A stretch of 64,000 nucleotides of DNA from Limnohabitans sp. MMS-10A-178 (GTDB lineage: Bacteria > Pseudomonadota > Gammaproteobacteria > Burkholderiales > Burkholderiaceae_C): positions 62,001 through 126,000 of the forward strand of contig NZ_NERY01000004.1 of NCBI RefSeq assembly GCF_003063375.1, read 5' to 3'. This document shows, piece after piece, positions 1-64,000 of this stretch. The translations under genes and the position numbers were made by a program. The notes under the pieces were generated by a model. The model saw nothing but the letters and a program-made list of their open reading frames with translations. It had not been told where the DNA came from and made no database searches. Position 1 is the stretch's first letter, and each line of letters begins with the position of its first letter.

Positions 1-316
1 CCCACAATTCGCTGCTCATCCAGTTGTTGGCTTCTGAGTTGATCTCCTCTGAATCTGAGGAAAAGTCGACGGCGCTCACAATATCGGCCATGGTGATTTT
101 TTCGGCATTGCGGGCCAAAGAATAGCCACCACCGGGGCCACGTGTGCTTTCAACCAAGTGGTGTTGGCGCAGCTTGCTGAACAATTGTTCGAGGTAGGAC
201 AGCGAAATTTGATGACGCTCACTGATGGCCGAGAGCGAGACGGGGCCTCGATCTTCGCGCAAGGCGACATCGATCATGGCCGTGACGGCAAAACGACTTT
301 TAGTGCTCAAACGCAT
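1..316 (-). CDS. Rrf2/IscR-family transcriptional regulator, 3' end missing
   Basis: The first 105 residues are visible; the gene runs off the left edge. The N-terminal winged helix is plainly IscR-like (start [19 protein letters not shown], then SYLEQLF and the wing STRGPGGGY). In IscR this fold reads Fe-S status through three Cys and one His at about residues 92-107. Here that stretch (about residues 83-105, starting AVDF and ending SSELW) contains no cysteine and is about five residues shorter. The start is set by a GAAAGGA ribosome site in front of ATG at 316. DNA binding is well supported. Cluster binding is not, so it may be an apo-type paralogue rather than true IscR. Whether isc genes follow cannot be seen. 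Confidence 0.85.
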
Positions 317-348
317 GGTGGAATCCTTTCGGCATATGAGACGCTTCA

Positions 349-377
349 AATTTACAAACTTAGAAATATTGTCTCAA
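349..377 (-). promoter_or_regulatory. Promoter of the Rrf2-family gene
   Basis: On the minus strand a -35 TTGAGA (372-377) and a -10 TAAATT (349-354) are separated by exactly 17 bp and lie about 33 bp upstream of the start codon at 316. Two CAAACTTA direct repeats (355-362 and 375-382) lie 20 bp apart, in the spacer and over the -35, and could be the operator of the protein itself. Confidence 0.6.
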
Positions 378-469
378 ACTTACAAGCACAAATGAGGATG
401 CCCTGACGAATTTCAAGGGCTTGGTCAAGAAGAATATCTTAAAAATGCCCTAAAACAGACATTTTTCTT

Positions 470-1195
470 TCAAAATCGCTCGTAAGGCATGAGCGCACGC
501 CATTGTCCGGGTGCCAGAGGCGCCATCAAGACCCGCCCCATGCGGACTCTTTTGAGGCCGATCAGCCGCAGTCCCGTATGTTCAATGACACCGGCCGCAT
601 ACCCCGGCTGGTACCCTTTGAAAGCCATGCGCAATCCAGTTTTTTGGGGCGACTCACTACTGATGCTGGTTTTCAGGCCCGTGGGGCACATGTCGAGGAG
701 CTGATCGGGGCTGACATTGCCTTGAACTTCTGCCAGCAACTCGTGCTCTAAAGGTGTACGCTCATCTTCAAGTTTTCGAAGCATGCTGGGGTCTTCAGAC
801 AAAACCACCAAACCTGAGGCCGCGTCTTCTAGGGCGGCAGCGCAATGCAACATTTTGAGAAGTCTGGGCGTGAGGCTGATGCCCGAGCGGTCTTGATTGG
901 ATCGCATCTCGGGGGTCAAGTTTGTCCAGATGTGGGTGCGCCCGTGCGGCAGGCAAGTTTGCCCAGCCATTTTGTGCAAGATGACAGTGAGCAGGGGCAC
1001 TTTGCCGCGCTGCGCGGTGCTGTGAATGTCAATTTTTTCATCGGTCACCCGATGTGCTGGTTCGTCCACCACCACCTCATTGACCTTGACCCACCCCCCC
1101 ACTATGACTTGCTCGGCTTCGCTGCGTGAGCACTTTAAGATGTCGGCAACCCGCTTGGCCAGTCGAACGCCCTCGGTCGGTTTCAATGTGCTCAT
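470..1195 (-). CDS. RsuA/RluF-type pseudouridine-synthase-like protein, degenerate active site
   Basis: This 241-residue protein has an N-terminal S4 RNA-binding domain (about residues 8-50, VRLAKRVADILKCSRSEAEQ) followed by a remnant of the RsuA/RluB/RluF fold. Family members carry GRLD with the catalytic Asp, then GLLLLTND. Here the aligned stretch reads AALEDAASGLVVLSED, so the RLD core is lost and Glu sits where Asp should be. The late NRQIRRM motif is also absent, although the terminal LKRVRMG and WRAL blocks survive. It probably still binds rRNA but may not be catalytic. The start at 1195 follows the Nudix/MBL gene by 10 nt, so the two are probably cotranscribed. Confidence 0.72.
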   Translation of the reverse strand: MSTLKPTEGVRLAKRVADILKCSRSEAEQVIVGGWVKVNEVVVDEPAHRVTDEKIDIHSTAQRGKVPLLTVILHKMAGQTCLPHGRTHIWTNLTPEMRSNQDRSGISLTPRLLKMLHCAAALEDAASGLVVLSEDPSMLRKLEDERTPLEHELLAEVQGNVSPDQLLDMCPTGLKTSISSESPQKTGLRMAFKGYQPGYAAGVIEHTGLRLIGLKRVRMGRVLMAPLAPGQWRALMPYERF

Positions 1196-1205
1196 GGATG
1201 GCGGC

Positions 1206-2846
1206 TCAAGGGTTGCCAGGCGGCATCGACTGAATGCGGTCAACGTGGGCTTGCAATGAGCGCGCAGCCACAGGCCACAAGCGCTCGGGCACGTCGTTGT
1301 AGGCATGTGCCACCCAGTCTTCCAAAGTGCCGTGAGGCAAAGCGCGCATGGCCGCAATCACTTTGGCTTCGCGCTTTAAACGATGGGCTTTGAGTTGGGC
1401 AATGGCTTGGGCGGCAAATCCCAAAACATAGCCGTGGGCGGGCAATATAAATTCAAGCTGATGGGCTTGGCATTCACGGGCCAGCAGGTCTAGCGAATCG
1501 AGGTAATCGTTCATGCTGCCGTCTGGCGGGTTGACTACCGTGGTGCTGCCATTGAGCACGTGATCGCCGGTGAACAACAAGCCATCTTCCAACAGGGCCA
1601 AACACAAATGGTTGGCGGCATGGCCGGGGGTGTGCAGCACTTTCAAGCTGTGCTCACCCACCTTCAAAACTTCGCCGTGTTCGAGTTCGCGATCGGGTTT
1701 GAATTGGCTTTGTGCGTTGGCCGTGCTGGCGGAAGACAAGCCCAAGATGGGAGGCATGCCACCTTCTTGTTGCTGGCAAAGCACCTGCAGGGGTTTGGCA
1801 CCTGGCGAATGATCGGGGTGGGAATGGGTGCACACAATCATGCGAATTTGGCCGCCCGTAGAGCGCCATATTTTTTCTAAATGATCGGGGTCGGCTGGGC
1901 CTGGGTCAATCACAATAAAACCACTGTGGGGGTCGCCCACCCAGTAGGTATTGGTGCCGGGGCCAGTCATCACGCCAGGGTTGGGCGCGGTGAGGCGGTG
2001 CACGTTTTTTAGGATCGCAACCGGGTGATCAGACTGCCAATCGAGGTGGTGCACGATTTGACCATCGGGGCAGGTGAGGGCCAATTCGCCGTAGGGCGAT
2101 TCGTGTTCCATGTAGCGCGCTTCTTTGCCGGCTAGCCAGCCTGCGCGCGGACAACTGGTCCACAGCGGTTCGTCATTGACGGCGCAGGCATCGAGCACCG
2201 CTTGCACAGTGGCAAATGGGGCGAGGCGCTGCAGGGTGCGGATGGTGGGGAAAATGATGAAAAACTGGCCTGCCTCATGGCGCTGAAGGGCGTCGGCTGG
2301 GCGAATCCACTCGGGCTCAAACTGCTCAGACTCATCGGCCACAGGCGTTTGGTCCTCTGGCATGCGCGCCACCAAAAAGGGCACGTCGAAGCGCTTGGGC
2401 AAATCGCGGTCGGTGATCCAGTGAGCCAGCACGTACACCTGGTGCGCTGCCAGTTGCAAGCCTAAAGCGGAACATTGGGCGGCAAAGGGCTGGCTTCGGT
2501 CGAGCTTGGCGATATCTTGCGCAGTGGCCATGCTTTGGTCGGCCCGGCAGGCCAGCAAGATGCCCAGTTCTTCAAAGCTTTCGCGAATGGCGGCAATGGC
2601 CTGCGTGAGGTGCAGGTCGCTTTGCGTGGGCCGGCGCAGGGCTTGGGCGTGTGATGCCGCATCGAGCGGGTCGATGCCACCGCCAGGAAACACATAGGCG
2701 CCAGGTGCAAAGCTGGCTGTGAGCGAGCGCCGAGTCATGAGCACTTCAATGCCTTGGGGGCTGTCGCGCAGCAACAGCACTGTGGCGGCCGGCCGAGTAG
2801 CGGCGGGCTCTCGCTGGGGATGCAAAAGTTGATGAGGTCTTACCAT
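1206..2846 (-). CDS. Nudix hydrolase / metallo-beta-lactamase fusion protein
   Basis: This 546-residue protein has two enzymatic halves. The N-terminal half (about residues 15-235) is Nudix-like, with FPGGGID and the box element RESFEELGI, which in the family binds the metal for cleaving nucleoside-diphosphate-linked substrates. The C-terminal half is a metallo-beta-lactamase fold with [22 protein letters not shown] and PAHG metal motifs, and ends in a BLACT-type winged helix. LACTB2- and glyoxalase-II-like enzymes are the nearest kin; the substrate is unknown. I chose ATG 2846 over the longer in-frame start at 2987 because the longer form would overlap dapF, and because a GATAAT hexamer ends 6 nt before 2846. 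Confidence 0.85.
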
Positions 2847-2852
2847 GTGCTC

Positions 2853-2858
2853 ATTATC
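2853..2858 (-). promoter_or_regulatory. -10 element of a predicted leaderless promoter, Nudix/MBL gene
   Basis: GATAAT on the minus strand, 6 nt before ATG 2846 with no Shine-Dalgarno between them. Transcription would start at or next to the A of the ATG. Confidence 0.5.
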
Positions 2859-2889
2859 AGGCTTTGCGCCAAGGAGGGGCCGAACCGAG

Positions 2890-2895
2890 GATAAT
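2890..2895 (+). promoter_or_regulatory. -10 element of a predicted leaderless promoter, dapF
   Basis: GATAAT ends 6 nt before the dapF ATG at 2902. It lies within a perfect 7-bp inverted repeat (GGCCGAA 2878-2884, TTCGGCC 2895-2901), whose right arm touches the ATG and could act as an operator. Confidence 0.5.
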
Positions 2896-2901
2896 TCGGC
2901 C

Positions 2902-3804
2902 ATGCGAATTCGCTTTACAAAAATGCAAGGGGCCGGCAACGATTTTGTGGTGCTTGATGAAACGCAAGCGCGCCACAACTTCAGCACCGCCCAATACCGC
3001 TTCTTGGCCGACCGACATTTTGGTGTGGGGGCTGATCAAATTTTGACGGTGCGCCCGGCGCCAAACCCCTCCCTCGACTTTGAATATGTGATTCACAACG
3101 CCGATGGCGGTGAGGTGGAGCACTGCGGCAATGGCGCGCGATGTTTTGTACGCTACGTGCGCGACAAAGGCCTGACCACCAAAGACCGTGTTCGCGTGAA
3201 AGTGAAGCAAGGCGAAATTGAATTGCAAATGAACGCCGATGGCCGTGTCACGGTCAACATGGGCGCGCCCATTTTTGATGCTTCCAAAGTACCTTTTCAG
3301 CTTGAAGGCCTGCAGCTCAAAGTGGTCGGTGATTGCCAAGTCTGGCACTTGCCTTTGAATATCAATGCTGCCAGCAGTGGCTTCGCGGCTGGGGTCGATG
3401 TGGCAGTGTTGTCCATGGGCAACCCGCACGCTGTTCAAGTGGTGGACAGCGTCGACACCGCGTCGGTGCTGAGCCTGGGCCCCTTGATTGAAAACCACAG
3501 CGCATTTCCCAACCGAGTGAATGCAGGCTTTATGCAGGTCCTCAGTCGCGATGCAATTCGTTTGCGCGTGTTTGAACGCGGTGCCGGCGAAACTTTGGCT
3601 TGCGGCACGGGCGCTTGCGCAGCGGTGGTAGCAGGCATCCGCATGGGCTTGCTCAACCCCAAAGTGGATGTGCAAACGCATGGCGGCTTACTCACCATTG
3701 AATGGCAGGGCGGCGCTTTGAAAGATGTGTCGCAGCCCGTGCTGATGACCGGCCCAGCCACTTCGGTGTTTGAAGGCGAAATTGACGTTCCCGAATTACC
3801 TTGA
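2902..3804 (+). CDS. dapF: Diaminopimelate epimerase
   Basis: This 300-residue enzyme interconverts LL- and meso-diaminopimelate, supplying both lysine and the meso-DAP that MurE adds to the peptidoglycan stem. Both catalytic cysteines are in their family motifs: HCGNGARC in the N-terminal half and LACGTGACA in the C-terminal half. The opening [17 protein letters not shown] is the family signature. An in-frame ATG at 2845 was rejected because it adds 19 non-homologous residues over the divergent promoter region. It is followed closely by DUF484 and xerC, the same order as in enterobacteria. Confidence 0.97.
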
Positions 3805-3818
3805 TCAGAAAGACAGGC

Positions 3819-4514
3819 ATGACTCCCACTTCCATCAATCCGATGAACCCCATCACCGAAGATGACATCGCTGAATTCTTGGCCAACACACCTGATTTTT
3901 TTGAGCGCCATGCGCAGTTGTTGTCATCGGTTCATTTGATGAGCCCAGACAACCACCGCTCGGTGAGCTTGCAAGAGCGCCAAGCGCAGATGCTGCGCGA
4001 CAAAATTCGCGCCTTGGAAATGCGCATCATGGACATGATTCGCCATGGCAACGAGAACATGATCATCACAGAGAAGCTGCAAAAATGGGCTTGTGAGTTG
4101 TTGCAAACGCCAGCTTCTGAGCGTGTTCCTTCCGCCTTGAAAAATATTGAAATGCGCTTTCAGGTGCCGCAAGTGGCTGTGCGTTTGTGGGGTGTGGCCA
4201 ATGTCTTTGCCGATGCACCTTATGCGCAAGCTGTGAGTGAAGATGTGAAGCAAGCGGCCGCCAGTTATGCAGCGCCTTTTGTGGGTGCCAGCTCGGGTGT
4301 AGAAGCTGTGCAATGGTTGCAAGCACCGGCCCAAGCGGCGTCAGTGGCTTTGTTGCCTCTTCGACTCAGCAAAGATCAAGCACCATTTGGTTTGTTGGTG
4401 TTGGCGTCGCCCGATGCACAGCGCTATCACAGCGGCATGGGCACCGACTTTTTAGAGCACTTGGCAGAGCTTTGCAGCGCCGCATTGTCTGCTTTGTTGC
4501 CGGCCAAAGGCTAA
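3819..4514 (+). CDS. DUF484 family protein
   Basis: This 231-residue protein belongs to the DUF484 family, a GAF-like fold of unknown role that almost always lies between dapF and xerC. The N-terminal block DDIAEFLANTPDFFERHAQLL and a following helical stretch rich in Arg and Glu are typical, and the rest is a compact alpha/beta domain. I took ATG 3819; a TTG at 3801 overlapping the dapF stop and an ATG at 3843 are alternatives. It has no recognisable catalytic residues. Position suggests translation from the dapF mRNA, with xerC beginning 10 nt after the stop. Confidence 0.85.
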   Translation: MTPTSINPMNPITEDDIAEFLANTPDFFERHAQLLSSVHLMSPDNHRSVSLQERQAQMLRDKIRALEMRIMDMIRHGNENMIITEKLQKWACELLQTPASERVPSALKNIEMRFQVPQVAVRLWGVANVFADAPYAQAVSEDVKQAAASYAAPFVGASSGVEAVQWLQAPAQAASVALLPLRLSKDQAPFGLLVLASPDAQRYHSGMGTDFLEHLAELCSAALSALLPAKG

Positions 4515-4524
4515 GGCTTCTGCC

Positions 4525-5502
4525 ATGGATGAGCGCGTTGCGCGGTACCTCGATCATGTGCGTTTTGAAAAACGCTTGGCCGAGCGAACCTCAACGCTGT
4601 ATGCCTTAGATCTTCAAAAGCTTTTTGATTTGGCGCAGGCCGCCAATGTCGATTTGGCGCAGGTGCAAACCACCCATGTGCGCAGGTGGGTGGCTCAAAT
4701 GCACAGTGGTGGCCGCACCGGCCGCGGCATTGCACTGATTTTGTCGGGCTGGCGCGGTTTCTACCACTGGTTGGCCCGCGAAAGTCTCATTGCCCATAAC
4801 CCCGTAGAAGGTGTTCGTGCACCCAAAGTTTCAAAGCCCTTGCCCAAAGCATTGGGCGTGGACGAGGCCGTGCAGTTGGCCGAGCACTCGGAAGAAGCCG
4901 ACGACCCTTGGCTAGAAGCGCGCGACGCTGCCATGGTGGAGTTGTTGTACGGCTGTGGTTTGCGGGTGGCCGAGCTCACGGGCTTGGATGTGGTGGCCAG
5001 CACGGAGGCCGCCAAAAAAGGGCGTGGTTGGATTGACTTGCAAGGCGCCGAGGTCATGGTGCAAGGCAAGGGCGGTAAACGCAGAACGGTGCCACTCGGC
5101 CAGTCGGCCATCAAGGCGCTTGAAACATGGCTGCCTTTGCGCAGCCAAGCCATGGGCATGATGACGCAATCTGTGCCGGGCTTATCAGATGCCGCGCTGG
5201 CGCTGTTTCCAGGAAAACACGGCACACGCCTCACGGCGCAATCGGTATGGCAACGCTTGAAGCGGCGCAGTTTGTTGGCAGGGCTGGCCACGCCTGTGCA
5301 TCCCCACATGTTGCGGCACTCTTTTGCCAGCCATGTGCTGCAGTCGAGCAGTGATTTGCGCGCGGTGCAAGAGTTGTTGGGGCATGCCAACATCAGCACC
5401 ACGCAGGTTTACACGCGCTTGGATTTTCAGCACTTGGCCAAGGCCTACGATGCAGCGCATCCAAGGGCCAAGCGCGGCGCAGGCAACTCAGGAAAAAAAT
5501 AA
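4525..5502 (+). CDS. xerC: Tyrosine recombinase XerC
   Basis: This 325-residue site-specific recombinase works with XerD at dif to resolve chromosome dimers at division. An N-terminal SAM-like core-binding domain (about 1-95) precedes the catalytic domain. The catalytic set is complete: Arg147 (CGLRVAEL), Lys182 (GKGG), His261 and Arg264 (HMLRHSFASH), His287 (LLGHANI) and Tyr296 (TQVYTRLD). Its place behind dapF and DUF484 supports XerC rather than XerD or a phage integrase. It is slightly longer than the usual 300 residues, mainly through an insertion around residues 160-170. Confidence 0.95.
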   Translation: MDERVARYLDHVRFEKRLAERTSTLYALDLQKLFDLAQAANVDLAQVQTTHVRRWVAQMHSGGRTGRGIALILSGWRGFYHWLARESLIAHNPVEGVRAPKVSKPLPKALGVDEAVQLAEHSEEADDPWLEARDAAMVELLYGCGLRVAELTGLDVVASTEAAKKGRGWIDLQGAEVMVQGKGGKRRTVPLGQSAIKALETWLPLRSQAMGMMTQSVPGLSDAALALFPGKHGTRLTAQSVWQRLKRRSLLAGLATPVHPHMLRHSFASHVLQSSSDLRAVQELLGHANISTTQVYTRLDFQHLAKAYDAAHPRAKRGAGNSGKK

Positions 5503-5541
5503 TCGTCAGTGGCCGCAGACTTTGAGGGCCTCACTGAGTGG

Positions 5542-5547
5542 GACAAT
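5542..5547 (+). promoter_or_regulatory. -10 element of a predicted leaderless promoter, RlmI-like gene
   Basis: GACAAT ends 6 nt before ATG 5554 and there is no Shine-Dalgarno in between. A CTTTGA 16 bp upstream is only a weak -35. Confidence 0.45.
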
Positions 5548-5553
5548 GACAAC

Positions 5554-6738
5554 ATGAAAACGATTCGACTCAAAGCTGGCAAAGAACGCTCTTTGCAACG
5601 TCAACACCCCTGGATTTTTGAATCGGCCATTGCCAAGGGCAGTGCCGATGCCGGAGAAACTGTACGCGTGGAGTCGCACGAAGGTGTATTTTTGGCGTGG
5701 GCAGCTTTCAGCCCCACTTCGCGCATTCGCGCACGGGTTTGGAGTTTTGATGAAACGCAGCGCATTGATGCCGCCTTCATCGAGGGGCTGATTTTTAAAT
5801 CAGTGCAAGCCCGAAGTTTGTTTGACATTCAAAGCAATGGCATGCGTTTGGTGCACGGCGAGTCTGATGGTTTGCCAGGCTTGGTGGTAGACCGTTATGC
5901 CGATACTTTGGTGGCGCAGTTTAGCTCTTGCGGTACGGAGCGGTTTAAGCAGGTAATGGCCGATGCTTTGCTCAAGGCCACTGGTTTGAAAAAGCTTTAT
6001 GAGCGTTCAGACGCCAATGTGCGATCGCTGGAAGGTTTGCCCGAAGTGATGGGTTGGTTGCGCGGTGAGGGTCCTACCGAAATCACGCTGCAAGAGCATC
6101 AGTGGCAACTTTTGCTGAACATTGCGGAGGGGCACAAAACAGGTTTTTATTTGGATCAGCGCGATAGCCGGTACCGCTTTTACCAACACACGTTGTTTCG
6201 GAAGTTTCAGCGTGTGCTCAATTGTTATTGCTACACGGGCGGTTTCAGTGTGGCGGCTTTGGCGGGGGGTGCTGCGCATGTCACTTCCATTGATTCTTCG
6301 GGGCCTGCCATTGACAAGGCAAAGGCGAATGTGTTGCTGAATGGTTTTGATTTGTCGCGCACCACGTTCATGGATGCTGATGTGAATGCTTCTTTGCGTG
6401 CGTTCATTGAGCAAGGTTTGCAGTTTGATGCCATTGTGTTGGACCCGCCTAAGTTTGCGCCTACTGCGGCGCATGCCGATCGGGCTGCTCGGGCTTATAA
6501 GGACATCAATCGCTTGGCGTTGAAGTTGTTGGCGCCAGGCGGGGAGTTGTTCACTTATTCTTGTTCGGGGGGCATTGGTGCCGATTTGTTTCACAAGATT
6601 GTGGCTTCTGCTGGCACGGATGCGGGGGTGGATGGGTATATCAGTGAGCGTTTGCAGGGGGCGCCGGATCATCCTATGACTGTTTATTTTCCTGAAGGGG
6701 AGTACCTGAAGGGGCTGGTTGTGGTGAAGAAGCTCTAA
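5554..6738 (+). CDS. rlmI: Class I SAM-dependent rRNA methyltransferase, RlmI-like
   Basis: This 394-residue protein matches the RlmI (YccW) family, which makes m5C1962 in 23S rRNA. It has an N-terminal PUA-like RNA-binding domain (LKAGKERSLQRQHPWIFE), an EEHD-like middle domain and a Rossmann methyltransferase domain. The SAM loop reads CYCYTGGFSVAAL and the catalytic motif is VLDPPKFA. A late Cys (YSCSGGI) fits the motif of m5C enzymes. An in-frame start at 5509 adds 15 residues upstream of the PUA domain and was rejected. It stands alone between xerC and a conspicuous inverted repeat. Confidence 0.88.
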   Translation: MKTIRLKAGKERSLQRQHPWIFESAIAKGSADAGETVRVESHEGVFLAWAAFSPTSRIRARVWSFDETQRIDAAFIEGLIFKSVQARSLFDIQSNGMRLVHGESDGLPGLVVDRYADTLVAQFSSCGTERFKQVMADALLKATGLKKLYERSDANVRSLEGLPEVMGWLRGEGPTEITLQEHQWQLLLNIAEGHKTGFYLDQRDSRYRFYQHTLFRKFQRVLNCYCYTGGFSVAALAGGAAHVTSIDSSGPAIDKAKANVLLNGFDLSRTTFMDADVNASLRAFIEQGLQFDAIVLDPPKFAPTAAHADRAARAYKDINRLALKLLAPGGELFTYSCSGGIGADLFHKIVASAGTDAGVDGYISERLQGAPDHPMTVYFPEGEYLKGLVVVKKL

Positions 6739-6752
6739 ATTCACTTTGCTCG

Positions 6753-6833
6753 CTGGGCAAGGATGCCTTGTGCGGGCGCCTCATACTGGGGTACCAGAAA
6801 TCGTTGCCCGCACAAGTCATCCTTACCCAGTAT
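6753..6833. repeat. 25-bp imperfect inverted repeat with an alternative pairing element
   Basis: The left arm 6753-6777 and right arm 6806-6830 match at 23 of 25 positions around a 28-nt loop. The loop also holds ATACTGGGGTA (6783-6793), which can pair with TACCCAGTAT (6824-6833) in competition with the outer stem. No T-tract follows, so it is not a classical terminator. It could be an intergenic palindromic (REP-like) element or a switching leader for the downstream metal GTPase. I saw no second copy in the window. Confidence 0.7.
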
Positions 6834-6902
6834 AGGTTTGGTTCGGGTGGGTACACTTCATACCTCTTTTGATTACCGTTTTCTCTCTTTTGGAGTGTTT
6901 TC

Positions 6903-8033
6903 ATGGCTTTGATTCCTGCCACCATCCTCACTGGTTTTTTGGGTTCGGGTAAAACCACCTTGCTTAAGCGCGTGCTGACTGAGGCTCACGGGCAAAAGAT
7001 TGCCATCATTGAGAATGAGTTTGGTGAGGAGAACATTGACAACGACATTTTGGTGTCGGATACCAATGAGCAAATTATTCAGATGAGCAATGGTTGTATT
7101 TGCTGCACCATTCGGGAAGATTTGCGCACCACCTTGCAAACGCTGGCGGCTCAGAAGCGCAAGGGTGAGCTCGATTTTGAGCGGGTGGTGATTGAAACTA
7201 CGGGCTTGGCCGATCCTGGGCCTGTGGCGCAAACTTTTTTCATGGACGATGAAATTGCCGAAAGCTTTTTGCTGGATTCCATTCTCACTTTGGTCGATGC
7301 CAAACACGCTGCGCAGCAATTGAACGATCGGCAAGAGGCGCGTCGGCAGGTGGGCTTTGCCGATCAAATTTTCATCAGCAAGGCCGATTTGGTGTCCAAG
7401 CCTGAGCTTGAGGCGCTGCAGCACCGTTTGGCGCACATGAACCCCCGTGCGCCACAGAAGGTGGTGCATTTTGGTGAGGTGTCGTTGGCGGAGGTGTTTG
7501 ATTTGCGTGGCTTTAACTTGAATGCCAAGCTCGACATTGACCCCGACTTTTTGAAAGAAGAAGAGCCTCATGTGCACGATGAGCACTGTGGGCATGATCA
7601 TGATGACTATGCGCATTCCGATCATGGCCACGATCATGGTCACGCCCATGAAAAGGCACATGACCATGAACACGGCCCGAATTGCGATCACCCCTCACAT
7701 CAAGGCGAGAGTCATGGCCATCACCATCACTTTGACGACGATGTGAAGAGTTTTGTATTCAGATCAGACAAAGCCTTCGATCCGGCCAAATTGGAAGACT
7801 TTTTGGGTGCCATCGTGAATGTTTATGGCCCCCGGATGCTGCGATACAAGGGTGTATTGAATATGAAAGGTACTGAAAGAAAAGTGATCTTTCAGGGTGT
7901 TCACCAGCTGATGGGAAGCGATTTAGGCCCTGTTTGGGGTGAAAACGAGGCCAAAGTGAGCAAAATGGTGTTCATTGGCATTGACCTGCCCAAGGATATT
8001 TTGTTGCAAGGTTTGGAGCAATGTTTGGTTTAG
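6903..8033 (+). CDS. COG0523/CobW-family GTPase, probable metal chaperone
   Basis: This 376-residue protein belongs to the G3E COG0523 family (YeiR, YjiA, ZNG1), which uses GTP to deliver metals to client enzymes. It has the Walker A loop GFLGSGKT at residues 11-18, the family motif CICC at 65-68, a Walker-B-like IETTGLADP, and SKADL as the G4-type motif. Residues about 223-277 form a linker exceptionally rich in His, Asp and Glu, a likely zinc, cobalt or nickel reservoir. A C-terminal CobW_C domain follows. The ribosome site TTGGAG precedes ATG 6903. The metal and client are not shown by the sequence; zinc is the usual guess. Confidence 0.9.
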   Translation: MALIPATILTGFLGSGKTTLLKRVLTEAHGQKIAIIENEFGEENIDNDILVSDTNEQIIQMSNGCICCTIREDLRTTLQTLAAQKRKGELDFERVVIETTGLADPGPVAQTFFMDDEIAESFLLDSILTLVDAKHAAQQLNDRQEARRQVGFADQIFISKADLVSKPELEALQHRLAHMNPRAPQKVVHFGEVSLAEVFDLRGFNLNAKLDIDPDFLKEEEPHVHDEHCGHDHDDYAHSDHGHDHGHAHEKAHDHEHGPNCDHPSHQGESHGHHHHFDDDVKSFVFRSDKAFDPAKLEDFLGAIVNVYGPRMLRYKGVLNMKGTERKVIFQGVHQLMGSDLGPVWGENEAKVSKMVFIGIDLPKDILLQGLEQCLV

Positions 8034-8143
8034 TTTTGAAGAAAGCGTTTTGAGGCCGTTCAGTCGCTACAATCTGCGCCCTGACGGGGTACCTTAATTG
8101 GAACTCCGATGCGCCCAGAAGGTCGAAAAATATGGGTTTTGAC

Positions 8144-8174
8144 GCAAATGAACCGATGACCACAATTCATTTGC
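8144..8174. repeat. 9-bp inverted repeat in the leader of the DksA-like gene
   Basis: GCAAATGAA (8144-8152) and TTCATTTGC (8166-8174) form a perfect stem with a 13-nt loop. It lies about 65 nt upstream of the GTG start, in a gene-free leader of roughly 200 nt. It could be an operator or a leader hairpin. Confidence 0.45.
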
Positions 8175-8237
8175 AAATGGCTGATGCCCTGGGTAATGCC
8201 TGAGGGTTTGTAAGCCGCCACGGCTAGGAGACAGGAC

Positions 8238-9488
8238 GTGAAAAAGCCCCTTAAAACGAGCTCGAAAACTACAGTGAAAAAAACAAGTTCGCCAGCCAGT
8301 GTCAAAGCGACTGCCAAAGCCAAGCCGGCTGCAGCCGTTAAAAAGCTGAGCAAACCTGCGCCGGCCAAAAAAACGGCTTCCAAACCTGTCCCTAAATCTG
8401 CAGCTAAACCTGCAAGCAAGCCTGTAACCAAACCAGCAACTAAGCCTGCTTCCAAGCCTGATGCCAAAGCTGTTGTGAAAAAAGAAGCGGCAAAACCATT
8501 GAAGTCGGTGGCCAAACCGGTCGTTAAGCCCGTTGCCAAAGCCCCAGCAAAGCCTGTTTCGCAAGCCAAAGTTGCACCTAAATCTGCAGCCAAAGCCGCA
8601 CCCAAAGTCGCACCAAAAGCCCCTCCTAAAGTGGTCGCCAAAGCAGCCCCAAAAGCGGCCCCGATACCCACCACAAAACCCACCACAAAACCCACCACAA
8701 AACCAACAGCCAAACCAGCCGACAAGGCCCCAGCTGTTGACAAGCCAGCGTCACAGCCTGCCAAAGCAGAAAAACCTGTTAAAGCCGAAAAGCTGGCTAA
8801 GCCCGCAAAGCCTCCAAAGGCTGACAAAACGCCTGCAGTCCTTGCAGCACCTGTTGCCGCAGCGCCCGTCGTTTCGGGTGATGTGCCTGCGCGTGCGGTT
8901 CGCCCGTCTGCCCGTCTTGCCCAAATTACAGTGCCATCGATGGCTCAATCGGTGGCCTCCACGGCTGCAAAAGCCAGTTACCTGCAAAACATGCCTACTC
9001 AAGTCCTGACGCCTCCCCCCTTCGTTGCTGTGAAAAAAGATCCCAAATTGGCCAATAACTGGAAAACCAAAAAACCCGATCAGCTGACCGATGCAGAAGT
9101 CATGGCCATGTCCGACAACGACTACATGAACGACGCTCAGTTGGCTTATTTCCGACTCAAATTGGTACAACTCAAGCAAGGCATCTTGGCCAATGCTGGC
9201 GAAACTACTGAGCATTTGCGTGAGGACACCGTGGTGGTGCCCGACCCTGCAGACCGCGCCACCATTGAAGAAGAGCATGCTTTGGAGTTGCGCACCCGCG
9301 ACCGCGAGCGCAAGTTGTTGAAAAAGATCGAGCAGTCCATTCAGCGCATTGATGCTGGCGACTATGGCTATTGCGATGAAACAGGCGAGCCCATTGGTGT
9401 GGGTCGTTTGTTGGCTCGACCTACGGCCAATTTGTCTTTGGAAGCGCAGCAACGCCGTGAACTCAAACAAAAAATGTTTGGCGATTAA
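8238..9488 (+). CDS. dksA: DksA/TraR-family protein with long Lys/Ala/Pro-rich N-terminal extension
   Basis: This 416-residue protein joins about 215 low-complexity residues (Ala, Lys, Pro; histone-tail-like) to a DksA domain at about 270-416. DksA acts with ppGpp in the RNA polymerase secondary channel. The coiled-coil tip motif DPADRA (336-341) fits DxxDxA. The zinc finger is degenerate: of the four cysteines only Cys379 (YGYCDETG) is kept, with Thr, Ser and Ala at the others, so zinc is probably not bound. The start is GTG 8238 behind AGGAGACAGGAC. Three perfect 12-bp repeats at 8667-8702 encode repeated TTKP. The extension could add nonspecific DNA binding. The symbol reflects the family only. 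Confidence 0.85.
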   Translation: MKKPLKTSSKTTVKKTSSPASVKATAKAKPAAAVKKLSKPAPAKKTASKPVPKSAAKPASKPVTKPATKPASKPDAKAVVKKEAAKPLKSVAKPVVKPVAKAPAKPVSQAKVAPKSAAKAAPKVAPKAPPKVVAKAAPKAAPIPTTKPTTKPTTKPTAKPADKAPAVDKPASQPAKAEKPVKAEKLAKPAKPPKADKTPAVLAAPVAAAPVVSGDVPARAVRPSARLAQITVPSMAQSVASTAAKASYLQNMPTQVLTPPPFVAVKKDPKLANNWKTKKPDQLTDAEVMAMSDNDYMNDAQLAYFRLKLVQLKQGILANAGETTEHLREDTVVVPDPADRATIEEEHALELRTRDRERKLLKKIEQSIQRIDAGDYGYCDETGEPIGVGRLLARPTANLSLEAQQRRELKQKMFGD

Positions 9489-9509
9489 TTCGGTTTTGAT
9501 AAATTCCCA

Positions 9510-9535
9510 AAAGGCTCCTCCAGGAGCCTTTTTTT
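9510..9535 (+). terminator. Rho-independent terminator after the DksA-like gene
   Basis: AAAGGCTCC pairs with GGAGCCTTT around a TCCA loop, followed by a run of T to 9535. It begins about 20 nt after the stop codon. Confidence 0.9.
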
Positions 9536-9732
9536 CATCCTTCAGAACAAACTGACTTGTTCCGAAAAAAAATTGAAAAGAATGTCAAAATTTTTTCACA
9601 ATCAAAATGTCTCAGAAGTTACTTGCAGACAAACTTCTAAGTACCTAATTTTCAAGGATTTTTTCTCCTAATTTCTCATTGAAAGTGTGCTCTAAGCCCT
9701 TGATTTCATTGAAAAAAACTTGAATAGCCCCC
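9536..9732. other. AT-rich gene-free stretch upstream of the dcw cluster
   Basis: I see no gene in it. It holds an inverted repeat AGAAGTT (9614-9620) / AACTTCT (9632-9638), and CATTGAAA occurs twice near 9678 and 9707. It may contain upstream activator sites for the dcw promoter, but none is recognisable. Confidence 0.4.
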
Positions 9733-9760
9733 TTGTGGGTGCGTGAATTCCTGATACAGT
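9733..9760 (+). promoter_or_regulatory. Candidate dcw cluster promoter (Pmra)
   Basis: TTGTGG (9733-9738) and TACAGT (9755-9760) are separated by 16 bp, about 70 nt upstream of mraZ. The -10 overlaps the first of the MraZ-type repeats, as expected of an autorepressed promoter. Confidence 0.55.
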
Positions 9761-9784
9761 GCAAAAAAGTGCAATTAAGTGGGA
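9758..9784 (+). promoter_or_regulatory. MraZ operator: three AGTG repeats with 10-bp period
   Basis: AGTG occurs at 9758, 9768 and 9778, exactly 10 bp apart, the last as AAGTGGGAG. MraZ of enterobacteria binds tandem TGGG-type repeats with 10-bp period, and mollicute MraZ binds AAGTGG repeats. The spacing and position before mraZ fit both descriptions. Confidence 0.7.
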
Positions 9785-9829
9785 GAAATGCCCAGATTGC
9801 AGTTGTTGTTTACAGGAATTGAGAATCAA

Positions 9830-10258
9830 GTGTTTCAAGGTGCATCTTCGTTGAGTTTGGACGCCAAAGGCCGCCTGTCGGTGCCTACGCGTCACCGCGA
9901 GGTTTTGAGTGCCACTGCAGGCGGCCAGCTCACCATCACAAAACACCCGCATGGTTGCTTGATGCTGTTTCCGCGCACGGAGTGGGAGCGTTTCCGTGAG
10001 CGCATTGCCCAACTGCCCATGGAAGCGCAGTGGTGGAAGCGAATTTTTTTAGGCAACGCCATGGATGTGGAAATGGATGGCACTGGCCGCGTTCTCATTT
10101 CGCCTGAGCTGCGCGCCGCTGCTGGCATCGCCAAAGACACCATCTTGCTCGGCATGGGCAACCACTTTGAGTTGTGGGACAAAACTGCCTACGACAACCA
10201 AGAGGCCAAGGCCATGCAGGGCGACATGCCCGATGTCTTTAAGGACTTTACGTTCTGA
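9830..10258 (+). CDS. mraZ: Transcriptional regulator MraZ
   Basis: This 142-residue protein has two AbrB-like swapped-hairpin halves. [14 protein letters not shown] and the second-half counterpart [14 protein letters not shown] are the paired family motifs. MraZ forms a ring and represses the dcw promoter. I chose GTG 9830, which gives the usual opening (V/M)[10 protein letters not shown]; an ATG at 9779 would add 17 residues running back into the operator. The ribosome site is weak (GAGAA at 5 nt, or AGGA at 12 nt). It heads the cluster, with rsmH starting 7 nt after its stop. Confidence 0.95.
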
Positions 10259-10265
10259 GGCTTGC

Positions 10266-11201
10266 GTGACGACACCTACTTGGCAACACACCACCGTATT
10301 GCTCACTGAGGCAGTAGATGCATTGATCGCCGATGCAGGCGAAACCGCCAAACAAAATGTGTATGTCGATGCCACCTTTGGCCGAGGCGGCCACTCACGT
10401 TTGATTTTGTCTCGTCTCCCAGCAGATGCGCAGTTGATAGCTTTTGACAAAGATGTAGAAGCCATAGCAGAGGCTGCGCAAATCACAGATGCCCGATTTT
10501 CAATTCGGCATGAAGGCTTTCGGCACCTTGGCGAATTGCCACTCGGCGGCATTGCAGGCGTGTTGATGGACCTGGGAATCAGCTCCCCCCAAATTGACAA
10601 CCCCGACAGGGGTTTTTCTTTTCGTTTCGATGGCCCCTTAGACATGCGCATGGACACCACGCGCGGTCAGAGTGTGGCCGAGTGGCTGGCCTCTGCCAGC
10701 GTAGATCAGATCACGGAGGTTGTGCGTGACTATGGCGAAGAACGGTTTGCTTTTCCGATTGCAAAGGCGATTGTGGCTCGCAGACAAGAGCGGGGCCCAA
10801 TTTCAACCACCGCCGATTTGGCCGGGATCGTGGCTAGCACGGTCAAAACCCGCGAGCCGGGCAAGGACCCTGCAACGCGGACATTTCAGGCTCTTCGGAT
10901 TTTCATCAACGCCGAGCTTGAGGAGCTTGAACAAGCGCTAGAAGCCAGCCTCAAGGTGTTGCAACCGGGTGGTCGTTTGGTGGTTATCAGTTTTCATTCT
11001 TTGGAAGACCGCATCGTGAAGCAATTCATTGCGAAGCACTCCAAAGAAGTTTATGACCGACGCGCGCCATTTGCGGTGCCGCAGGAAATGAAATTGAAAT
11101 CAGTGGAGCGCGTTCGCCCAAGCGATGCTGAGGTGTCTGCCAACCCGCGTGCTCGCAGCGCCATCATGCGCGTGGCAGAGAGAACGGCGGTGCCAGCATG
11201 A
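10266..11201 (+). CDS. rsmH: 16S rRNA (cytosine1402-N4)-methyltransferase RsmH
   Basis: This 311-residue enzyme methylates N4 of C1402 in the ribosomal P site. It shows the SAM motif [10 protein letters not shown], the family block [11 protein letters not shown] and the C-terminal [13 protein letters not shown]. The start is GTG 10266 (opening [13 protein letters not shown]); an upstream ATG at 10065 in the same frame would lie inside mraZ and was rejected. Its stop overlaps the ftsL start as ATGA, indicating translational coupling. Confidence 0.96.
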
Positions 11202-11530
11202 CGCGCCTGAACTTGTTCTTGGTGATTGCCATCATTTTGTCGGCCATGTTTTTGGTGCACAGCCATTACCAGGCGCGGCGCTCATTCATGGTCTTAGAAG
11301 CGGCCATGAAAGAGACCTCACGCCTTGAGATAGAGCACGAGCGCTTGCAAATAGAAAGGCGTTCACAAGCCTCACCGCTGCGCATTGAGCAAATTGCAAA
11401 ACAACAATTGCAAATGCGCTTGGTCACCCCTGGCGTCACGCAATACGTGAAGCAACCCACTGACATGCAAACCTTGGCAGAGCGCCAGAGCGTGAAGAAG
11501 GCTGAAAAGCCAGTGCAGGAGAAGCCATGA
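11198..11530 (+). CDS. ftsL: Cell division protein FtsL
   Basis: This 110-residue bitopic membrane protein has one N-terminal transmembrane segment (about residues 3-22) and a periplasmic coiled coil rich in Glu and Arg, as in FtsL. FtsL joins FtsB and FtsQ and signals to FtsW and FtsI to activate septal synthesis. Sequence conservation in this family is low, so the call rests on topology, size and its place between rsmH and ftsI. It overlaps both neighbours by 4 bp. Confidence 0.92.
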
Positions 11531-13260
11531 GCCGAAGTGTTCAGCTTTCTTCAAGCCCTTTGCTGGCCAGCAAAACGCCTGTATGGCGCAGCAAATTGAT
11601 TGTGGCTGCCATGGCCATTGCCTTTGTGGGCTTGGCAGGACGAGCCTTTTATGTGCAGGTGTTTGACAACGCATTTTTCAAACGCCAAGGTGAAGTGCGT
11701 TTTGCCAGAACCCTGACCTTACCCGCCAACCGAGGCCGCATTTTGGATCGCAATGGTTTGATCTTGGCTTCCAGCGTGCCAGCCCCCAGTGTGTGGGCCA
11801 ATCCAGAAGAGATTGACAGATCGCCTGAAGGCTTGCGTAAGTTGAGCAAGCTGCTTGAGATGACGCCAGCGGAGTTGTCGAAGAAATTAGAAAACGAAGA
11901 CAAAACATTTGTATGGCTTCGCCGGCAAATGGACGAGCCTGTGGTGAAACAAGTTTTGGCCTTGAACATCAAGGGCATCTACACCATCAAAGAATACAAG
12001 CGTTTGTACCCCGAAGGTGAATCGGCGGCTCACATTGTGGGCTTCACCAACGTGGAAGACAAAGGCCAAGAAGGCGTCGAGTTAATTTTCCAAAATCAAC
12101 TTGCTGGCAAAACAGGATCGCGCCGTGTGATCAAAGACCGCTTGGGCCGTGTGGTGGAAGATGTGGGGCAAATGACACCGCCTATTGATGGTGAAGATTT
12201 GCAATTGAGCATCGACAGCAAGGTTCAATTTTTTGCCTATCAAAAATTGCGCGAAGCCGTTCTCGAACACAAAGCCAAGGCGGGTAGCGTGGTGGTGCTC
12301 GATGCCCAATCGGGCGAAATTTTGGCATTGGCCAACTACCCCAGCTATTCGCCCGATAAGCGTGTCAATTTGAATGGCGAGCAATTGCGCAACCGTGCGC
12401 TCACTGACAGCTTTGAGCCTGGCTCTACGATGAAGCCTTTTGCCATTGCCTTGGCCTTAGAAAAAGGCATTGTCAAACCCGAGACGATTATTCAAACCGC
12501 GCCTGGCTCGATCAATATCACTGGCTCTACCATCACCGACACACACCCCTACGGTGCGCTCACAGTGAATGAGGTCATGCAAAAGTCAAGCAATGTGGGC
12601 ACCGTGAAAATTGCCATGCAGCTGCAACCCCGTGAGATGTGGGAAATGTTCACTGCGGTTGGCTTGGGCCAGAAACCTCAATTGCCTTTCCCAGGTGTGG
12701 TGAGTGGTCGTTTGCGTGCTGCCAAAACTTGGCGCCCTATTGAACAAGCCACCATGAGTTATGGCTACGGCGTTTCAACCAGCTTGTTTCAAATGGCTAG
12801 GGCTTACACCATTTTTGCCAGTGACGGCAAAGTCATGCCAGCCACCCTCATGAAGAATGGTCAAGTGCCAGTCGGTGTGCCCGTAATCAGTCCAGAAAAT
12901 GCACAAGCCGTTCGCCACATGTTGAACATGGCAGCAGGCCCTGGAGGGACCGCCCAAAAAGCGCAAACCATGGGTTATTCGGTGGGCGGGAAAACGGGCA
13001 CGGCTCACAAGCAAGAGGGCAAAGGCTACGCAGGTAAAAAATACCGCGGTATGTTTGTGGGCATGGCGCCCATTGAAAAACCTCGCATTGTGGTGGCCGT
13101 CATGATCGATGAGCCTACCAATGGTCGTTATTACGGCGGCGATGTGGCCGCGCCAGTTTTCAGCCAAACCGTGCAGCAAAGTTTGCGCCTAATGGGTGTG
13201 CAACCCGATATGAGCGTGAAACCACAAATTGTGGCCAATGGTGTGGAGGAGTCGTTCTGA
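11527..13260 (+). CDS. ftsI: Septal peptidoglycan transpeptidase FtsI (PBP3)
   Basis: This 577-residue class B penicillin-binding protein crosslinks septal peptidoglycan with FtsW. It has an N-terminal membrane anchor (about residues 23-45), a PBP dimerisation domain with NRGRILDRNG, and a transpeptidase domain. The active-site Ser300 lies in GSTMK, followed by SSN and the KTGT box (VGGKTGTAHK). The start ATG overlaps the ftsL stop, and the stop TGA overlaps the murE ATG. It is a typical beta-lactam target. Confidence 0.96.
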   Translation: MSRSVQLSSSPLLASKTPVWRSKLIVAAMAIAFVGLAGRAFYVQVFDNAFFKRQGEVRFARTLTLPANRGRILDRNGLILASSVPAPSVWANPEEIDRSPEGLRKLSKLLEMTPAELSKKLENEDKTFVWLRRQMDEPVVKQVLALNIKGIYTIKEYKRLYPEGESAAHIVGFTNVEDKGQEGVELIFQNQLAGKTGSRRVIKDRLGRVVEDVGQMTPPIDGEDLQLSIDSKVQFFAYQKLREAVLEHKAKAGSVVVLDAQSGEILALANYPSYSPDKRVNLNGEQLRNRALTDSFEPGSTMKPFAIALALEKGIVKPETIIQTAPGSINITGSTITDTHPYGALTVNEVMQKSSNVGTVKIAMQLQPREMWEMFTAVGLGQKPQLPFPGVVSGRLRAAKTWRPIEQATMSYGYGVSTSLFQMARAYTIFASDGKVMPATLMKNGQVPVGVPVISPENAQAVRHMLNMAAGPGGTAQKAQTMGYSVGGKTGTAHKQEGKGYAGKKYRGMFVGMAPIEKPRIVVAVMIDEPTNGRYYGGDVAAPVFSQTVQQSLRLMGVQPDMSVKPQIVANGVEESF

Positions 13261-14822
13261 TGCAAACCTTGCACAGTCCTGCTCAAGCCGCACAATGGTT
13301 GCGTCAACACGTCACAGGTGCGCTGTGCACAGACAGCCGTGCAGTGCAAAAAGGGGATGCCTTCATTGCGTGGCCAGGTGCTGCCACCGACGGCCGCGCT
13401 TATGTGGCTTCGGCGTTTGCGCAAGGTGCCCAAGTTTGTTTGGTGGAAGCCGAAGCCTGCCAACAATGGCTTCCAACATGGCAAGCTGCAGAAGACCGAG
13501 TCGAAAATCATGTGGCCGCTTACGCAGGTTTGAAGGCAGACACAGGTTGGATTGCAGATGCCTACTATGAACAACCCAGCCAAGCCCTGCAGGTTTTGGC
13601 GGTGACGGGAACCAATGGCAAAACTTCGACCACTTGGTGGTTGGCACAAGCCATCAATGCCTTGTCATCCAAGCCAGGTGCAGATTCTTCAGGGCGCTGT
13701 GCCATTGTGGGCACACTGGGCGTTGGCCAGCCCCCTGAATTGATGCACACGGGCATGACCACGCCCGATCCTGTGTTGTTGCAAGCGCAGTTTAGAAAAT
13801 TTGTTGCTGCGGGAATCACGCACTGTGCCATCGAAGCCAGCTCCATTGGCATTGCAGAACAACGCTTGGCGGGTACCCGCATTCAACTGGCCTTGCTGAC
13901 CAACTTTACCCAAGACCATTTGGACTATCACGGCTCCATGGCCGCCTACTGGCAAGCCAAAGAGGCACTCTTTGCATGGCCAGAACTTGAATTGGCGGTG
14001 ATCAATGTCGATGATGTGCAAGGTGCCAAGTTGGCGTCTGATTTATCACAAGGGCGCTTGGCGACAGAACTTTGGACTTGCTCAAGCCAAGGCCACAAGG
14101 CCCGCTTGCAAGCTCGAAATGTGAAACGCAATGTCACGGGCTTGAGCTTTGATGTGGTTGAGGGTTCGCACAGTGTGCACCTGCAAACGTCATTGATGGG
14201 TGATTACAACGTTGACAATGTATTGGGGGTTATTGCTGCATTGCGAGCGCTCAAATACAACTTGGCCGACATTGTTGAAGTTTGCGCACAACTCAAAGCA
14301 GTGCCAGGCCGAATGGAAAAAGTCACGGGTGTCGAGGGCGTCCAATTGCCTCTGACGGTGGTGGACTATGCGCACACGCCCGATGCTGTGACGCAAACCT
14401 TGTTGGCCTTGAAGCCAATGACCGATGCCTTGGGCTCGCAACTTTGGTGTGTCTTGGGTTGCGGTGGTGATCGCGATGCCAGCAAGCGACCTTTGATGGC
14501 TGCAGCTGCGGAGTCAGTGGCGCATCACTTGGTTCTTACAAGCGATAACCCCCGCAGTGAATTGCCAGATCAAATTGTGCGTGACATGCAGCAAGGCTTG
14601 AAAGCCCCTGAAAAAGCGCGTCAAGAACTTGATCGTGCACAAGCTATTTTCCAAACGGTGATGCAGGCTGGCCAGCGCGATGTGATTTTGATTGCTGGCA
14701 AAGGCCATGAAGATACCCAAGAAATTGCAGGTGTTAAATATCCCTTTGACGATCGCGTGCATGCACACAATGCGCTTGTGCAGCGTGCCCGTGAAATTCA
14801 GCCAACAGGGGCTCAGGCATGA
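13260..14822 (+). CDS. murE: UDP-MurNAc-tripeptide synthetase MurE
   Basis: This 520-residue cytoplasmic Mur ligase adds meso-diaminopimelate to UDP-MurNAc-L-Ala-D-Glu. The ATP loop reads VTGTNGKTSTT and the diaminopimelate-specificity motif DNPR is present (TSDNPRSELP), so lysine is not the substrate. The three-domain order (UDP binding, central ATPase, C-terminal ligase) is complete. It begins on the last base of ftsI and overlaps murF by 4 bp. Its substrate comes from DapF, encoded about 10 kb upstream. Confidence 0.96.
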   Translation: MQTLHSPAQAAQWLRQHVTGALCTDSRAVQKGDAFIAWPGAATDGRAYVASAFAQGAQVCLVEAEACQQWLPTWQAAEDRVENHVAAYAGLKADTGWIADAYYEQPSQALQVLAVTGTNGKTSTTWWLAQAINALSSKPGADSSGRCAIVGTLGVGQPPELMHTGMTTPDPVLLQAQFRKFVAAGITHCAIEASSIGIAEQRLAGTRIQLALLTNFTQDHLDYHGSMAAYWQAKEALFAWPELELAVINVDDVQGAKLASDLSQGRLATELWTCSSQGHKARLQARNVKRNVTGLSFDVVEGSHSVHLQTSLMGDYNVDNVLGVIAALRALKYNLADIVEVCAQLKAVPGRMEKVTGVEGVQLPLTVVDYAHTPDAVTQTLLALKPMTDALGSQLWCVLGCGGDRDASKRPLMAAAAESVAHHLVLTSDNPRSELPDQIVRDMQQGLKAPEKARQELDRAQAIFQTVMQAGQRDVILIAGKGHEDTQEIAGVKYPFDDRVHAHNALVQRAREIQPTGAQA

Positions 14823-16297
14823 ACCTGACACTGACACAACTCCAAAATTGGCTGCCACAAGCTGTGCTTGTGAATGCTCCATTGAACAATTCACAAGTTG
14901 AGCAGACAGTCATCAAAGCAGTGCGCACGGACAGCCGCAGTGTGGTGGCTGGCGATTTGTTCATTGCCCTGAAGGGTGAAAAATTTGATGGCAATGCATT
15001 TTTAGCGCAAGCACAGGCACAGGGCGCTGTTGCTGTTTTGTTTGAAGCGGCTAATTTGGCGCAGGCTCAGCAAATTCCTGATTTGAAAAATATCACGGTG
15101 CCAGCATTTTGCGTCTCTAACGCACGTGCCGCATTGGGCGAATTATCTGCACAGTGGCGCCGTCAATTTGAATTGAGCTTGATTGGTGTCACGGGCAGCA
15201 ATGGCAAGACCACCGTCACGCAAATGATTGCATCTGTCTTGCGCGCCGACACCGCCTCAGCCTCTTTGTCAACACAAGGCAATTTGAACAATGAAATTGG
15301 TGTGCCTTTGACCTTGTTTAACTTGCGCCCAGAACACCAGCGCGCTGTGGTGGAGCTGGGCATGAATCATCCTGGTGAAATTGAAGTGCTGGCGCAATTT
15401 GCACAGCCCACCATTGGCTTGGTCAACAACGCGCAAAGAGAGCACCAAGAATTCATGAGCACGGTCGAAGCGGTGGCCATTGAAAATGGTGAAGTGATTC
15501 GTGCTCTACCTGCCAAGGGTGTCGCTGTTTTCCCAGCGCAAGATGCCTACACCCAACTTTGGCAGAAGTTGGCCGATGCCCGCCCCGTATTGACCTTTGG
15601 TTTCACGCAAGGCGATGTTCAGGCGCACGACATTGAGTGGCGAAATGGCGCATGGTCATTCCAACTCTGGACCCAACAGACCACACAACAGACCACACAA
15701 CAGACCTCATTACCATGCCGCTTGAACATTGCGGGCCGCCACAATATTTTGAATGCCCTGGCTGCCACAGCCTGTGCATTGGCTGCGGGAATGAGCTTAC
15801 CTGTCATTGTGAAAGGGCTCGAAAGCTTTGAGCCTGTGAAAGGTCGCTCTAAGTCGTGTGAGTGGCAAATCGACGGCCACGCGTTCACCTTGATTGACGA
15901 TACCTACAACGCCAACCCCGATTCTGTTCGGGCGGCCATTGAGGTGTTGGCTGAATTGCCAGCGCCACGCTTGTTGATTTTGGGTGACATGGGTGAGGTG
16001 GGTTTGCAAGGCGCCGAGTTTCACCAAGAAGTGGGCGCCTATGCAAAAGATTGCACCATTCAATCTTTGTTCACTTTGGGCGATTTGTGCCAACACAGCA
16101 GCCAAGCCTTTGAGGGTGCCGTCCATTTCTCTGACATGGACAGTTTGCAAGCCCGGGTCTTGTCAGATATTTCGGCCTACAACAGCGTGCTGGTGAAGGG
16201 CTCGCGGTTTATGAAAATGGAGCGCGTGGTAGAAGCTTTGCGCAATAGGTTTGAGCAAGCGCAAGCTTCAGAAAGAGAGTCAGTCCATGCTGCTTAA
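14819..16297 (+). CDS. murF: UDP-MurNAc-pentapeptide synthetase MurF
   Basis: This 492-residue Mur ligase adds D-Ala-D-Ala to the tripeptide precursor, the product of Ddl encoded in the same cluster. The ATP loop is [12 protein letters not shown], and the C-terminal domain has [10 protein letters not shown] and LGDMGEVG, both typical of MurF. A short repeat at about residues 286-296 (TTQQ units) is encoded by 12-bp tandem repeats and looks like a surface-loop expansion. Its 3' end overlaps mraY by 11 bp. Confidence 0.96.
15674..15706 (+). repeat. 12-bp tandem repeat inside murF
   Basis: CAACAGACCACA occurs twice in full, and a third copy is partial, encoding TTQQ units. The 12-bp unit keeps the reading frame, so copy number could vary between strains without breaking MurF. 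Confidence 0.85.
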
Positions 16298-17465
16298 TTT
16301 GGCGCAATGGTTGCAAACTTTATCGCCCGATTGGGGTTTCCTGCGTATTTTTCAGTACATCACTTTCCGCGCAGTGATGGCCGCTTTGACATCGCTTCTG
16401 ATAGGACTGATTGCGGGCCCCATGGTTATTCGCCGTTTGACCGCCCTCAAAATTGGTCAGCCCATTCGAGGTTACGGCATGGAGACGCACATGGCCAAAA
16501 GTGGCACGCCCACCATGGGTGGTGTGCTCATTTTGTTGTCCATTGCCATCAGCACCTTGTTGTGGTTTGACATCACCAATCGATTTGTCTGGATTGTGCT
16601 CATTGTGACCTTGGGTTTTGGTGCCATTGGTTGGGTTGACGACTGGCGCAAAGTGGTCAACAAAGACCCCGAGGGCATGCGCTCGCGCGAGAAGTATTTC
16701 TGGCAGTCTGTCATTGGCATGTTGGCTGCGCTGTGTTTGGTCTTCAGTATTTCTGAAAGTTCCAACATGCGCGTGTTCGATTTGTTTGTGAACTGGGTGA
16801 GTTCTGGCTTTGAAGTCAATTTGCCTCCCACAGCAGGTTTGATGGTGCCTTTCTTCAAAGAGGTGAGTTACCCACTGGGCGTGCTCGGCTTCATGATCTT
16901 GACCTACTTGGTCATTGTGGGTTCTAGCAATGCAGTCAACCTCACCGATGGCTTGGATGGTTTGGCCATCATGCCCGTGGTCATGGTGGGCTCGGCCTTG
17001 GGTGTGTTTGCGTATGTCACAGGCAGCTCGGTTTACGCCAAGTATTTGTTCTTGCCCTACATTCCTGGCACTGGTGAATTGCTTATTTTCTGCGCCGCCA
17101 TGGCGGGGGCTGGATTGGCATTCTTGTGGTTTAACACGCATCCTGCGCAAGTCTTCATGGGAGACGTGGGCGCTTTGGCATTGGGCGGCGCGCTGGGCAC
17201 CATTGCCGTCATTGTTCGCCAAGAAATTGTACTGGCCATCATGGGTGGTATTTTTGTGGTGGAAGCCTTGTCGGTCATGGCGCAGGTTTCGTATTTCAAG
17301 TACACCAAAAAGAAATATGGCGAAGGTCGGCGTATTTTGAAAATGGCTCCCTTGCACCATCACTTTGAAAAGAGTGGTTGGAAAGAAACGCAAGTGGTGG
17401 TGCGGTTTTGGATCATCACCATGCTCTTGTGCTTGGTGGGTCTCTCGACTTTGAAGTTGAGATAA
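16287..17465 (+). CDS. mraY: Phospho-N-acetylmuramoyl-pentapeptide transferase MraY
   Basis: This 392-residue polytopic membrane enzyme transfers phospho-MurNAc-pentapeptide to undecaprenyl phosphate to make lipid I. About ten transmembrane segments are visible. Family motifs include KSGTPTMGG, the metal-binding [13 protein letters not shown] and the cytoplasmic histidine loop LHHHFE. The start at 16287 overlaps the murF end; an in-frame ATG at 16251 lies inside murF and was rejected. Two bases separate it from murD. Confidence 0.96.
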
Positions 17466-17467
17466 GC

Positions 17468-18982
17468 ATGAAATACCTTCAAGGCCAACACATCTTGATT
17501 CTGGGACTGGGCAGTTCAGGCTTGGCCATGACTCGTTGGTGCGTTGCCATGGGTGCAGAAGTCACGGTGGCTGACACGCGTGAAGCGCCGCCTCACTTAA
17601 GCGTATTGCAAGCTGAGTTGCCTCAAGTTGCTTTCAAGTCAGGCGCATTTTTGGCCAATTTGATTGAAGGCACAACGGTGCGCGCCGTCTTTGCAAGCCC
17701 AGGACTTGCACCCACCGAAACTGCGCCCGTGATAGTTGCTGCCAAGAGTTTGGGTCTTTGGGTTGGCGGCGAGCTCAGTTTGTTTGTTCAGGGTTTGGAA
17801 AATCTCAAAGCTACTCGTGACTATAGCCCCCATGTATTGGCCATCACGGGCACCAACGGCAAAACAACCGTTACATCGCTCACAGGTCAGTTGATTGAGC
17901 GTGCTGGCAAAACTGTCAAGGTGGCTGGCAACATTGGCCCCACCTTGTTAGACACACTGCGCTTGGCCATGGACACCGAGTTGCCAGAAGTTTGGGTTTT
18001 AGAGTTGTCTAGTTTTCAACTTGACAATGCAGGCCCCTTTGATCCCTCTGCAGCCACGGTCTTGAATATCACACAAGATCATTTGGATTGGCACGGCAAC
18101 ATGGAAGCCTACGCAGCTGCCAAAGAAAAAATATTTGGTGCCAATACCCTCATGGTATTGAACCGAGACGATGCTCGCGTGATGGCCATGTTGCCAGAAC
18201 CGGTGCGCGCTAAATTGCAAAAGCCCATTGAGCGCGAGCACCTCACCTTTGGCGCAGAAATGCCTCAACGCCCTGGCGATTTTGGCTTGGAAACTGTCAA
18301 CGGCATGACCTGGCTGGTGCGGGCCCTTGAGTCTGATGAAACACGCCGCTTGCGCAAAGGGGAAGTGGAAGAAATTCACATCCAGCGATTGATGCCGGCT
18401 GACGCACTGCGCATTCGGGGCAGACACAATGCAGTCAACGCCTTGGCGGCTTTGGCCTTGGCCACCAGCACAGGTGCAAGTTTGGCTGCCATGCTGTTTG
18501 GTTTGCGTGAATACCAAGGTGAGCCGCACCGTGTGGCGCCTGTGGCCATTGTCAATGGCATTGAGTATTTTGACGACAGCAAAGGCACCAACGTTGGCGC
18601 CACGGTAGCCGCCTTGGTGGGCCTAGGCTCTGAACGCCGTGTGATTGTCATTTTGGGCGGTGAAGGCAAGGGGCAAGATTTCTCGCCCTTGGCTGAGCCA
18701 GTGACTAGATTTGCGCGTGCTGTGGTTTTGATTGGCAGAGACGCGCCCATCATTCGCGAGCAACTTCAATTGTGTGGCGTGCCCATGACAGACGCTGCCA
18801 GCTTGCCCGAAGCGGTCAATGTGGCCAAAGACATGGCTCAATCGGGTGATGCTGTTTTGTTGTCGCCAGCCTGTGCAAGTTTTGACATGTTTCAAGACTA
18901 CGCCCACCGCGCGCAAGTGTTTTGCCAAGCTGTGTCAGACATTGCAGAAGAAGCTGGCCAGCCCATGGAGAGCGCGCTATGA
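17468..18982 (+). CDS. murD: UDP-MurNAc-L-alanine:D-glutamate ligase MurD
   Basis: This 504-residue cytoplasmic ligase adds D-glutamate to UDP-MurNAc-L-Ala. It opens with the Rossmann-like [12 protein letters not shown], carries the ATP loop [13 protein letters not shown], and has [11 protein letters not shown] in the C-terminal domain. It is longer than the roughly 440-residue E. coli enzyme, with extra sequence around residues 265-300. The longer start at 17378 lies inside mraY and was rejected. It overlaps ftsW by 4 bp. Confidence 0.95.
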
Positions 18983-20265
18983 CCGAGTTGGGGTCTCGCT
19001 TCATGTCTTGGGCCAGTGGCATTTTTGGCCGAGTGGGTGGTGCTGGCCGCATGCAAGGTGCTGCTGAGGGAGGTCTGCCCGTCAATTTGGGTGGCTATGA
19101 CTACGGCAAGAATGCAGCGGCTCAAGGCAAGATTCAGAACATCGATCAAGCCATGGTGTGGGTGGTTGTGACACTGTTGATGTGGGGCATGATCATGGTG
19201 TATTCGGCCACGATTGCCATGCCAGACAATCCCAAATTTGCCAAATACTCACAAACACATTTCTTGATGCGCCACATCATATCCATGCTGATTGGCTTCG
19301 GTGTGGCTTTGCTGGTGTTTCAAATTCCGCTCGAAACCTGGGAGAAAAATGCCAGGCCTTTGTTCATTGTGGCACTGGTCCTTTTGGCATTGGTGCTGGT
19401 GCCATTTATTGGCAAGGGTGTGAATGGTGCACGTCGATGGATTTCATTTGGCGTGATCAACTTTCAGCCCTCTGAATTTGCCAAGTTGGCGGTGATTATT
19501 TATGCCTCCGATTACATGGTGCGCAAGATGGAAGTGAAAGAACGGTTCTTCCGCGCTGTGTTGCCAATGGGCGCTGCTGTGGGACTTGCAGGCATTTTCC
19601 TTCTGGCAGAGCCTGACATGGGAGCCTTCTTGGTGATTGCCATCATTGCCATGGGCATCTTGTTTTTGGGCGGCGTCAATGCCCGAATGTTTTTCTTGAT
19701 TTTCGCCATCTTGGTCATTACGTTTGCCATGATCATTGCCGCGTCACCTTGGCGCAGAGAGAGAATTTTTGCCTATCTCGATCCTTGGGATCCAACGCAT
19801 ACTTTGGGCAAGGGCTATCAGTTGTCGCATTCCCTGATCGCCATTGGCCGAGGTGAAATTTTTGGTGTGGGCTTAGGCGGCAGTGTTGAAAAGCTGCATT
19901 GGTTACCCGAAGCCCATACCGACTTCTTGTTGGCCGTGATTGGTGAAGAGTTTGGCTTGGTGGGCGTGGTGGCTGTCATTGGCCTGTTCTTGTGGCTCAG
20001 CCGCCGAATCATGGTCATTGGCCGTCAAGCCTTGGCCCTCGATCGAACGTTTGCAGGACTGGTCGCTCAGGGTGTGGGCATTTGGATTGGCTTTCAAGCC
20101 TTCATCAACATGGGCGTGAATTTGGGTGCTTTGCCAACCAAAGGCCTGACCTTGCCTCTCATGAGTTATGGTGGGTCGGCCATTTTGCTCAACATGATTG
20201 CCATTGCCATCGTGCTGCGAATAGATGCCGAAAATAAACAGATGATGCGAGGTGGCCGCACATGA
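18979..20265 (+). CDS. ftsW: Septal peptidoglycan glycosyltransferase FtsW
   Basis: This 428-residue SEDS-family membrane protein polymerises lipid II at the septum together with FtsI. A hydrophilic N-terminal tail of about 55 residues precedes ten predicted transmembrane segments. SEDS motifs include [18 protein letters not shown] and the C-terminal block [11 protein letters not shown]. The tail is longer than usual and could carry extra divisome contacts. ATGA overlaps join it to murD and murG. rodA, the elongation paralogue, is encoded at 33.4 kb. Confidence 0.95.
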
Positions 20266-21323
20266 GTCATTGCGCTTTGATCATGGCAGGTGGAACGGGT
20301 GGGCATATCTTTCCAGGCTTGGCTGTGGCTGAATCTTTGCGCGAAGCAGGATGGCGCGTGCACTGGTTGGGCGTACCTGGCAACATGGAAAGTCAATGGG
20401 TACCGCAGCGCGGTTTTGCGTTTGAGCCTGTGGAGTTTGGTGGTGTGCGAGGCAAGGGTGTTGTGAGTTTGGCACTCTTGCCCATGCGTTTGCTCATCGC
20501 TTTTTGGCAGAGCATTCAAGTGGTTCGCAGAGTCAAGCCCGATGTGGTGGTGGGCCTTGGCGGATACATCACTTTTCCGGGTGGCATGATGTCTGTGCTC
20601 TTGGGCAAACCACTGGTGCTGCACGAACAAAATTCTGTGGCAGGCATGGCCAACCGTGTGTTGGCAGGCGTTGCAGATTGCATCTTCACCGCTTTTCCCA
20701 ATGTCTTGAAAAAGGCTGTTTGGGTGGGCAACCCCTTGCGCCAAGACTTTTTAAACAAGCCCGCACCCGCGGAGCGTTTTGCAGGTCGCTCTGGACCCCT
20801 GAAATTGTGGGTGGTGGGCGGCAGCTTGGGGGCTCAAGCATTGAATGAGATTGTGCCCAAGGCACTGGCTTTGTTGCCAGAGCACAAGCGCCCTGTGGTG
20901 GTTCACCAAAGTGGCGCCAAGCAAATTGATGCACTGCGTGCCAATTATGAAAAAGCAGGCGTTCAAGCTGAATTGACGCCCTTCATTGAAGACACGGCAG
21001 AGGCGTTTGCACAGGCCGATGTGATCATCTGCCGTTCGGGTGCAAGCACGGTCACTGAAATTGCAGCCATTGGTGCTGCCGCCATCTATGTGCCTTTCCC
21101 ATTTGCAGTAGACGATCACCAAACCACCAATGCTCAATTTTTAGTGGCACAAGGTGGTGGCTGGCTCATGCCTCAAGCAGATTTGACGCCAGAGTCTTTG
21201 GCTGCTCGCCTAGAGAGCCTGACCCGTGAAGAATTGTTGGTCTGTGCTGAAAAAGCATGGGCTCTGAAAAAGACCCAAGCCACTCGCGAAGTGGTGGCTG
21301 CTTGCGAGGCCTTGGCCGCATGA
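20262..21323 (+). CDS. murG: UDP-GlcNAc:lipid I GlcNAc transferase MurG
   Basis: This 353-residue GT-B glycosyltransferase converts lipid I to lipid II on the inner face of the membrane. The N-terminal glycine-rich loop [14 protein letters not shown], the C-terminal donor-binding [11 protein letters not shown] and the [15 protein letters not shown] block are all family signatures. Its length is typical. It overlaps ftsW and murC by 4 bp each. Confidence 0.97.
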
Positions 21324-22729
21324 AACACGCCATTCGTCATATTCACTTTATTGGGGTCGGTGGTTCCGGCATGAGCGGTATTGCCGAAGTTTTATTCAAT
21401 TTGGGCTACACCATCTCGGGCTCAGACCTGTCAGATAGCAGCACCTTGAGGCGCTTGGCTTCGCTGGGCATCCAAACCCACGTAGGCCACAGCGCTGAGA
21501 ACGTGAAGGGCGCCGATGCCGTGGTTACTTCAACCGCCGTCAAAGCTGACAACCCTGAGGTGTTGGTGGCCCGTTCACGCCATATTCCAGTGGTGCCCCG
21601 CGCTGTCATGTTGGCTGAGTTGATGCGCATGAAGCAGGGCGTGGCCATTGCCGGTACCCATGGCAAAACCACCACCACCAGCTTGGTGGCCAGCGTTTTG
21701 GCTGAAGCAGGCTTAGACCCCACCTTTGTGATTGGCGGCCGCTTGAACAGTGCAGGCACCAATGCCAAATTGGGCACCGGCGACTACATCGTGGTCGAGG
21801 CCGATGAATCGGATGCATCGTTCTTGAACTTGTTGCCGGTTATGGCGGTGGTCACCAACATCGATGCCGATCACATGGAAACCTATGGGCACGACTTTGA
21901 AAAATTGAAGTCGGCCTTTGTAGAGTTTTTGCACCGCATGCCTTTTTATGGCACAGCCATTTTGTGCACCGACGATGCCGGTGTGCGAAGCGTGATTGAT
22001 CAGCTGGCGCGGCCAGTGACCACCTATGGCCTTGAAGAAGGCGCTCAAATTCGCGCTGTGAATGTTAGTGCTGAAAAAGGTCAGATGCAATTTACCGTGC
22101 AGCGCCGCAATGGGGTGGTCTTGCCTGACCTGCCTATCGTGCTTAACTTGCCAGGTCTGCACAACGTGCTCAATGCTTTGGCCGCAATCTCTGTGGCGGT
22201 TGAACTGGGCATTGATGATGCAGCCGTTCAGCGGGCATTGCTGAACTTCAAGGGTGTGGGCAGGCGCTTTCAACGCTACGGTGAGGTGAAGCTCTTGGCA
22301 CAAGCGGGCAGCTTTACCTTGATTGACGATTATGGCCATCATCCTGTTGAGATGGCAGCCACCTTGGCTGCAGCGCGAGGTGCCTTCCCAGGCCGCCGTT
22401 TGGTCTTGGCTTTTCAGCCGCATCGCTATAGCCGCACGCGCGATTGTTTTGAAGATTTTGTGAGCGTTATCAGTCAAGGCGCCGATGCTGTTTTGCTGTC
22501 TGAAGTTTATGCGGCAGGTGAGGCGCCCATCGTTGCTGCAGACGGGCGATCTTTATCGCGTGCACTTCGTGTGGCTGGCAAAATTGAACCTGTTTTTGTA
22601 GATAAAATTGAGGCCATGGCGCAGGCTATTTTTGACAATGCAAAAGACAATGACATCGTCATTTGCATGGGTGCCGGCTCCATTGGCGCTGTGCCTGCGC
22701 AAGTTCAAAAAATGGGGGGTGCTGCATGA
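21320..22729 (+). CDS. murC: UDP-MurNAc:L-alanine ligase MurC
   Basis: This 469-residue ligase adds L-alanine to UDP-MurNAc, the first amino acid of the stem. It has the Rossmann opening [16 protein letters not shown], the ATP loop [10 protein letters not shown], and the C-terminal [11 protein letters not shown]. The Mpl protein at 37.5-38.9 kb is its recycling paralogue. The longer start at 21257 lies inside murG and was rejected. It overlaps ddl by 4 bp. Confidence 0.97.
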
Positions 22730-23703
22730 CGGCAAGCGCTCACCATTTTGGCAAAGTGGCAGTGCTCATGGGCGGGCAGTCGGCTGAGCGTGAAATCTCC
22801 TTCTTGTCAGGCCAAGGCGTGTTGGCCGCCTTGAAATCTCGGGGTGTCGATGCACATGCCTTTGACCCCGCCGAACGCAAACTCTCCGATCTCCAAGCAG
22901 AAGGCTTTCAGCGATGCTTCATTGCCTTGCATGGCAGATTTGGTGAAGACGGCACAGTTCAAGGTGCGTTGGAATTGTTGGGTATTCCATACACAGGTTC
23001 TGGCGTGATGGCCTCCAGCATTGCCATCGACAAAACCATGACCAAACGCGTTTGGTTGTCAGAGAATGTGCCTACCCCTCGTTATGTCTTGCTACAGAAA
23101 AATGATTTGGGTGCCAAGGCCCAAGCGCATGTGCTTCAAAGTCTGGGCTTGCCACTCATTGTGAAGCCTGCCCGTGAAGGCTCGTCCATTGGCGTGACCA
23201 AAGTCACACAAGCCAGAGAATTGCTCAAAGCGCTTGAAGATGCGGCGCAATGCGACACCGATATTTTGTGCGAACAATTCATTGCGGGCGATGAAGTGAC
23301 TTGCCCCGTTTTGGGTGAGGGCGAAACAGCCAGAGCCTTGCCAGTGATTCGCATCGTGGCACCAGCTGGCAACTACGACTATCAAAACAAATATTTCACC
23401 GACGACACCCAATACTTGGTGCCATCGGGTTTGCCAGAAGCCGAAGAAAAAGCCATTCAAGCGCATGTGGTCAAAGCCTATCAGGTACTGGGCTGCAAAG
23501 GATGGGGCCGCGTGGATGTGATGATTGATGCCCAAACGCGCCAACCCTTTCTGCTCGAAATCAACACCTCACCCGGCATGACAGGACATTCCTTGGTGCC
23601 GATGTCGGCTAAAGCAGACGGCATGTCCTACGAAGATTTGTGCATGCACCTGTTGGCCTCTGCCAGCTTGGAGCATTCCAGTGTTCAGAAAGGTGGCGCA
23701 TGA
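22726..23703 (+). CDS. ddlB: D-alanine:D-alanine ligase
   Basis: This 325-residue ATP-grasp enzyme makes the D-Ala-D-Ala dipeptide used by MurF. It shows [13 protein letters not shown] (family start), [23 protein letters not shown] and the metal-binding [13 protein letters not shown]. The position inside the dcw cluster supports ddlB rather than a second genomic ddl. It overlaps ftsQ by 4 bp. Confidence 0.96.
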
Positions 23704-24488
23704 AAAAGCCCATCGATTTGCCCATGGATGTGCGCCTCATGCAATGGACAGCTACGGTCATGATGGTCGTTGCCCTGCTGATGTGCTTGGCCAGTGGCAT
23801 CAGTTGGTTGTTGCGCCATCCTGTTTTCTCTATTCAGAGCATTACCGTGAACGGCAATGTGACACACAGCAATCCTGTGACCTTGCGGGCCAATGTCATG
23901 CCCCAACTCACAGGCAATTTCTTCACCTTGAATTTGTTGCAAGCGCGTCAGGCCTTCGAGCAAATACCTTGGATTCGTTCGGCGCTGGTTCGGCGCGAAT
24001 TCCCAAATCGTTTGTCTGTCACGCTGGATGAATTTCAACCCGCGGCCTTATGGGGCGGCGAGGGCGATGGCAAATTCCTCAGTGTTGAGGGTGCCATTTT
24101 TGAGGTCAATGCTGATGAGGTCGACAGCGAAGCGCTGCCCATCCTCAAAGGTCCAGAAGCACAAGCCAAAACTGTGCTCGAGATGTACAAGTTTCTCAAG
24201 CCACGAATGGACAAGATGGACATGAGCTTGAACAAGTTAGAGCTGAGTCAGCGTGGCAGTTGGTCTGCCCAGTTGGAGTCGGGGGCCACTTTGGAGTTGG
24301 GTCATGGTACGCAGCAAGAAATTGGCGACAGGCTTCAATTGTTTTTCAAAACAGTGACGCAAATTGCTTCGCGCTACGGCCGAACTGCAAGCTCTATATT
24401 GTCCGCAGATTTGAGGTACGACAACGGTTACGCACTGAAGTTGCGGGGCGTGACAACTTTGACGGTAGATAGTTTGAAGAAACCCTAA
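23700..24488 (+). CDS. ftsQ: Cell division protein FtsQ
   Basis: This 262-residue bitopic protein has a short cytoplasmic tail, one transmembrane segment (about residues 15-38), a POTRA domain beginning [15 protein letters not shown], and a beta domain with [17 protein letters not shown]. FtsQ recruits FtsL and FtsB to the divisome. The start at 23700 overlaps the ddl stop; an in-frame ATG at 23640 lies within ddl. ftsA begins 38 nt downstream. Confidence 0.94.
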
Positions 24489-24526
24489 TTGGCAGATTGA
24501 AGATTTAGATCAGAACGGTTGAACAT

Positions 24527-25756
24527 ATGGCAAAAGAGTACAAAGATTTGGTGGTCGGTCTCGACATTGGAACTTCCAAGGTCATGGTCGTCGTGGCCGA
24601 GGTCATGCCAGGTGGCGAGCTGAAGTTGGCTGGTATGGGGGTGGCGCCTGGCAATGGTTTGAAGCGGGGTGTGGTGGTCAACATCGATGCCACGGTGCAG
24701 AGCATTCAACAGGCCTTGAAAGAAGCCGAGTTGATGGCGGATTGCAAAATCACCCGCGTCAACACGGGCATCACGGGCAGCCACATTCGCGGTCTGAATT
24801 CGAGTGGCATGGTGGCTGTGAAGGACAAAGAAGTAACCCCCGCCGACGTGGCGCGTGTGGTTGAAACGGCGCGCGCCATCAATATTTCAACCGACCAGCG
24901 TTTGTTGTTGGTTGCGCCTCAAGAGTTTGTGATCGACGGCCAAGACGTGAAAGAACCCATTGGCATGAGCGGCATGCGGCTTGAAGCCAAGGTGCACATT
25001 GTCACAGGCGCGCAAAGTGCGGCCGAGAACATCATCAAGTGTGTGCGCCGCTGTGGCTTAGAAGTCGATCAGTTGTTGCTCAATCCCTTGTCTTCCAGTT
25101 TGGCGGTGTTGACGGAAGACGAGCGTGAACTCGGTGTGGCCTGCGTTGACATTGGCGCCGGCACCACCGATGTGGCTATTTTTACCAACGGCGCCATTCG
25201 CCATACTGCGGTCATTCCAATTGCTGGCGATTTAATCACCAGCGACATTGCCATGGCGCTTCGCACCCCCACCAAAGACGCTGAAGATATCAAGGTGGAG
25301 AGTGGTTGTGCCAAGCAGTTGCTGGCCGATCCTGAGGCGCAAGTGGAAGTGCCAGGCCTTGGAGATCGCGCGCCGCGCATGCTGTCTAAGCAAGCTTTGG
25401 CTGGTGTGATTGAGCCACGCGTTGAAGAAATTTTCTCGCTGGTTCAGCAAGTTATTCGCGAGTCTGGCTATGAAGAAGTGTTGTCGTCGGGCATTGTGCT
25501 CACCGGCGGTAGTGCTGTCATGCCTGGCATGGTTGAGTTGGGCGAAGATATTTTCTTAAAGCCTGTGCGCCGCGGTGTTCCCAAATACACCGGCGCATTG
25601 TCTGACATGGTGAGCCAGCCTCGCGTGGCCACTGTGATGGGTCTCATGGAAGAGGCCCGTTTGGCTCGCTTGCGCGGTTTCAAAGTGTCGCAAAAGAAGG
25701 GTTCCATGAACAACGCCTTCACACGCTTCAAAGATTTCATCGTGGGTAACTTCTGA
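24527..25756 (+). CDS. ftsA: Cell division ATPase FtsA
   Basis: This 409-residue actin-fold protein tethers FtsZ filaments to the membrane. It has the phosphate-1 loop VGLDIGTSKV, phosphate-2 DIGAGTTDVAIF, and the adenosine motif TGGSAVMPGM. The end is an amphipathic membrane-targeting helix (NNAFTRFKDFIVGNF). It lies directly before ftsZ, as in most proteobacteria. Confidence 0.97.
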   Translation: MAKEYKDLVVGLDIGTSKVMVVVAEVMPGGELKLAGMGVAPGNGLKRGVVVNIDATVQSIQQALKEAELMADCKITRVNTGITGSHIRGLNSSGMVAVKDKEVTPADVARVVETARAINISTDQRLLLVAPQEFVIDGQDVKEPIGMSGMRLEAKVHIVTGAQSAAENIIKCVRRCGLEVDQLLLNPLSSSLAVLTEDERELGVACVDIGAGTTDVAIFTNGAIRHTAVIPIAGDLITSDIAMALRTPTKDAEDIKVESGCAKQLLADPEAQVEVPGLGDRAPRMLSKQALAGVIEPRVEEIFSLVQQVIRESGYEEVLSSGIVLTGGSAVMPGMVELGEDIFLKPVRRGVPKYTGALSDMVSQPRVATVMGLMEEARLARLRGFKVSQKKGSMNNAFTRFKDFIVGNF

Positions 25757-25885
25757 TGGATTGGCGCAAACTTTACTTGGCAAGGGGGAGTCCGCATCAG
25801 CGATGTTGAACCTCACTTTTCCCCCAAAAAATAAAATTATCAAAAATCAATATTTAGGCAACTGCAACAGTTTTAGGAGAGCACC
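25757..25885 (+). promoter_or_regulatory. ftsA-ftsZ intergenic leader with candidate internal promoter
   Basis: The 129-nt gap is the first sizeable break in the cluster. It contains GGGGGA (25784-25789) paired with TCCCCC (25820-25825), a TAAAAT at 25832-25837 that could be a -10, and a strong AGGAGAG ribosome site for ftsZ. A dedicated ftsZ promoter here is likely but not proven. Confidence 0.4.
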
Positions 25886-27109
25886 ATGAGCATTGAAATG
25901 ATCCAAGTCGAAGAGTTCAACCAAGGAACGCAAATCAAAGTGATCGGCGTGGGCGGTGGCGGCGGCAACGCTGTTGAGCACATGATCGAGCGCAATGTGC
26001 AAGGCGTTGAATTCATTTGCGCCAACACCGATGCACAAGCATTGGCCCGCAGTGCGGCGCACCGCTTCATCCAATTGGGTCACACCGGTTTGGGCGCTGG
26101 CAGCAAACCAGAAAAAGGCCGCGATGCCGCTGAGGAAGCCATTGAAGACATTCGGGCTGCCATCGATGGCGCGCACATGTTGTTCATCACAGCCGGCATG
26201 GGCGGTGGAACTGGCACTGGCGCAGCACCCGTGATTGCACGCGTTGCCAAGGAAATGGGCATTCTCACCGTGGGCGTGGTTACCAAACCGTTCGACTTTG
26301 AAGGCGGTCGCCGCATGCAAAGTGCCGAATCTGGCTTGGCTGAACTCGAAGCCAATGTCGACTCATTGATTGTGGTGTTGAATGAAAAGCTCATGGAATT
26401 GCCAGGCGGCGAAGACATGACGCAAGACGAAGCATTTGCGCACGCCAATGACGTGCTCAAAAATGCGGTGGGCGGTATTGCTGAAATCATCAATGTGCCT
26501 GGCCATGTGAACGTCGACTTTGAAGACGTTCGCACTGTCATGGGTGAACCCGGCAAAGCCATGATGGGCACCGCATCTGCCAGCGGCCCTGACCGTGCGC
26601 GCATTGCCTCCGAGCAAGCCGTGGCTTGCCCGCTGCTAGAAGGCATTGACCTGTCTGGCGCCAAGGGTGTGTTGGTGCTAATCAGTGCTGCCAAGGGTTC
26701 CCTCAAACTGAGTGAATCCAAGCAAGCCATGAACACCATCCGCGCTTATGCTTCAGAAAGTGCTCACGTGATTTACGGTACCGCTTACGACGAAAGTTTG
26801 GGCGACGAAATTCGCGTGACTGTGGTGGCCACTGGCTTGTCAAGCCAAGGTGCACGCCGCACAGCGCCGCCTTTGCAAGTTTTGCGCACGGGCACCTACG
26901 ATGCGCCGTTCACTGTTGACTCACACGATGCTGTGTCACCTGCGTTGGGTGCACAAAGCCCAGCTTTGGGTGGCGACTATGGCCGTTTGAACACACCTAG
27001 CGTATGGCGTACCAACCGCACACAAGCTGCAGCCAAAGTAGATGGCATGGCTTCTGCCGGCATGGACGACATTGAAATTCCAGCCTTCTTGCGCAAGCAA
27101 GCCGACTGA
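25886..27109 (+). CDS. ftsZ: Cell division tubulin homologue FtsZ
   Basis: This 407-residue GTPase forms the Z ring. It has VIGVGGGGGNAV, the tubulin signature GGGTGTGAAP, and the T7 synergy-loop region NVDFEDVRTVM. The extreme C-terminal peptide (DIEIPAFLRKQAD) is the FtsA/ZipA docking tail, after a variable linker of about 60 residues. A strong ribosome site (TTTTAGGAGAGCACC) suggests high expression. lpxC follows after 70 nt. Confidence 0.98.
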   Translation: MSIEMIQVEEFNQGTQIKVIGVGGGGGNAVEHMIERNVQGVEFICANTDAQALARSAAHRFIQLGHTGLGAGSKPEKGRDAAEEAIEDIRAAIDGAHMLFITAGMGGGTGTGAAPVIARVAKEMGILTVGVVTKPFDFEGGRRMQSAESGLAELEANVDSLIVVLNEKLMELPGGEDMTQDEAFAHANDVLKNAVGGIAEIINVPGHVNVDFEDVRTVMGEPGKAMMGTASASGPDRARIASEQAVACPLLEGIDLSGAKGVLVLISAAKGSLKLSESKQAMNTIRAYASESAHVIYGTAYDESLGDEIRVTVVATGLSSQGARRTAPPLQVLRTGTYDAPFTVDSHDAVSPALGAQSPALGGDYGRLNTPSVWRTNRTQAAAKVDGMASAGMDDIEIPAFLRKQAD

Positions 27110-27155
27110 TTTTCTAAACGCAGTGGTTCACCAAAGCCTTCTGGATGCAAGCTTG

Positions 27156-27179
27156 GGTTTGAGAATTTAAAATCAAACC
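27156..27179 (+). promoter_or_regulatory. Predicted leaderless lpxC promoter inside a 7-bp inverted repeat
   Basis: TAAAAT (27168-27173) ends 6 nt before the lpxC ATG. GGTTTGA (27156-27162) and TCAAACC (27173-27179) form a perfect inverted repeat with a 10-nt loop that touches the ATG, the same geometry as at dapF. There is no Shine-Dalgarno. Confidence 0.5.
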
Positions 27180-28103
27180 ATGCTTGCTCAAAGAACCCTC
27201 AAAACCCTCACCCAAGCCGTGGGTGTGGGCTTGCACAGTGGGCAGCGTGTTGAACTCACGCTGCGGCCTGCGCCGCCTGGCACAGGCATCGTTTTTAGGC
27301 GCGTCGATTTGGCCGAGCCAGTCGACATTCACATTTCTGCCCAAAGCGTTACAGACACCCGCTTGGCGTCGACCATTTCCAGTGGCCAAGCCAAGGTACA
27401 CACCGTCGAGCATTTGATGTCGGCCTGTGCGGGTCTGGGCATTGACAATTTGATCGTCGACATCACCGCTGAAGAGGTGCCCATCTTGGATGGCTCGGCT
27501 TCTTCTTTTGTGTTTTTGCTGCAAAGCGCAGGCATTGAATTGCAAAAAGAACCTAAGCAATTCATCCGTGTTTTGAAAACTGTTGAAGTGCGAGACGGGC
27601 AAGGTGAAAACATCAAGTGGGCCAAGCTCGAGCCATATGATGGTTACCGTTTGAGTTTTGAAATTGATTTTCACCACCCAGCTGTTGACTCCACGGGTCA
27701 ACAAGTGGTGTTTGACATGGGGCGCGACTTGTACGCCCGCGACATTGCGCGTGCGCGCACCTTTGGCTTTACCAAAGATGTTGAAATGCTTCGCTCCAAC
27801 GGCTTGGCCTTGGGCGGTGGCCTAGACAATGCCATTGTGATGGACGACTACAAAGTGCTGAACAGCGATGGCCTTCGTTATGACGACGAGTTTGTGAAAC
27901 ACAAAATTCTCGATGCCATGGGCGATTTGTACTTGGTGGGCAAACCCCTCATTGCCAGCTACACGGCATTTCGTTCGGGACACGCCATGAACAATTTGTT
28001 GCTGCGCGCCTTGTTAGATCAAGCTGACGCTTACGAAATTGTGAGCTTTGACGACGTCAAAAAAGCGCCACCAGGTTTTGCTCTGCCTGTACGCGCCTGG
28101 TAA
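27180..28103 (+). CDS. lpxC: UDP-3-O-acyl-N-acetylglucosamine deacetylase LpxC
   Basis: This 307-residue zinc amidase catalyses the committed step of lipid A synthesis. Zinc ligands are visible in TVEHLMSAC and in [11 protein letters not shown], the latter with the HKxxD motif. It opens with [17 protein letters not shown], as usual. It closes the dcw cluster as in E. coli. The absence of a Shine-Dalgarno and the presence of a -10-like element at the start suggest a separate leaderless transcript. Confidence 0.97.
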
Positions 28104-28124
28104 GCCGGCGCATCTTCATTCAAT

Positions 28125-28673
28125 TTAGTGACTTCGGCCACCACGGTACATGCCGTGGGTTTTGCGATTGAGCACATCTAGGGCTGCCAACTTGTTCATG
28201 GATGGGCTGGCATGCGCATGCGTGATGGCCAAACCCAATGCATCGGCCGCATCGGGCCCTGGGGTTGAAGGCAGCTTCAACATGCGTTTGACCATTTCCT
28301 GAATTTGAGATTTGGCAGCACGGCCATGCCCAGTGATGGCTTTTTTCATTTGCAATGCTGTGTATTCAGCCACTTCTAAATTGCAAGATACCAAAGCTGT
28401 GACACAACAACCCCGTGCCTGACCCAGCAACAAAGTGGCTTGCGGGTTGACGTTGACAAACACAATTTCAACCGAGGCCGCTTGGGGTTGATAGCGTTGG
28501 TTGATTTCTAAAATGCCGTCGTAAATCACGCGCAGGCGATTGGGCAAATTGCCCTGATTGACTTTGTCGGTGCGTATGACACCGCTGGCCACATAACTAA
28601 GCTGCGAGCCATTGACATCAATCACACCAAAGCCAGTGGTTTGAAGGCCGGGATCAATGCCAAGAATTCTCAT
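28125..28673 (-). CDS. ruvC: Holliday junction endonuclease RuvC
   Basis: This 182-residue nuclease resolves Holliday junctions after RuvAB branch migration. The acidic catalytic set is present: the Asp of [10 protein letters not shown], the Glu of VEIVFVN, and the Asp pair of [11 protein letters not shown]. The start at 28673 (MRILGID) was preferred to 28691 because homologues begin there and a CACAAT hexamer ends 6 nt upstream. It converges on lpxC with 21 nt between them. ruvA and ruvB are not in the window. Confidence 0.96.
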
Positions 28674-28679
28674 AGAGTC

Positions 28680-28685
28680 ATTGTG
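28680..28685 (-). promoter_or_regulatory. Predicted leaderless ruvC promoter
   Basis: A -10 CACAAT lies 6 nt before ATG 28673. A -35-like TTGCCC stands 17 bp further upstream, inside the end of mtgA. No Shine-Dalgarno is present. Confidence 0.5.
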
Positions 28686-28694
28686 AGGCAATGC

Positions 28695-29444
28695 TCAGGG
28701 CAGGGCAACATCATTCATGCGTGCCATGATGGTTTCTGCGCGGTCGCTCAAGTAAACAGACTGCGGTAACTTTTCAAAATATCGCGGCCGAGGCAACATG
28801 ACCGCCAAGCGAGCAGCTTCCCACGCAGTGAGCTTGGATGCTGGCTTTTGAAAATAGTGTTGAGCTGCGGCCTCAGCGCCAAAAATGCCGCGCCCCCATT
28901 CAACATGGTTGAGGTAGAGCGTGAGAATTTGCTGTTTGGTTAAAAAAGTTTCAAGAGCCATCGTGATGACCCACTCTTGCGCCTTTCTAAGCATGGTGCG
29001 CTCGCCACTCAAGAGCAAATTTTTGGCCAATTGCTGGGTGATGGTTGAGCCACCCACTATTTTGGGCGCTGCGGTTTTGGTGCTATTTTTCTTGGCTGCT
29101 TGAGCTTCTAGTTTGGCTTGTGTTTTGGCATTTTTTTGCCATGCTTTTTCAATGGCTTCCCACCAAATACCATTGTGCGATGTGAAGCCGCTGTCTTCAG
29201 ATGCCAGCACGGCCCGCTTCAGTGTTTTGGCAATCTGATCGTCGGCTCGCCATTGTTGACGCCAAATGAGTTGCCCTTGGGTACTGGCAATTTGCCAGGC
29301 CTGTGATCTCTCAAATGCGGTGGATGAGGGATTGACCACAGCCATGAATGCCACGCGACCTACAAAGAACAATTGCAAAATGACAAAGCCGGCCAACATG
29401 AGCCATAGCCATTGTTTGAATGCTTTGAAAATAGAACTCAGCAT
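28695..29444 (-). CDS. mtgA: Monofunctional peptidoglycan glycosyltransferase
   Basis: This 249-residue GT51 enzyme polymerises lipid II without a transpeptidase domain. It has one N-terminal transmembrane segment (about residues 12-33), the catalytic block LASEDSGFTSHNG with the essential Glu, and the family motifs GGSTITQQLAKN and YLNHVEWGRGIFG. It follows aroE with one base between them, so it is the last gene of the RNB-tonB-aroE-mtgA unit. Confidence 0.95.
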   Translation of the reverse strand: MLSSIFKAFKQWLWLMLAGFVILQLFFVGRVAFMAVVNPSSTAFERSQAWQIASTQGQLIWRQQWRADDQIAKTLKRAVLASEDSGFTSHNGIWWEAIEKAWQKNAKTQAKLEAQAAKKNSTKTAAPKIVGGSTITQQLAKNLLLSGERTMLRKAQEWVITMALETFLTKQQILTLYLNHVEWGRGIFGAEAAAQHYFQKPASKLTAWEAARLAVMLPRPRYFEKLPQSVYLSDRAETIMARMNDVALP

Positions 29445-29445
29445 G

Positions 29446-30291
29446 TCAGTGCGAAAGAGATACCAAAGCTCTTAAATCAGCCAGTACCTGTTGGGTGGGT
29501 GGCTGAACGCCTCGCCAAAGTTGAAAGGAGGCTGCAGCTTGCTCGACCAGCATGCCCAGCCCATCCCGTGCTTGGGTGCCATGATCTTGTGCCCACTGCA
29601 TGAAGGCAAGGGCAGCGGGGCCGTACATCAAATCGCAGGCCAAGCCATTGGTTTGCAACACACTGGCAGGCACCGGCAATGCGGCATTGTGCAGGCTGCT
29701 GCTGCTGGCATTGATGACCAAATCGAATGACTGGCTCAAAATGGCTTCGTGATTCAAACCAAAAGCTTGGCAGTCTACTCCCTCCAATTGGGCCAAGCTG
29801 GCATGCCGCGCCACAAGTTGAACGGCCTTGTCGACACTTCGGTTGGCCACCCAAATGCTGTGAGCTTGTTCAGCCAACAAGGGCCCCAGTACACCAGCGG
29901 CAGCGCCACCTGCGCCAATGAGCAAAATACGACGCCCTTTCAAAGAAAAGCCTGCGTTGTGAACCAAGTCTCTGACCAAGCCCAAGCCATCGGTGTTGTC
30001 GCCGTAAATTTGATCGCCTTCAAATTTGAGGGTGTTGCAGGCCTGCGCCAATGCAACGCGGGGGCTACAGTGCGTGGCCAATGCCGCAGCTTCACTTTTG
30101 AAGGGCAGGGTGACGTTGCAGCCTTTGCCGCCACTGGCTTTGAAAGCATCGACCGTGGTCTTGAATGCATCCAAAGGCACCAAGGTTTTTTCATACTGAA
30201 GCGTTTGGCCAGTGAGTTCGGCAAAGCGCGATTGAATCCAAGGCGATTTGCTGTGCTCAATGGGATGGCCGAAAACGCAATAGTGGTCCAT
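29446..30291 (-). CDS. aroE: Shikimate dehydrogenase
   Basis: This 281-residue enzyme reduces 3-dehydroshikimate with NADPH in the aromatic amino acid pathway. It has SKSPWIQSRFAELTGQ (shikimate site), NVTLPFK with the catalytic Lys, DNTDGLGLV, and the NADPH loop GAGGAAAGVLGPLL. It lies 13 nt after the tonB-like gene. The pathway's first enzyme, AroG, is encoded 6 kb away under separate control. Confidence 0.96.
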   Translation of the reverse strand: MDHYCVFGHPIEHSKSPWIQSRFAELTGQTLQYEKTLVPLDAFKTTVDAFKASGGKGCNVTLPFKSEAAALATHCSPRVALAQACNTLKFEGDQIYGDNTDGLGLVRDLVHNAGFSLKGRRILLIGAGGAAAGVLGPLLAEQAHSIWVANRSVDKAVQLVARHASLAQLEGVDCQAFGLNHEAILSQSFDLVINASSSSLHNAALPVPASVLQTNGLACDLMYGPAALAFMQWAQDHGTQARDGLGMLVEQAAASFQLWRGVQPPTQQVLADLRALVSLSH

Positions 30292-30304
30292 GAAAAAGTT
30301 TCTT

Positions 30305-31237
30305 TTAGTTGGTTGGCTGAAGAGCGTTAGTCTGCTTCAAGGGCTTGCTTGAAACAGGTGCCAGCATGTTGGTCTCAAGCGTTTCGTCGCGTGCAAACTG
30401 GAAGCGAGTGACCACCACCAATTGATCGGCTTGTTTGTTCATGTCAGAGGTAAACGCACCAAAGGGCGACGCACCGCGAACTATGGCCTGCGCACGTTGG
30501 TCGAGTGCCAGTTGTCCTGAACCACTGGCCACTTCGGTATTCAAAACCCGTCCCTTGTTGTCCAAGGTAATGACCATGGTCAGCTGGCCATAGAGTTTTT
30601 GACCCGCAGCTTGCGGGAAATTTTCAGTGCCAGTGAGCTCAATCGTGCGTCGCATTTTGTCGTAATACCGTGCAAAAGAAACTTCTTGGGTTGCTGGGCC
30701 AATGTATCTTTTTTTCGGACCGCCTTGAAGTGACTGAGACTGTTTTTCAATTTGAGCCAATTGGTGGGTGAGTTCTTTTTTTCGCTCAGCCAAGGCATCG
30801 GCTGTCTTGGTATCGGTGTTTGCAAGGGGGCTTTCGGAGCTCAGTTGAAACAAGGCTTGTTGCAATTGTTGAACCAAGCGTTGCTGCTCATTTTTGAGCG
30901 CTTCAATTTTTTGTTCAACTTGCTGCAATTCTGGCGTTTGGGCTGGGTCTGTTTGCACGCTGTATGGGCTGGTTTGCAAGCCGCTGCCGGAGGCGTTGCC
31001 ACCGCCTGCCAAATTGACTTGGGCCAAGGCCAAAGCGGTGTCGGGTGCATTCTTGCTGCGCGAATTGACCAACACCACTTCGAGTGTGTTGGTTTCAAAC
31101 ATTCTGTCGAAGGTGGCAGGCGAAACCCATTTCACGGTGAGCAGCAAAGCATGCAAGACCAGCGACAAGCCCAAGGCCCATGCCAAAGCGCGGTGCGAGC
31201 TCTGATGCAAAGACAAAGGCATGACGGCGTGTGGCAT
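30305..31237 (-). CDS. TonB-like energy-transducer family protein
   Basis: This 310-residue protein has an N-terminal transmembrane anchor (about residues 17-37), a Gln/Glu-rich coiled-coil segment (about 105-165) and a C-terminal TonB-type domain (about 195-290, GQLTMVITLDNKGRVLNTEV). It lacks the long Pro-Lys linker of classical TonB, and no exbB or exbD lies nearby, so a role in TonB-dependent transport is uncertain. It may instead be a periplasm-spanning structural protein. It lies between the RNB ribonuclease gene and aroE. Confidence 0.75.
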   Translation of the reverse strand: MPHAVMPLSLHQSSHRALAWALGLSLVLHALLLTVKWVSPATFDRMFETNTLEVVLVNSRSKNAPDTALALAQVNLAGGGNASGSGLQTSPYSVQTDPAQTPELQQVEQKIEALKNEQQRLVQQLQQALFQLSSESPLANTDTKTADALAERKKELTHQLAQIEKQSQSLQGGPKKRYIGPATQEVSFARYYDKMRRTIELTGTENFPQAAGQKLYGQLTMVITLDNKGRVLNTEVASGSGQLALDQRAQAIVRGASPFGAFTSDMNKQADQLVVVTRFQFARDETLETNMLAPVSSKPLKQTNALQPTN

Positions 31238-31272
31238 TTTCAGGCGCGTGAGCTAAGGGCTTCTGGAGGGTC

Positions 31273-33351
31273 TTATGGCGCAGATTCGTCTGCGGGTGTT
31301 TCGTTCACATTCAGAGCCAGGGCAATGGGCCCCGTGGCGGCTTCTTCCAAATCTTCCATGGCATCGTCGATGGCGCTTGCATCTTCAGGGGCCTTGTTGG
31401 CTGCCGATGTGATTTTTTCAATCACGGTGCCATTCACGTCCAGCGCCATGGCATCGATGTTGCCCAGTTGAACCCTGACTTGATCGCCACGCACCATGCC
31501 CGCAGCCCCCATCACATTGAACATCAAGGGCAAGTGATCGGCACGAACCAACCAACTGCCGCCGCCCATTTCTTTGACCAAACTGGCCAACACTTCCGTG
31601 ATATTTTCTTGCTTCAAATAGTGCAAGGTCCAAAACCGCTCCATGCCCGATTGGTAGCTGTTGTAGGCGCTGTAGGCAGCTTCAAAAGCGCTGATGATGG
31701 CAAACAGTTGGGCATCTTTGGGCTTGAATGGCGCAGCCAGTGCGGCTGTTGCGCCGTGCTGAACGCATGCAATGATTTGCCATTGATTGACCAAGTCTGT
31801 GTAGCGGCGCAGCGGTGAGGTGCTCCAGGCATAAGCGGGAACGCCAATGCCAGCATGCGGCAGCGCTTTGGTGCCCATGCGAACTTTGATGCCCGGCGAC
31901 AAACTGGCTTGGCTTCTGTAAATAGCGGGCACGCCCAAACTGGCCAACCATTGACCCCACGTGCTGTTGGCCAAAATCATGGCTTCTGCCACGATCAGGT
32001 CTAGCGGTGAACCGCGTTGCCGAACACTGATCAGAACAGTCTCATTGCCCAAAGGAGGTGCATCGGAATTGGCGCGCTGCAATCTGAAGTTGTAGTCGGG
32101 CCGATTAAAAGTTTCGGGCTTACCCCGAACCACTTCACGCCCCGCTTTCAAATGCTGAGCCAAGCGCCAGAAGAATGCCAATTCGGAGTGGCTGAGGCCC
32201 AGCAGGGGCGCGTTGTCACGCGCTGGCGGATGGCTCTCTTCAAGCCACTCTTGAGTGACCCATTGATCGAGTTGGTCGTGGCGTAAATTGGCTGCAATGT
32301 GAACGCGCTCCAATTTGGTTTCTGTGTGTTGAATGGCCAAGGTGGCTTCGTCTAGGGTCACATACAAAGACACGGCAGGGCAGGCCTGGCCCTCTGCCAA
32401 GGTATAGCTTTGCACCACATCATCGGGCAGCATGGTGATTTTGTAACCCGGCATATAAACCGTCGACAAGCGAGACCGACCTACCTGGTCAATGGAGCTG
32501 TTGGGTTGCAAGGCCAAGCCTGGTGCGGCAATGTGGATGCCCAGAACGACGGTGCCTGTGCCTAAACCTTGCAGGGACAGGGCATCGTCAATTTCGGTGG
32601 TTTGCGAGTCGTCAATTGAGTAGGCCTTGACCGTGGCCAATGGCAATGCTTGCGCAATGGCAGGCGCCTCCAACTTGGGAAAGCCGGTGCCTTTGGGAAA
32701 GTTGTCAAACAAGAAACGTTGCCAATGAAAATCATACGCACTGGCGATGGCTCCCGCGTTTTGCAGCAGCGTCAGAGGCGCAATTTGGCTGGCCCGACTG
32801 GCTTCCACCACGGCTTTGTATTCGGCGGCATTTTTATCGGGCCTGAACAAAATCTTGTAAAGCTGGTCCTTGATGGGCGCAGGGCATTCACCCCTGATCA
32901 AGTCTTGCGACCAAAGTTCAATTTGCGCCAAGATTTGCTTTTTCTTTTCAATGCCCGCCAAAGCCAATTGAACTGTTTCGGCAGAGGCTTTCTTGAAACG
33001 CCCCTTGCCAGCGCGGCGAAAATAATGTGGCGCCTCATACAGCCGAATGAGGGCCCCCACTTGCTGGGTGGTGCTGGCGTCGGCACTGAAATATTCGCGG
33101 GCGATGTCGGCAAAACCAAATTCGACATCGGGCGCAAATTCCCAAGCCAAATCAAGTTCAATGCTTTGGCTAATGAGCGAGGCTTCAGACAGAAGTTGGG
33201 CCGGAGCCGGTTTGTCAAATTTCAAAAGTATGTTGGCACCTTTGACTTTGACCCGCTTACCGCTGTCCAATTCCACCTGAACTGAAGCTTCTGCCTCCGA
33301 CAGGACACGTCCAGCAACAAATTTGCCGGCTTCTTCAAACAATAAAAACAT
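31273..33351 (-). CDS. rnb: RNB-domain 3'-5' exoribonuclease (RNase II family)
   Basis: This 692-residue protein has an RNase II-type catalytic domain. The acidic metal site appears in SIDDSQTTEIDDALSL, and RYTDLVNQWQI is the late RNB motif. Cold-shock and S1 domains are poorly recognisable, and the N-terminal 190 residues are divergent, as in many betaproteobacterial versions. It is probably a processive exoribonuclease; RNase R is less likely because the length is short and no basic tail is seen. It heads a four-gene operon. GACAAT ends 7 nt before its ATG. Confidence 0.85.
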   Translation of the reverse strand: MFLLFEEAGKFVAGRVLSEAEASVQVELDSGKRVKVKGANILLKFDKPAPAQLLSEASLISQSIELDLAWEFAPDVEFGFADIAREYFSADASTTQQVGALIRLYEAPHYFRRAGKGRFKKASAETVQLALAGIEKKKQILAQIELWSQDLIRGECPAPIKDQLYKILFRPDKNAAEYKAVVEASRASQIAPLTLLQNAGAIASAYDFHWQRFLFDNFPKGTGFPKLEAPAIAQALPLATVKAYSIDDSQTTEIDDALSLQGLGTGTVVLGIHIAAPGLALQPNSSIDQVGRSRLSTVYMPGYKITMLPDDVVQSYTLAEGQACPAVSLYVTLDEATLAIQHTETKLERVHIAANLRHDQLDQWVTQEWLEESHPPARDNAPLLGLSHSELAFFWRLAQHLKAGREVVRGKPETFNRPDYNFRLQRANSDAPPLGNETVLISVRQRGSPLDLIVAEAMILANSTWGQWLASLGVPAIYRSQASLSPGIKVRMGTKALPHAGIGVPAYAWSTSPLRRYTDLVNQWQIIACVQHGATAALAAPFKPKDAQLFAIISAFEAAYSAYNSYQSGMERFWTLHYLKQENITEVLASLVKEMGGGSWLVRADHLPLMFNVMGAAGMVRGDQVRVQLGNIDAMALDVNGTVIEKITSAANKAPEDASAIDDAMEDLEEAATGPIALALNVNETPADESAP

Positions 33352-33358
33352 GGGTCAG

Positions 33359-33364
33359 ATTGTC
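33359..33364 (-). promoter_or_regulatory. Predicted leaderless promoter of the RNB operon
   Basis: GACAAT ends 7 nt before ATG 33351, with TTGCCA 15 bp upstream as a good -35. There is no Shine-Dalgarno. Confidence 0.5.
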
Positions 33365-33438
33365 CCACGGGCGAGCCCTTGGCAAGCCGGATGCGATGGC
33401 AAATTTAAGGGAAACCGGCATTTTTGGGGGAAGCGAAG

Positions 33439-33444
33439 GATAAT
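33439..33444 (+). promoter_or_regulatory. Predicted leaderless promoter, rodA
   Basis: GATAAT ends 6 nt before ATG 33451. AAGGA overlaps it 11 nt from the ATG and could serve as a poorly spaced ribosome site instead. Confidence 0.4.
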
Positions 33445-33450
33445 TGCAGC

Positions 33451-34605
33451 ATGTCGCTTGTGATTGAAAAACCCAGCTGGTGGTCACGATTCCTGCATTT
33501 GTTTGTAGGATTCGATGGCCCCTTGGCCTTCGCTGTCTTTGTGCTGGCGTGTGCGGGTTTGCTCATCATGTACTCATCGGGCTTTGACCATGGCACGCGT
33601 TTTGTAGACCATGGCCGAAACATGTTCATTGCAGCTTGCATCATGTTTGTGGTGGCGCAAATCCCACCCCAAAGGCTCATGACGCTGGCGGTGCCCATTT
33701 ACACCATTGGGGTGGTGTTGCTGGTGGCCGTGGCTATTTTTGGCATCACCAAAAAAGGATCGCGCCGCTGGATCAATTTGGGAGTGGTTATTCAACCCAG
33801 TGAAATTCTCAAAATTGCGGTCCCTCTCATGTTGGCTTGGTGGTTTCAAAAGCGAGAGGGCCAGTTGCGGCCTCTGGACTTTTTGGTGGCGGGCTTCTTG
33901 CTCCTGTTACCAGTGGGCTTGATCATGAAACAGCCTGACTTGGGCACAGCCTTGTTGGTTTTGAGCTCTGGCGCAGCTGTTTTGTTTTTCGCAGGTCTGA
34001 GCTGGCGCTTGATTGTGCCGCCCATTGTGCTTGGCGTGATCGGCATCGTTTTGCTGGTGATTTTTGAGCCTCAGTTGTGCGCCAGTGGTGTTGACTGGAA
34101 AGTCTTGCACGAGTACCAGCGGCAGCGCGTATGCACCTTGCTCGACCCTGCGCGAGACCCTTTAGGCAAGGGCTTTCACATCATTCAGGGCATGATTGCC
34201 ATCGGCTCTGGCGGTTTCTGGGGCAAAGGCTTTATGCAGGGTACCCAAACCCACCTAGAGTTCATTCCAGAAAGAACCACCGACTTTATTTTTGCCGCCT
34301 TTTCTGAAGAGTTCGGGCTGTTTGGCACTTTGCTGTTAATTGCTGGTTTCTTCTTCTTAGTTTTCCGAGGCTTGGTCATTGCCCGAGAGGCACCGACGCT
34401 CTTCACACGCTTGCTGGCAGGCAGCATCAGCATGATTTTCTTCACTTATGCCTTTGTGAACATGGGCATGGTGAGTGGTATCTTGCCCGTGGTGGGCGTG
34501 CCCTTGCCGTTCATCAGCTACGGCGGTACCGCCATGGTCACCTTGGGTTTGGGCTTGGGCATTTTGATGTCCATTGCCAAAGCCAAACGCTTGGTTCAAA
34601 CCTGA
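33451..34605 (+). CDS. rodA: Rod-shape SEDS glycosyltransferase RodA
   Basis: This 384-residue SEDS protein polymerises lateral-wall peptidoglycan with PBP2. About ten transmembrane segments are visible, with GSRRWINLG, IQPSEILKIA, the KQPDLGTA acidic site and the C-terminal VPLPFISYGGTAM. The long-transcript start at 33424 was rejected in favour of ATG 33451, where homologues begin. mrdA and mreBCD are not in the window to the left, where a divergent RNB gene lies. Confidence 0.94.
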   Translation: MSLVIEKPSWWSRFLHLFVGFDGPLAFAVFVLACAGLLIMYSSGFDHGTRFVDHGRNMFIAACIMFVVAQIPPQRLMTLAVPIYTIGVVLLVAVAIFGITKKGSRRWINLGVVIQPSEILKIAVPLMLAWWFQKREGQLRPLDFLVAGFLLLLPVGLIMKQPDLGTALLVLSSGAAVLFFAGLSWRLIVPPIVLGVIGIVLLVIFEPQLCASGVDWKVLHEYQRQRVCTLLDPARDPLGKGFHIIQGMIAIGSGGFWGKGFMQGTQTHLEFIPERTTDFIFAAFSEEFGLFGTLLLIAGFFFLVFRGLVIAREAPTLFTRLLAGSISMIFFTYAFVNMGMVSGILPVVGVPLPFISYGGTAMVTLGLGLGILMSIAKAKRLVQT

Positions 34606-34662
34606 CATACTTACAAATCAACACGACCAAGCCTCCAAACTGCAGGGCCTTCCGGCCTTGCC

Positions 34663-34668
34663 TACAAT
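34663..34668 (+). promoter_or_regulatory. Predicted leaderless promoter, tldD
   Basis: TACAAT ends 6 nt before ATG 34675, and no Shine-Dalgarno is present. Confidence 0.5.
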
Positions 34669-34674
34669 GACATC

Positions 34675-36135
34675 ATGATTTCACGCGAACCCACCATTGA
34701 ACGTCTGGCCACGGCCAGGTCCCTCTTGCTCGAACCTTTTGGTTTAGATGAGAGCCATCTCTCCAAAGCCTTGTCTGCCATCAAGGCGCACAAGGTTGAT
34801 GATGCCGATTTGTACTTCCAATACACCCGCGCTGAGGGCTGGAGTTTGGAGGAGGGCATTGTCAAGACGGGCAGTTTCAGTATTGACCAAGGTGTCGGTG
34901 TGCGTGCTGTGGCTGGCGAGAAAACGGCCTTTGCTTACTCAGACGACATCTCAGAAGCTTCCTTGATGGATGCGGCTCACACGGTGCGCGCCATTGCCCA
35001 AGCCGAGCAAAATCGCAAAGCCAAAGTACCTACCCGCAAAGTGGCAGGCATCCGTTCTTTGTACCCTTCTCTCGACCCCATGGGCACTTTGAACAGCACT
35101 GACAAAGTGCAACTGCTGGAGAAGGTCGAGCAATTGGCCCGTGCCAAAGATCCTCGTGTGGTTCAAGTCATGGCCGGATTGGCCAGTGAATATGACGTTG
35201 TCATGGTGGCACGTGCCGATGGCACTTTGGCCGCTGACGTTCGCCCCTTGGTCAGGCTCTCTGTGACTGTCATTGCTGAGCAAAATGGTCGACGTGAAGT
35301 GGGCAGTGGCGGCGGCGGTGGCCGTTTCGGCTTGGCCTATTTTGACGATGCCATGGTCAATGCGTATGTCAACGATGCCGTTCATGCTGCACTCACCAAC
35401 TTAGAGGCCAGGCCTGCGCCTGCAGGTGTCATGACGGTGGTATTGGGCCCAGGTTGGCCTGGCGTGTTGTTGCACGAAGCCATTGGTCATGGCCTCGAGG
35501 GCGATTTCAATCGCAAAGGCTCTAGCGCTTTTAGCGGCATGATTGGCAAACGCGTGGCCGCCAAAGGTGTCACAGTGCTAGACGATGGCACCATTTCTGA
35601 CCGACGCGGTTCTTTGAATGTCGACGATGAAGGTTGCCCCAGCCAGCGCAATGTGCTCATTGAAGATGGCATTTTGAAGGGCTACATCCAAGACGCCATG
35701 AATGCCCGCCTGATGGGCGTGAAGCCCACCGGCAATGGCCGCCGTGAAAGCTACGCGCACATTCCCATGCCGCGCATGACCAACACCTACATGTTGGGCG
35801 GCGACATGTCGCCTGAAGAAATTGTGGCCAGCATGAAAAAGGGTTTGTATGCCACCAATTTTGGGGGTGGCCAGGTTGACATCACCAGCGGCAAATTTGT
35901 GTTTTCTGCCTCAGAAGCCTATTGGGTGGAAAACGGCAAAATTCAATACCCTGTCAAAGGCGCCACCTTGGTGGGCAGTGGCCCCGAGTGCCTCAAGCAG
36001 GTCAGCATGATTGGCAACGACATGCGCCTCGATTCGGGTGTGGGCGTTTGCGGCAAAGAAGGTCAAAGTGTGCCTGTGGGTGTGGGTCAACCCACGTTGC
36101 GCATCGAAGGTTTGACGGTGGGCGGCACGGCTTGA
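34675..36135 (+). CDS. tldD: Metalloprotease TldD
   Basis: This 486-residue protein is the TldD subunit of the TldD-TldE zinc protease, which processes ribosomally made peptides such as microcin B17 and degrades unfolded peptides. The zinc site HEAIGHGLEGD (HExxxH type) is present, with a downstream SCERNDE-like region replaced by the usual C-terminal beta domain ending in RIEGLTVGGTA. The partner tldE (pmbA) is not in the window. No peptide precursor is obvious nearby. Confidence 0.95.
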   Translation: MISREPTIERLATARSLLLEPFGLDESHLSKALSAIKAHKVDDADLYFQYTRAEGWSLEEGIVKTGSFSIDQGVGVRAVAGEKTAFAYSDDISEASLMDAAHTVRAIAQAEQNRKAKVPTRKVAGIRSLYPSLDPMGTLNSTDKVQLLEKVEQLARAKDPRVVQVMAGLASEYDVVMVARADGTLAADVRPLVRLSVTVIAEQNGRREVGSGGGGGRFGLAYFDDAMVNAYVNDAVHAALTNLEARPAPAGVMTVVLGPGWPGVLLHEAIGHGLEGDFNRKGSSAFSGMIGKRVAAKGVTVLDDGTISDRRGSLNVDDEGCPSQRNVLIEDGILKGYIQDAMNARLMGVKPTGNGRRESYAHIPMPRMTNTYMLGGDMSPEEIVASMKKGLYATNFGGGQVDITSGKFVFSASEAYWVENGKIQYPVKGATLVGSGPECLKQVSMIGNDMRLDSGVGVCGKEGQSVPVGVGQPTLRIEGLTVGGTA

Positions 36136-36182
36136 ATGCCCTGTTGCTTTCAATTTGTCAGAAAACTGCCAAAAACTTGTGC

Positions 36183-36188
36183 TACATT
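36183..36188 (+). promoter_or_regulatory. Candidate extended -10 promoter of the aroG leader
   Basis: TGC TACATT is an extended -10. Transcription would start near 36195, only about two bases before the leader-peptide ATG at 36197, so the leader mRNA itself would be almost leaderless. No good -35 lies at the right spacing. Confidence 0.35.
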
Positions 36189-36196
36189 CAACCCAT

Positions 36197-36271
36197 ATGA
36201 CCAATCGCTTCAGCTTTTTTAGCTTTTATTTTGCATTCTCAGTCCCAGGCGGACGAGAGGCCAGCGCATAA
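36197..36271 (+). CDS. Phe-rich leader peptide of the aroG attenuator
   Basis: A 24-codon ORF encodes six Phe and one Tyr within residues 5-14 (FSFFSFYFAF) and ends in TAA at 36269-36271. It lies directly upstream of overlapping antiterminator and terminator stems and then aroG. This is the hallmark of ribosome-mediated attenuation, as in pheL before pheA. Stalling at Phe codons when Phe-tRNA is scarce would free the antiterminator. The ORF is too short for standard gene finders. There is no strong Shine-Dalgarno in front of it. Confidence 0.82.
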   Translation: MTNRFSFFSFYFAFSVPGGREASA

Positions 36272-36297
36272 GTCACTGAACCCCTCTACCAACCGCC
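36248..36297 (+). promoter_or_regulatory. Antiterminator stem of the aroG leader
   Basis: GGCGG (36248-36252) pairs with CCGCC (36293-36297), and AGAGG (36256-36260) pairs with CCTCT (36283-36287), across a 3x5 internal loop. The CCGCC arm is also needed by the terminator, so the two structures exclude each other. The 5' arm lies inside the leader ORF, where a ribosome reaching the stop codon would cover it. Confidence 0.75.
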
Positions 36298-36324
36298 GGA
36301 CTCAACTCCCGGCGGTTTTTTTTT
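36291..36324 (+). terminator. Attenuator terminator upstream of aroG
   Basis: AACCGCCGG (36291-36299) pairs with CCGGCGGTT (36309-36317) over a 9-nt loop and is followed by nine T (36316-36324). It is a strong intrinsic terminator about 50 nt before the aroG start. Confidence 0.9.
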
Positions 36325-36374
36325 GCCACGTGCACACACCTCATTAAGTTTTTAAATTTCAAAAGGAGCCCAAC

Positions 36375-37499
36375 ATGATTCAAAAAGCCAAAGCCAGTTC
36401 GGAGCCTCGCTATGCAAGCCCAACAGACCGCTCAGGCCAAACCGATGACGAACGTATCAAGGACATCACCGTGCTACCACCACCAGAACATTTGATGCGC
36501 TTCTTCCCCATTGCGGGCACCGCGGTTGAAACTTTGATCGCCCAAACGCGCAGCAAAATTCACAACATCATGGCGGGCAAAGACGATCGCTTGTTGGTGG
36601 TCATTGGCCCTTGCTCTATTCATGACCCTGCGGCTGCTTTGGACTATGCGCGCCGACTCAAGCCGCTGCGTGACAAATACAAAGGTACTTTGGAAATTGT
36701 GATGCGGGTGTATTTTGAAAAGCCCAGAACCACCGTGGGTTGGAAGGGCTTGATCAATGATCCTTACTTGGATGAGAGCTATCGCATTGACGAGGGCTTG
36801 CGCATTGCACGTCAGTTGCTGATTGAAATCAACCGACAAGGCTTGCCAGCTGGCAGTGAATTCTTGGATGTGATTTCTCCGCAGTACATTGGCGACCTCA
36901 TTAGCTGGGGGGCCATTGGTGCGCGCACCACGGAGAGTCAAGTGCACCGCGAATTGGCGTCGGGCCTGTCGGCACCCATTGGCTTTAAAAACGGCACCGA
37001 TGGCAATATCAAAATTGCCACAGACGCCATTCAAGCGGCCGAGCGTGGTCACCATTTCTTGTCGGTTCACAAAAACGGTCAGGTGGCCGTTGTGCAAACG
37101 CAAGGCAACCCCGACTGCCACGTCATTTTGCGGGGTGGCAAGGCCCCCAATTACGATGAGGCGAGTGTCAATGCGGCCTGCCAAGATTTGACGGCTGCCA
37201 AATTGCCACCGACCTTGATGGTCGATTGCAGCCACGCCAACAGCAGCAAACAACACGAACGCCAATTGGTGGTGACACAAGAAATTGCAGCGCAGTTGAG
37301 CAAAGGCTCACGCCAAATTTTTGGTGTGATGGTGGAAAGCCACATCGAAAGCGGTGCGCAAAAATTCACACCAGGCAAAGACGATGTGAATGCATTGAAG
37401 TACGCTCAAAGCATTACGGATGCTTGCATTGGCTGGGCAGACAGCGAGACCGTGCTGGAAACTTTGTCGAAAGCGGTGGAAGCCAGAAGAAAAAAATAA
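36375..37499 (+). CDS. aroG: 3-deoxy-7-phosphoheptulonate synthase, AroG type
   Basis: This 374-residue class I-alpha DAHP synthase condenses phosphoenolpyruvate and erythrose 4-phosphate, the first step to aromatic amino acids. It is strongly similar to the E. coli AroG/F/H group, with VVIGPCSIHDP, the block from VYFEKPRTTVGWKGLINDP, GARTTESQVHRELASGLS and DCSHANSSKQ. The ribosome site AAAGGAG lies before ATG 36375. It is preceded by a Phe-rich attenuator, which suggests control by phenylalanine supply. Allosteric specificity cannot be read safely from sequence alone. Confidence 0.96.
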   Translation: MIQKAKASSEPRYASPTDRSGQTDDERIKDITVLPPPEHLMRFFPIAGTAVETLIAQTRSKIHNIMAGKDDRLLVVIGPCSIHDPAAALDYARRLKPLRDKYKGTLEIVMRVYFEKPRTTVGWKGLINDPYLDESYRIDEGLRIARQLLIEINRQGLPAGSEFLDVISPQYIGDLISWGAIGARTTESQVHRELASGLSAPIGFKNGTDGNIKIATDAIQAAERGHHFLSVHKNGQVAVVQTQGNPDCHVILRGGKAPNYDEASVNAACQDLTAAKLPPTLMVDCSHANSSKQHERQLVVTQEIAAQLSKGSRQIFGVMVESHIESGAQKFTPGKDDVNALKYAQSITDACIGWADSETVLETLSKAVEARRKK

Positions 37500-37501
37500 G
37501 A

Positions 37502-37529
37502 GACGCCACGCTTTGAGTGGCGCCCTTTT
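37502..37529. terminator. Terminator between convergent aroG and mpl
   Basis: CGCCAC (37504-37509) pairs with GTGGCG (37517-37522) over a 7-nt loop, followed by CCCTTTT on the plus strand. A short T-rich stretch on the other side may let it also stop mpl transcription. Confidence 0.65.
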
Positions 37530-38919
37530 AAATTTGTTTCAAGGCATTTAGCAGGCGATCGTGCACGCCGCCAAAGCCACCGTTGCTCATGCACAGCAAG
37601 TGGTCGCCAGGTTTGACGTTTGCCATCACTTGCTTCACCAACTCATCGATGTTGGGCGCAACCTGGGCTTTGTTGCCCATGCTGGCCAAGGCGGCATGGG
37701 CATCCCAATCTAAACCGCCGCTGTGGCAAAACGACAAGTCGGCTTGTTCAAGACTCCAAGGCAACTGCGATTTCATGGTACCCAGTTTCATGGTGTTGCT
37801 GCGGGGCTCAAAAATGGCCAAGATGCGCTGCCCATTGCCAATTTGCCGCCGCAGACCATCAAGTGTGGTGCGAATGGCGGTGGGGTGATGCGCAAAGTCG
37901 TCGTATACGGTGATGCCAGCCACTTGGCCGCGCACTTCCATGCGGCGCTTCACGTTTTGAAAGCTGCCCAGCGCCTGGGCTGCCACGCTGGGCGAGACAC
38001 CCACGTGCTCAGCTGCCGCAATGGCGGCCAGCGCATTGTGCTGGTTGTGTACACCGCCTAAATCCCACTTAACGTGAGCCACGGTTTGTCCTTGGCAAAT
38101 AACTTCAAAGTGCTGAGGTTCACCCACTGCAGAGAAATCAGAAACGGCAGCTCCAAAACTGCGTACCTCACTCCAGCAGCCTTGCGCCAACACGCGCGTG
38201 ATGCTTTCTTCCAAACCGTTGACCACCAAGCGCCCCTGACCTGGCACCGTGCGCACCAAGTGATGGAACTGGCGTTCGATGGCTTTCAAATCGTCAAAGA
38301 TATCGGCGTGGTCAAATTCCAAATTGTTCAAGATGGCCGTGCGGGGACGGTAGTGCACAAATTTGCTGCGCTTGTCAAAAAAGGCCGTGTCGTATTCGTC
38401 GGCTTCAATCACAAAATAATTGCGCGCGTGGCCTTGGACAACCTTGCCCAAGCGAGCTGAGACACCGAAATTAAGCGGCACACCGCCCACCAAAAATCCG
38501 GGTTCGAGTCCGGCGGCTTCCAAAATCCAAGCTAGCATGGACGTGGTCGATGTTTTGCCATGCGTGCCTGCCACTGCCAATACATGCCTGCCCTGCAGCA
38601 CATGCTCAGAAAGCCACTGCGGGCCGCTGGTGTAGGGTGCGCCAGATTCCAAGATGGCTTCCATCAAGGGAAACTTGGGTTCGCCAGAAGCCAGACGACT
38701 TCTGCTCACCACATTGCCTATGACATACAGGTCGGGCTTGAGCTGCATTTGCTCAACACCAAAGCCCTCCACCAAATCAATGCCCAAAGCTTTCAATTGA
38801 TCGCTCATGGGCGGATAAACCCCGGCGTCGCAGCCCGTCACTTTGTGACCGGCTTCTCTGGCCAACGCGGCCAAGCCGCCCATGAAAGTTCCGCAAATGC
38901 CCAAAATATGAATATGCAT
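37528..38919 (-). CDS. mpl: UDP-MurNAc:L-Ala-gamma-D-Glu-meso-DAP ligase Mpl
   Basis: This 463-residue Mur ligase reattaches recycled tripeptide to UDP-MurNAc, sparing the MurC-D-E steps. It has HILGICGTFMGGLAALARE (Mpl-type start), the ATP loop AGTHGKTSTTSM, YDDFAHHPTAI and a C-terminal SNGGFGGVHDRLL. Its recycling partner AmpD is encoded at 49 kb. TAAAAT ends 6 nt before ATG 38919, and its promoter is squeezed back to back with that of the unknown gene at 38951. Confidence 0.95.
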   Translation of the reverse strand: MHIHILGICGTFMGGLAALAREAGHKVTGCDAGVYPPMSDQLKALGIDLVEGFGVEQMQLKPDLYVIGNVVSRSRLASGEPKFPLMEAILESGAPYTSGPQWLSEHVLQGRHVLAVAGTHGKTSTTSMLAWILEAAGLEPGFLVGGVPLNFGVSARLGKVVQGHARNYFVIEADEYDTAFFDKRSKFVHYRPRTAILNNLEFDHADIFDDLKAIERQFHHLVRTVPGQGRLVVNGLEESITRVLAQGCWSEVRSFGAAVSDFSAVGEPQHFEVICQGQTVAHVKWDLGGVHNQHNALAAIAAAEHVGVSPSVAAQALGSFQNVKRRMEVRGQVAGITVYDDFAHHPTAIRTTLDGLRRQIGNGQRILAIFEPRSNTMKLGTMKSQLPWSLEQADLSFCHSGGLDWDAHAALASMGNKAQVAPNIDELVKQVMANVKPGDHLLCMSNGGFGGVHDRLLNALKQI

Positions 38920-38925
38920 AAGGGG

Positions 38926-38931
38926 ATTTTA
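38926..38931 (-). promoter_or_regulatory. Predicted leaderless promoter, mpl
   Basis: TAAAAT on the minus strand ends 6 nt before ATG 38919, with no Shine-Dalgarno. It lies 7 bp from the opposing -10 of the 38951 gene. Confidence 0.5.
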
Positions 38932-38938
38932 GGCGGTG

Positions 38939-38944
38939 CACAAT
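38939..38944 (+). promoter_or_regulatory. Predicted leaderless promoter of the 38951 gene
   Basis: CACAAT ends 6 nt before ATG 38951, with no Shine-Dalgarno. The start codons of the two divergent genes are separated by only 31 bp. Confidence 0.45.
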
Positions 38945-38950
38945 GTCGTC

Positions 38951-39535
38951 ATGGCAGATTTGACAGATGAAATTGCAGCTTCGGCCGCTCAGTGGGTGGT
39001 GGAAGAGGGCTTGGAGTATGGCCCCGCCAAGCGCCGGGCCTTAAAAGCCTTGGGCTTACCCCCGCGCACGCCTTTGCCCAATAATGAACAAGTTGAAGTG
39101 CAAGTGCGGGAGTACATCGAGCTGTTTTGTGCTGAAACTCAGCCTGAGGAGTTGCTGGCGCTAAGGAAACATGCTTTGATGTGGATGACCCGACTGTCAG
39201 AGTTTCGACCCTATTTGGGCGGCGCTGTTTGGCATGGCACAGCAACCCGTTTGTCAGACATTTACTTGCAGCTGTTTTGCGACGATGCCAAATCTTGCGA
39301 AATTGAATTGATCAACAAAGGTGTGGCATTTGAGGCCCGCTCTGTGAATGGATTGCATGGGGAGCACGTCGAGGCTTTGAGCATTCACAGTTATTGTGAA
39401 GATTTGAATGAGGAAATTGGTGTGCATCTCTTGGTCAATGATTTTGACGATGTGCGGGGTGCCTTGAAATCGGATTCACAAGGGCGCTCACCGCGTGGTG
39501 ATTGGACTGCTGTAAAAAAACTAATTGAGGCATGA
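38951..39535 (+). CDS. Uncharacterised conserved-looking protein, possible nucleotidyltransferase fold
   Basis: I do not recognise this 194-residue acidic protein with certainty. The N-terminal third is helical (YGPAKRRALKALGLPPRTPL). The middle reads LGGAVWHGTATRLSDIYLQL, which resembles the nucleotidyltransferase pattern hG[GS]-x(9-13)-Dh[DE]h with the second acid replaced by Tyr, so an inactive or divergent NTase is possible (inference). There is no signal peptide or membrane segment. Good codon structure and a clean stop support it as a real gene. It is followed by a TlpA-like gene, whose start at 39570 lies 34 nt downstream. Confidence 0.75.
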   Translation: MADLTDEIAASAAQWVVEEGLEYGPAKRRALKALGLPPRTPLPNNEQVEVQVREYIELFCAETQPEELLALRKHALMWMTRLSEFRPYLGGAVWHGTATRLSDIYLQLFCDDAKSCEIELINKGVAFEARSVNGLHGEHVEALSIHSYCEDLNEEIGVHLLVNDFDDVRGALKSDSQGRSPRGDWTAVKKLIEA

Positions 39536-39569
39536 TGCCTGCATGAAGCAAGAAGATAGAGAGAAAAGA

Positions 39570-40157
39570 ATGTCTGAAGAAGAAAATTTCAATAAAAGCT
39601 CTCCCGCATCGCCGCGTGCACCTGAGTCTCAGTCTGGCCGCCGTCATTGGTTGCTGGCAGGCGTTGGCATGGCCGCAGGCTTGGGGGGTGCGCTCTTTGC
39701 TTGGCAAAAGTTTCAGCCAAAGGGCGTGATGAACGAGGCAGTTCAAAATTTCTGGGTTCAGGAGTTTGAAAAGCCAGAAGGTGGTACTTTGAGCCTTCAA
39801 AGCATGCGCGGCAAACCGCTCTTGGTCAATTTTTGGGCCACCTGGTGCCCGCCTTGCATTGAGGAACTTCCCTTAATTGACGCCTTTTATGTGGCAAATC
39901 AATCTAAATCCCTTCAAGTTATTGGTTTGGCGGTAGATCAGCCCAGTATGGTTCGGCGCTATTTGGGGCAAAAACCATTGAACTTTCCAATTGGTTTGGC
40001 CGGTTACTCTGGCACTGCCTTGGGCCAGTCATTGGGCAATCAGCAAAATGTTTTGCCATACAGCTTGCTTTTCGATGCAAATGGCATGCTTTTAAAGCAA
40101 AAAGCAGGCAAGTTAGAGCAATCTGATCTTGACGCCTGGCTTCGAAGTGTGATCTGA
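39570..40157 (+). CDS. TlpA/ResA-family membrane-anchored thioredoxin
   Basis: This 195-residue protein has a membrane or signal segment at about residues 26-45 and a periplasmic thioredoxin domain with Cys93 and Cys96 in FWATWCPPC. Such proteins reduce disulfides in the periplasm, often for cytochrome c or oxidase assembly. The segment is preceded by GRRHWLL, a Tat-like twin arginine. I chose ATG 39570 behind an AGAGAGAAAAGA stretch; ATG 39543 is an alternative adding nine residues. The CcsA-like gene at 50 kb could be functionally linked, but that is inference. Confidence 0.87.
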   Translation: MSEEENFNKSSPASPRAPESQSGRRHWLLAGVGMAAGLGGALFAWQKFQPKGVMNEAVQNFWVQEFEKPEGGTLSLQSMRGKPLLVNFWATWCPPCIEELPLIDAFYVANQSKSLQVIGLAVDQPSMVRRYLGQKPLNFPIGLAGYSGTALGQSLGNQQNVLPYSLLFDANGMLLKQKAGKLEQSDLDAWLRSVI

Positions 40158-40221
40158 CGGCGTCTTTGCGCCTTGGCTCGGCCTTCATGCGCCAGCTACA
40201 AGCTTGAATTGCCTAGATTGA

Positions 40222-40238
40222 AGAGATTTTTAATCTCT
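40222..40238 (+). terminator. Weak hairpin after the TlpA-like gene
   Basis: AGAGATT (40222-40228) pairs with AATCTCT (40232-40238) around TTT, followed by ACTTTTCTTT. It is a plausible weak terminator before the accB promoter region. The 170-nt gap to accB holds no gene. Confidence 0.4.
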
Positions 40239-40327
40239 ACTTTTCTTTAAATGAGAGCAGATGTAGCTTTTTAGAGTGGTATTTGGTGTAAATTCAAGGT
40301 TTTCCCATAGCAAACACAGGGGGTAAC

Positions 40328-40822
40328 ATGGATTTGCGCAAACTCAAAACCTTGATCGACTTGGTTTCTGATTCCAACGTCACAGAATTGGAAATCACGG
40401 AAGCCGAAGGCAAGGTTCGCATTGTCAAAGGTGCCACCCCTTCGGGCAATCAAGTTTTAACCCAACAAGTGTTGATGCCCGCAGCCCCTACAGTGCAAGC
40501 TGCCCCCTTGGCAGCGCCTAGCGCCATTGAAATTGCCGATGCCGCTGCGGTCACAGCCGCTGCCGCAGCTGCTGAAGTTGCCGCCGCGGGTCATACCGTC
40601 AAATCACCCATGGTGGGCACTTTCTACCGATCGTCTAGCCCCGGCGCCGCGCCCTTTGTTCAGGTGGGCGACACCGTCAAAGAGGGCGACACCCTGTGCA
40701 TCATTGAAGCCATGAAGATTTTGAACGAAATTGAATCTGACAAGTCGGGTACGGTCAAGCAGGTTTTGTGCGAAAACGGTCAAGCTGTGGAATACGGTCA
40801 AGCCATGTACGTCATCGAATAA
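40328..40822 (+). CDS. accB: Biotin carboxyl carrier protein of acetyl-CoA carboxylase
   Basis: This 164-residue protein carries biotin for acetyl-CoA carboxylase, the first step of fatty acid synthesis. The biotinylated Lys lies in EAMKILNEI. An N-terminal helical domain (about 1-35), an Ala/Pro-rich linker (about 50-85) and the C-terminal biotinyl domain are visible, including the thumb region typical of E. coli-type BCCP. A strong GGGGGTAAC ribosome site precedes it. accC follows after 15 nt. Confidence 0.97.
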
Positions 40823-40837
40823 TTCACCGGAGTTCTT

Positions 40838-42187
40838 ATGTTCAAGAAAATTCTGGTTGCCAATCGCGGGGAAATTGCCCTGCGCATTCAGCGTGCGTGC
40901 CGAGAGCTCGGCATCAAAGCCGTGATGGTCTATTCAGAAGCAGATCGTGAAGCCAAGTATGTGAAGCTGGCTGAAGAGGCCGTCTGCATTGGCCCAGCAG
41001 CCTCCAGCCTCAGCTACCTCAACATGCCAGCCATCATTTCGGCCGCCGAAGTAACCGACGCTGAAGCCATTCACCCTGGCTACGGCTTCTTAAGTGAGAA
41101 CGCCGATTTTGCCGAGCGCGTTGAAAAAAGCGGCTTCCAATTCATTGGTCCAACACCCGACTCCATTCGCATCATGGGCGACAAAGTGTCTGCCAAGCAG
41201 GCCATGATCAAAGCTGGCGTGCCTTGCGTGCCTGGCTCTGAGGGTGAGTTGCCCGACGACCCCGTGGTCATTCGCCGTACTGCCAAAAGCATTGGTTACC
41301 CCGTCATCATCAAGGCGGCAGGCGGTGGTGGTGGTCGCGGCATGCGTGTGGTTCACACAGAAGCTGCTCTGATCAACGCGGTACAAATGACCAAGGCCGA
41401 GGCAGGTGCTGCGTTTGGTAACCCTGCGGTTTACATGGAAAAGTACCTGCAGAATCCCCGCCACATCGAAATTCAAATCTTGGCGGACAAGCACAGGAAC
41501 GCTGTTTACCTGGGCGAACGTGATTGCTCCATGCAGCGTCGTCACCAAAAAGTGGTGGAAGAAGCCCCAGCCCCCGGCATTCCCCGCAAGCTCATTGACA
41601 AAATTGGCGAACGTTGTGTGGCAGCTTGCAAAAAAATCAACTACCGCGGCGCAGGCACCTTTGAATTTTTATACGAAAACGGTGAGTTTTATTTCATTGA
41701 AATGAACACCCGTGTTCAGGTGGAGCACCCCGTTACAGAGTGGGTTACTGGCATTGACATTGTCAAAACCCAAATCATGGTGGCGGCAGGGGAAAAATTG
41801 CCTTTCATTCAGCGGCAAATTACCGTTCGAGGCCATGCCATTGAATGCCGTGTGAACGCCGAAGACCCATTCAAGTTCACCCCCTCACCCGGTCGCATCA
41901 CCACATGGCATGCCCCTGGTGGGCCTGGTATTCGGGTCGACTCGCATGTCTACAACAACTACTTTGTGCCGCCCAATTACGACTCCATGATTGGCAAAAT
42001 CATTGCCCATGGCGATACTCGCGAGCAAGCCATTGCGCGCATGCGAACGGCCTTGTCAGAAACTGTGGTGGAAGGCATTAGCACCAACATTGATTTGCAC
42101 CGCGAAATTATGCGCGACGCCAAATTTGTCAATGGTGGCACCAACATTCACTACTTGGAAGAATGGTTGCGTCACCGCAAAACTTAA
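40838..42187 (+). CDS. accC: Biotin carboxylase subunit of acetyl-CoA carboxylase
   Basis: This 449-residue ATP-grasp enzyme carboxylates biotin on AccB. It shows [28 protein letters not shown] (ATP loop), [18 protein letters not shown] and [16 protein letters not shown]. The length is normal. It forms the accBC pair found in most proteobacteria; prmA follows 2 nt after its stop. Confidence 0.98.
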
Positions 42188-42189
42188 GC

Positions 42190-43083
42190 ATGTTTGAACT
42201 CAACTTGTTGTGTCCTGAAAACCGTGTCGATGTCTTGAGTGAGGCGCTTGAAGCTTTAGATGCCTTGAGCGTTTCGGTGGAAGATGCCGATGCCGAAACA
42301 GAGCATGAACAAGCTTTGTTTGGCGAACCCGGCATGCCGCCGCCCAAAGAAGGCTGGCAGCGCTCTAAAGTGCTTGCGCTGTTTGCCAAAGAAGAAGAAG
42401 CGCGTGATGCAGCGCTGTTGTTGGCGGCGCAAGATTTTTTTGAATCGTGTGCTGTGGTTTCGGTGGCTTCTGTGCCCGACCAAGATTGGGTGCGTCTCAC
42501 GCAGTCGCAATTTGCGCCTGTTGAAATTACCCCAGAATTTTGGATTGTGCCCACCTGGCACGAGCCGCCCAGTCAAGCGCGCGAAATCATCCGCTTAGAT
42601 CCTGGTCTGGCCTTTGGCACGGGTACCCACCCCACCACGCGCATGTGTTTGCGATGGATTGCCACGCACAATTTGAAGGGGCAGCGTGTTTTAGATTATG
42701 GCTGTGGATCGGGCATCTTGGCCATTGGCGCTGCCAAGTTTGGAGCGCAGTCCATTGACGCAGTAGACATCGATGAGGCCGCAGTCACATCCACCGAACT
42801 CAACGCACAGGCCAATGAAGTGTCTCTGAATGCAGGCCTGCCCGATTTGGCACAGGGCCAGTACCAAACGGTGTTGGCCAATATCTTGGCCACCCCTTTG
42901 AAAGTGTTGGCCCCCCTGCTGTGCGGCCATGTGCAAGCCGGTGGCAACTTGGTTTTGGCTGGCATTCTGGAGCGCCAAGAAGCCGAGTTGATTCAGGCCT
43001 ATGCGCCTCACGTGAAGCTGTCGGTGGCTGACCGAGAAGACGGTTGGATCTTGATGACAGCGCAACGCGGCACCGCCGCCTAA
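42190..43083 (+). CDS. prmA: Ribosomal protein L11 methyltransferase
   Basis: This 297-residue SAM enzyme trimethylates L11. The N-terminal substrate-recognition domain opens with FELNLLCPENRVD, then comes a Rossmann domain with LDPGLAFGTGTHPTTRMCL, DYGCGSGILAI and the NILATPL motif. Its coupling to accBC is a known arrangement in betaproteobacteria. The in-frame start at 42163 lies inside accC and was rejected. Confidence 0.96.
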   Translation: MFELNLLCPENRVDVLSEALEALDALSVSVEDADAETEHEQALFGEPGMPPPKEGWQRSKVLALFAKEEEARDAALLLAAQDFFESCAVVSVASVPDQDWVRLTQSQFAPVEITPEFWIVPTWHEPPSQAREIIRLDPGLAFGTGTHPTTRMCLRWIATHNLKGQRVLDYGCGSGILAIGAAKFGAQSIDAVDIDEAAVTSTELNAQANEVSLNAGLPDLAQGQYQTVLANILATPLKVLAPLLCGHVQAGGNLVLAGILERQEAELIQAYAPHVKLSVADREDGWILMTAQRGTAA

Positions 43084-43089
43084 GTTTCC

Positions 43090-43605
43090 ATGAACGTACC
43101 CATGACCTTTTTGGGTTTGTGGGCCTGGGTGGTGTTGGGTCTATTCAGCTTATTGGGCCTTGTGCTGCAGGCAGTTTGGTTGTTCAAAGACCCCTTGGCC
43201 ACCTATCAGCCTGCGCTTAAACCCATTTTGGAGCGTGTTTGTGAACAGGTTGGCTGTCAAATTCTGCCCCTCCAAAAAGCCGAAGCCGTGGTCATTGATT
43301 ACGCCTCGGTTGATTTGCTGCGATCGGAACATCCCTTGGATGAGATGGTATGGGATGTGCCGCAATGGACACTTCAAATCAACCTCAGAAACTCTGATGC
43401 GGTGCCAGTGGCAACGCCCTGGATTGAGCTGACCTTGACGGATGTGCAAGACAAGCCTGTGATGCGCAAGGTGTTGAACCTTGCGAAGTGGGGTGCACCG
43501 GCAGTGATGGCGCCCGGCGAAATCATTGAGCTTGAGCTTCTTCTGAGCTTGAAGCAAGAGAGTGCGAATTTCATGGGTTATCGCTTACTCACTTTCTATC
43601 CCTAG
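43090..43605 (+). CDS. DUF3426-type membrane protein lacking the zinc ribbon
   Basis: This 171-residue protein has one N-terminal transmembrane segment (about residues 8-30) and a periplasmic beta-rich domain like DUF3426 (ILERVCEQVGCQI, then LTLTDVQDKPVMRKVL). Family members in related bacteria usually carry an N-terminal zinc-ribbon of CxxC pairs and an acidic or Pro-rich linker before this domain. Here neither is present, and the preceding DNA is prmA, so the short form is real rather than a missed start. The function is unknown. It lies 6 nt after prmA. Confidence 0.8.
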   Translation: MNVPMTFLGLWAWVVLGLFSLLGLVLQAVWLFKDPLATYQPALKPILERVCEQVGCQILPLQKAEAVVIDYASVDLLRSEHPLDEMVWDVPQWTLQINLRNSDAVPVATPWIELTLTDVQDKPVMRKVLNLAKWGAPAVMAPGEIIELELLLSLKQESANFMGYRLLTFYP

Positions 43606-43626
43606 ATTTTTGTTTGACCCATAAAA

Positions 43627-43656
43627 AAAGCCCGATGCCTTGAAGCATCGGGCTTT
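43627..43656. terminator. Bidirectional terminator
   Basis: AAAGCCCGATGC (43627-43638) pairs perfectly with GCATCGGGCTTT (43645-43656) over a 6-nt loop, with A- and T-rich flanks on both sides. It separates the convergent DUF3426 and histone-like genes and can serve both. Confidence 0.9.
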
Positions 43657-43683
43657 GCTTTCGCTTAGCGCTTTAAGTTTGAA

Positions 43684-44121
43684 TCAAGGCTTCGCGGCCG
43701 AAGGAAACGGCCATGCAGCTTGTGGATTCAGCGCAGCGGCAGCTGGGGCAGCGGGCGCTTTCGCAGCTTTCTTAGCTGCTTTTTTCGCAGGCTTTTTAGC
43801 GGCTTTTTTAGGAGCAGCTTTCTTAGCAGCCTTCTTGGCTACAGCTTTCTTGGCGGCCTTTTTAGGAGCAGCTTTTTTAGCGGCGGCTTTTTTAGGAGCT
43901 GCTGCTTTCTTAGCTACGGCCTTTTTAGGAGCAGCCTTCTTAGGAGCGGCTTTTTTAGGAGCTGCTGCCTTTTTAGCTACGGCCTTCTTGGGAGCTGCTT
44001 TTTTAGGAGCTGCTTTTTTAGCAGGCGCTTTTTTCACTACGGCCTTTTTAGGGGCTGCTTTTTTTGCTGCGACTTTTTTTGCTGCGACTTTTTTTGGTGC
44101 CGCTTTTTTTGCAGTTGCCAT
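43684..44121 (-). CDS. Histone H1-like Lys/Ala-rich DNA-binding protein
   Basis: This 145-residue protein consists almost wholly of AAPKK and AAKKA repeats, like the BpH1/HctB-type histone H1 homologues of Bordetella and other betaproteobacteria. Such proteins coat DNA nonspecifically. Only the last 15 residues or so (NPQAAWPFPSAAKP) are normal sequence. The start ATG 44121 follows an AAGGAG ribosome site; the longer ORF to 44142 begins upstream of that site. The repeats make slippage likely, so length may vary between strains. Confidence 0.88.
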   Translation of the reverse strand: MATAKKAAPKKVAAKKVAAKKAAPKKAVVKKAPAKKAAPKKAAPKKAVAKKAAAPKKAAPKKAAPKKAVAKKAAAPKKAAAKKAAPKKAAKKAVAKKAAKKAAPKKAAKKPAKKAAKKAAKAPAAPAAAALNPQAAWPFPSAAKP

Positions 44122-44167
44122 GATTTTTTTCTCCTTGATCAATTAGAAAAATCAACAGAGGGAAACA

Positions 44168-44282
44168 CTTTGCGAATGTTGGAGTCGCAAAGCGATTCAA
44201 GGTGCTGAGATTGAATCTCACCACCTTGAATGGGGGAAAACCTCACCCCAGCGCCGCTGAGTGCGGTCGTGGTGTGAGGTTT
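44168..44282 (-). repeat. Three consecutive hairpins between nrdB and the histone-like gene
   Basis: Read along the minus strand: a stem AAACCTCAC/GTGAGGTTT (44238-44246 with 44274-44282), an 18-bp inverted repeat with one mismatch (44195-44212 with 44214-44231), and CTTTGCG/CGCAAAG (44168-44174 with 44186-44192). The first ends in TTTT and may terminate nrdB. The others would form the 5' leader of the histone-like mRNA. Confidence 0.75.
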
Positions 44283-44307
44283 AAACAGGATCGTCATGCT
44301 TGAATAA

Positions 44308-45516
44308 TTAGTCCCAAGACAGGGCACCGCCCGACTGGTATTCAATGACGCGGGTCTCGAAGAAATTACGTTCTTTCTTCAAGTCAATCATTTCGCTCAT
44401 CCATGGGAAGGGGTTCTCTTCGTTGGGGAAGAGGGCTTCCAAGCCAATTTGTGTGGCACGGCGGTTGGCGATGTAGCGCAAGTAGCCTTTGAACATGGAG
44501 GCATTGAGGCCGAGCACACCACGGGGCATGGTGTCTTCAGCGTAGCGGTACTCCAATTCTACGGCTTTCATGAACAACTCATTGATTTCGGCTTTGAACT
44601 CAGCAGTCCACAGTTGTGGGTTCTCGAGTTTGATCTGGTTGATCAGGTCGATGCCGAAGTTGCAGTGCATGGATTCGTCGCGCAAGATGTATTGGTACTG
44701 CTCGGCAGCGCCGGTCATCTTGTTTTGGCGGCCCAAAGCCAGAATTTGTGTGAAACCAACGTAGAAGAACAAGCCTTCCATGAGGCAAGCAAACACAATG
44801 AGTGACTTCAAGAGGGTTTGGTCAGTTTCTTGTGTACCCGTTTTGAAGTGCGGGTCCATGATGGCATGGATGAAGGGGATCAGAAACTCGTCTTTGTCGC
44901 GAATGGACTGAACTTCGTTGTAAGCGTTGAAGATTTCGCTTTCGTCCAAGCCCAACGACTCAGTGATGTACTGATAAGCGTGAGTATGAATGGCCTCTTC
45001 AAAAGCTTGGCGCAGCAAGAACTGGCGGCACTCAGGTGCTGTGATGTGACGGTAAGTGCCCAACGTGATGTTGTTGGCAGCCAAAGAATCGGCTGTGACA
45101 AAGAAACCTAAGTTGCGCTTGACCAATCGACGCTCGTCTTCTGTCAGACCATTGGGATCTTTCCAGAGTGCAATGTCGCGAGTCATGTTAACTTCTTGCG
45201 GCATCCAGTGGTTGGCGCAAGTGGCGAGGTATTTTTCCCAAGCCCATTTGTATTTGAACGGAACCAACTGATTGACGTCGGTTTGGCCGTTGATGATTCG
45301 TTTGTCTGCAGCATTCACGCGGCGTGCTGCACCAGCGGCAACAGATTGTGTCCCTGCGGCTGACATGATCGGTGAAGGGCTAGCAACTTGTGCAGCAGAA
45401 GTATTGACAGTGAATGAAGACAGATCGGCAAAGCGATCGGCAGATGGACCACTTGGGGGGAAGCTTGGCATTGCAGGTTGCAACGCGGGTTTAGATGATT
45501 CGTCCCAGGACAACAT
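44308..45516 (-). CDS. nrdB: Class I ribonucleotide reductase small subunit
   Basis: This 402-residue protein holds the dinuclear metal centre that generates the radical used by NrdA. Ligands include Asp143 (FFVTADSL), Glu174 and His177 ([10 protein letters not shown]), and the later Glu/His pair of [10 protein letters not shown]. The sequence is very like the chlamydial class Ic type, but it has Tyr181 where that type has Phe, and Asp143 where that type has Glu, so a tyrosyl-radical enzyme is predicted. About 70 N-terminal residues are low complexity. Start ATG 45516 follows GGAAAT; a TTG at 45528 is possible. Confidence 0.94.
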
Positions 45517-45675
45517 AGAAATTTCCAATGAGTGGATTATGAAAGCTTGCGATTGAAATGCAAAGCTATGTTTTGAAATGAAATGAAATCACGCGAAGAA
45601 GTGTTGCGTTTTTGCATTGTATTTCTTCGTCGTGATTTCGAGATGGAGAAAACTAATTTCCTGAAAGTTAAAAAG

Positions 45676-48660
45676 TTATTGGCAAGCTTCGCAACCGACA
45701 TCGTCGATGGCTGTGAACTTCACATCGGTTGCGGGCACTGCAGAGATCTGCGAAGGTGCTGATGCATTGGATGCAGAGACACCACCAGCTGTTGAACCAG
45801 ATGACACTGCGTTCATTTGGTTGTTGGACACAGTTGATTTTTCGGCGTGTGTTGCGCTGATGGTGCGCAGGTAGTAAGTAGTTTTAAGACCGCGCAACCA
45901 GGCCAGCTTGTAAGTGTCGTCCAACTTTTTGCCGGATGCTCCAGACATGTAAATGTTGAGCGACTGTGCTTGGTCAATCCATTTTTGACGACGTGCGGCA
46001 GCTTCCACAATCCAAGTGGTTTCCACTTCAAAAGCGGTGGCATACAAGGCTTTGATTTCTTGCGGCACACGGTCGATGGGGCGCAGTGATCCGTCGAAGT
46101 GCTTCAAGTCCATGACCATCACATCGTCCCACAGACCCAGGCGCTTGAGGTCGCGCACCAAGTAGCTGTTGATGATGGTGAATTCGCCAGACAAGTTGGA
46201 CTTGACCGACAAATTGCCGAAGCAAGGCTCGATACAAGCGTCTACGCCAATGATGTTGGAGATGGTGGCGGTAGGGGCAATGGCCACGCAGTTGGAGTTG
46301 CGCATGCCGTCTTTGGCAATTTTCTTGCGCAATGCATCCCAGTCCATGGTGCTGCTGCGGTCAACTTCAACATAACCACCGCGGGCTTGTTGCAACAGGT
46401 CGAGGGTGTCCAAAGGCATGATGCCTTGGTCCCACAAAGAACCATGGTAGCTAGAGTACTTGCCGCGCTCGGCTGCCAACTCGGTGGAGGCCCAGTAAGC
46501 GTAGTAGCAGATGGCTTCCATGGAGGTGTCGGCAAACTGCACGGCTTCTTGAGAAGCGTAAGGCACGCGCATTTGGTACAGCGCATCTTGGAAGCCCATG
46601 AGGCCCAGGCCCACAGGACGGTGACGCATATTAGAGTCACGCGCCTTTTTGACCGCGTAGTAGTTGATGTCGATCACGTTGTCGAGCATGCGCATGGCCG
46701 TTTTGATGGTGCGCTGCAGTTTGGCGTGGTCGATTAGTTTGCCGTTAGGGCCGTCCATCAAGTGCTGTGGCAAGTTGACCGAACCCAAGTTGCACACCGC
46801 AGTTTCGGTGTCGCTGGTGTTCAAGGTGATTTCGGTGCACAAGTTAGAGGAGTGAACCACGCCGGCGTGCTGCTGGGGCGAGCGAATGTTGCAAGCGTCT
46901 TTGAAAGTGATCCAAGGATGGCCTGTTTCAAACAGCATGGAGAGCATTTTGCGCCACAGGTCGTTGGCCTGGATGGTGCGGCTGGGCTTGATTTCGCCAG
47001 CAGCGGCTTTTTGTTCGTAGGCCACGTAGGCTTTTTCGAATTCAACGCCAAACTTGTCGTGCAAATCGGGGCAATCAGAAGGCGAGAACAAAGTCCAAGT
47101 GCCTTTTTCCATGACGCGGCGCATGAACAGGTCTGGGATCCAGTTGGCGGTGTTCATGTCGTGCGTACGGCGGCGGTCGTCGCCGGTGTTTTTGCGCAGT
47201 TCGAGGAACTCTTCAATGTCGAGGTGCCAAGTTTCGAGGTAAGTACAGACCGCGCCCTTGCGCTTGCCGCCTTGGTTCACCGCCACAGCGGTGTCGTTGA
47301 CCACTTTGAGGAAGGGCACCACGCCTTGTGATTCGCCATTGGTGCCCTTGATGTGGCTGCCCAAAGCGCGAACGCGAGTCCAGTCGTTGCCCAAGCCGCC
47401 AGCAAATTTGGACAGCAAAGCATTTTCTTTGATGGACTCATAAATGCCGTCGAGGTCGTCGGGCACGGTGGTGAGGTAGCAGCTTGAGAGTTGTGAGCGC
47501 AAACCGGCGCTGTTAAACAGTGTGGGCGTGCTGGACATGAAGTCAAACGAAGACAAGACTTCGTAGAACTCGATGGCGCGGGCTTCGCGGTCGGCTTCGT
47601 TCAGGGCCAGGCCCATGGCCACACGCATGAAGAAAGACTGGGGCAACTCAATGCGTGTTTTGCGAACGTGCAGGAAGTAGCGGTCGTACAAGGTTTGCAG
47701 ACCGAGGTAATCGAATTGCAAATCGCGGTCTGCTTTGAGGGCGTTGGCCAGCTTTTTCAGGTCGAATTGCAGGAGTTTTTCATCAAGCAAGCCGTTTTCC
47801 ACGCCTTTTTTCACATAGCCGGGGAAGTAATCGACATAGTGCGTGGCCATGTCTTTCAAGAGCACTTCTTTGCCCAAGACTTCTTTGGCAATGGTGTGCA
47901 TCAAAAGGCGGGCGGTGACGTAGGTGTAATCGGGATCTTTTTCGATCAGGGTGCGCGACGCCAAGATGGACGCCTTGTACACCTCTTCCATGGGCACACC
48001 ATCGTACAGGTTGCGCATGGTTTCGGACACGATGGGATCGGGGTGCACGTCCTTGCCCAAACCTTGGCAGGCATTGACGATGAGACCTTGTAAATAGTTG
48101 ATGTCGAGGGGCACGCGTTGGCCGCCATCGATCACATGCAAAGTGGGGTGAGCGCTGACCGCTGCTTTTTCTTCTTTGATTTGGGCGCGCTCTTGCGTGC
48201 GGCGCTCGCGGTAGAGCACGTAGGCACGGGCTACTTCGTGGTTGCTGCTGCGCATGAGGCCCAGTTCAACCTGGTCTTGTACATCTTCAATGTGGAAGGT
48301 GCCGCCACCTGGGCGTGAGCGCATCAAAGCGCGAACCACGGCTTGGGTAAGGCTTTCGACCACTTCGCGCACGCTGGCAGACGCTGCGCCTTGCGTACCG
48401 TGAACCGCCAAGAAGGCTTTCATGAGGGCTACCGCAATTTTGTTGGGTTCGAAAGGGACCACTGCGCCGTTGCGTCGGATGATTTGGTAATTGGCCAAAG
48501 CATTCGCCGCGGTTGGCGAATTGGAAGAGGGGTGGGGGTTGCTCAGTAAGCTGGTGTTTGTTGGTGTTTGATTGAGCTCAATTTGCATAGCGTTCTCGGT
48601 GGTCAAAGGCGTTTCGGTTTTAATATATTTTTGGGCGTCAAAGGGGCTGATTTGGATCAT
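45676..48660 (-). CDS. nrdA: Class I ribonucleotide reductase large subunit
   Basis: This 994-residue subunit reduces ribonucleoside diphosphates. An N-terminal ATP-cone (about residues 50-140, IIRRNGAVVPFEPNKI) gives allosteric control. The barrel holds the active-site cysteines (SSCYLTTVP and NLCTEITLN), and the protein ends in the shuttle pair CEACQ. I chose ATG 48660, which has GGTGGA in front and lies about 25 nt after the predicted transcription start; ATG 48588 is a shorter alternative and the 48843 start overlaps the operator. nrdB follows after 159 nt. Confidence 0.94.
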   Translation of the reverse strand: MIQISPFDAQKYIKTETPLTTENAMQIELNQTPTNTSLLSNPHPSSNSPTAANALANYQIIRRNGAVVPFEPNKIAVALMKAFLAVHGTQGAASASVREVVESLTQAVVRALMRSRPGGGTFHIEDVQDQVELGLMRSSNHEVARAYVLYRERRTQERAQIKEEKAAVSAHPTLHVIDGGQRVPLDINYLQGLIVNACQGLGKDVHPDPIVSETMRNLYDGVPMEEVYKASILASRTLIEKDPDYTYVTARLLMHTIAKEVLGKEVLLKDMATHYVDYFPGYVKKGVENGLLDEKLLQFDLKKLANALKADRDLQFDYLGLQTLYDRYFLHVRKTRIELPQSFFMRVAMGLALNEADREARAIEFYEVLSSFDFMSSTPTLFNSAGLRSQLSSCYLTTVPDDLDGIYESIKENALLSKFAGGLGNDWTRVRALGSHIKGTNGESQGVVPFLKVVNDTAVAVNQGGKRKGAVCTYLETWHLDIEEFLELRKNTGDDRRRTHDMNTANWIPDLFMRRVMEKGTWTLFSPSDCPDLHDKFGVEFEKAYVAYEQKAAAGEIKPSRTIQANDLWRKMLSMLFETGHPWITFKDACNIRSPQQHAGVVHSSNLCTEITLNTSDTETAVCNLGSVNLPQHLMDGPNGKLIDHAKLQRTIKTAMRMLDNVIDINYYAVKKARDSNMRHRPVGLGLMGFQDALYQMRVPYASQEAVQFADTSMEAICYYAYWASTELAAERGKYSSYHGSLWDQGIMPLDTLDLLQQARGGYVEVDRSSTMDWDALRKKIAKDGMRNSNCVAIAPTATISNIIGVDACIEPCFGNLSVKSNLSGEFTIINSYLVRDLKRLGLWDDVMVMDLKHFDGSLRPIDRVPQEIKALYATAFEVETTWIVEAAARRQKWIDQAQSLNIYMSGASGKKLDDTYKLAWLRGLKTTYYLRTISATHAEKSTVSNNQMNAVSSGSTAGGVSASNASAPSQISAVPATDVKFTAIDDVGCEACQ

Positions 48661-48689
48661 TTTCCACCGACCGTGTCTTTGGCGTTGAG

Positions 48690-48737
48690 ACACTATATCT
48701 GGGGTCTGAGTCGAACACAAGCCACTAGGGGTAGTGT
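48690..48737 (-). promoter_or_regulatory. Paired NrdR boxes over the nrdA promoter
   Basis: ACACTATATCTGGGGT (48690-48705) and CCACTAGGGGTAGTGT (48722-48737) both fit the NrdR box consensus acaCwAtATaTwGtgt and are 32 bp apart, about three helical turns, as NrdR requires. On the minus strand TTGTGT (48715-48720) and TATAGT (48692-48697), 17 bp apart, form the promoter, so box 1 covers the -10. NrdR would repress when deoxynucleotides are plentiful. Confidence 0.85.
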
Positions 48738-48979
48738 ACAGGCGGTTTGTTGGGTGTGTGAGACAGTCATCTTTTGTAGAGCCTTTCACAGTGTGCAATT
48801 TGCACAGTTTGAGGGCGTAAAAAGCTTGCCTTGAAACACGCATAAAACCTGCGCGTTTTGAGTGCGAATGAGAACTGATGGGCTTCGGCTTGCATTTACC
48901 CTCGCGAAGCCTTGCAAATACATACTTTTTTGAGAAATAAGTCAGTTCAGTTTGTGCCGAAATGGGTGCAAGCAGGGGT
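48738..48979. other. Gene-free stretch between nrdA operator and ampD
   Basis: No gene is visible. GGCTTCG (48881-48887) and CGAAGCC (48905-48911) form a 7-bp inverted repeat with a 17-nt loop. The rest is AT-rich towards ampD. A small RNA cannot be excluded but nothing specific supports one. Confidence 0.35.
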
Positions 48980-48980
48980 T

Positions 48981-49017
48981 GAAAAAATCAAAAAAATTTT
49001 TTTCACTATTGTGAAAA
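48981..49017 (-). terminator. AT-rich terminator after ampD
   Basis: On the minus strand TTTTCAC/GTGAAAA forms a 7-bp stem with a 4-nt loop (49000-49017), 4 nt after the ampD stop, followed by a long T-rich run. Confidence 0.6.
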
Positions 49018-49021
49018 TTTT

Positions 49022-49591
49022 TCAAAAATCGGGAAAGTACTGAGGCGGCCAGTTCACATTTTTTTGGAGCAAGGCCCAATCGAAACCTGGACCCGGGTCT
49101 TTTTTTCGCCCCGGTGCAATGTGTTCATGACCAGCAATGTGCTGGATGGGGTAGGCCTCTGCCAAGGCAAGGCAGAGTTGTGCCAATTGATCGTACTGCG
49201 CGGCTTCAAATTTATCGCCTTCCAAGCCTTCCAGCTCAATGCCAATGGCATCGTCGTTGCAGTTGCTGCGGCCCCTGTAGCTTGAGACGCCCGCATGCCA
49301 AGCACGCTGGTCGCAACTGACAAACTGCCAAACTTTGCCAGTGCGCTCGATGAAGAAGTGCGAAGAGACTTCCAAGCCGCGAATCGACTGAAAATAGGGG
49401 TGAGCTTCCCAATTGAGCTGATTGGTAAAGAGCTGCTGAACTGCGCCATTGCCAAATTCGCCGGGTGGCAGGCTGATGGAGTGAACCACAATCAAATCGA
49501 TGTGGGCGGCCTGTGGGCGTTGACCAAAGTTGGGCGACTCGCATTTTTCGGCGCCCCGATACCAGCCTTGTTGCCACATACTCAAGTTCAT
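49022..49591 (-). CDS. ampD: 1,6-anhydro-MurNAc-L-alanine amidase AmpD
   Basis: This 189-residue cytoplasmic zinc amidase removes the peptide from anhydro-MurNAc-peptides during wall recycling; the tripeptide then goes to Mpl. Zinc ligands appear in VVHSISLPP, AGHEHIAPGRKKDPGPGFDW, and a catalytic Glu lies in IGIELEG. It lacks a signal peptide, so it is AmpD rather than periplasmic AmiD. The start is ATG 49591 or 49579; neither has a strong ribosome site. It lies 23 nt after the PP0621-type gene. Confidence 0.93.
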   Translation of the reverse strand: MNLSMWQQGWYRGAEKCESPNFGQRPQAAHIDLIVVHSISLPPGEFGNGAVQQLFTNQLNWEAHPYFQSIRGLEVSSHFFIERTGKVWQFVSCDQRAWHAGVSSYRGRSNCNDDAIGIELEGLEGDKFEAAQYDQLAQLCLALAEAYPIQHIAGHEHIAPGRKKDPGPGFDWALLQKNVNWPPQYFPDF

Positions 49592-49614
49592 GAAGGTACA
49601 GGCTTGGAGCTTAC

Positions 49615-49893
49615 TTAAAGCCCACGATCGCCTGCAGCTTGGCGATGTGCTTCGGAGCAATATGGCCCTGCTTGGCCCTTGAGCATGTCGGACTCAGGCA
49701 TGTGCAGGCCGCAGTGATGGCAAGCCAGCATGGGGCTGGGTTGCAAAGAGGTTTGACTGTTGGCGGCTTGTGGCCCAGCCTTGGCCGACTTTTCGGCCTG
49801 GTTTTTTTGTTTTTCTTGGAGGGAACGCAAACGATTTTTGCGCCACAACCAAACGCCAAACAACACAGCCACTAAAAAGATCAATATTTTCAA
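49615..49893 (-). CDS. PP0621-family small membrane protein
   Basis: This 92-residue protein has an N-terminal transmembrane segment (about residues 3-17), a charged linker and a C-terminal Cys motif (ACHHCGLHMPESDM, then YCSEAHR) that could bind a metal as a treble-clef-like knuckle. Proteins of this type are common in gamma- and betaproteobacteria, and the function is unknown. Its start overlaps the stop of the CcsA-like gene by 4 bp, and ampD follows. Confidence 0.82.
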   Translation of the reverse strand: MKILIFLVAVLFGVWLWRKNRLRSLQEKQKNQAEKSAKAGPQAANSQTSLQPSPMLACHHCGLHMPESDMLKGQAGPYCSEAHRQAAGDRGL

Positions 49894-50696
49894 AGGGTGC
49901 GTCCCAAAATGACCTCAAGCACAAAGCGTGAGCCAGCGTAGGAAAACAACAGAAATGCCGAGCCTATGTACAGAACCCGAACAGCTCGCCTACCGCGCCA
50001 ACCAAATTGAAGCCGTCCCACCAGCAAAGCCCCAAAGGTGAGCCATGACATGATGGAGAACACCGTTTTGTGATCCCATTTCCATTCAGCCCCTGCTGCG
50101 CCATAAAGCTGCTCACCAAACACAATGCCGGCAATGAGGGTTAGGGTGAGCAAGATGAAGCCGAGCAGCACAAACCGAAACATTAGACGCTCGAGGGTGA
50201 GCAGGGGCAAGCCGCTTTGGTTTTCGTTGCCCTTGCGAATTTCTATTTCGGCGCTGGTCATGAGTGCCGCATGCACCACTGCCGCGGCAAACATGCCATA
50301 GGACGCAATGCCCAAAGCCCAGTGCAGGGGCAGCCAAATGGAGGCTGAAACTTGAAGCGGTTTGCCTGGGAAGTACCAAGCCAATGCAACCGCTGCACTG
50401 CCCAATGCGGCCAAGGCCCAGCGCGCTTTGAGTTGCGGAAAGTATTGTGTTTCAACCGCGTAAGCGGTTAAAACCCACCAAACCGTGACCGACAAGGCGG
50501 GCGCAAAACCAAATCGGGGTGTTTCGCCCCACAAACCCGCTGCCAGGGTGAAGCCGTGCAAAACCCAAGCCAGCCAGAGGGCGCGACGGGTCAAGCTAGA
50601 GCCCATTCGCTGCGCTACAAATGCAGGAATGGCATAGGCGATGGCGGTTAAAACAGCTAACCACATCGCCAATTCTGGTTGACTGGCTAAAATCAT
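49890..50696 (-). CDS. Cytochrome c assembly (CcsA/YpjD-like) membrane protein
   Basis: This 268-residue polytopic protein has about eight transmembrane segments and the heme-handling-like WWD-region remnant GAEWKWDHKTVFSIMSW. In the wider family CcsA/CcmC proteins deliver heme for cytochrome c maturation; the YpjD-like branch next to ffh is of uncertain function. TAAACT ends 7 nt before ATG 50696, on a promoter divergent from ffh. Confidence 0.87.
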   Translation of the reverse strand: MILASQPELAMWLAVLTAIAYAIPAFVAQRMGSSLTRRALWLAWVLHGFTLAAGLWGETPRFGFAPALSVTVWWVLTAYAVETQYFPQLKARWALAALGSAAVALAWYFPGKPLQVSASIWLPLHWALGIASYGMFAAAVVHAALMTSAEIEIRKGNENQSGLPLLTLERLMFRFVLLGFILLTLTLIAGIVFGEQLYGAAGAEWKWDHKTVFSIMSWLTFGALLVGRLQFGWRGRRAVRVLYIGSAFLLFSYAGSRFVLEVILGRTL

Positions 50697-50703
50697 GCTT
50701 CCT

Positions 50704-50709
50704 AGTTTA
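50704..50709 (-). promoter_or_regulatory. Predicted leaderless promoter of the CcsA-like operon
   Basis: TAAACT ends 7 nt before ATG 50696. AGGAA lies in the spacer, only about 2 nt from the ATG, too close for a good ribosome site. Confidence 0.4.
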
Positions 50710-50774
50710 GCGTTTTGGGCCGCTGCAATCTGGCATTGGGCTCAAAAGCTAACGGTTTATGAAAAATTTTCTCT

Positions 50775-52175
50775 ATGGCCTCCGCCCTCACCGACAAACT
50801 CTCGCAGCTCGTTAAGCAAATCAGCGGACAAGCGCGGATCACTGAATCCAATGTGTCTGACATGCTGCGCGAGGTGCGCATGGCACTGCTGGAGGCCGAC
50901 GTTGCGCTACCTGTGGTGCGCGACTTCATTGCCCGCGTCAAAGAAAAATCTTTGGGCCAAGAGGTGCTGGGCTCTTTAAAGCCTGGTCAGGCCTTGGTGG
51001 CCATTGTCAATCGAGAATTGGCCGCCACCATGGGCGATGGCGTGGCAGATATCAACTTGGCGGCACAACCTCCCGCCGTGATTTTGATGGCTGGTTTGCA
51101 GGGTGCAGGTAAAACCACCACCACGGCCAAGTTGGCCAAGCACCTGATTGAAAAACGCAAGAAAAAAGTGCTGACGGTGTCGGGTGACGTGTACCGCCCC
51201 GCAGCCATCGAGCAGTTGAAAACCGTCACTGCGCAAGCCGGCGCTGAGTGGTTCCCCAGCTCCCCCGATCAAAAGCCCCTGGACATTGCTCGCGCCGCCA
51301 TTGATTACGCGCGCAAACATTTCTTTGATGTGCTGCTGGTCGATACGGCAGGTCGATTGGCCATTGACGAAGCGCTGATGGCTGAAATTCGCGAGCTGCA
51401 TGCTGTATTGAAGCCAGTCGAAACCTTGTTTGTGGTCGATGCCATGCAAGGTCAAGACGCTGCCAACACAGCCAAGGCCTTCAAAGATGCCTTGCCGCTC
51501 ACAGGCATTGTGCTCACCAAAATGGATGGCGATTCGCGCGGTGGTGCGGCGCTGTCAGTGCGCCAAATTACGGGTGCGCCCATTAAATTTGCCGGTACCA
51601 GCGAAAAAATTGACGGTCTCGAAGTGTTTGATGCCGAGCGGCATGCAGGCCGTATTTTGGGCATGGGTGATATTTTGGCCTTGGTGGAGCAAGTCACGGC
51701 TGGTGTCGATATGGAGGCCGCTCAGAAACTGGCGGCCAAAGTCAAAAGCGGTACTGGTTTTGATTTGAACGATTTCTTGGCCCAAATTCAGCAGATGAAG
51801 CAAATGGGGGGCTTGTCGAGTTTGATGGACAAGCTGCCGTCTCAGTTGGCCGCCAAAGCTGGCAACATGGATTTAGGCAAAGCCGAAAAAGACATTGCGC
51901 GCAAGCAAGGCATCATTCACAGCATGACACCCAAAGAGCGCAGCAAGCCTGAGCTCATTAAGGCTACACGCAAGCGCCGCATTGCCATTGGTGCCGGAGT
52001 TCAAGTGCAAGATGTCAATCGCTTGCTCAAAGAGTTTGAGCAGATGCAAGACATGATGAAAAAAATGTCGAGCGGCGGCATGATGAAAATGATGAAGCGC
52101 CTAGGCGGCATGAAGGGCATGGGCGGGTTTGGCGGCTTGGGTGGCGGGGGCGGCTTCCCCGGCATGAAGCGCTAA
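50775..52175 (+). CDS. ffh: Signal recognition particle GTPase Ffh
   Basis: This 466-residue protein binds signal sequences of nascent inner-membrane proteins and the SRP RNA. It has the N domain, the G domain with GLQGAGKTTTTAKLA, DTAGRL and TKMDGDSRGG, and a Met-rich M domain ending in a Gly/Met-rich tail. The SRP RNA gene itself is not in the window. No convincing Shine-Dalgarno precedes ATG 50775. Confidence 0.97.
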   Translation: MASALTDKLSQLVKQISGQARITESNVSDMLREVRMALLEADVALPVVRDFIARVKEKSLGQEVLGSLKPGQALVAIVNRELAATMGDGVADINLAAQPPAVILMAGLQGAGKTTTTAKLAKHLIEKRKKKVLTVSGDVYRPAAIEQLKTVTAQAGAEWFPSSPDQKPLDIARAAIDYARKHFFDVLLVDTAGRLAIDEALMAEIRELHAVLKPVETLFVVDAMQGQDAANTAKAFKDALPLTGIVLTKMDGDSRGGAALSVRQITGAPIKFAGTSEKIDGLEVFDAERHAGRILGMGDILALVEQVTAGVDMEAAQKLAAKVKSGTGFDLNDFLAQIQQMKQMGGLSSLMDKLPSQLAAKAGNMDLGKAEKDIARKQGIIHSMTPKERSKPELIKATRKRRIAIGAGVQVQDVNRLLKEFEQMQDMMKKMSSGGMMKMMKRLGGMKGMGGFGGLGGGGGFPGMKR

Positions 52176-52184
52176 GCTTATTAA

Positions 52185-53699
52185 TCAGATGCGGCCGAAG
52201 TACTCACGCCGCTGAAATTCCACTTTGTCCTCAGCATCGTTAAAACGACTTTGTTCTGACTGCTTGATGCGCTGGTAATAGCGTACAAAGTCAGGGCCCA
52301 ATCCTGCGCTTAAAACCTGGTCTTCGCCCAAATGTCCAATGGCTTCGCCCAAAGTAAGGGGCAAGCGAGATGCTTTAGCGTCATAAGGGGCATCTGTTGC
52401 AGGCGGTGCTGACAAAGCTTTATCGATACCGTCTAGGCCCGCCAAAATTTGCGAGGCCATGTACAGGTAAGGATTGGCCGCGGGCTCTCCCAGTCTGTTT
52501 TCAATGCGTGTTGCGGCATCGCCCGCACCGCCCACCACACGCAGCATGGCACCACGGTTGTCGCGGCCCCACAAAATACTTTGGGGCGCCAACGCATTGG
52601 GCTTGAAGCGACCAAAACCATTGACTGTGGTGGTGCACAAAGAGGTCATGCCTTGGGCATGCGCCATCAAGCCTGCCAAATAATGTGCCCCCATGTTGGA
52701 CAGGGTGTGACGCGCATCGTGAGCGGTGTGGGCTTGCGCTTCTTGAATGTCTGATGTTGATGTGCGTGCAAATAAGTTTTGACCTGTTGGCAAGTCATAC
52801 AGCGATTGGTGCAAGTGCCAACCACTGCTCATGATGTTGTCAAAGGGCGGTCGGCACATGAAGGTGGCGTGGTAGCCCGCGCGTCTGAGGGCTTGCTTCA
52901 CTGCGCTTCTAAACAACACCATGTTGTCGGCGGCGGTGAGGGCATCGGTGGCTTTGAAAACGGCCTCCACTTGGCTCGGGCCGAGTTCAATTTCAAGTGA
53001 CAACAAGGGCAAGCCCAAGTCTTGCGCGGTTTGCTTGACGATGCGCAGTGCAGGTTCTGCACGGTCAAACCACAACTCGTTGAGCAAGTTGAAGCCAGGG
53101 TGAATCATGCTGACCAGAGGGGCGGGCCCAGGCCATGAGGCCTGCGCAGGATCGGCATCGGCACCATGGTCTGAATCTTTGAGTTTGTAAATGTGAAACT
53201 CAACTTCAAGGCCACAACGCATGCCACAGCCTTTGGCGGCCAATTTTTCAATTGCGCTTTGTAATATTCGGCGGGTGTCGTACTTGACAGGCTCACCGCT
53301 GGGAAACCACGGTTGGCAGAGCAGCCAACCGGTATTGGGCGCCCAAGGCAAAATTTTGAAGGTGCTTGGATCGGGCAGCAGCATGACATTGCTTGCGCCT
53401 TCAAAACCAGGCAGGTCGTTTTTAATATCCGATTCAAACACCTTGTACACGGTGCGGTCGGAAGTGTCTTTGAGCATCAAGGTACTGACCATGCCCATGC
53501 CTTGAGAAAAAGCATTGGCCAATTCAGAAGTGACCCAAGTTTTGCCGCGCAAACTGCCGTGCACATCGCACCACACCAAGCGGATCCATTCGAGGCCAGA
53601 GGCTTGAGCCAGAGCCAGAACGCGCTGCACTTGAGCTTGTCTTTCTGGAGATTGGATGCCGCATTTGTCGGCAAAAGTGATGGCGGGTAATGTGCTCAT
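52185..53699 (-). CDS. Glutamine-synthetase-family ligase (gamma-glutamyl-amine type)
   Basis: This 504-residue protein has the glutamine synthetase fold: an N-terminal beta-grasp (LVWCDVHGSLRGK), CGLEVEFHIY metal site, SSGWHLHQSL and the late RIENRLGEPAANPYLY. The NGSGMH loop of true glutamine synthetase is altered, and the adenylylation Tyr block is absent. This places it among GlnA-like enzymes such as PuuA or gamma-glutamylanilide synthase that ligate glutamate to amines. It lies 10 nt after a Rieske oxygenase, so an aromatic or alkyl amine substrate is plausible. An in-frame start at 54014 overlaps the oxygenase and was rejected. Confidence 0.85.
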   Translation of the reverse strand: MSTLPAITFADKCGIQSPERQAQVQRVLALAQASGLEWIRLVWCDVHGSLRGKTWVTSELANAFSQGMGMVSTLMLKDTSDRTVYKVFESDIKNDLPGFEGASNVMLLPDPSTFKILPWAPNTGWLLCQPWFPSGEPVKYDTRRILQSAIEKLAAKGCGMRCGLEVEFHIYKLKDSDHGADADPAQASWPGPAPLVSMIHPGFNLLNELWFDRAEPALRIVKQTAQDLGLPLLSLEIELGPSQVEAVFKATDALTAADNMVLFRSAVKQALRRAGYHATFMCRPPFDNIMSSGWHLHQSLYDLPTGQNLFARTSTSDIQEAQAHTAHDARHTLSNMGAHYLAGLMAHAQGMTSLCTTTVNGFGRFKPNALAPQSILWGRDNRGAMLRVVGGAGDAATRIENRLGEPAANPYLYMASQILAGLDGIDKALSAPPATDAPYDAKASRLPLTLGEAIGHLGEDQVLSAGLGPDFVRYYQRIKQSEQSRFNDAEDKVEFQRREYFGRI

Positions 53700-53709
53700 C
53701 TGCCCGAAC

Positions 53710-55074
53710 TCAAACCTGCTTGGGTGCCGCTGCATCCCAAGGTGCGCCATCGCGTTTGGCTTGCATGGTTTGCTGTGCCCAAATAGCCCAGTCTGCTGCA
53801 GGCGCGATGCCGTCGACCGTGTCGGGCCCAAAGCGAGTGGCGGCAACTTCAGGCTTGGCAAAACCCGGTGGCAAAGCACCCGCCGCCACATCGTCGATGG
53901 CTTTGGCCAGCATGCGGCGGTTGGCAATGATGACTTTGTCTGAAGTGCCCAGGTGTTCACGCGTTCGATTTTGAATGGCGCCCATGCTTTCGCAGGCCCA
54001 CTGATCGTGCACATTGATGTCGTCCTCGCCCATGCCTAAAAAAGTACGGGTCATTTGTTCTTCTGGGTTGAAGCCCCAATTGTTTTGACGACCTGATTTG
54101 GGGATGTAGTCGGGCAAGCTGACAGCCTCTAATCGCTGATTGCGCATGGCTTCTTTGTTGACGGGGTCGGAAAAGCTGGTGAACACCGCATACCAATAGG
54201 TGTGCGTGTCGTCCACGGGCACATGCATTTGCGTGATGGTCATGGTTTCCGACAAAGGAATCACAAAGGTGTTGGGGAACAAAGAGTTGGTGATGCGCAC
54301 ATGCGTCAACTTGTCTGTCATGTGTCTGAGGGTGGTGAGTTGCAAGCCATAAGGCTGTTCTGTGTAAGCAATATCGGGCTTGTCAAACTCACGCATGACC
54401 CGGGTCATGGGCCATTTTTCACCCTCGATTTCGCCCGCGCTGGCACCGCGAAATTGTTTGCCGTAGGTGTCTTCCAAAGACGCGTCGTTGAAGAAGCGGT
54501 GTAAAAAAGACGCATGAGCGGGGTCGATGCCCACTTCAAAGGCTTGGAGCCAATTGCAGTTCCACAAACCTTTGAAGGCAAAGGTGTGGGTGCCAGGTGC
54601 TTCGAAACAATCGACAGCAGGCAGGGGTGGTGGTGCACTGCCTTCAGGCCCCATCCAGGCAAACAAAATGCCACTGCGTTCTTGCAAAGGGTAGTTGCGC
54701 TGTTTGATGCGTGTGCACAAAACACTGCCCTTGGGCTCGGCAGGGGTTTCGAGGCATTGACCTGTGACGTCAAATTTCCAGCCGTGAAATGGACAACGCA
54801 GGCCATCGCCTTCGTTGCGTCCAAAGGCCAGATCGGCGCCTCGGTGTGGGCAGTCGCGGTCGAGCAAACCAAACTCACCTTGCGCATTTTTGAACAAGAC
54901 CAAATCTTGGCCCAACAACCGAACCGCTTTGACGGGTCGGACAGCCATGCGTGGATCGAGTTGGGGGTTGAATTCGTCCATCAGGGCAACAGGGTGCCAG
55001 TAATGGCGTAGCATTTCGCCACATGCTGTGCTTGGACCAATGCGCGTGAAGCGCTCATTTTGTTCTGCTCTCAT
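53710..55074 (-). CDS. Rieske non-heme iron oxygenase, phthalate-dioxygenase-like
   Basis: This 454-residue oxygenase has a Rieske [2Fe-2S] domain (CPHRG and CPFHGW, about residues 75-96) and a catalytic domain with the iron ligands in FEVGIDPAHASFLHR. Length and spacing fit the single-subunit phthalate 4,5-dioxygenase/vanillate demethylase group, which needs a separate reductase; none is adjacent. The substrate is unknown. TAAAGT ends 6 nt before ATG 55074, overlapping the 3' end of miaB. Confidence 0.9.
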   Translation of the reverse strand: MRAEQNERFTRIGPSTACGEMLRHYWHPVALMDEFNPQLDPRMAVRPVKAVRLLGQDLVLFKNAQGEFGLLDRDCPHRGADLAFGRNEGDGLRCPFHGWKFDVTGQCLETPAEPKGSVLCTRIKQRNYPLQERSGILFAWMGPEGSAPPPLPAVDCFEAPGTHTFAFKGLWNCNWLQAFEVGIDPAHASFLHRFFNDASLEDTYGKQFRGASAGEIEGEKWPMTRVMREFDKPDIAYTEQPYGLQLTTLRHMTDKLTHVRITNSLFPNTFVIPLSETMTITQMHVPVDDTHTYWYAVFTSFSDPVNKEAMRNQRLEAVSLPDYIPKSGRQNNWGFNPEEQMTRTFLGMGEDDINVHDQWACESMGAIQNRTREHLGTSDKVIIANRRMLAKAIDDVAAGALPPGFAKPEVAATRFGPDTVDGIAPAADWAIWAQQTMQAKRDGAPWDAAAPKQV

Positions 55075-55080
55075 GATTCC

Positions 55081-55086
55081 ACTTTA
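55081..55086 (-). promoter_or_regulatory. Predicted leaderless promoter of the Rieske/ligase pair
   Basis: TAAAGT ends 6 nt before ATG 55074. It overlaps the miaB stop codon, and there is no Shine-Dalgarno. Confidence 0.35.
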
Positions 55087-56418
55087 AGGCAAAACCAAGT
55101 CGCCACGCAAAGAGTGTGACAGCGCAGTGTTGATGCGCACATCGACCATCTGACCCACCAGGCGCATGCCGTTGGGGCCAGCTGGAAAGTTGACCACCCG
55201 ATTGCATTCTGTGCGGCCCGCCATTTCGGTGGCGTCTTTGCGCGCGGGGCGTTCTACCAATATACGTTGCACCGTGTTAAGGCGAGTGTCACCAATGCGT
55301 TTGACGTTGGCTTCAATGGTGGCCTGCAAATGGTGTAAACGCTTGAGCTTGACGTCGTGCGGTGTGTCGTCGTGCAAGTTGGCAGCGGGCGTGCCAGGAC
55401 GTGGGCTGAAGATAAAGCTGAAGCTCGTGTCGTAGCCCACATCGTCAATGAGCTTCATCATTTTGTTGAAGTCTTCTTCGGTCTCGCCGGGGAAGCCCAC
55501 AATGAAGTCGCTGCTCATGGCCATGTCGGGTCGGATGGCGCGCAATTTGCGAATGGTGCTTTTGTATTCCATCGCGGTATAACCGCGTTTCATGGCCATC
55601 AAAATTTTGTCGGAACCGTGCTGAACTGGCAGGTGCAAATGACTGACCAGTTTGGGCACCTTGGCGTACACATCAATGAGGCGCTGTGTAAACTCATTGG
55701 GGTGGCTGGTGGTGTACCGAATGCGTTCAATGCCTGGCATATCGGCCACGTATTCAATGAGCAGGGCAAAGTCGGCAATCTCGGCGGTGTCGCCCATCTT
55801 GCCGCGATACGCATTGACGTTTTGACCCAGCAAGGTAATTTCGCGCACGCCTTGTTCGGCCAAGCCTGCTACTTCTACCAACACGTCTTCAAAGGGGCGA
55901 CTCACCTCTTCGCCGCGCGTGTAAGGCACCACGCAGTAGCTGCAATATTTGCTACAACCTTCCATGATGGATACGAAGGCGGTAGGGCCGTCCATCTTGG
56001 CGGGTGGCAGGTGATCGAACTTTTCAATCTCTGGGAAGCTGATGTCTACTTGCGGGCGTTTTTTGGCGCTGCGTGCGGCCAAGAGTTCGGGCAGACGGTG
56101 CAAAGTTTGCGGGCCAAATACCACGTCGACATAGGGCGCGCGTTTGATGATATCGGCACCTTCTTGGCTGGCCACGCAGCCGCCCACGCCAATGAGCACC
56201 CCGCGTTCTTTGAGGTGCTTAACGCGGCCTAAATCGCTGAAAACTTTTTCTTGCGCGCGTTCACGCACCGAGCAGGTGTTGAACAAAATGAGATCGGCTT
56301 CTTCGACGTCTTGGGTGGGCTCGTAGCCCTCAGCGGCTTTCATGACGTCGGCCATTTTGTCCGAGTCGTACTCGTTCATTTGGCAACCGAAGGTTTTGAT
56401 AAATACTTTTTTGCTCAC
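55084..56418 (-). CDS. miaB: tRNA-2-methylthio-N6-dimethylallyladenosine synthase MiaB
   Basis: This 444-residue radical-SAM enzyme adds a methylthio group to i6A37 in tRNA. The N-terminal domain holds three cluster cysteines (FGCQMN, NTCSVRE, GCVAS), the radical-SAM motif is CSKYCSYC, and a C-terminal TRAM domain follows. I chose GTG 56418 behind GGAG; a TTG at 56430 would add four residues. It probably forms its own unit. Confidence 0.95.
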
Positions 56419-56531
56419 AAGAGACTCCAAGCGGTGACTGGTTTATATCCAGGGGCTGATGGAAGGTGTGCGCCATGGCAGCGCGCAGAAGAATGGCTGA
56501 TTATCGCAGGGACTGTGGTGCCCTTTGAAAT

Positions 56532-57140
56532 TTAGGCATCGCTTGGTTTTTGATAGAACATGGGGTAATGACGCTGAACCACAGCACCGTCTAGGGCCCA
56601 AGACATGCACTTGCCCACATGGGGCGGCGGCGTGGTGGGCACCTCGTCGGGCAGTCCAGCTTGCTGGTTTCTAAATTGGCGCGCAGAGGGAATGGTTTGG
56701 TAGGCCGCAGTGGCCATGTTGAACAACATTTCGCGCAAATGGGTGCAACCTGCGGTGCCGCCAATTCGAGCGTCAATGGCTTTGCGCCAGCCCGAACCCA
56801 ATTTGCAGCCAATCAATAGGTGCATGCCTTGGGGTGCCTGGTCGCATTCTGGATGCGGAATGTGAGCCATGTCGGTGAACACCTCGTGGATGATGAACTG
56901 GTCGTCTACCGTGAGGCGAATGTTCAAGCCATGAATGGGTTGTCCTGCTTCGCGCGGGCCTTGGCTGGGAATCACAAAGTTGTAGGTTTTGACGTCAGTG
57001 AGTGCAGCTTCTATGTCCCACATACCGTCTTCCCGTTCAAAACCGGAATAGACCACCGTGCGTGTGTGTGACAATTTTCGGGGGGAGGGTGTTGGAAGTG
57101 CCAATGTCGGCCTCATCAATTTAAAGTTCAATGGCAGCAT
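56532..57140 (-). CDS. DUF2889 family protein
   Basis: This 202-residue protein matches DUF2889, common in betaproteobacteria and of unknown function. The visible core is REDGMWDIEAALTDVKTY and a His/Cys-containing segment (GGTAGCTHLREML) that could bind a metal. The start is either 57140, in front of which TTTAAA ends 6 nt upstream, or 57116. There is no signal peptide. DUF2889 genes often accompany catabolic clusters, which fits the neighbours to the right, but no role is assigned. Confidence 0.78.
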   Translation of the reverse strand: MLPLNFKLMRPTLALPTPSPRKLSHTRTVVYSGFEREDGMWDIEAALTDVKTYNFVIPSQGPREAGQPIHGLNIRLTVDDQFIIHEVFTDMAHIPHPECDQAPQGMHLLIGCKLGSGWRKAIDARIGGTAGCTHLREMLFNMATAAYQTIPSARQFRNQQAGLPDEVPTTPPPHVGKCMSWALDGAVVQRHYPMFYQKPSDA

Positions 57141-57165
57141 TATCGATTTAAACAGGGGCTTTTGA

Positions 57166-57237
57166 ATGACAAAGCATCTAGAATTGCTGGAGGGTCAATT
57201 TGATTCTGGATTGCTGGGTGAGTTAGTGCTGATATGA
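57166..57237 (+). CDS. Candidate 23-residue upstream ORF coupled to the hydratase gene
   Basis: An ATG at 57166 with AGGGG about 8 nt upstream opens a 23-codon ORF rich in Leu (7 of 23) whose TGA overlaps the ATG of the hydratase large-subunit gene. That gene has only a weak ribosome site of its own, so translational coupling is plausible. I see no terminator pair, so ribosome-mediated attenuation is not supported. It could still be a chance ORF. Confidence 0.35.
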   Translation: MTKHLELLEGQFDSGLLGELVLI

Positions 57238-58547
57238 GAAAACAAATTGAATCACCGCTTGCTCGCAGCGCGCCAGCTTCAGGCGCTACCTTGGCGCAAA
57301 AACTGATTGCACGCGCGGCAGCTCAGTCCCACGTCAATGTGGGAGATGTGCTTACCTGCCAAGTCGACTTGGCCATGTTTCACGACTCCTCTGGGCCGCG
57401 TCGATTAAAGCCCATGCTGGCAGACATTGGCGCTCAAATTTGGGATCGCAACAAAGTGGTCTTGGTGCTCGATCACTATGTGCCTGCCAAAGATTCAGAT
57501 TCCGAAAAAATCATTCGCATTACCCGAGACGTGGCCAAAGAATGGCAGCTGCCGCATGTGATCGATTCGGAGGGCATTTGCCACGTGGTCTTGCCAGAGC
57601 GCGGCCACCTCAAGCCTGGTCATTTTTGTGTGGGGGGCGACTCTCACTCACCCACTGGCGGTGCATTTGGCACCTACATGTTTGGCATTGGCGCCACTGA
57701 AATGCTGGGCGTGGTGGCCACTGGCGAAATTTGGGTGCAAGTGCCGCAAACGCTCAGAATGGTGTGGCACGGCGCACTGCAAAAAGGCGTTTGCGCCAAA
57801 GACATGATGCTGCACATGATTGGCAAATTTGGCATGAACGGCGGCAATTACCAAGCCCTTGAATTTGCAGGTGACACAGTTCGCGGCCTTGGCATGCAAG
57901 AGCGCATGACGCTGTCCAACATGAGCGCAGAGATGGGCGCTCAGGTGGGCTTGATTGCTGCCGACAGCATCACCCGCGACTATTTGAAATCGGTGGGTGT
58001 TTCGCAGGCTGACATAGAGCAGTGTGATTATTTCGAAACCGATGAAACAGCCGACTTTCAACGCTTTGATTTCGAAGCCTCCCAGTTGAGCCCGCAGGTG
58101 GCAGCGCCGCACAGCCCCGAGAACACCAAAGCTGTGAGTGAGTTTGCGCACATTAAGCCCAGTGTGGCTTACATCGGCGCCTGCACAGGTGCCAAGTTGG
58201 TTGATTTGCGGGCTGCTGCCGAAGTTTTGAAAGGCCGCAAAGTGGCCGCCGGCGTGCAACTCATGATTGCACCAGCAAGTGCAAGAGATCAGGCGCAGGC
58301 ACAGCGCGAAGGTGTGATGCAAATATTGACGGATGCCGGTGCCCGCGTATTGCCCAATGCCTGTGGTGCGTGTGCTGGTTATGGCGGTACTTTTGAAGAA
58401 GGTGCCACGGTCATTTCAAGCACGGCCAGAAACTTTCAAGGCCGCATGGGGCCCGCCAGCGTGCAGGTGTATTTGGCATCGCCCGCTACTGTGGCGGCGT
58501 CTGCCCTGCAGGGCCATATTGCCGACGTGCGTGAGGTGTTGGCATGA
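57234..58547 (+). CDS. Aconitase-superfamily hydratase, large subunit (LeuC/DmdA-like)
   Basis: This 437-residue protein has the [4Fe-4S] hydratase fold of LeuC. Cluster ligands are in GACTGAK and NACGACAG, and GGDSHSPTGGAFG and STARNFQGRMG are family blocks. The canonical TN(G/S)R motif that contacts the substrate is changed to TGAK, so isopropylmalate is unlikely. The length is that of the short archaeal/DmdA-type enzymes. With the small subunit and a lyase downstream it probably interconverts an alkylmaleate or related acid and an alkylmalate. 2,3-Dimethylmalate is one candidate; this is inference. Confidence 0.85.
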   Translation: MRKQIESPLARSAPASGATLAQKLIARAAAQSHVNVGDVLTCQVDLAMFHDSSGPRRLKPMLADIGAQIWDRNKVVLVLDHYVPAKDSDSEKIIRITRDVAKEWQLPHVIDSEGICHVVLPERGHLKPGHFCVGGDSHSPTGGAFGTYMFGIGATEMLGVVATGEIWVQVPQTLRMVWHGALQKGVCAKDMMLHMIGKFGMNGGNYQALEFAGDTVRGLGMQERMTLSNMSAEMGAQVGLIAADSITRDYLKSVGVSQADIEQCDYFETDETADFQRFDFEASQLSPQVAAPHSPENTKAVSEFAHIKPSVAYIGACTGAKLVDLRAAAEVLKGRKVAAGVQLMIAPASARDQAQAQREGVMQILTDAGARVLPNACGACAGYGGTFEEGATVISSTARNFQGRMGPASVQVYLASPATVAASALQGHIADVREVLA

Positions 58548-59053
58548 CGCAAGGCGGCAGAGAATTTCACAAAGTATGGCGTGTGGGGGCCAACATCGAT
58601 ACCGATGCATTGGCGCCAGGCGCCTACATGAAGCATGACATTGAGGTCATTGCAGCGCACTGTTTGGAAGTTCACCGCCCAGATTTTGCGTCGGCTGTGA
58701 AACCTGGCGATGTGTTGGTAGCAGGCCCCAACTTTGGCATTGGATCGTCGCGCGAGCAAGCTGCGGGCGCACTCAAACAACTGGGCATTGCCGCTGTCAT
58801 TGCGCCGTCCTATAGCGGACTCTTTTTTAGAAATGCTTTCAACTTGGGTTTGTTGTTGCTCACCTGCCCCGAAGCTGAAAGGCTACAAGAAAACGAGCTC
58901 GTACAGCTCGATTTGAAAGCCCAGCCTGAAGTGAAAACGGCTCAAGGTCAAATCCTCACGTGTCATTCAGTGCCCTCTTTTTTAATGGACATGGTGAGTG
59001 CCGGGGGCTTGGTGAATGTCCTCAAACTGCGCATGCAGTTGCTCAAAAATTAA
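58544..59053 (+). CDS. Aconitase-superfamily hydratase, small subunit (LeuD/DmdB-like)
   Basis: This 169-residue swivel-domain subunit pairs with the preceding large subunit. It has VGANIDTDALAPGAY and GPNFGIGSSREQAAGAL; homologues have GSSREHA, so His is replaced by Gln near the substrate loop. ATGA overlap with the large-subunit gene indicates coupled translation. The changed substrate loop again argues against leucine synthesis. Confidence 0.85.
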   Translation: MTQGGREFHKVWRVGANIDTDALAPGAYMKHDIEVIAAHCLEVHRPDFASAVKPGDVLVAGPNFGIGSSREQAAGALKQLGIAAVIAPSYSGLFFRNAFNLGLLLLTCPEAERLQENELVQLDLKAQPEVKTAQGQILTCHSVPSFLMDMVSAGGLVNVLKLRMQLLKN

Positions 59054-59066
59054 TGGAATAAACCCG

Positions 59067-59963
59067 ATGAAATCCAATTTGAACGATGAAAATTCCGGCA
59101 CATCTCCTTTGCGCCATCGGTTACAACAACCCAAAGCTTTGTTGGCCCCAGGTGTCTACGATGCGCTCAGTGCCTTGATTGCCGAGCAGGCTGGTTTTGA
59201 GGCTTTGTATTTGTCGGGTGCATCCATTGCTTACACCCGCTTGGGACGCTCTGACATTGGCCTGACCACAGCCACAGAAGTGGCGCAAACTTTGTCAAAC
59301 ATCACCGACCGCGTGGCGCTGCCCATTATTGTGGATGCCGACACCGGCTTTGGCAACGCACTCAACACGCAGCGCACCGTGCGCGATTTTGAGCGTGCAG
59401 GCGCGGCCATGATTCAAATTGAAGACCAAACTTTTCCCAAACGCTGTGGTCATTTGGATGGCAAAGGGGTGGTGCCTGTGGCAGAGATGCAAGGCAAATT
59501 GAAAGCGGCATTGGATGCTCGGCACAATCGCAACACATTGATCTTGGCGCGGACCGATGCATTGGCTGTGGAGGGCATTCAGTCGGCCTTAGAGCGCGCA
59601 GAGGCTTACTTGGCATGTGGCGTAGATGCTTTGTTCATTGAGGCATTGCGCACGCCTGAACATATGCAACAAGCTTGCGATCAGTTTGCACACCGCATTC
59701 CTTTGTTGGCCAACATGGTGGAGGGCGGTCAAACGCCCATTCAGAGTGCTTCCGAATTGGGTGATCGCGGTTTCAAAATTGTGATTTTTCCAGGGGGTAC
59801 AGCACGCGCTGTTGCCCGCTCGCTGCAAGCTTACTATGGCAGTTTAAAAACCCACCAAACCACCAACCCTTGGCGCGATCAAATGCTCAACTTTGATGAG
59901 CTGAACCAATTGATTGGGACACCCGAGTTATTGGCCCTCGGAAAGCATTACGAGGGCCAATAG
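59067..59963 (+). CDS. Isocitrate lyase/PEP mutase superfamily lyase (2,3-dimethylmalate lyase-like)
   Basis: This 298-residue protein has the superfamily barrel: IVDADTGFGN, IQIEDQTFPKRCGHLDGK with the catalytic Cys, ILARTDA and ANMVEGGQTP. The KRCGH loop marks a C-C lyase rather than a phosphomutase. Methylisocitrate lyase and 2,3-dimethylmalate lyase are the closest types. Following a two-subunit hydratase by 13 nt, it likely cleaves the hydrated acid to pyruvate or glyoxylate plus a second acid. The longer start at 59016 lies inside the small-subunit gene and was rejected. Confidence 0.88.
   Translation: MKSNLNDENSGTSPLRHRLQQPKALLAPGVYDALSALIAEQAGFEALYLSGASIAYTRLGRSDIGLTTATEVAQTLSNITDRVALPIIVDADTGFGNALNTQRTVRDFERAGAAMIQIEDQTFPKRCGHLDGKGVVPVAEMQGKLKAALDARHNRNTLILARTDALAVEGIQSALERAEAYLACGVDALFIEALRTPEHMQQACDQFAHRIPLLANMVEGGQTPIQSASELGDRGFKIVIFPGGTARAVARSLQAYYGSLKTHQTTNPWRDQMLNFDELNQLIGTPELLALGKHYEGQ
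59929..59962. repeat. Perfect 12-bp inverted repeat over the lyase stop codon
   Basis: TATTGGCCCTCG (59929-59940) and CGAGGGCCAATA (59951-59962) surround a 10-nt loop. The stem includes the last codons and most of the stop codon. No T-tract follows on either strand. It may protect mRNA ends or block read-through between the convergent genes. Confidence 0.8.
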
Positions 59964-59989
59964 GCATCGCCTTATTGGGGTGCTTGTGC

Positions 59990-61510
59990 TTAATTCCAGG
60001 ACACCGCCGCCATGTCGTTGGCAAAAATGGGTGAGCTGGACCACAAGCCCTTCAAACCCTTTTTGTAAACCGCGGTGTTGGTGGCGTTGAACAAAAACAC
60101 ATTGACTGCATCGTTGGCAATCATGCGCTGCATGTCACCAAATAGCTTGGTGCGGTCTTTGGCACCTGTTGTGGCTGAATGCTTGGCCGCCAAGTCGCGG
60201 AAGGCTTTGCTGTCGTAGCCCCAGTAGTAATTGGGGTTGGCGTAGGCCATGTAGTCGAGTGGCTCCACGTGGTTGATGACGGTGAGGTCAAAGTTGCCTT
60301 TGAAGGTACCGCTCAGCCATTGAGCCCATTCGACGTTTTCAATTTTTGCAACAATGCCCACTTTGGCCAACTGCGCAGCCAAAATTTCGCCGCCTTTGCG
60401 CGCATAGGGTGGGGGTGGCAAGGTGAGCGTCACATTCAAGGGCGTTTGCACGCCCGCCTCTTTGAGCAATGCCTTGGCTTTTTCGGGGTCAAAAGCATAT
60501 TGACCTGTAAGGTCTACATAGCCTGCATCGGTGGGGGCCATGTGGCTGCCAATGGGCTTGGCCAATCCTTCGAACACGCCATCAATGAAAGCCTTTTTGT
60601 CAATGGCATGAGACAAAGCGCGGCGCACGCGCACATCGTCAAAGGGCTTTCTTTTGTTGTTGATGGTCATGATGCCTTTGCCGGCTGTGCTGCCCATTTC
60701 AACCATGAAGCGCTTGTCTGCTTGAAATTGTTTCAAACTTTGGGGAGACTGAAAGCGTGGCATGCCATCGATATCGCCTGCCAAAAGTGCCGCCACTTGT
60801 GCCGATGAATCGTTGATGAAACGGAAGGTCACCTTCTTCAACTTCACATTGGCTGCATCGCGGTAGCCGTCCCATTTGGTGAGCGTGACGGCTGTGCCCT
60901 TGGCCCAGTTTTCTAATTTGTAAGGGCCAGTGCCGATGGGCTTGGTGGCCGCAGAATCGGCAGAGCTGGGGTGCAAAATAACCGCGGTGTTCTCGCCCAT
61001 GCGGAACAAGAAATTGCCATCGGGGTTGGTCAAAACCAAGACCACTGTGTGGGCGTCGGGCGTAGAGATGTGGCTGATGTTGTTGAACACCGCGCCTTTG
61101 GCTTTGTTGGTGCTTTTCTCGGCCTTGGCACGCTCAAAGCTGAACTTCACAGCAGCCGCATCGAAAGCAGCACCGTCTTGAAACTTCACGCCTTTACGCA
61201 GTTTGAAGGTAAAGGCTTTGCCGTCAGCGTCCATGGTCCAGCTTTCAGCCAGCAAAGGCGTGACTGAGCCATCGACATTGATTTTGGTGAGGCCTTCTAA
61301 GATGTTGTAGTGAACCACTTCACCAATGGCCGCGGCAGGTGCCGTGGTGGGATCAAGGCTGGTAGGCTCCAAAATCATGCCCACCACCACACTTTCTTTC
61401 TTGGACAGTGCATGTGCGCCAGGGTTGACAAGCACCATGCTGGCCACAGCCACCAGAGCAAAACCAAATTGGCCCAGTTGGCGACGTGTTGAACGTGGTA
61501 ACTGCGTCAT
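59990..61510 (-). CDS. Peptide/nickel-type ABC transporter substrate-binding protein
   Basis: This 506-residue SBP_bac_5 protein has a signal peptide of about 35 residues with a Tat-like TRRQLG motif, then EPTSLDPTTAP and the family block YNILEGLTKIN, followed by LAESW. Such proteins bind di- or oligopeptides, glutathione or related solutes and hand them to Dpp/Opp permeases. The start ATG 61510 follows AAGGAG. It is the last gene of the transporter unit, after two ATPase genes. The solute cannot be read from sequence. Confidence 0.9.
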   Translation of the reverse strand: MTQLPRSTRRQLGQFGFALVAVASMVLVNPGAHALSKKESVVVGMILEPTSLDPTTAPAAAIGEVVHYNILEGLTKINVDGSVTPLLAESWTMDADGKAFTFKLRKGVKFQDGAAFDAAAVKFSFERAKAEKSTNKAKGAVFNNISHISTPDAHTVVLVLTNPDGNFLFRMGENTAVILHPSSADSAATKPIGTGPYKLENWAKGTAVTLTKWDGYRDAANVKLKKVTFRFINDSSAQVAALLAGDIDGMPRFQSPQSLKQFQADKRFMVEMGSTAGKGIMTINNKRKPFDDVRVRRALSHAIDKKAFIDGVFEGLAKPIGSHMAPTDAGYVDLTGQYAFDPEKAKALLKEAGVQTPLNVTLTLPPPPYARKGGEILAAQLAKVGIVAKIENVEWAQWLSGTFKGNFDLTVINHVEPLDYMAYANPNYYWGYDSKAFRDLAAKHSATTGAKDRTKLFGDMQRMIANDAVNVFLFNATNTAVYKKGLKGLWSSSPIFANDMAAVSWN

Positions 61511-61573
61511 GAAAAACTCCTTGATCAAAAAATTAGACTTCATCTTGAAATGCAAGAACTGAAGCATTGTCTA

Positions 61574-62395
61574 TCAATGCGAAAGGCCTGTATTGGCGGA
61601 TAGTAATTCTTGGGTGTAGGGGTGTTGTGGGCGTAGAAAAATATCCTCGGCTGAGCCTGCTTCCACCAATTGCCCGTGCTGTAAAACGAGCACATCGTCG
61701 CACATCAGGTTGACCACGGCAAGATCATGGCTGACAAACAAGTAGCTCAAGCCATAACGCTCTTGCAAGTCCATCATGAGATTGAGGACTTGCGCCTGAA
61801 CCGACACATCCAAGGCGCTCACAGGCTCGTCGGCCACAATCAGCGAGGGGCGGGTGATCAGTGCTCTGGCAATGGCAATGCGCTGGCGTTGTCCCCCCGA
61901 AAATTCGTGGGGGTATTTGTCGAGGTCTGAGGCCCGCAGACCAACTTCTGTGAGGGCTTGGGCGGCGCGGTCTTTTAAATCTTGTGGGCTTAAAGCTTGC
62001 CCTGAAGGGTTGTTCAAGGTGCTGCTTAGGGGCTCTGAGACAATGCGCAAAACTTTTTGCCGTGGGTCGAGTGAACCATAGGGATCTTGAAAAACCATTT
62101 GAAAATCGCTGCGAGCGCGGCGCAATGCATCTTGCGGCAATGCGTTCAAATCTTGCCCTTTGAACATCACCTTGCCTTGCGTGGGTTTTTCAAGGGCCAT
62201 GACCAAGCGGGCCAAGGTCGACTTGCCCGAACCCGACTCGCCCACAACGCCCATGCTTTTGCCAGCAGCCAATTGAAAACTGACATCATTCAGGGCTTGA
62301 ATGTGCCCTGCCTTGGCAAACAAGGAGGCCTTTGGCAAAGCATATTGCTGGCTCAGATGTTGCACGTCCAGCAAAATATCTGGGGAGCTGATCAT
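61574..62395 (-). CDS. Peptide ABC transporter ATP-binding protein, DppF/OppF-like
   Basis: This 273-residue ATPase has Walker A GESGSGKST, signature FSGGQRQRIAIARAL and Walker B LIVADEPVSALD. With the upstream paralogue it forms the heterodimeric motor of a Dpp/Opp-type importer. It lacks the long C-terminal oligopeptide extension and [4Fe-4S] cysteines seen in its partner. The start at 62395 overlaps the partner's stop as ATGA. Confidence 0.93.
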   Translation of the reverse strand: MISSPDILLDVQHLSQQYALPKASLFAKAGHIQALNDVSFQLAAGKSMGVVGESGSGKSTLARLVMALEKPTQGKVMFKGQDLNALPQDALRRARSDFQMVFQDPYGSLDPRQKVLRIVSEPLSSTLNNPSGQALSPQDLKDRAAQALTEVGLRASDLDKYPHEFSGGQRQRIAIARALITRPSLIVADEPVSALDVSVQAQVLNLMMDLQERYGLSYLFVSHDLAVVNLMCDDVLVLQHGQLVEAGSAEDIFLRPQHPYTQELLSANTGLSH

Positions 62396-63456
62396 GCTGC
62401 AGCCTCCAATTTTTGCCATTCAGGACAGCGCACCCAATGCTCGGCAAGATGCCTTGGCTTGTCAGTCTCTTCGCCCCCGTCCTTGTCTTTGCTTTCGTTG
62501 ACGTGCACTATTTGCTGCACAAGTTCAATGGGCGGCAAGCCTTCTTTGCAACTGTCTTTGACATAAGCGCAGCGATCGGCAAATGCGCAGCCTTTTGGCC
62601 AGTTGAAAATTTCTGGCACATTGCCAGCAATGGTTTGCAATCGAGTGCCTCGTTTCAAACCGAGTTGGGGTCGGGCTGCAAACAGTCCTTGGGTGTAAGG
62701 GTGTAGGCGCCTTTCAAAAAGGTCTTTGGTGGACGCACTTTCAACCACAGCACCGCCATACATCACCATGACGCGCTCAACTTGATCGTGCATGAGGCCC
62801 AAGTTGTGGCTGATCAAAAGCAGGCCCATGCCATCTTCGGCCACCAATTGGCGAATCAAGGCCAGCACTTCTTTTTGCACCGTCACATCCAGAGCCGTAG
62901 TGGGTTCGTCGGCAATCAAAATATCGGGTTGGCAGGCCAAGGCCATTGAAATCATGACGCGCTGGCGCTGCCCTCCTGAGAGTTGGTGAGGATAGTTGTT
63001 TAAGCGTTCACGCGCTCTTGGCAATTGAACGCGGTCTAACAATTCAAGCGCTCGTGCTTTGGCAGAGACCAAGTCCATGCCCTGATGCAATTGGAGCGGC
63101 TCGGCAATTTGTTTCCAAATAGGATGCAAAGGATTGAGCGCTGTCATGGGCTCTTGAAAAATCATGGCCATGCGCGCACCGCGCAAAGTGCACAGGGTGT
63201 CTTCGCTCATTTGAGTGAGCTCAGTGCCATGCAAGGCAATCGAGCCTGAAACGGAAGCGTGATCGGGCAGCAAGCCCATGATGGCCAAGGCTGTGAGTGA
63301 TTTGCCGCAACCGCTTTCGCCAATCAAGCCCAATGTTTCGCCACGTTGCATTTCAAAATCGACCCCACGCAAAGCTTCGAGTTGGCCGTGCGAAGTTTGC
63401 AAGGCAACGCGCAAATTGCGCACAGACAACAAAGGGGATGCGTGGTGGGTAGACAT
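62392..63456 (-). CDS. Peptide ABC transporter ATP-binding protein, DppD/OppD-like
   Basis: This 354-residue ATPase has Walker A GESGCGKSLTALA, signature LSGGQRQRVMISMAL and Walker B ILIADEPTTALD. Its C-terminal extension contains CAFADRCAYVKDSC and a later Cys (WVRCPEW), the cysteine pattern that carries an Fe-S cluster in Dpp/Opp-type ATPases. A longer in-frame start at 63519 overlaps the permease gene; ATG 63456 was preferred. Confidence 0.93.
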   Translation of the reverse strand: MSTHHASPLLSVRNLRVALQTSHGQLEALRGVDFEMQRGETLGLIGESGCGKSLTALAIMGLLPDHASVSGSIALHGTELTQMSEDTLCTLRGARMAMIFQEPMTALNPLHPIWKQIAEPLQLHQGMDLVSAKARALELLDRVQLPRARERLNNYPHQLSGGQRQRVMISMALACQPDILIADEPTTALDVTVQKEVLALIRQLVAEDGMGLLLISHNLGLMHDQVERVMVMYGGAVVESASTKDLFERRLHPYTQGLFAARPQLGLKRGTRLQTIAGNVPEIFNWPKGCAFADRCAYVKDSCKEGLPPIELVQQIVHVNESKDKDGGEETDKPRHLAEHWVRCPEWQKLEAAA

Positions 63457-63472
63457 GTTCAAGCTTGGCCGC

Positions 63473-64000
63473 TTATCGAGTTCTCGACAAACGAGGGTCG
63501 AGCAGGTCACGCAGTCCATCGCCCATCAAGTTAAGACCCAGCACCGCCAGAGCAATGGCCATGCCCGGGTACACCGCCAACATGGGTGCTTGAAACATTT
63601 GTGATTGCGCTTCATTGAGCATGCGGCCCCAACTGGGGTTGGGGGGTTGGGTGCCCAGCCCCAAGTAAGACAAAGCGGCTTCGGCCAAGATGGCAATGGC
63701 AAATTGCACGGTGGCTTGAACAATGAGCACACTGGCCACGTTGGGCAACACATGCCCCCAAGTAATGGCCCATTTGGTTTTACCGGCGGCCTTGGCTGCC
63801 AAGGTGAAGTCGCGCGACCAAATGGCATTGGCAGCGCCCCGCGTGATGCGTGCAAACACAGGGATGTTGAAAATACCAATGGCGGTGATGCTGACCACCA
63901 AACCCGGACCATAAATGGCAGTGAGCAAAATAGCCGAGAGCAACGCTGGGAAAGCAAAGGTGAAGTCGGCAATGCGCATAACCACCTCTTCCACCCAACC
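63473..64000 (-). CDS. Peptide ABC transporter permease, DppC/OppC-like, 5' end missing
   Basis: The last 175 or so residues of a polytopic permease are visible; the start lies beyond the right edge. At least three transmembrane segments and the EAA-type coupling loop (RGAANAIWSRDFTLAAKAAGKTKW) mark it as a BPD_transp_1 domain. Ending with GLNLMGDGLRDLLDPRL is typical of DppC. The gene reads into the two ATPase genes with a 16-nt gap. The partner DppB-like permease is expected just outside the window. Confidence 0.9.
   Translation of the reverse strand, partial: GWVEEVVMRIADFTFAFPALLSAILLTAIYGPGLVVSITAIGIFNIPVFARITRGAANAIWSRDFTLAAKAAGKTKWAITWGHVLPNVASVLIVQATVQFAIAILAEAALSYLGLGTQPPNPSWGRMLNEAQSQMFQAPMLAVYPGMAIALAVLGLNLMGDGLRDLLDPRLSRTR

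Follow-up and report, generated by a model that had tools for sequence, protein, structure and literature searches.

The window, that is, the whole 64,000-nt stretch of the genome of Limnohabitans sp. MMS-10A-178 (Comamonadaceae, 53% GC) that was analysed, carries twelve genes with a −10-like hexamer directly upstream of the initiator ATG. On the forward strand, these are GATAAT (2890..2895) before dapF (ATG at 2902), GACAAT (5542..5547) before an rlmI-like gene (5554), TAAAAT (27168..27173) before lpxC (27180), GATAAT (33439..33444) before rodA (33451), TACAAT (34663..34668) before tldD (34675) and CACAAT (38939..38944) before an unnamed gene starting at 38951, whose 194-aa product has no match in Pfam or NCBIfam. 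On the reverse strand, GATAAT (2853..2858) precedes the NUDIX/metallo-beta-lactamase (MBL) gene (1206–2846, ATG at 2846), CACAAT (28680..28685) precedes ruvC (28673), GACAAT (33359..33364) an RNB-domain gene (33351), TAAAAT (38926..38931) mpl (38919), TAAACT (50704..50709) a CcsA/CcsB-like gene (50696) and TAAAGT (55081..55086) a Rieske gene (55074). The original prediction had put ten of the hexamers 6 nt and two, those of the RNB-domain and CcsA-like genes, 7 nt before the ATG, and all twelve indeed lie at these distances. The first position of the hexamer is not T in seven of the twelve.

A hexamer of the TANNNT or NANAAT type at exactly 6 nt was found for 8/48 ATG genes of the window, vs. 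0.67 per offset when the background is taken as the mean over 9–60 nt (Poisson P = 6e-7). The window had been singled out for looking rich in such hexamers, and it is richer than the remaining sample (8/48 vs. 24/485, P = 0.005). The peak was also present in a 744-kb sample of the same genome, where the starts were set by our own gene finder from coding potential only and are therefore approximate (the MBL start, for instance, was placed at 2987 instead of 2846, such that dapF appears overlapped). There, 21/283 head-gene ATGs bore the hexamer at 6 nt vs. 6.8 per other offset, and 15/265 did so with the window excluded (background 6.46, P = 0.003); 102 non-ATG starts were kept out of these counts and counted separately. 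Genome-wide, TAAAAT-N6-ATG occurs 26 times vs. 6.15 times per other spacing. A search of the whole genome for ACAAT gave 1787 matches and was left out of the analysis.

The peak had been expected to be confined to operon heads. It was also seen, with the window excluded, at genes that follow another on the same strand at a distance below 40 nt (9/220, background 2.13, P = 0.0004), and the contrast between head and internal genes was not significant (21/283 vs. 11/250, Fisher P = 0.15), nor was that between the heads and the internal genes with a gap below 5 nt (3/121, P = 0.065). The same-strand followers bearing the hexamer (11/250) may have internal promoters. The hexamer excess in the genome amounts to about 4–5% of ATG starts, so that the term "widespread", used originally for this arrangement, is too strong.

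The orthologous loci of related bacteria were compared for eleven of the genes, after exclusion of those with less than 45% identity, aligned only past residue 12 or lacking a usable start nearby, and ten of the eleven keep the hexamer at 5–8 nt. The MBL gene retains its hexamer at 5–7 nt in 21/21 relatives, and lpxC in 77/79. For rodA the hexamer is kept in 25/27 loci, with the GATAAT letters identical in 25/25; for tldD in 16/16 and in two of two additional family members; for gene 38951 in 20/20, with CACAAT in 19/19 distinct sequences; and for the CcsA-like gene, at 7–8 nt, in all 14 usable loci. Conservation of dapF (24/29), mpl (21/29) and rlmI (9 of 13 usable loci) is complete within the genus (21/21, 20/20 and 9/9, respectively) and sparse in other families (3/8, 1/9 and 0/4). 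In the case of RNB, 37/48 loci bear the hexamer, and 35 of these 37 also have the TG dinucleotide that lies one base upstream of it in the window, as in an extended −10. Nine candidate genes, ruvC among them, have the hexamer at 5–8 nt in 253/329 orthologous loci vs. 4/321 for eight adjoining control genes and 1/70 for the Shine-Dalgarno (SD)-led ftsZ. Conservation bit scores are inflated inside the hexamer, as the loci were chosen by its pattern, so that only the free positions and the flanks count; around the lpxC hexamer both flanks and spacer show little conservation. Beyond the family, the hexamer was found at 5–8 nt before lpxC in only 2/15 loci and before tldD, whose starts are uncertain there, in 1/16. 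The ffh gene, which diverges from the CcsA-like gene, was examined as a further candidate and rejected, with the hexamer in 1/22 relatives.

Since −10-like hexamers are common in a genome of 53% GC, a reader might be thought to find a dozen of them at 6–7 nt by accident: any given offset has a hexamer in about 6.8/283 head genes, and the ruvC hexamer recurs in only 12/60 relatives. This last hexamer is probably due to chance or recent, and chance may account for that of the Rieske gene as well. For most of the listed genes a leaderless start is strongly supported by the conserved hexamer and spacing. Coincidence as a general explanation is hardly credible in view of the genome-wide spacing peak, and for the ten genes conserved in relatives it is refuted. 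For these ten (MBL, dapF, rlmI, lpxC, RNB, rodA, tldD, mpl, 38951 and the CcsA-like gene), the comparison of orthologues points to a long-standing arrangement that selection maintains within the genus or the family.

The hexamer-bearing starts are poor in SD sequences. An SD-like tetramer was present in 23/253 hexamer-bearing loci vs. 69/70 at ftsZ; alongside the hexamer it was seen in 8/24 dapF and 6/25 rodA loci, where it partly overlaps the hexamer. Among the own-genome heads the difference is a trend only (3/21 hexamer genes vs. 87/262 others with an SD, P = 0.09). As for the genes initially named as having a strong SD, aroG (AAAGGAG) and ftsZ (TAGGAG) clearly possess one, while accB shows only a run of G. 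The start codons also differ: with the hexamer we counted 231 ATG, 22 GTG and no TTG, without it 62 ATG, 5 GTG and 9 TTG (Fisher P = 1e-6, calculated over loci that are related and hence not independent). Of the RNB loci without the hexamer, 9/11 have a TTG or GTG start and an SD-like tetramer; the loci with TTG and an SD instead of the hexamer belong mostly to Polaromonas.

These data bear on the possibility that the hexamer is a signal within a leadered mRNA, an A/T-rich docking site for the ribosome or S1, with transcription starting further upstream. Non-SD, A/T-rich start regions are indeed known in other groups (PMC3160421), and most of the genes have no visible −35. The hexamer nevertheless reads as a −10 element, of which every gene retains its own variant, as rodA and gene 38951 do; the spacing clusters at 5–8 nt, and at the RNB loci absence of the hexamer coincides in 9/11 cases with the SD-like tetramer and the TTG/GTG start. 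We thus regard a docking site as improbable.

As to the other promoter elements, a −35 match clearly above shuffled sequences was found for one of eight genes, MBL (z = 6.1), while the other seven gave z values from −1.0 to 2.0; in the genome sample the −35 scored 2.75 vs. 2.55 matches (P = 0.12). Apart from MBL, the genes tested do not show the classical sigma70 arrangement, a −35 hexamer 15–19 bp upstream of the −10, and RNB has the TG before its hexamer instead. The base directly before the start codon is a pyrimidine in 209/241 hexamer loci vs. 218/317 controls, as expected if this base is position −1 of a transcription start site.

Leaderless mRNAs from promoters of the sigma70 type, joined directly to the coding sequence, are, with high confidence, the best explanation of these sequence features. 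RNA polymerase would bind a short −10 (TANAAT, GATAAT, GACAAT or CACAAT) ending 5–8 nt, mostly 6–7 nt, before the start codon, and transcription would begin with the A (or G) of that codon or right next to it. The resulting mRNA would have neither a leader nor an SD, and ribosomes, presumably as 70S particles, would initiate at its 5′ end; such 5′-end translation by 70S ribosomes is described in a review (PMC9031893). A variant of this scheme would be that the −10 elements are real but that the translated mRNA is mostly leadered, coming from read-through or upstream promoters, with leaderless translation of little weight. Read-through is conceivable for lpxC and tldD, which lie on the same strand 70 nt behind ftsZ and 69 nt behind rodA, respectively. 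However, few of these starts would have an SD on a read-through transcript, and in the pairs MBL/dapF, mpl/38951 and RNB/rodA the two genes point away from each other, which leaves no upstream operon to read through. We consider mostly leadered translation very improbable.

It had been thought that such regular use of leaderless genes would be notable in a betaproteobacterium. This was overstated, since leaderless mRNAs have been mapped in Cupriavidus metallidurans and Burkholderia cenocepacia. In C. metallidurans CH34, leaderless transcripts with a 5′UTR below 5 nt account for 4.67% of primary start sites (PMC7563307). In B. cenocepacia J2315, the start site coincides exactly with the start codon in 72 genes and falls within 10 nt of it in a further 42; 24 of these leaderless transcripts are tRNAs (PMC4603805). 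Among 71 beta-proteobacterial genomes, nine have a predicted share of 2.8–10.6% leaderless genes (Zheng et al. 2011, PMC3160421). The 4–5% excess seen here is of the same order as these published rates, though the denominators differ. Our genes resemble the TA-led genes of Zheng et al., which have no SD and in which the published bacterial leaderless signal, TANNNT, lies some 12 bp ahead of the start codon; that account gives rates per group and, as far as it goes, does not trace individual betaproteobacterial genes through a family. C. metallidurans is likewise a betaproteobacterium, and one with mapped starts; its leaderless set is enriched in genes for transcription and replication/repair, and the main text of that paper does not mention lpxC, dapF, rodA, tldD or rlmI (PMC7563307). 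B. cenocepacia shares a TA-rich promoter motif directly upstream, but transcriptional regulators are over-represented in its set, whereas the window cases are mostly enzymes (PMC4603805). Several of the window cases are core cell-envelope and housekeeping genes.

None of the papers searched contains both "leaderless" and "Comamonadaceae". Leaderless starts are a known minority mode in such bacteria; what is new is an arrangement kept at the same genes across related species, along with the RNB loci that have TTG and an SD instead and lpxC starting with GTG behind the hexamer in 21 relatives. This gives a defined, testable leaderless gene set beyond the groups commonly used as models, and natural controls are at hand in the adjoining SD-led genes, the ATG- and GTG-started lpxC orthologues behind the same hexamer, and the RNB loci with SD and TTG. 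It bears on how two modes of translation start may replace each other and on gene-start annotation in Comamonadaceae.

The GTG-started lpxC bears further on the question of whether proteobacteria can use GUG as a leaderless start. Of the 79 relatives, the 21 with a GTG start all keep the hexamer; none has an ATG within 49 codons downstream, and in 17/21 the reading frame followed upstream reaches a stop without passing an ATG. In mycobacteria, ATG or GTG at the mRNA 5′ end suffices and TTG or CTG does not (PMC4633059), which is akin to the hexamer-bearing starts found here, always ATG or GTG and never TTG, even though leaderless genes are far more common in M. tuberculosis (PMC9031893). One may tentatively propose, as a possible but doubtful extension, that throughout Comamonadaceae a bare −10 fused to the start codon drives a constant group of essential and housekeeping genes, lpxC foremost, and that the ribosomes which translate them accept GUG besides AUG as a leaderless start, in which they would match mycobacteria and differ from E. 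coli. The GTG starts of the own genome speak against it, with the hexamer at 6 nt in 2/57 and no peak; a general leaderless-GTG class in this genome was accordingly rejected (TTG starts, 0/45). If the proposal is true, a change in initiation factors or free 70S ribosomes could, speculatively, shift lipopolysaccharide and peptidoglycan enzymes relative to the adjoining SD-led division genes, because leaderless mRNAs need no SD.

Two further observations may be added. TAAAAT counts at 5–8 vs. 13–16 nt before ATG, made over 232 genomes of the class, proved too coarse for a statement on clades: the own genome gave 48 vs. 33 and two other family members 15 vs. 8 and 24 vs. 12, the remaining genomes looking mixed by eye. 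Between the start codons of mpl and gene 38951, which are read in opposite directions, lies a gap of 31 nt (38920..38950) that contains both −10-like hexamers, 7 nt apart; among 20 relatives this gap is 31 nt in 6 and 38–105 nt in 14.

The hexamers of the -10 type (TANNNT or NANAAT) that the original prediction had placed before 12 genes of the window were all found in their places, with a spacing to the ATG of 6 nt at ten genes and 7 nt at two. The window is 62001-126000 of contig C4. In the whole genome holding it (5 contigs, 2,885,081 bases), TANAAT-N6-ATG occurs 43 times vs. 9 for the same pattern reversed. By hand count, 26 of these 43 are TAAAAT; the other spacings from 0 to 20 average (149-26)/20 = 6.15 TAAAAT each (Poisson P 2e-9). 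The offset was also examined over 744 kb, made up of the window and 34 sampled stretches with 533 ATG starts in total, where genes were found by codon usage and starts were picked without regard to upstream signals. The hexamer lies exactly 6 nt before the ATG in 21/283 operon-head genes (background 6.83 per offset) and in 11/250 genes that follow another on the same strand at under 40 nt (2.44 per offset as background). This amounts to an excess of about 5% among heads, 3.4% among the remaining genes and 4.3% over all ATG starts. The difference between heads and internal genes called for by the original prediction was not significant (P 0.15; P 0.065 when heads are compared with genes having gaps under 5 nt, 3/121). 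The window is denser in hexamers than the rest of the sample (8/48 vs. 24/485, P 0.005), having been singled out for that very richness.

Orthologues of the window genes, named via Pfam and NCBIfam, were placed by tblastn in 138 loci of relatives. The start codon nearest the one aligned to the first residue of the window protein was used, and the hexamer was sought 5-8 nt upstream, all start codons being counted. It was found before the NUDIX/metallo-beta-lactamase (MBL) gene in 21/21 relatives, tldD in 16/16, gene 38951 in 20/20, lpxC in 77/79, rodA in 25/27, dapF in 24/29, RNB in 37/48, mpl in 21/29 and ruvC in 12/60; two additional searches gave 14/14 for the CcsA-like gene and 9/13 for rlmI. 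The control genes gave 0/23 (aroG), 1/70 (ftsZ), 0/68 (ftsA), 0/64 (ddl), 0/21 (the DUF484 gene), 0/20 (xerC), 2/30 (gene 28695), 1/25 (gene 29446) and 1/22 (ffh); P values on such counts are a guide only, because the relatives are not independent. The lpxC, RNB, ruvC, rodA and tldD samples consist mainly of named Comamonadaceae spread over the family, and those of MBL, dapF, rlmI, mpl, 38951 and the CcsA-like gene of the window's genus and other families. All loci lacking the hexamer before dapF, mpl and rlmI belong to other families, where it precedes lpxC in 2/15 loci and tldD in 1/16. As to ffh (window 50775; loci L239-L254), it mostly has neither a clear Shine-Dalgarno (SD) sequence nor the hexamer, and a T-rich stretch followed by GATT recurs before its ATG in many relatives.

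The conservation of the hexamer indicates that leaderless transcription is very probably the mechanism behind the hexamer, as had been proposed; its frequency, however, is ordinary for such bacteria. A class of leaderless genes in which TANNNT lies about 12 bp upstream is already known (PMC3160421), leaderless starts are reported as mapped in Burkholderia cenocepacia (PMC4603805) and Cupriavidus metallidurans (PMC7563307), and PMC9581028 cites a later survey in which 21.6% of bacterial species have leaderless transcription. The excess found here is of the same order as published leaderless rates, although the denominators differ. Our search of the open-licence literature on leaderless genes found no start-site study of Comamonadaceae, which is not proof of absence.

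When the loci were aligned on the hexamer, the mean information over the 32 bases upstream of it was 0.17-0.42 bits. The hexamer itself has 1.76-2.00 bits, a figure inflated because the loci were selected by the pattern. Its free positions are also kept, namely GATAAT before rodA (25/25), CACAAT before gene 38951 (19/19) and TAAAAT before lpxC (67/76). Among the 76 distinct lpxC sequences, every upstream column stays at or below 0.49 bits, and spacer columns have 0.1-0.3 bits each in the 55 sequences with 6 nt, two columns reaching 1.3 bits in the 17 with 7 nt. Since the letters persist amid little conserved surroundings, it seems to be the hexamer and its spacing from the start codon, and hardly anything more, that selection maintains upstream of lpxC. 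At MBL, RNB, tldD, mpl and 38951, single columns of 1.3-2.0 bits immediately flank the hexamer, and at RNB a TG stands one base upstream in 35/37. Among the genes examined, a -35 element clearly beyond shuffles was seen at MBL only.

The window LpxC shares 98% identity with its counterpart in one Burkholderiales MAG and 77-94% with the remaining 79 of the best 80 matches, whose records are mostly named Comamonadaceae or its genera. The lpxC of locus L009 groups among Limnohabitans-like Comamonadaceae though its record is titled an Akkermansia muciniphila MAG, probably a mislabelled bin.

The starts behind a hexamer in the orthologous loci are ATG (231) or GTG (22), with no TTG, vs. 62 ATG, 5 GTG and 9 TTG without it. 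GTG starts lpxC in 21/79 relatives, all 21 retaining the hexamer; a quick LpxC tree (82 rows) requires the codon to have changed at least six times, two of the changes being forced by well supported branches. In these relatives the true start is very probably GTG, because in 17/21 the reading frame upstream runs into a stop without passing an ATG, and in all 21 the next 49 codons downstream contain no ATG. An ATG or GTG at the 5′ end is reported to be sufficient in mycobacteria (PMC4633059), and GTG to be poor at this role in E. coli (PMC9031893). GTG starts of the window's own genome show no hexamer peak (2/57), which counts against the generality of leaderless GTG. The part worth testing is the conserved, putatively leaderless gene set, GTG-started lpxC included.

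At RNB, nine loci (L007, L011, L015, L017, L020, L021, L024, L028 and L029), seven of them named Polaromonas, carry TTG (8) or GTG (1) with an SD-like tetramer and no hexamer, vs. ATG behind the hexamer elsewhere. The Polaromonas locus L013 retains hexamer and ATG, so that the switch is not genus-wide.

MBL/dapF, mpl/38951 and RNB/rodA form divergent pairs in the window, with a hexamer on each side. Gene 38951 (window 38951-39535), which adjoins mpl and encodes a 194-aa protein without a Pfam or NCBIfam match, starts 31 nt from mpl, and their hexamers are 7 nt apart. At such shortest gaps two polymerases could hardly occupy both putative promoters simultaneously. The two genes are also divergent in all 20 relatives in which both starts could be located; 6 of these have a gap of 31 nt and the other 14 one of 38-105 nt. 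The MBL/dapF gap spans 37-107 nt across 21 relatives, and that of RNB/rodA is 49-99 nt in only 4/22 and 665-1468 nt in the rest.
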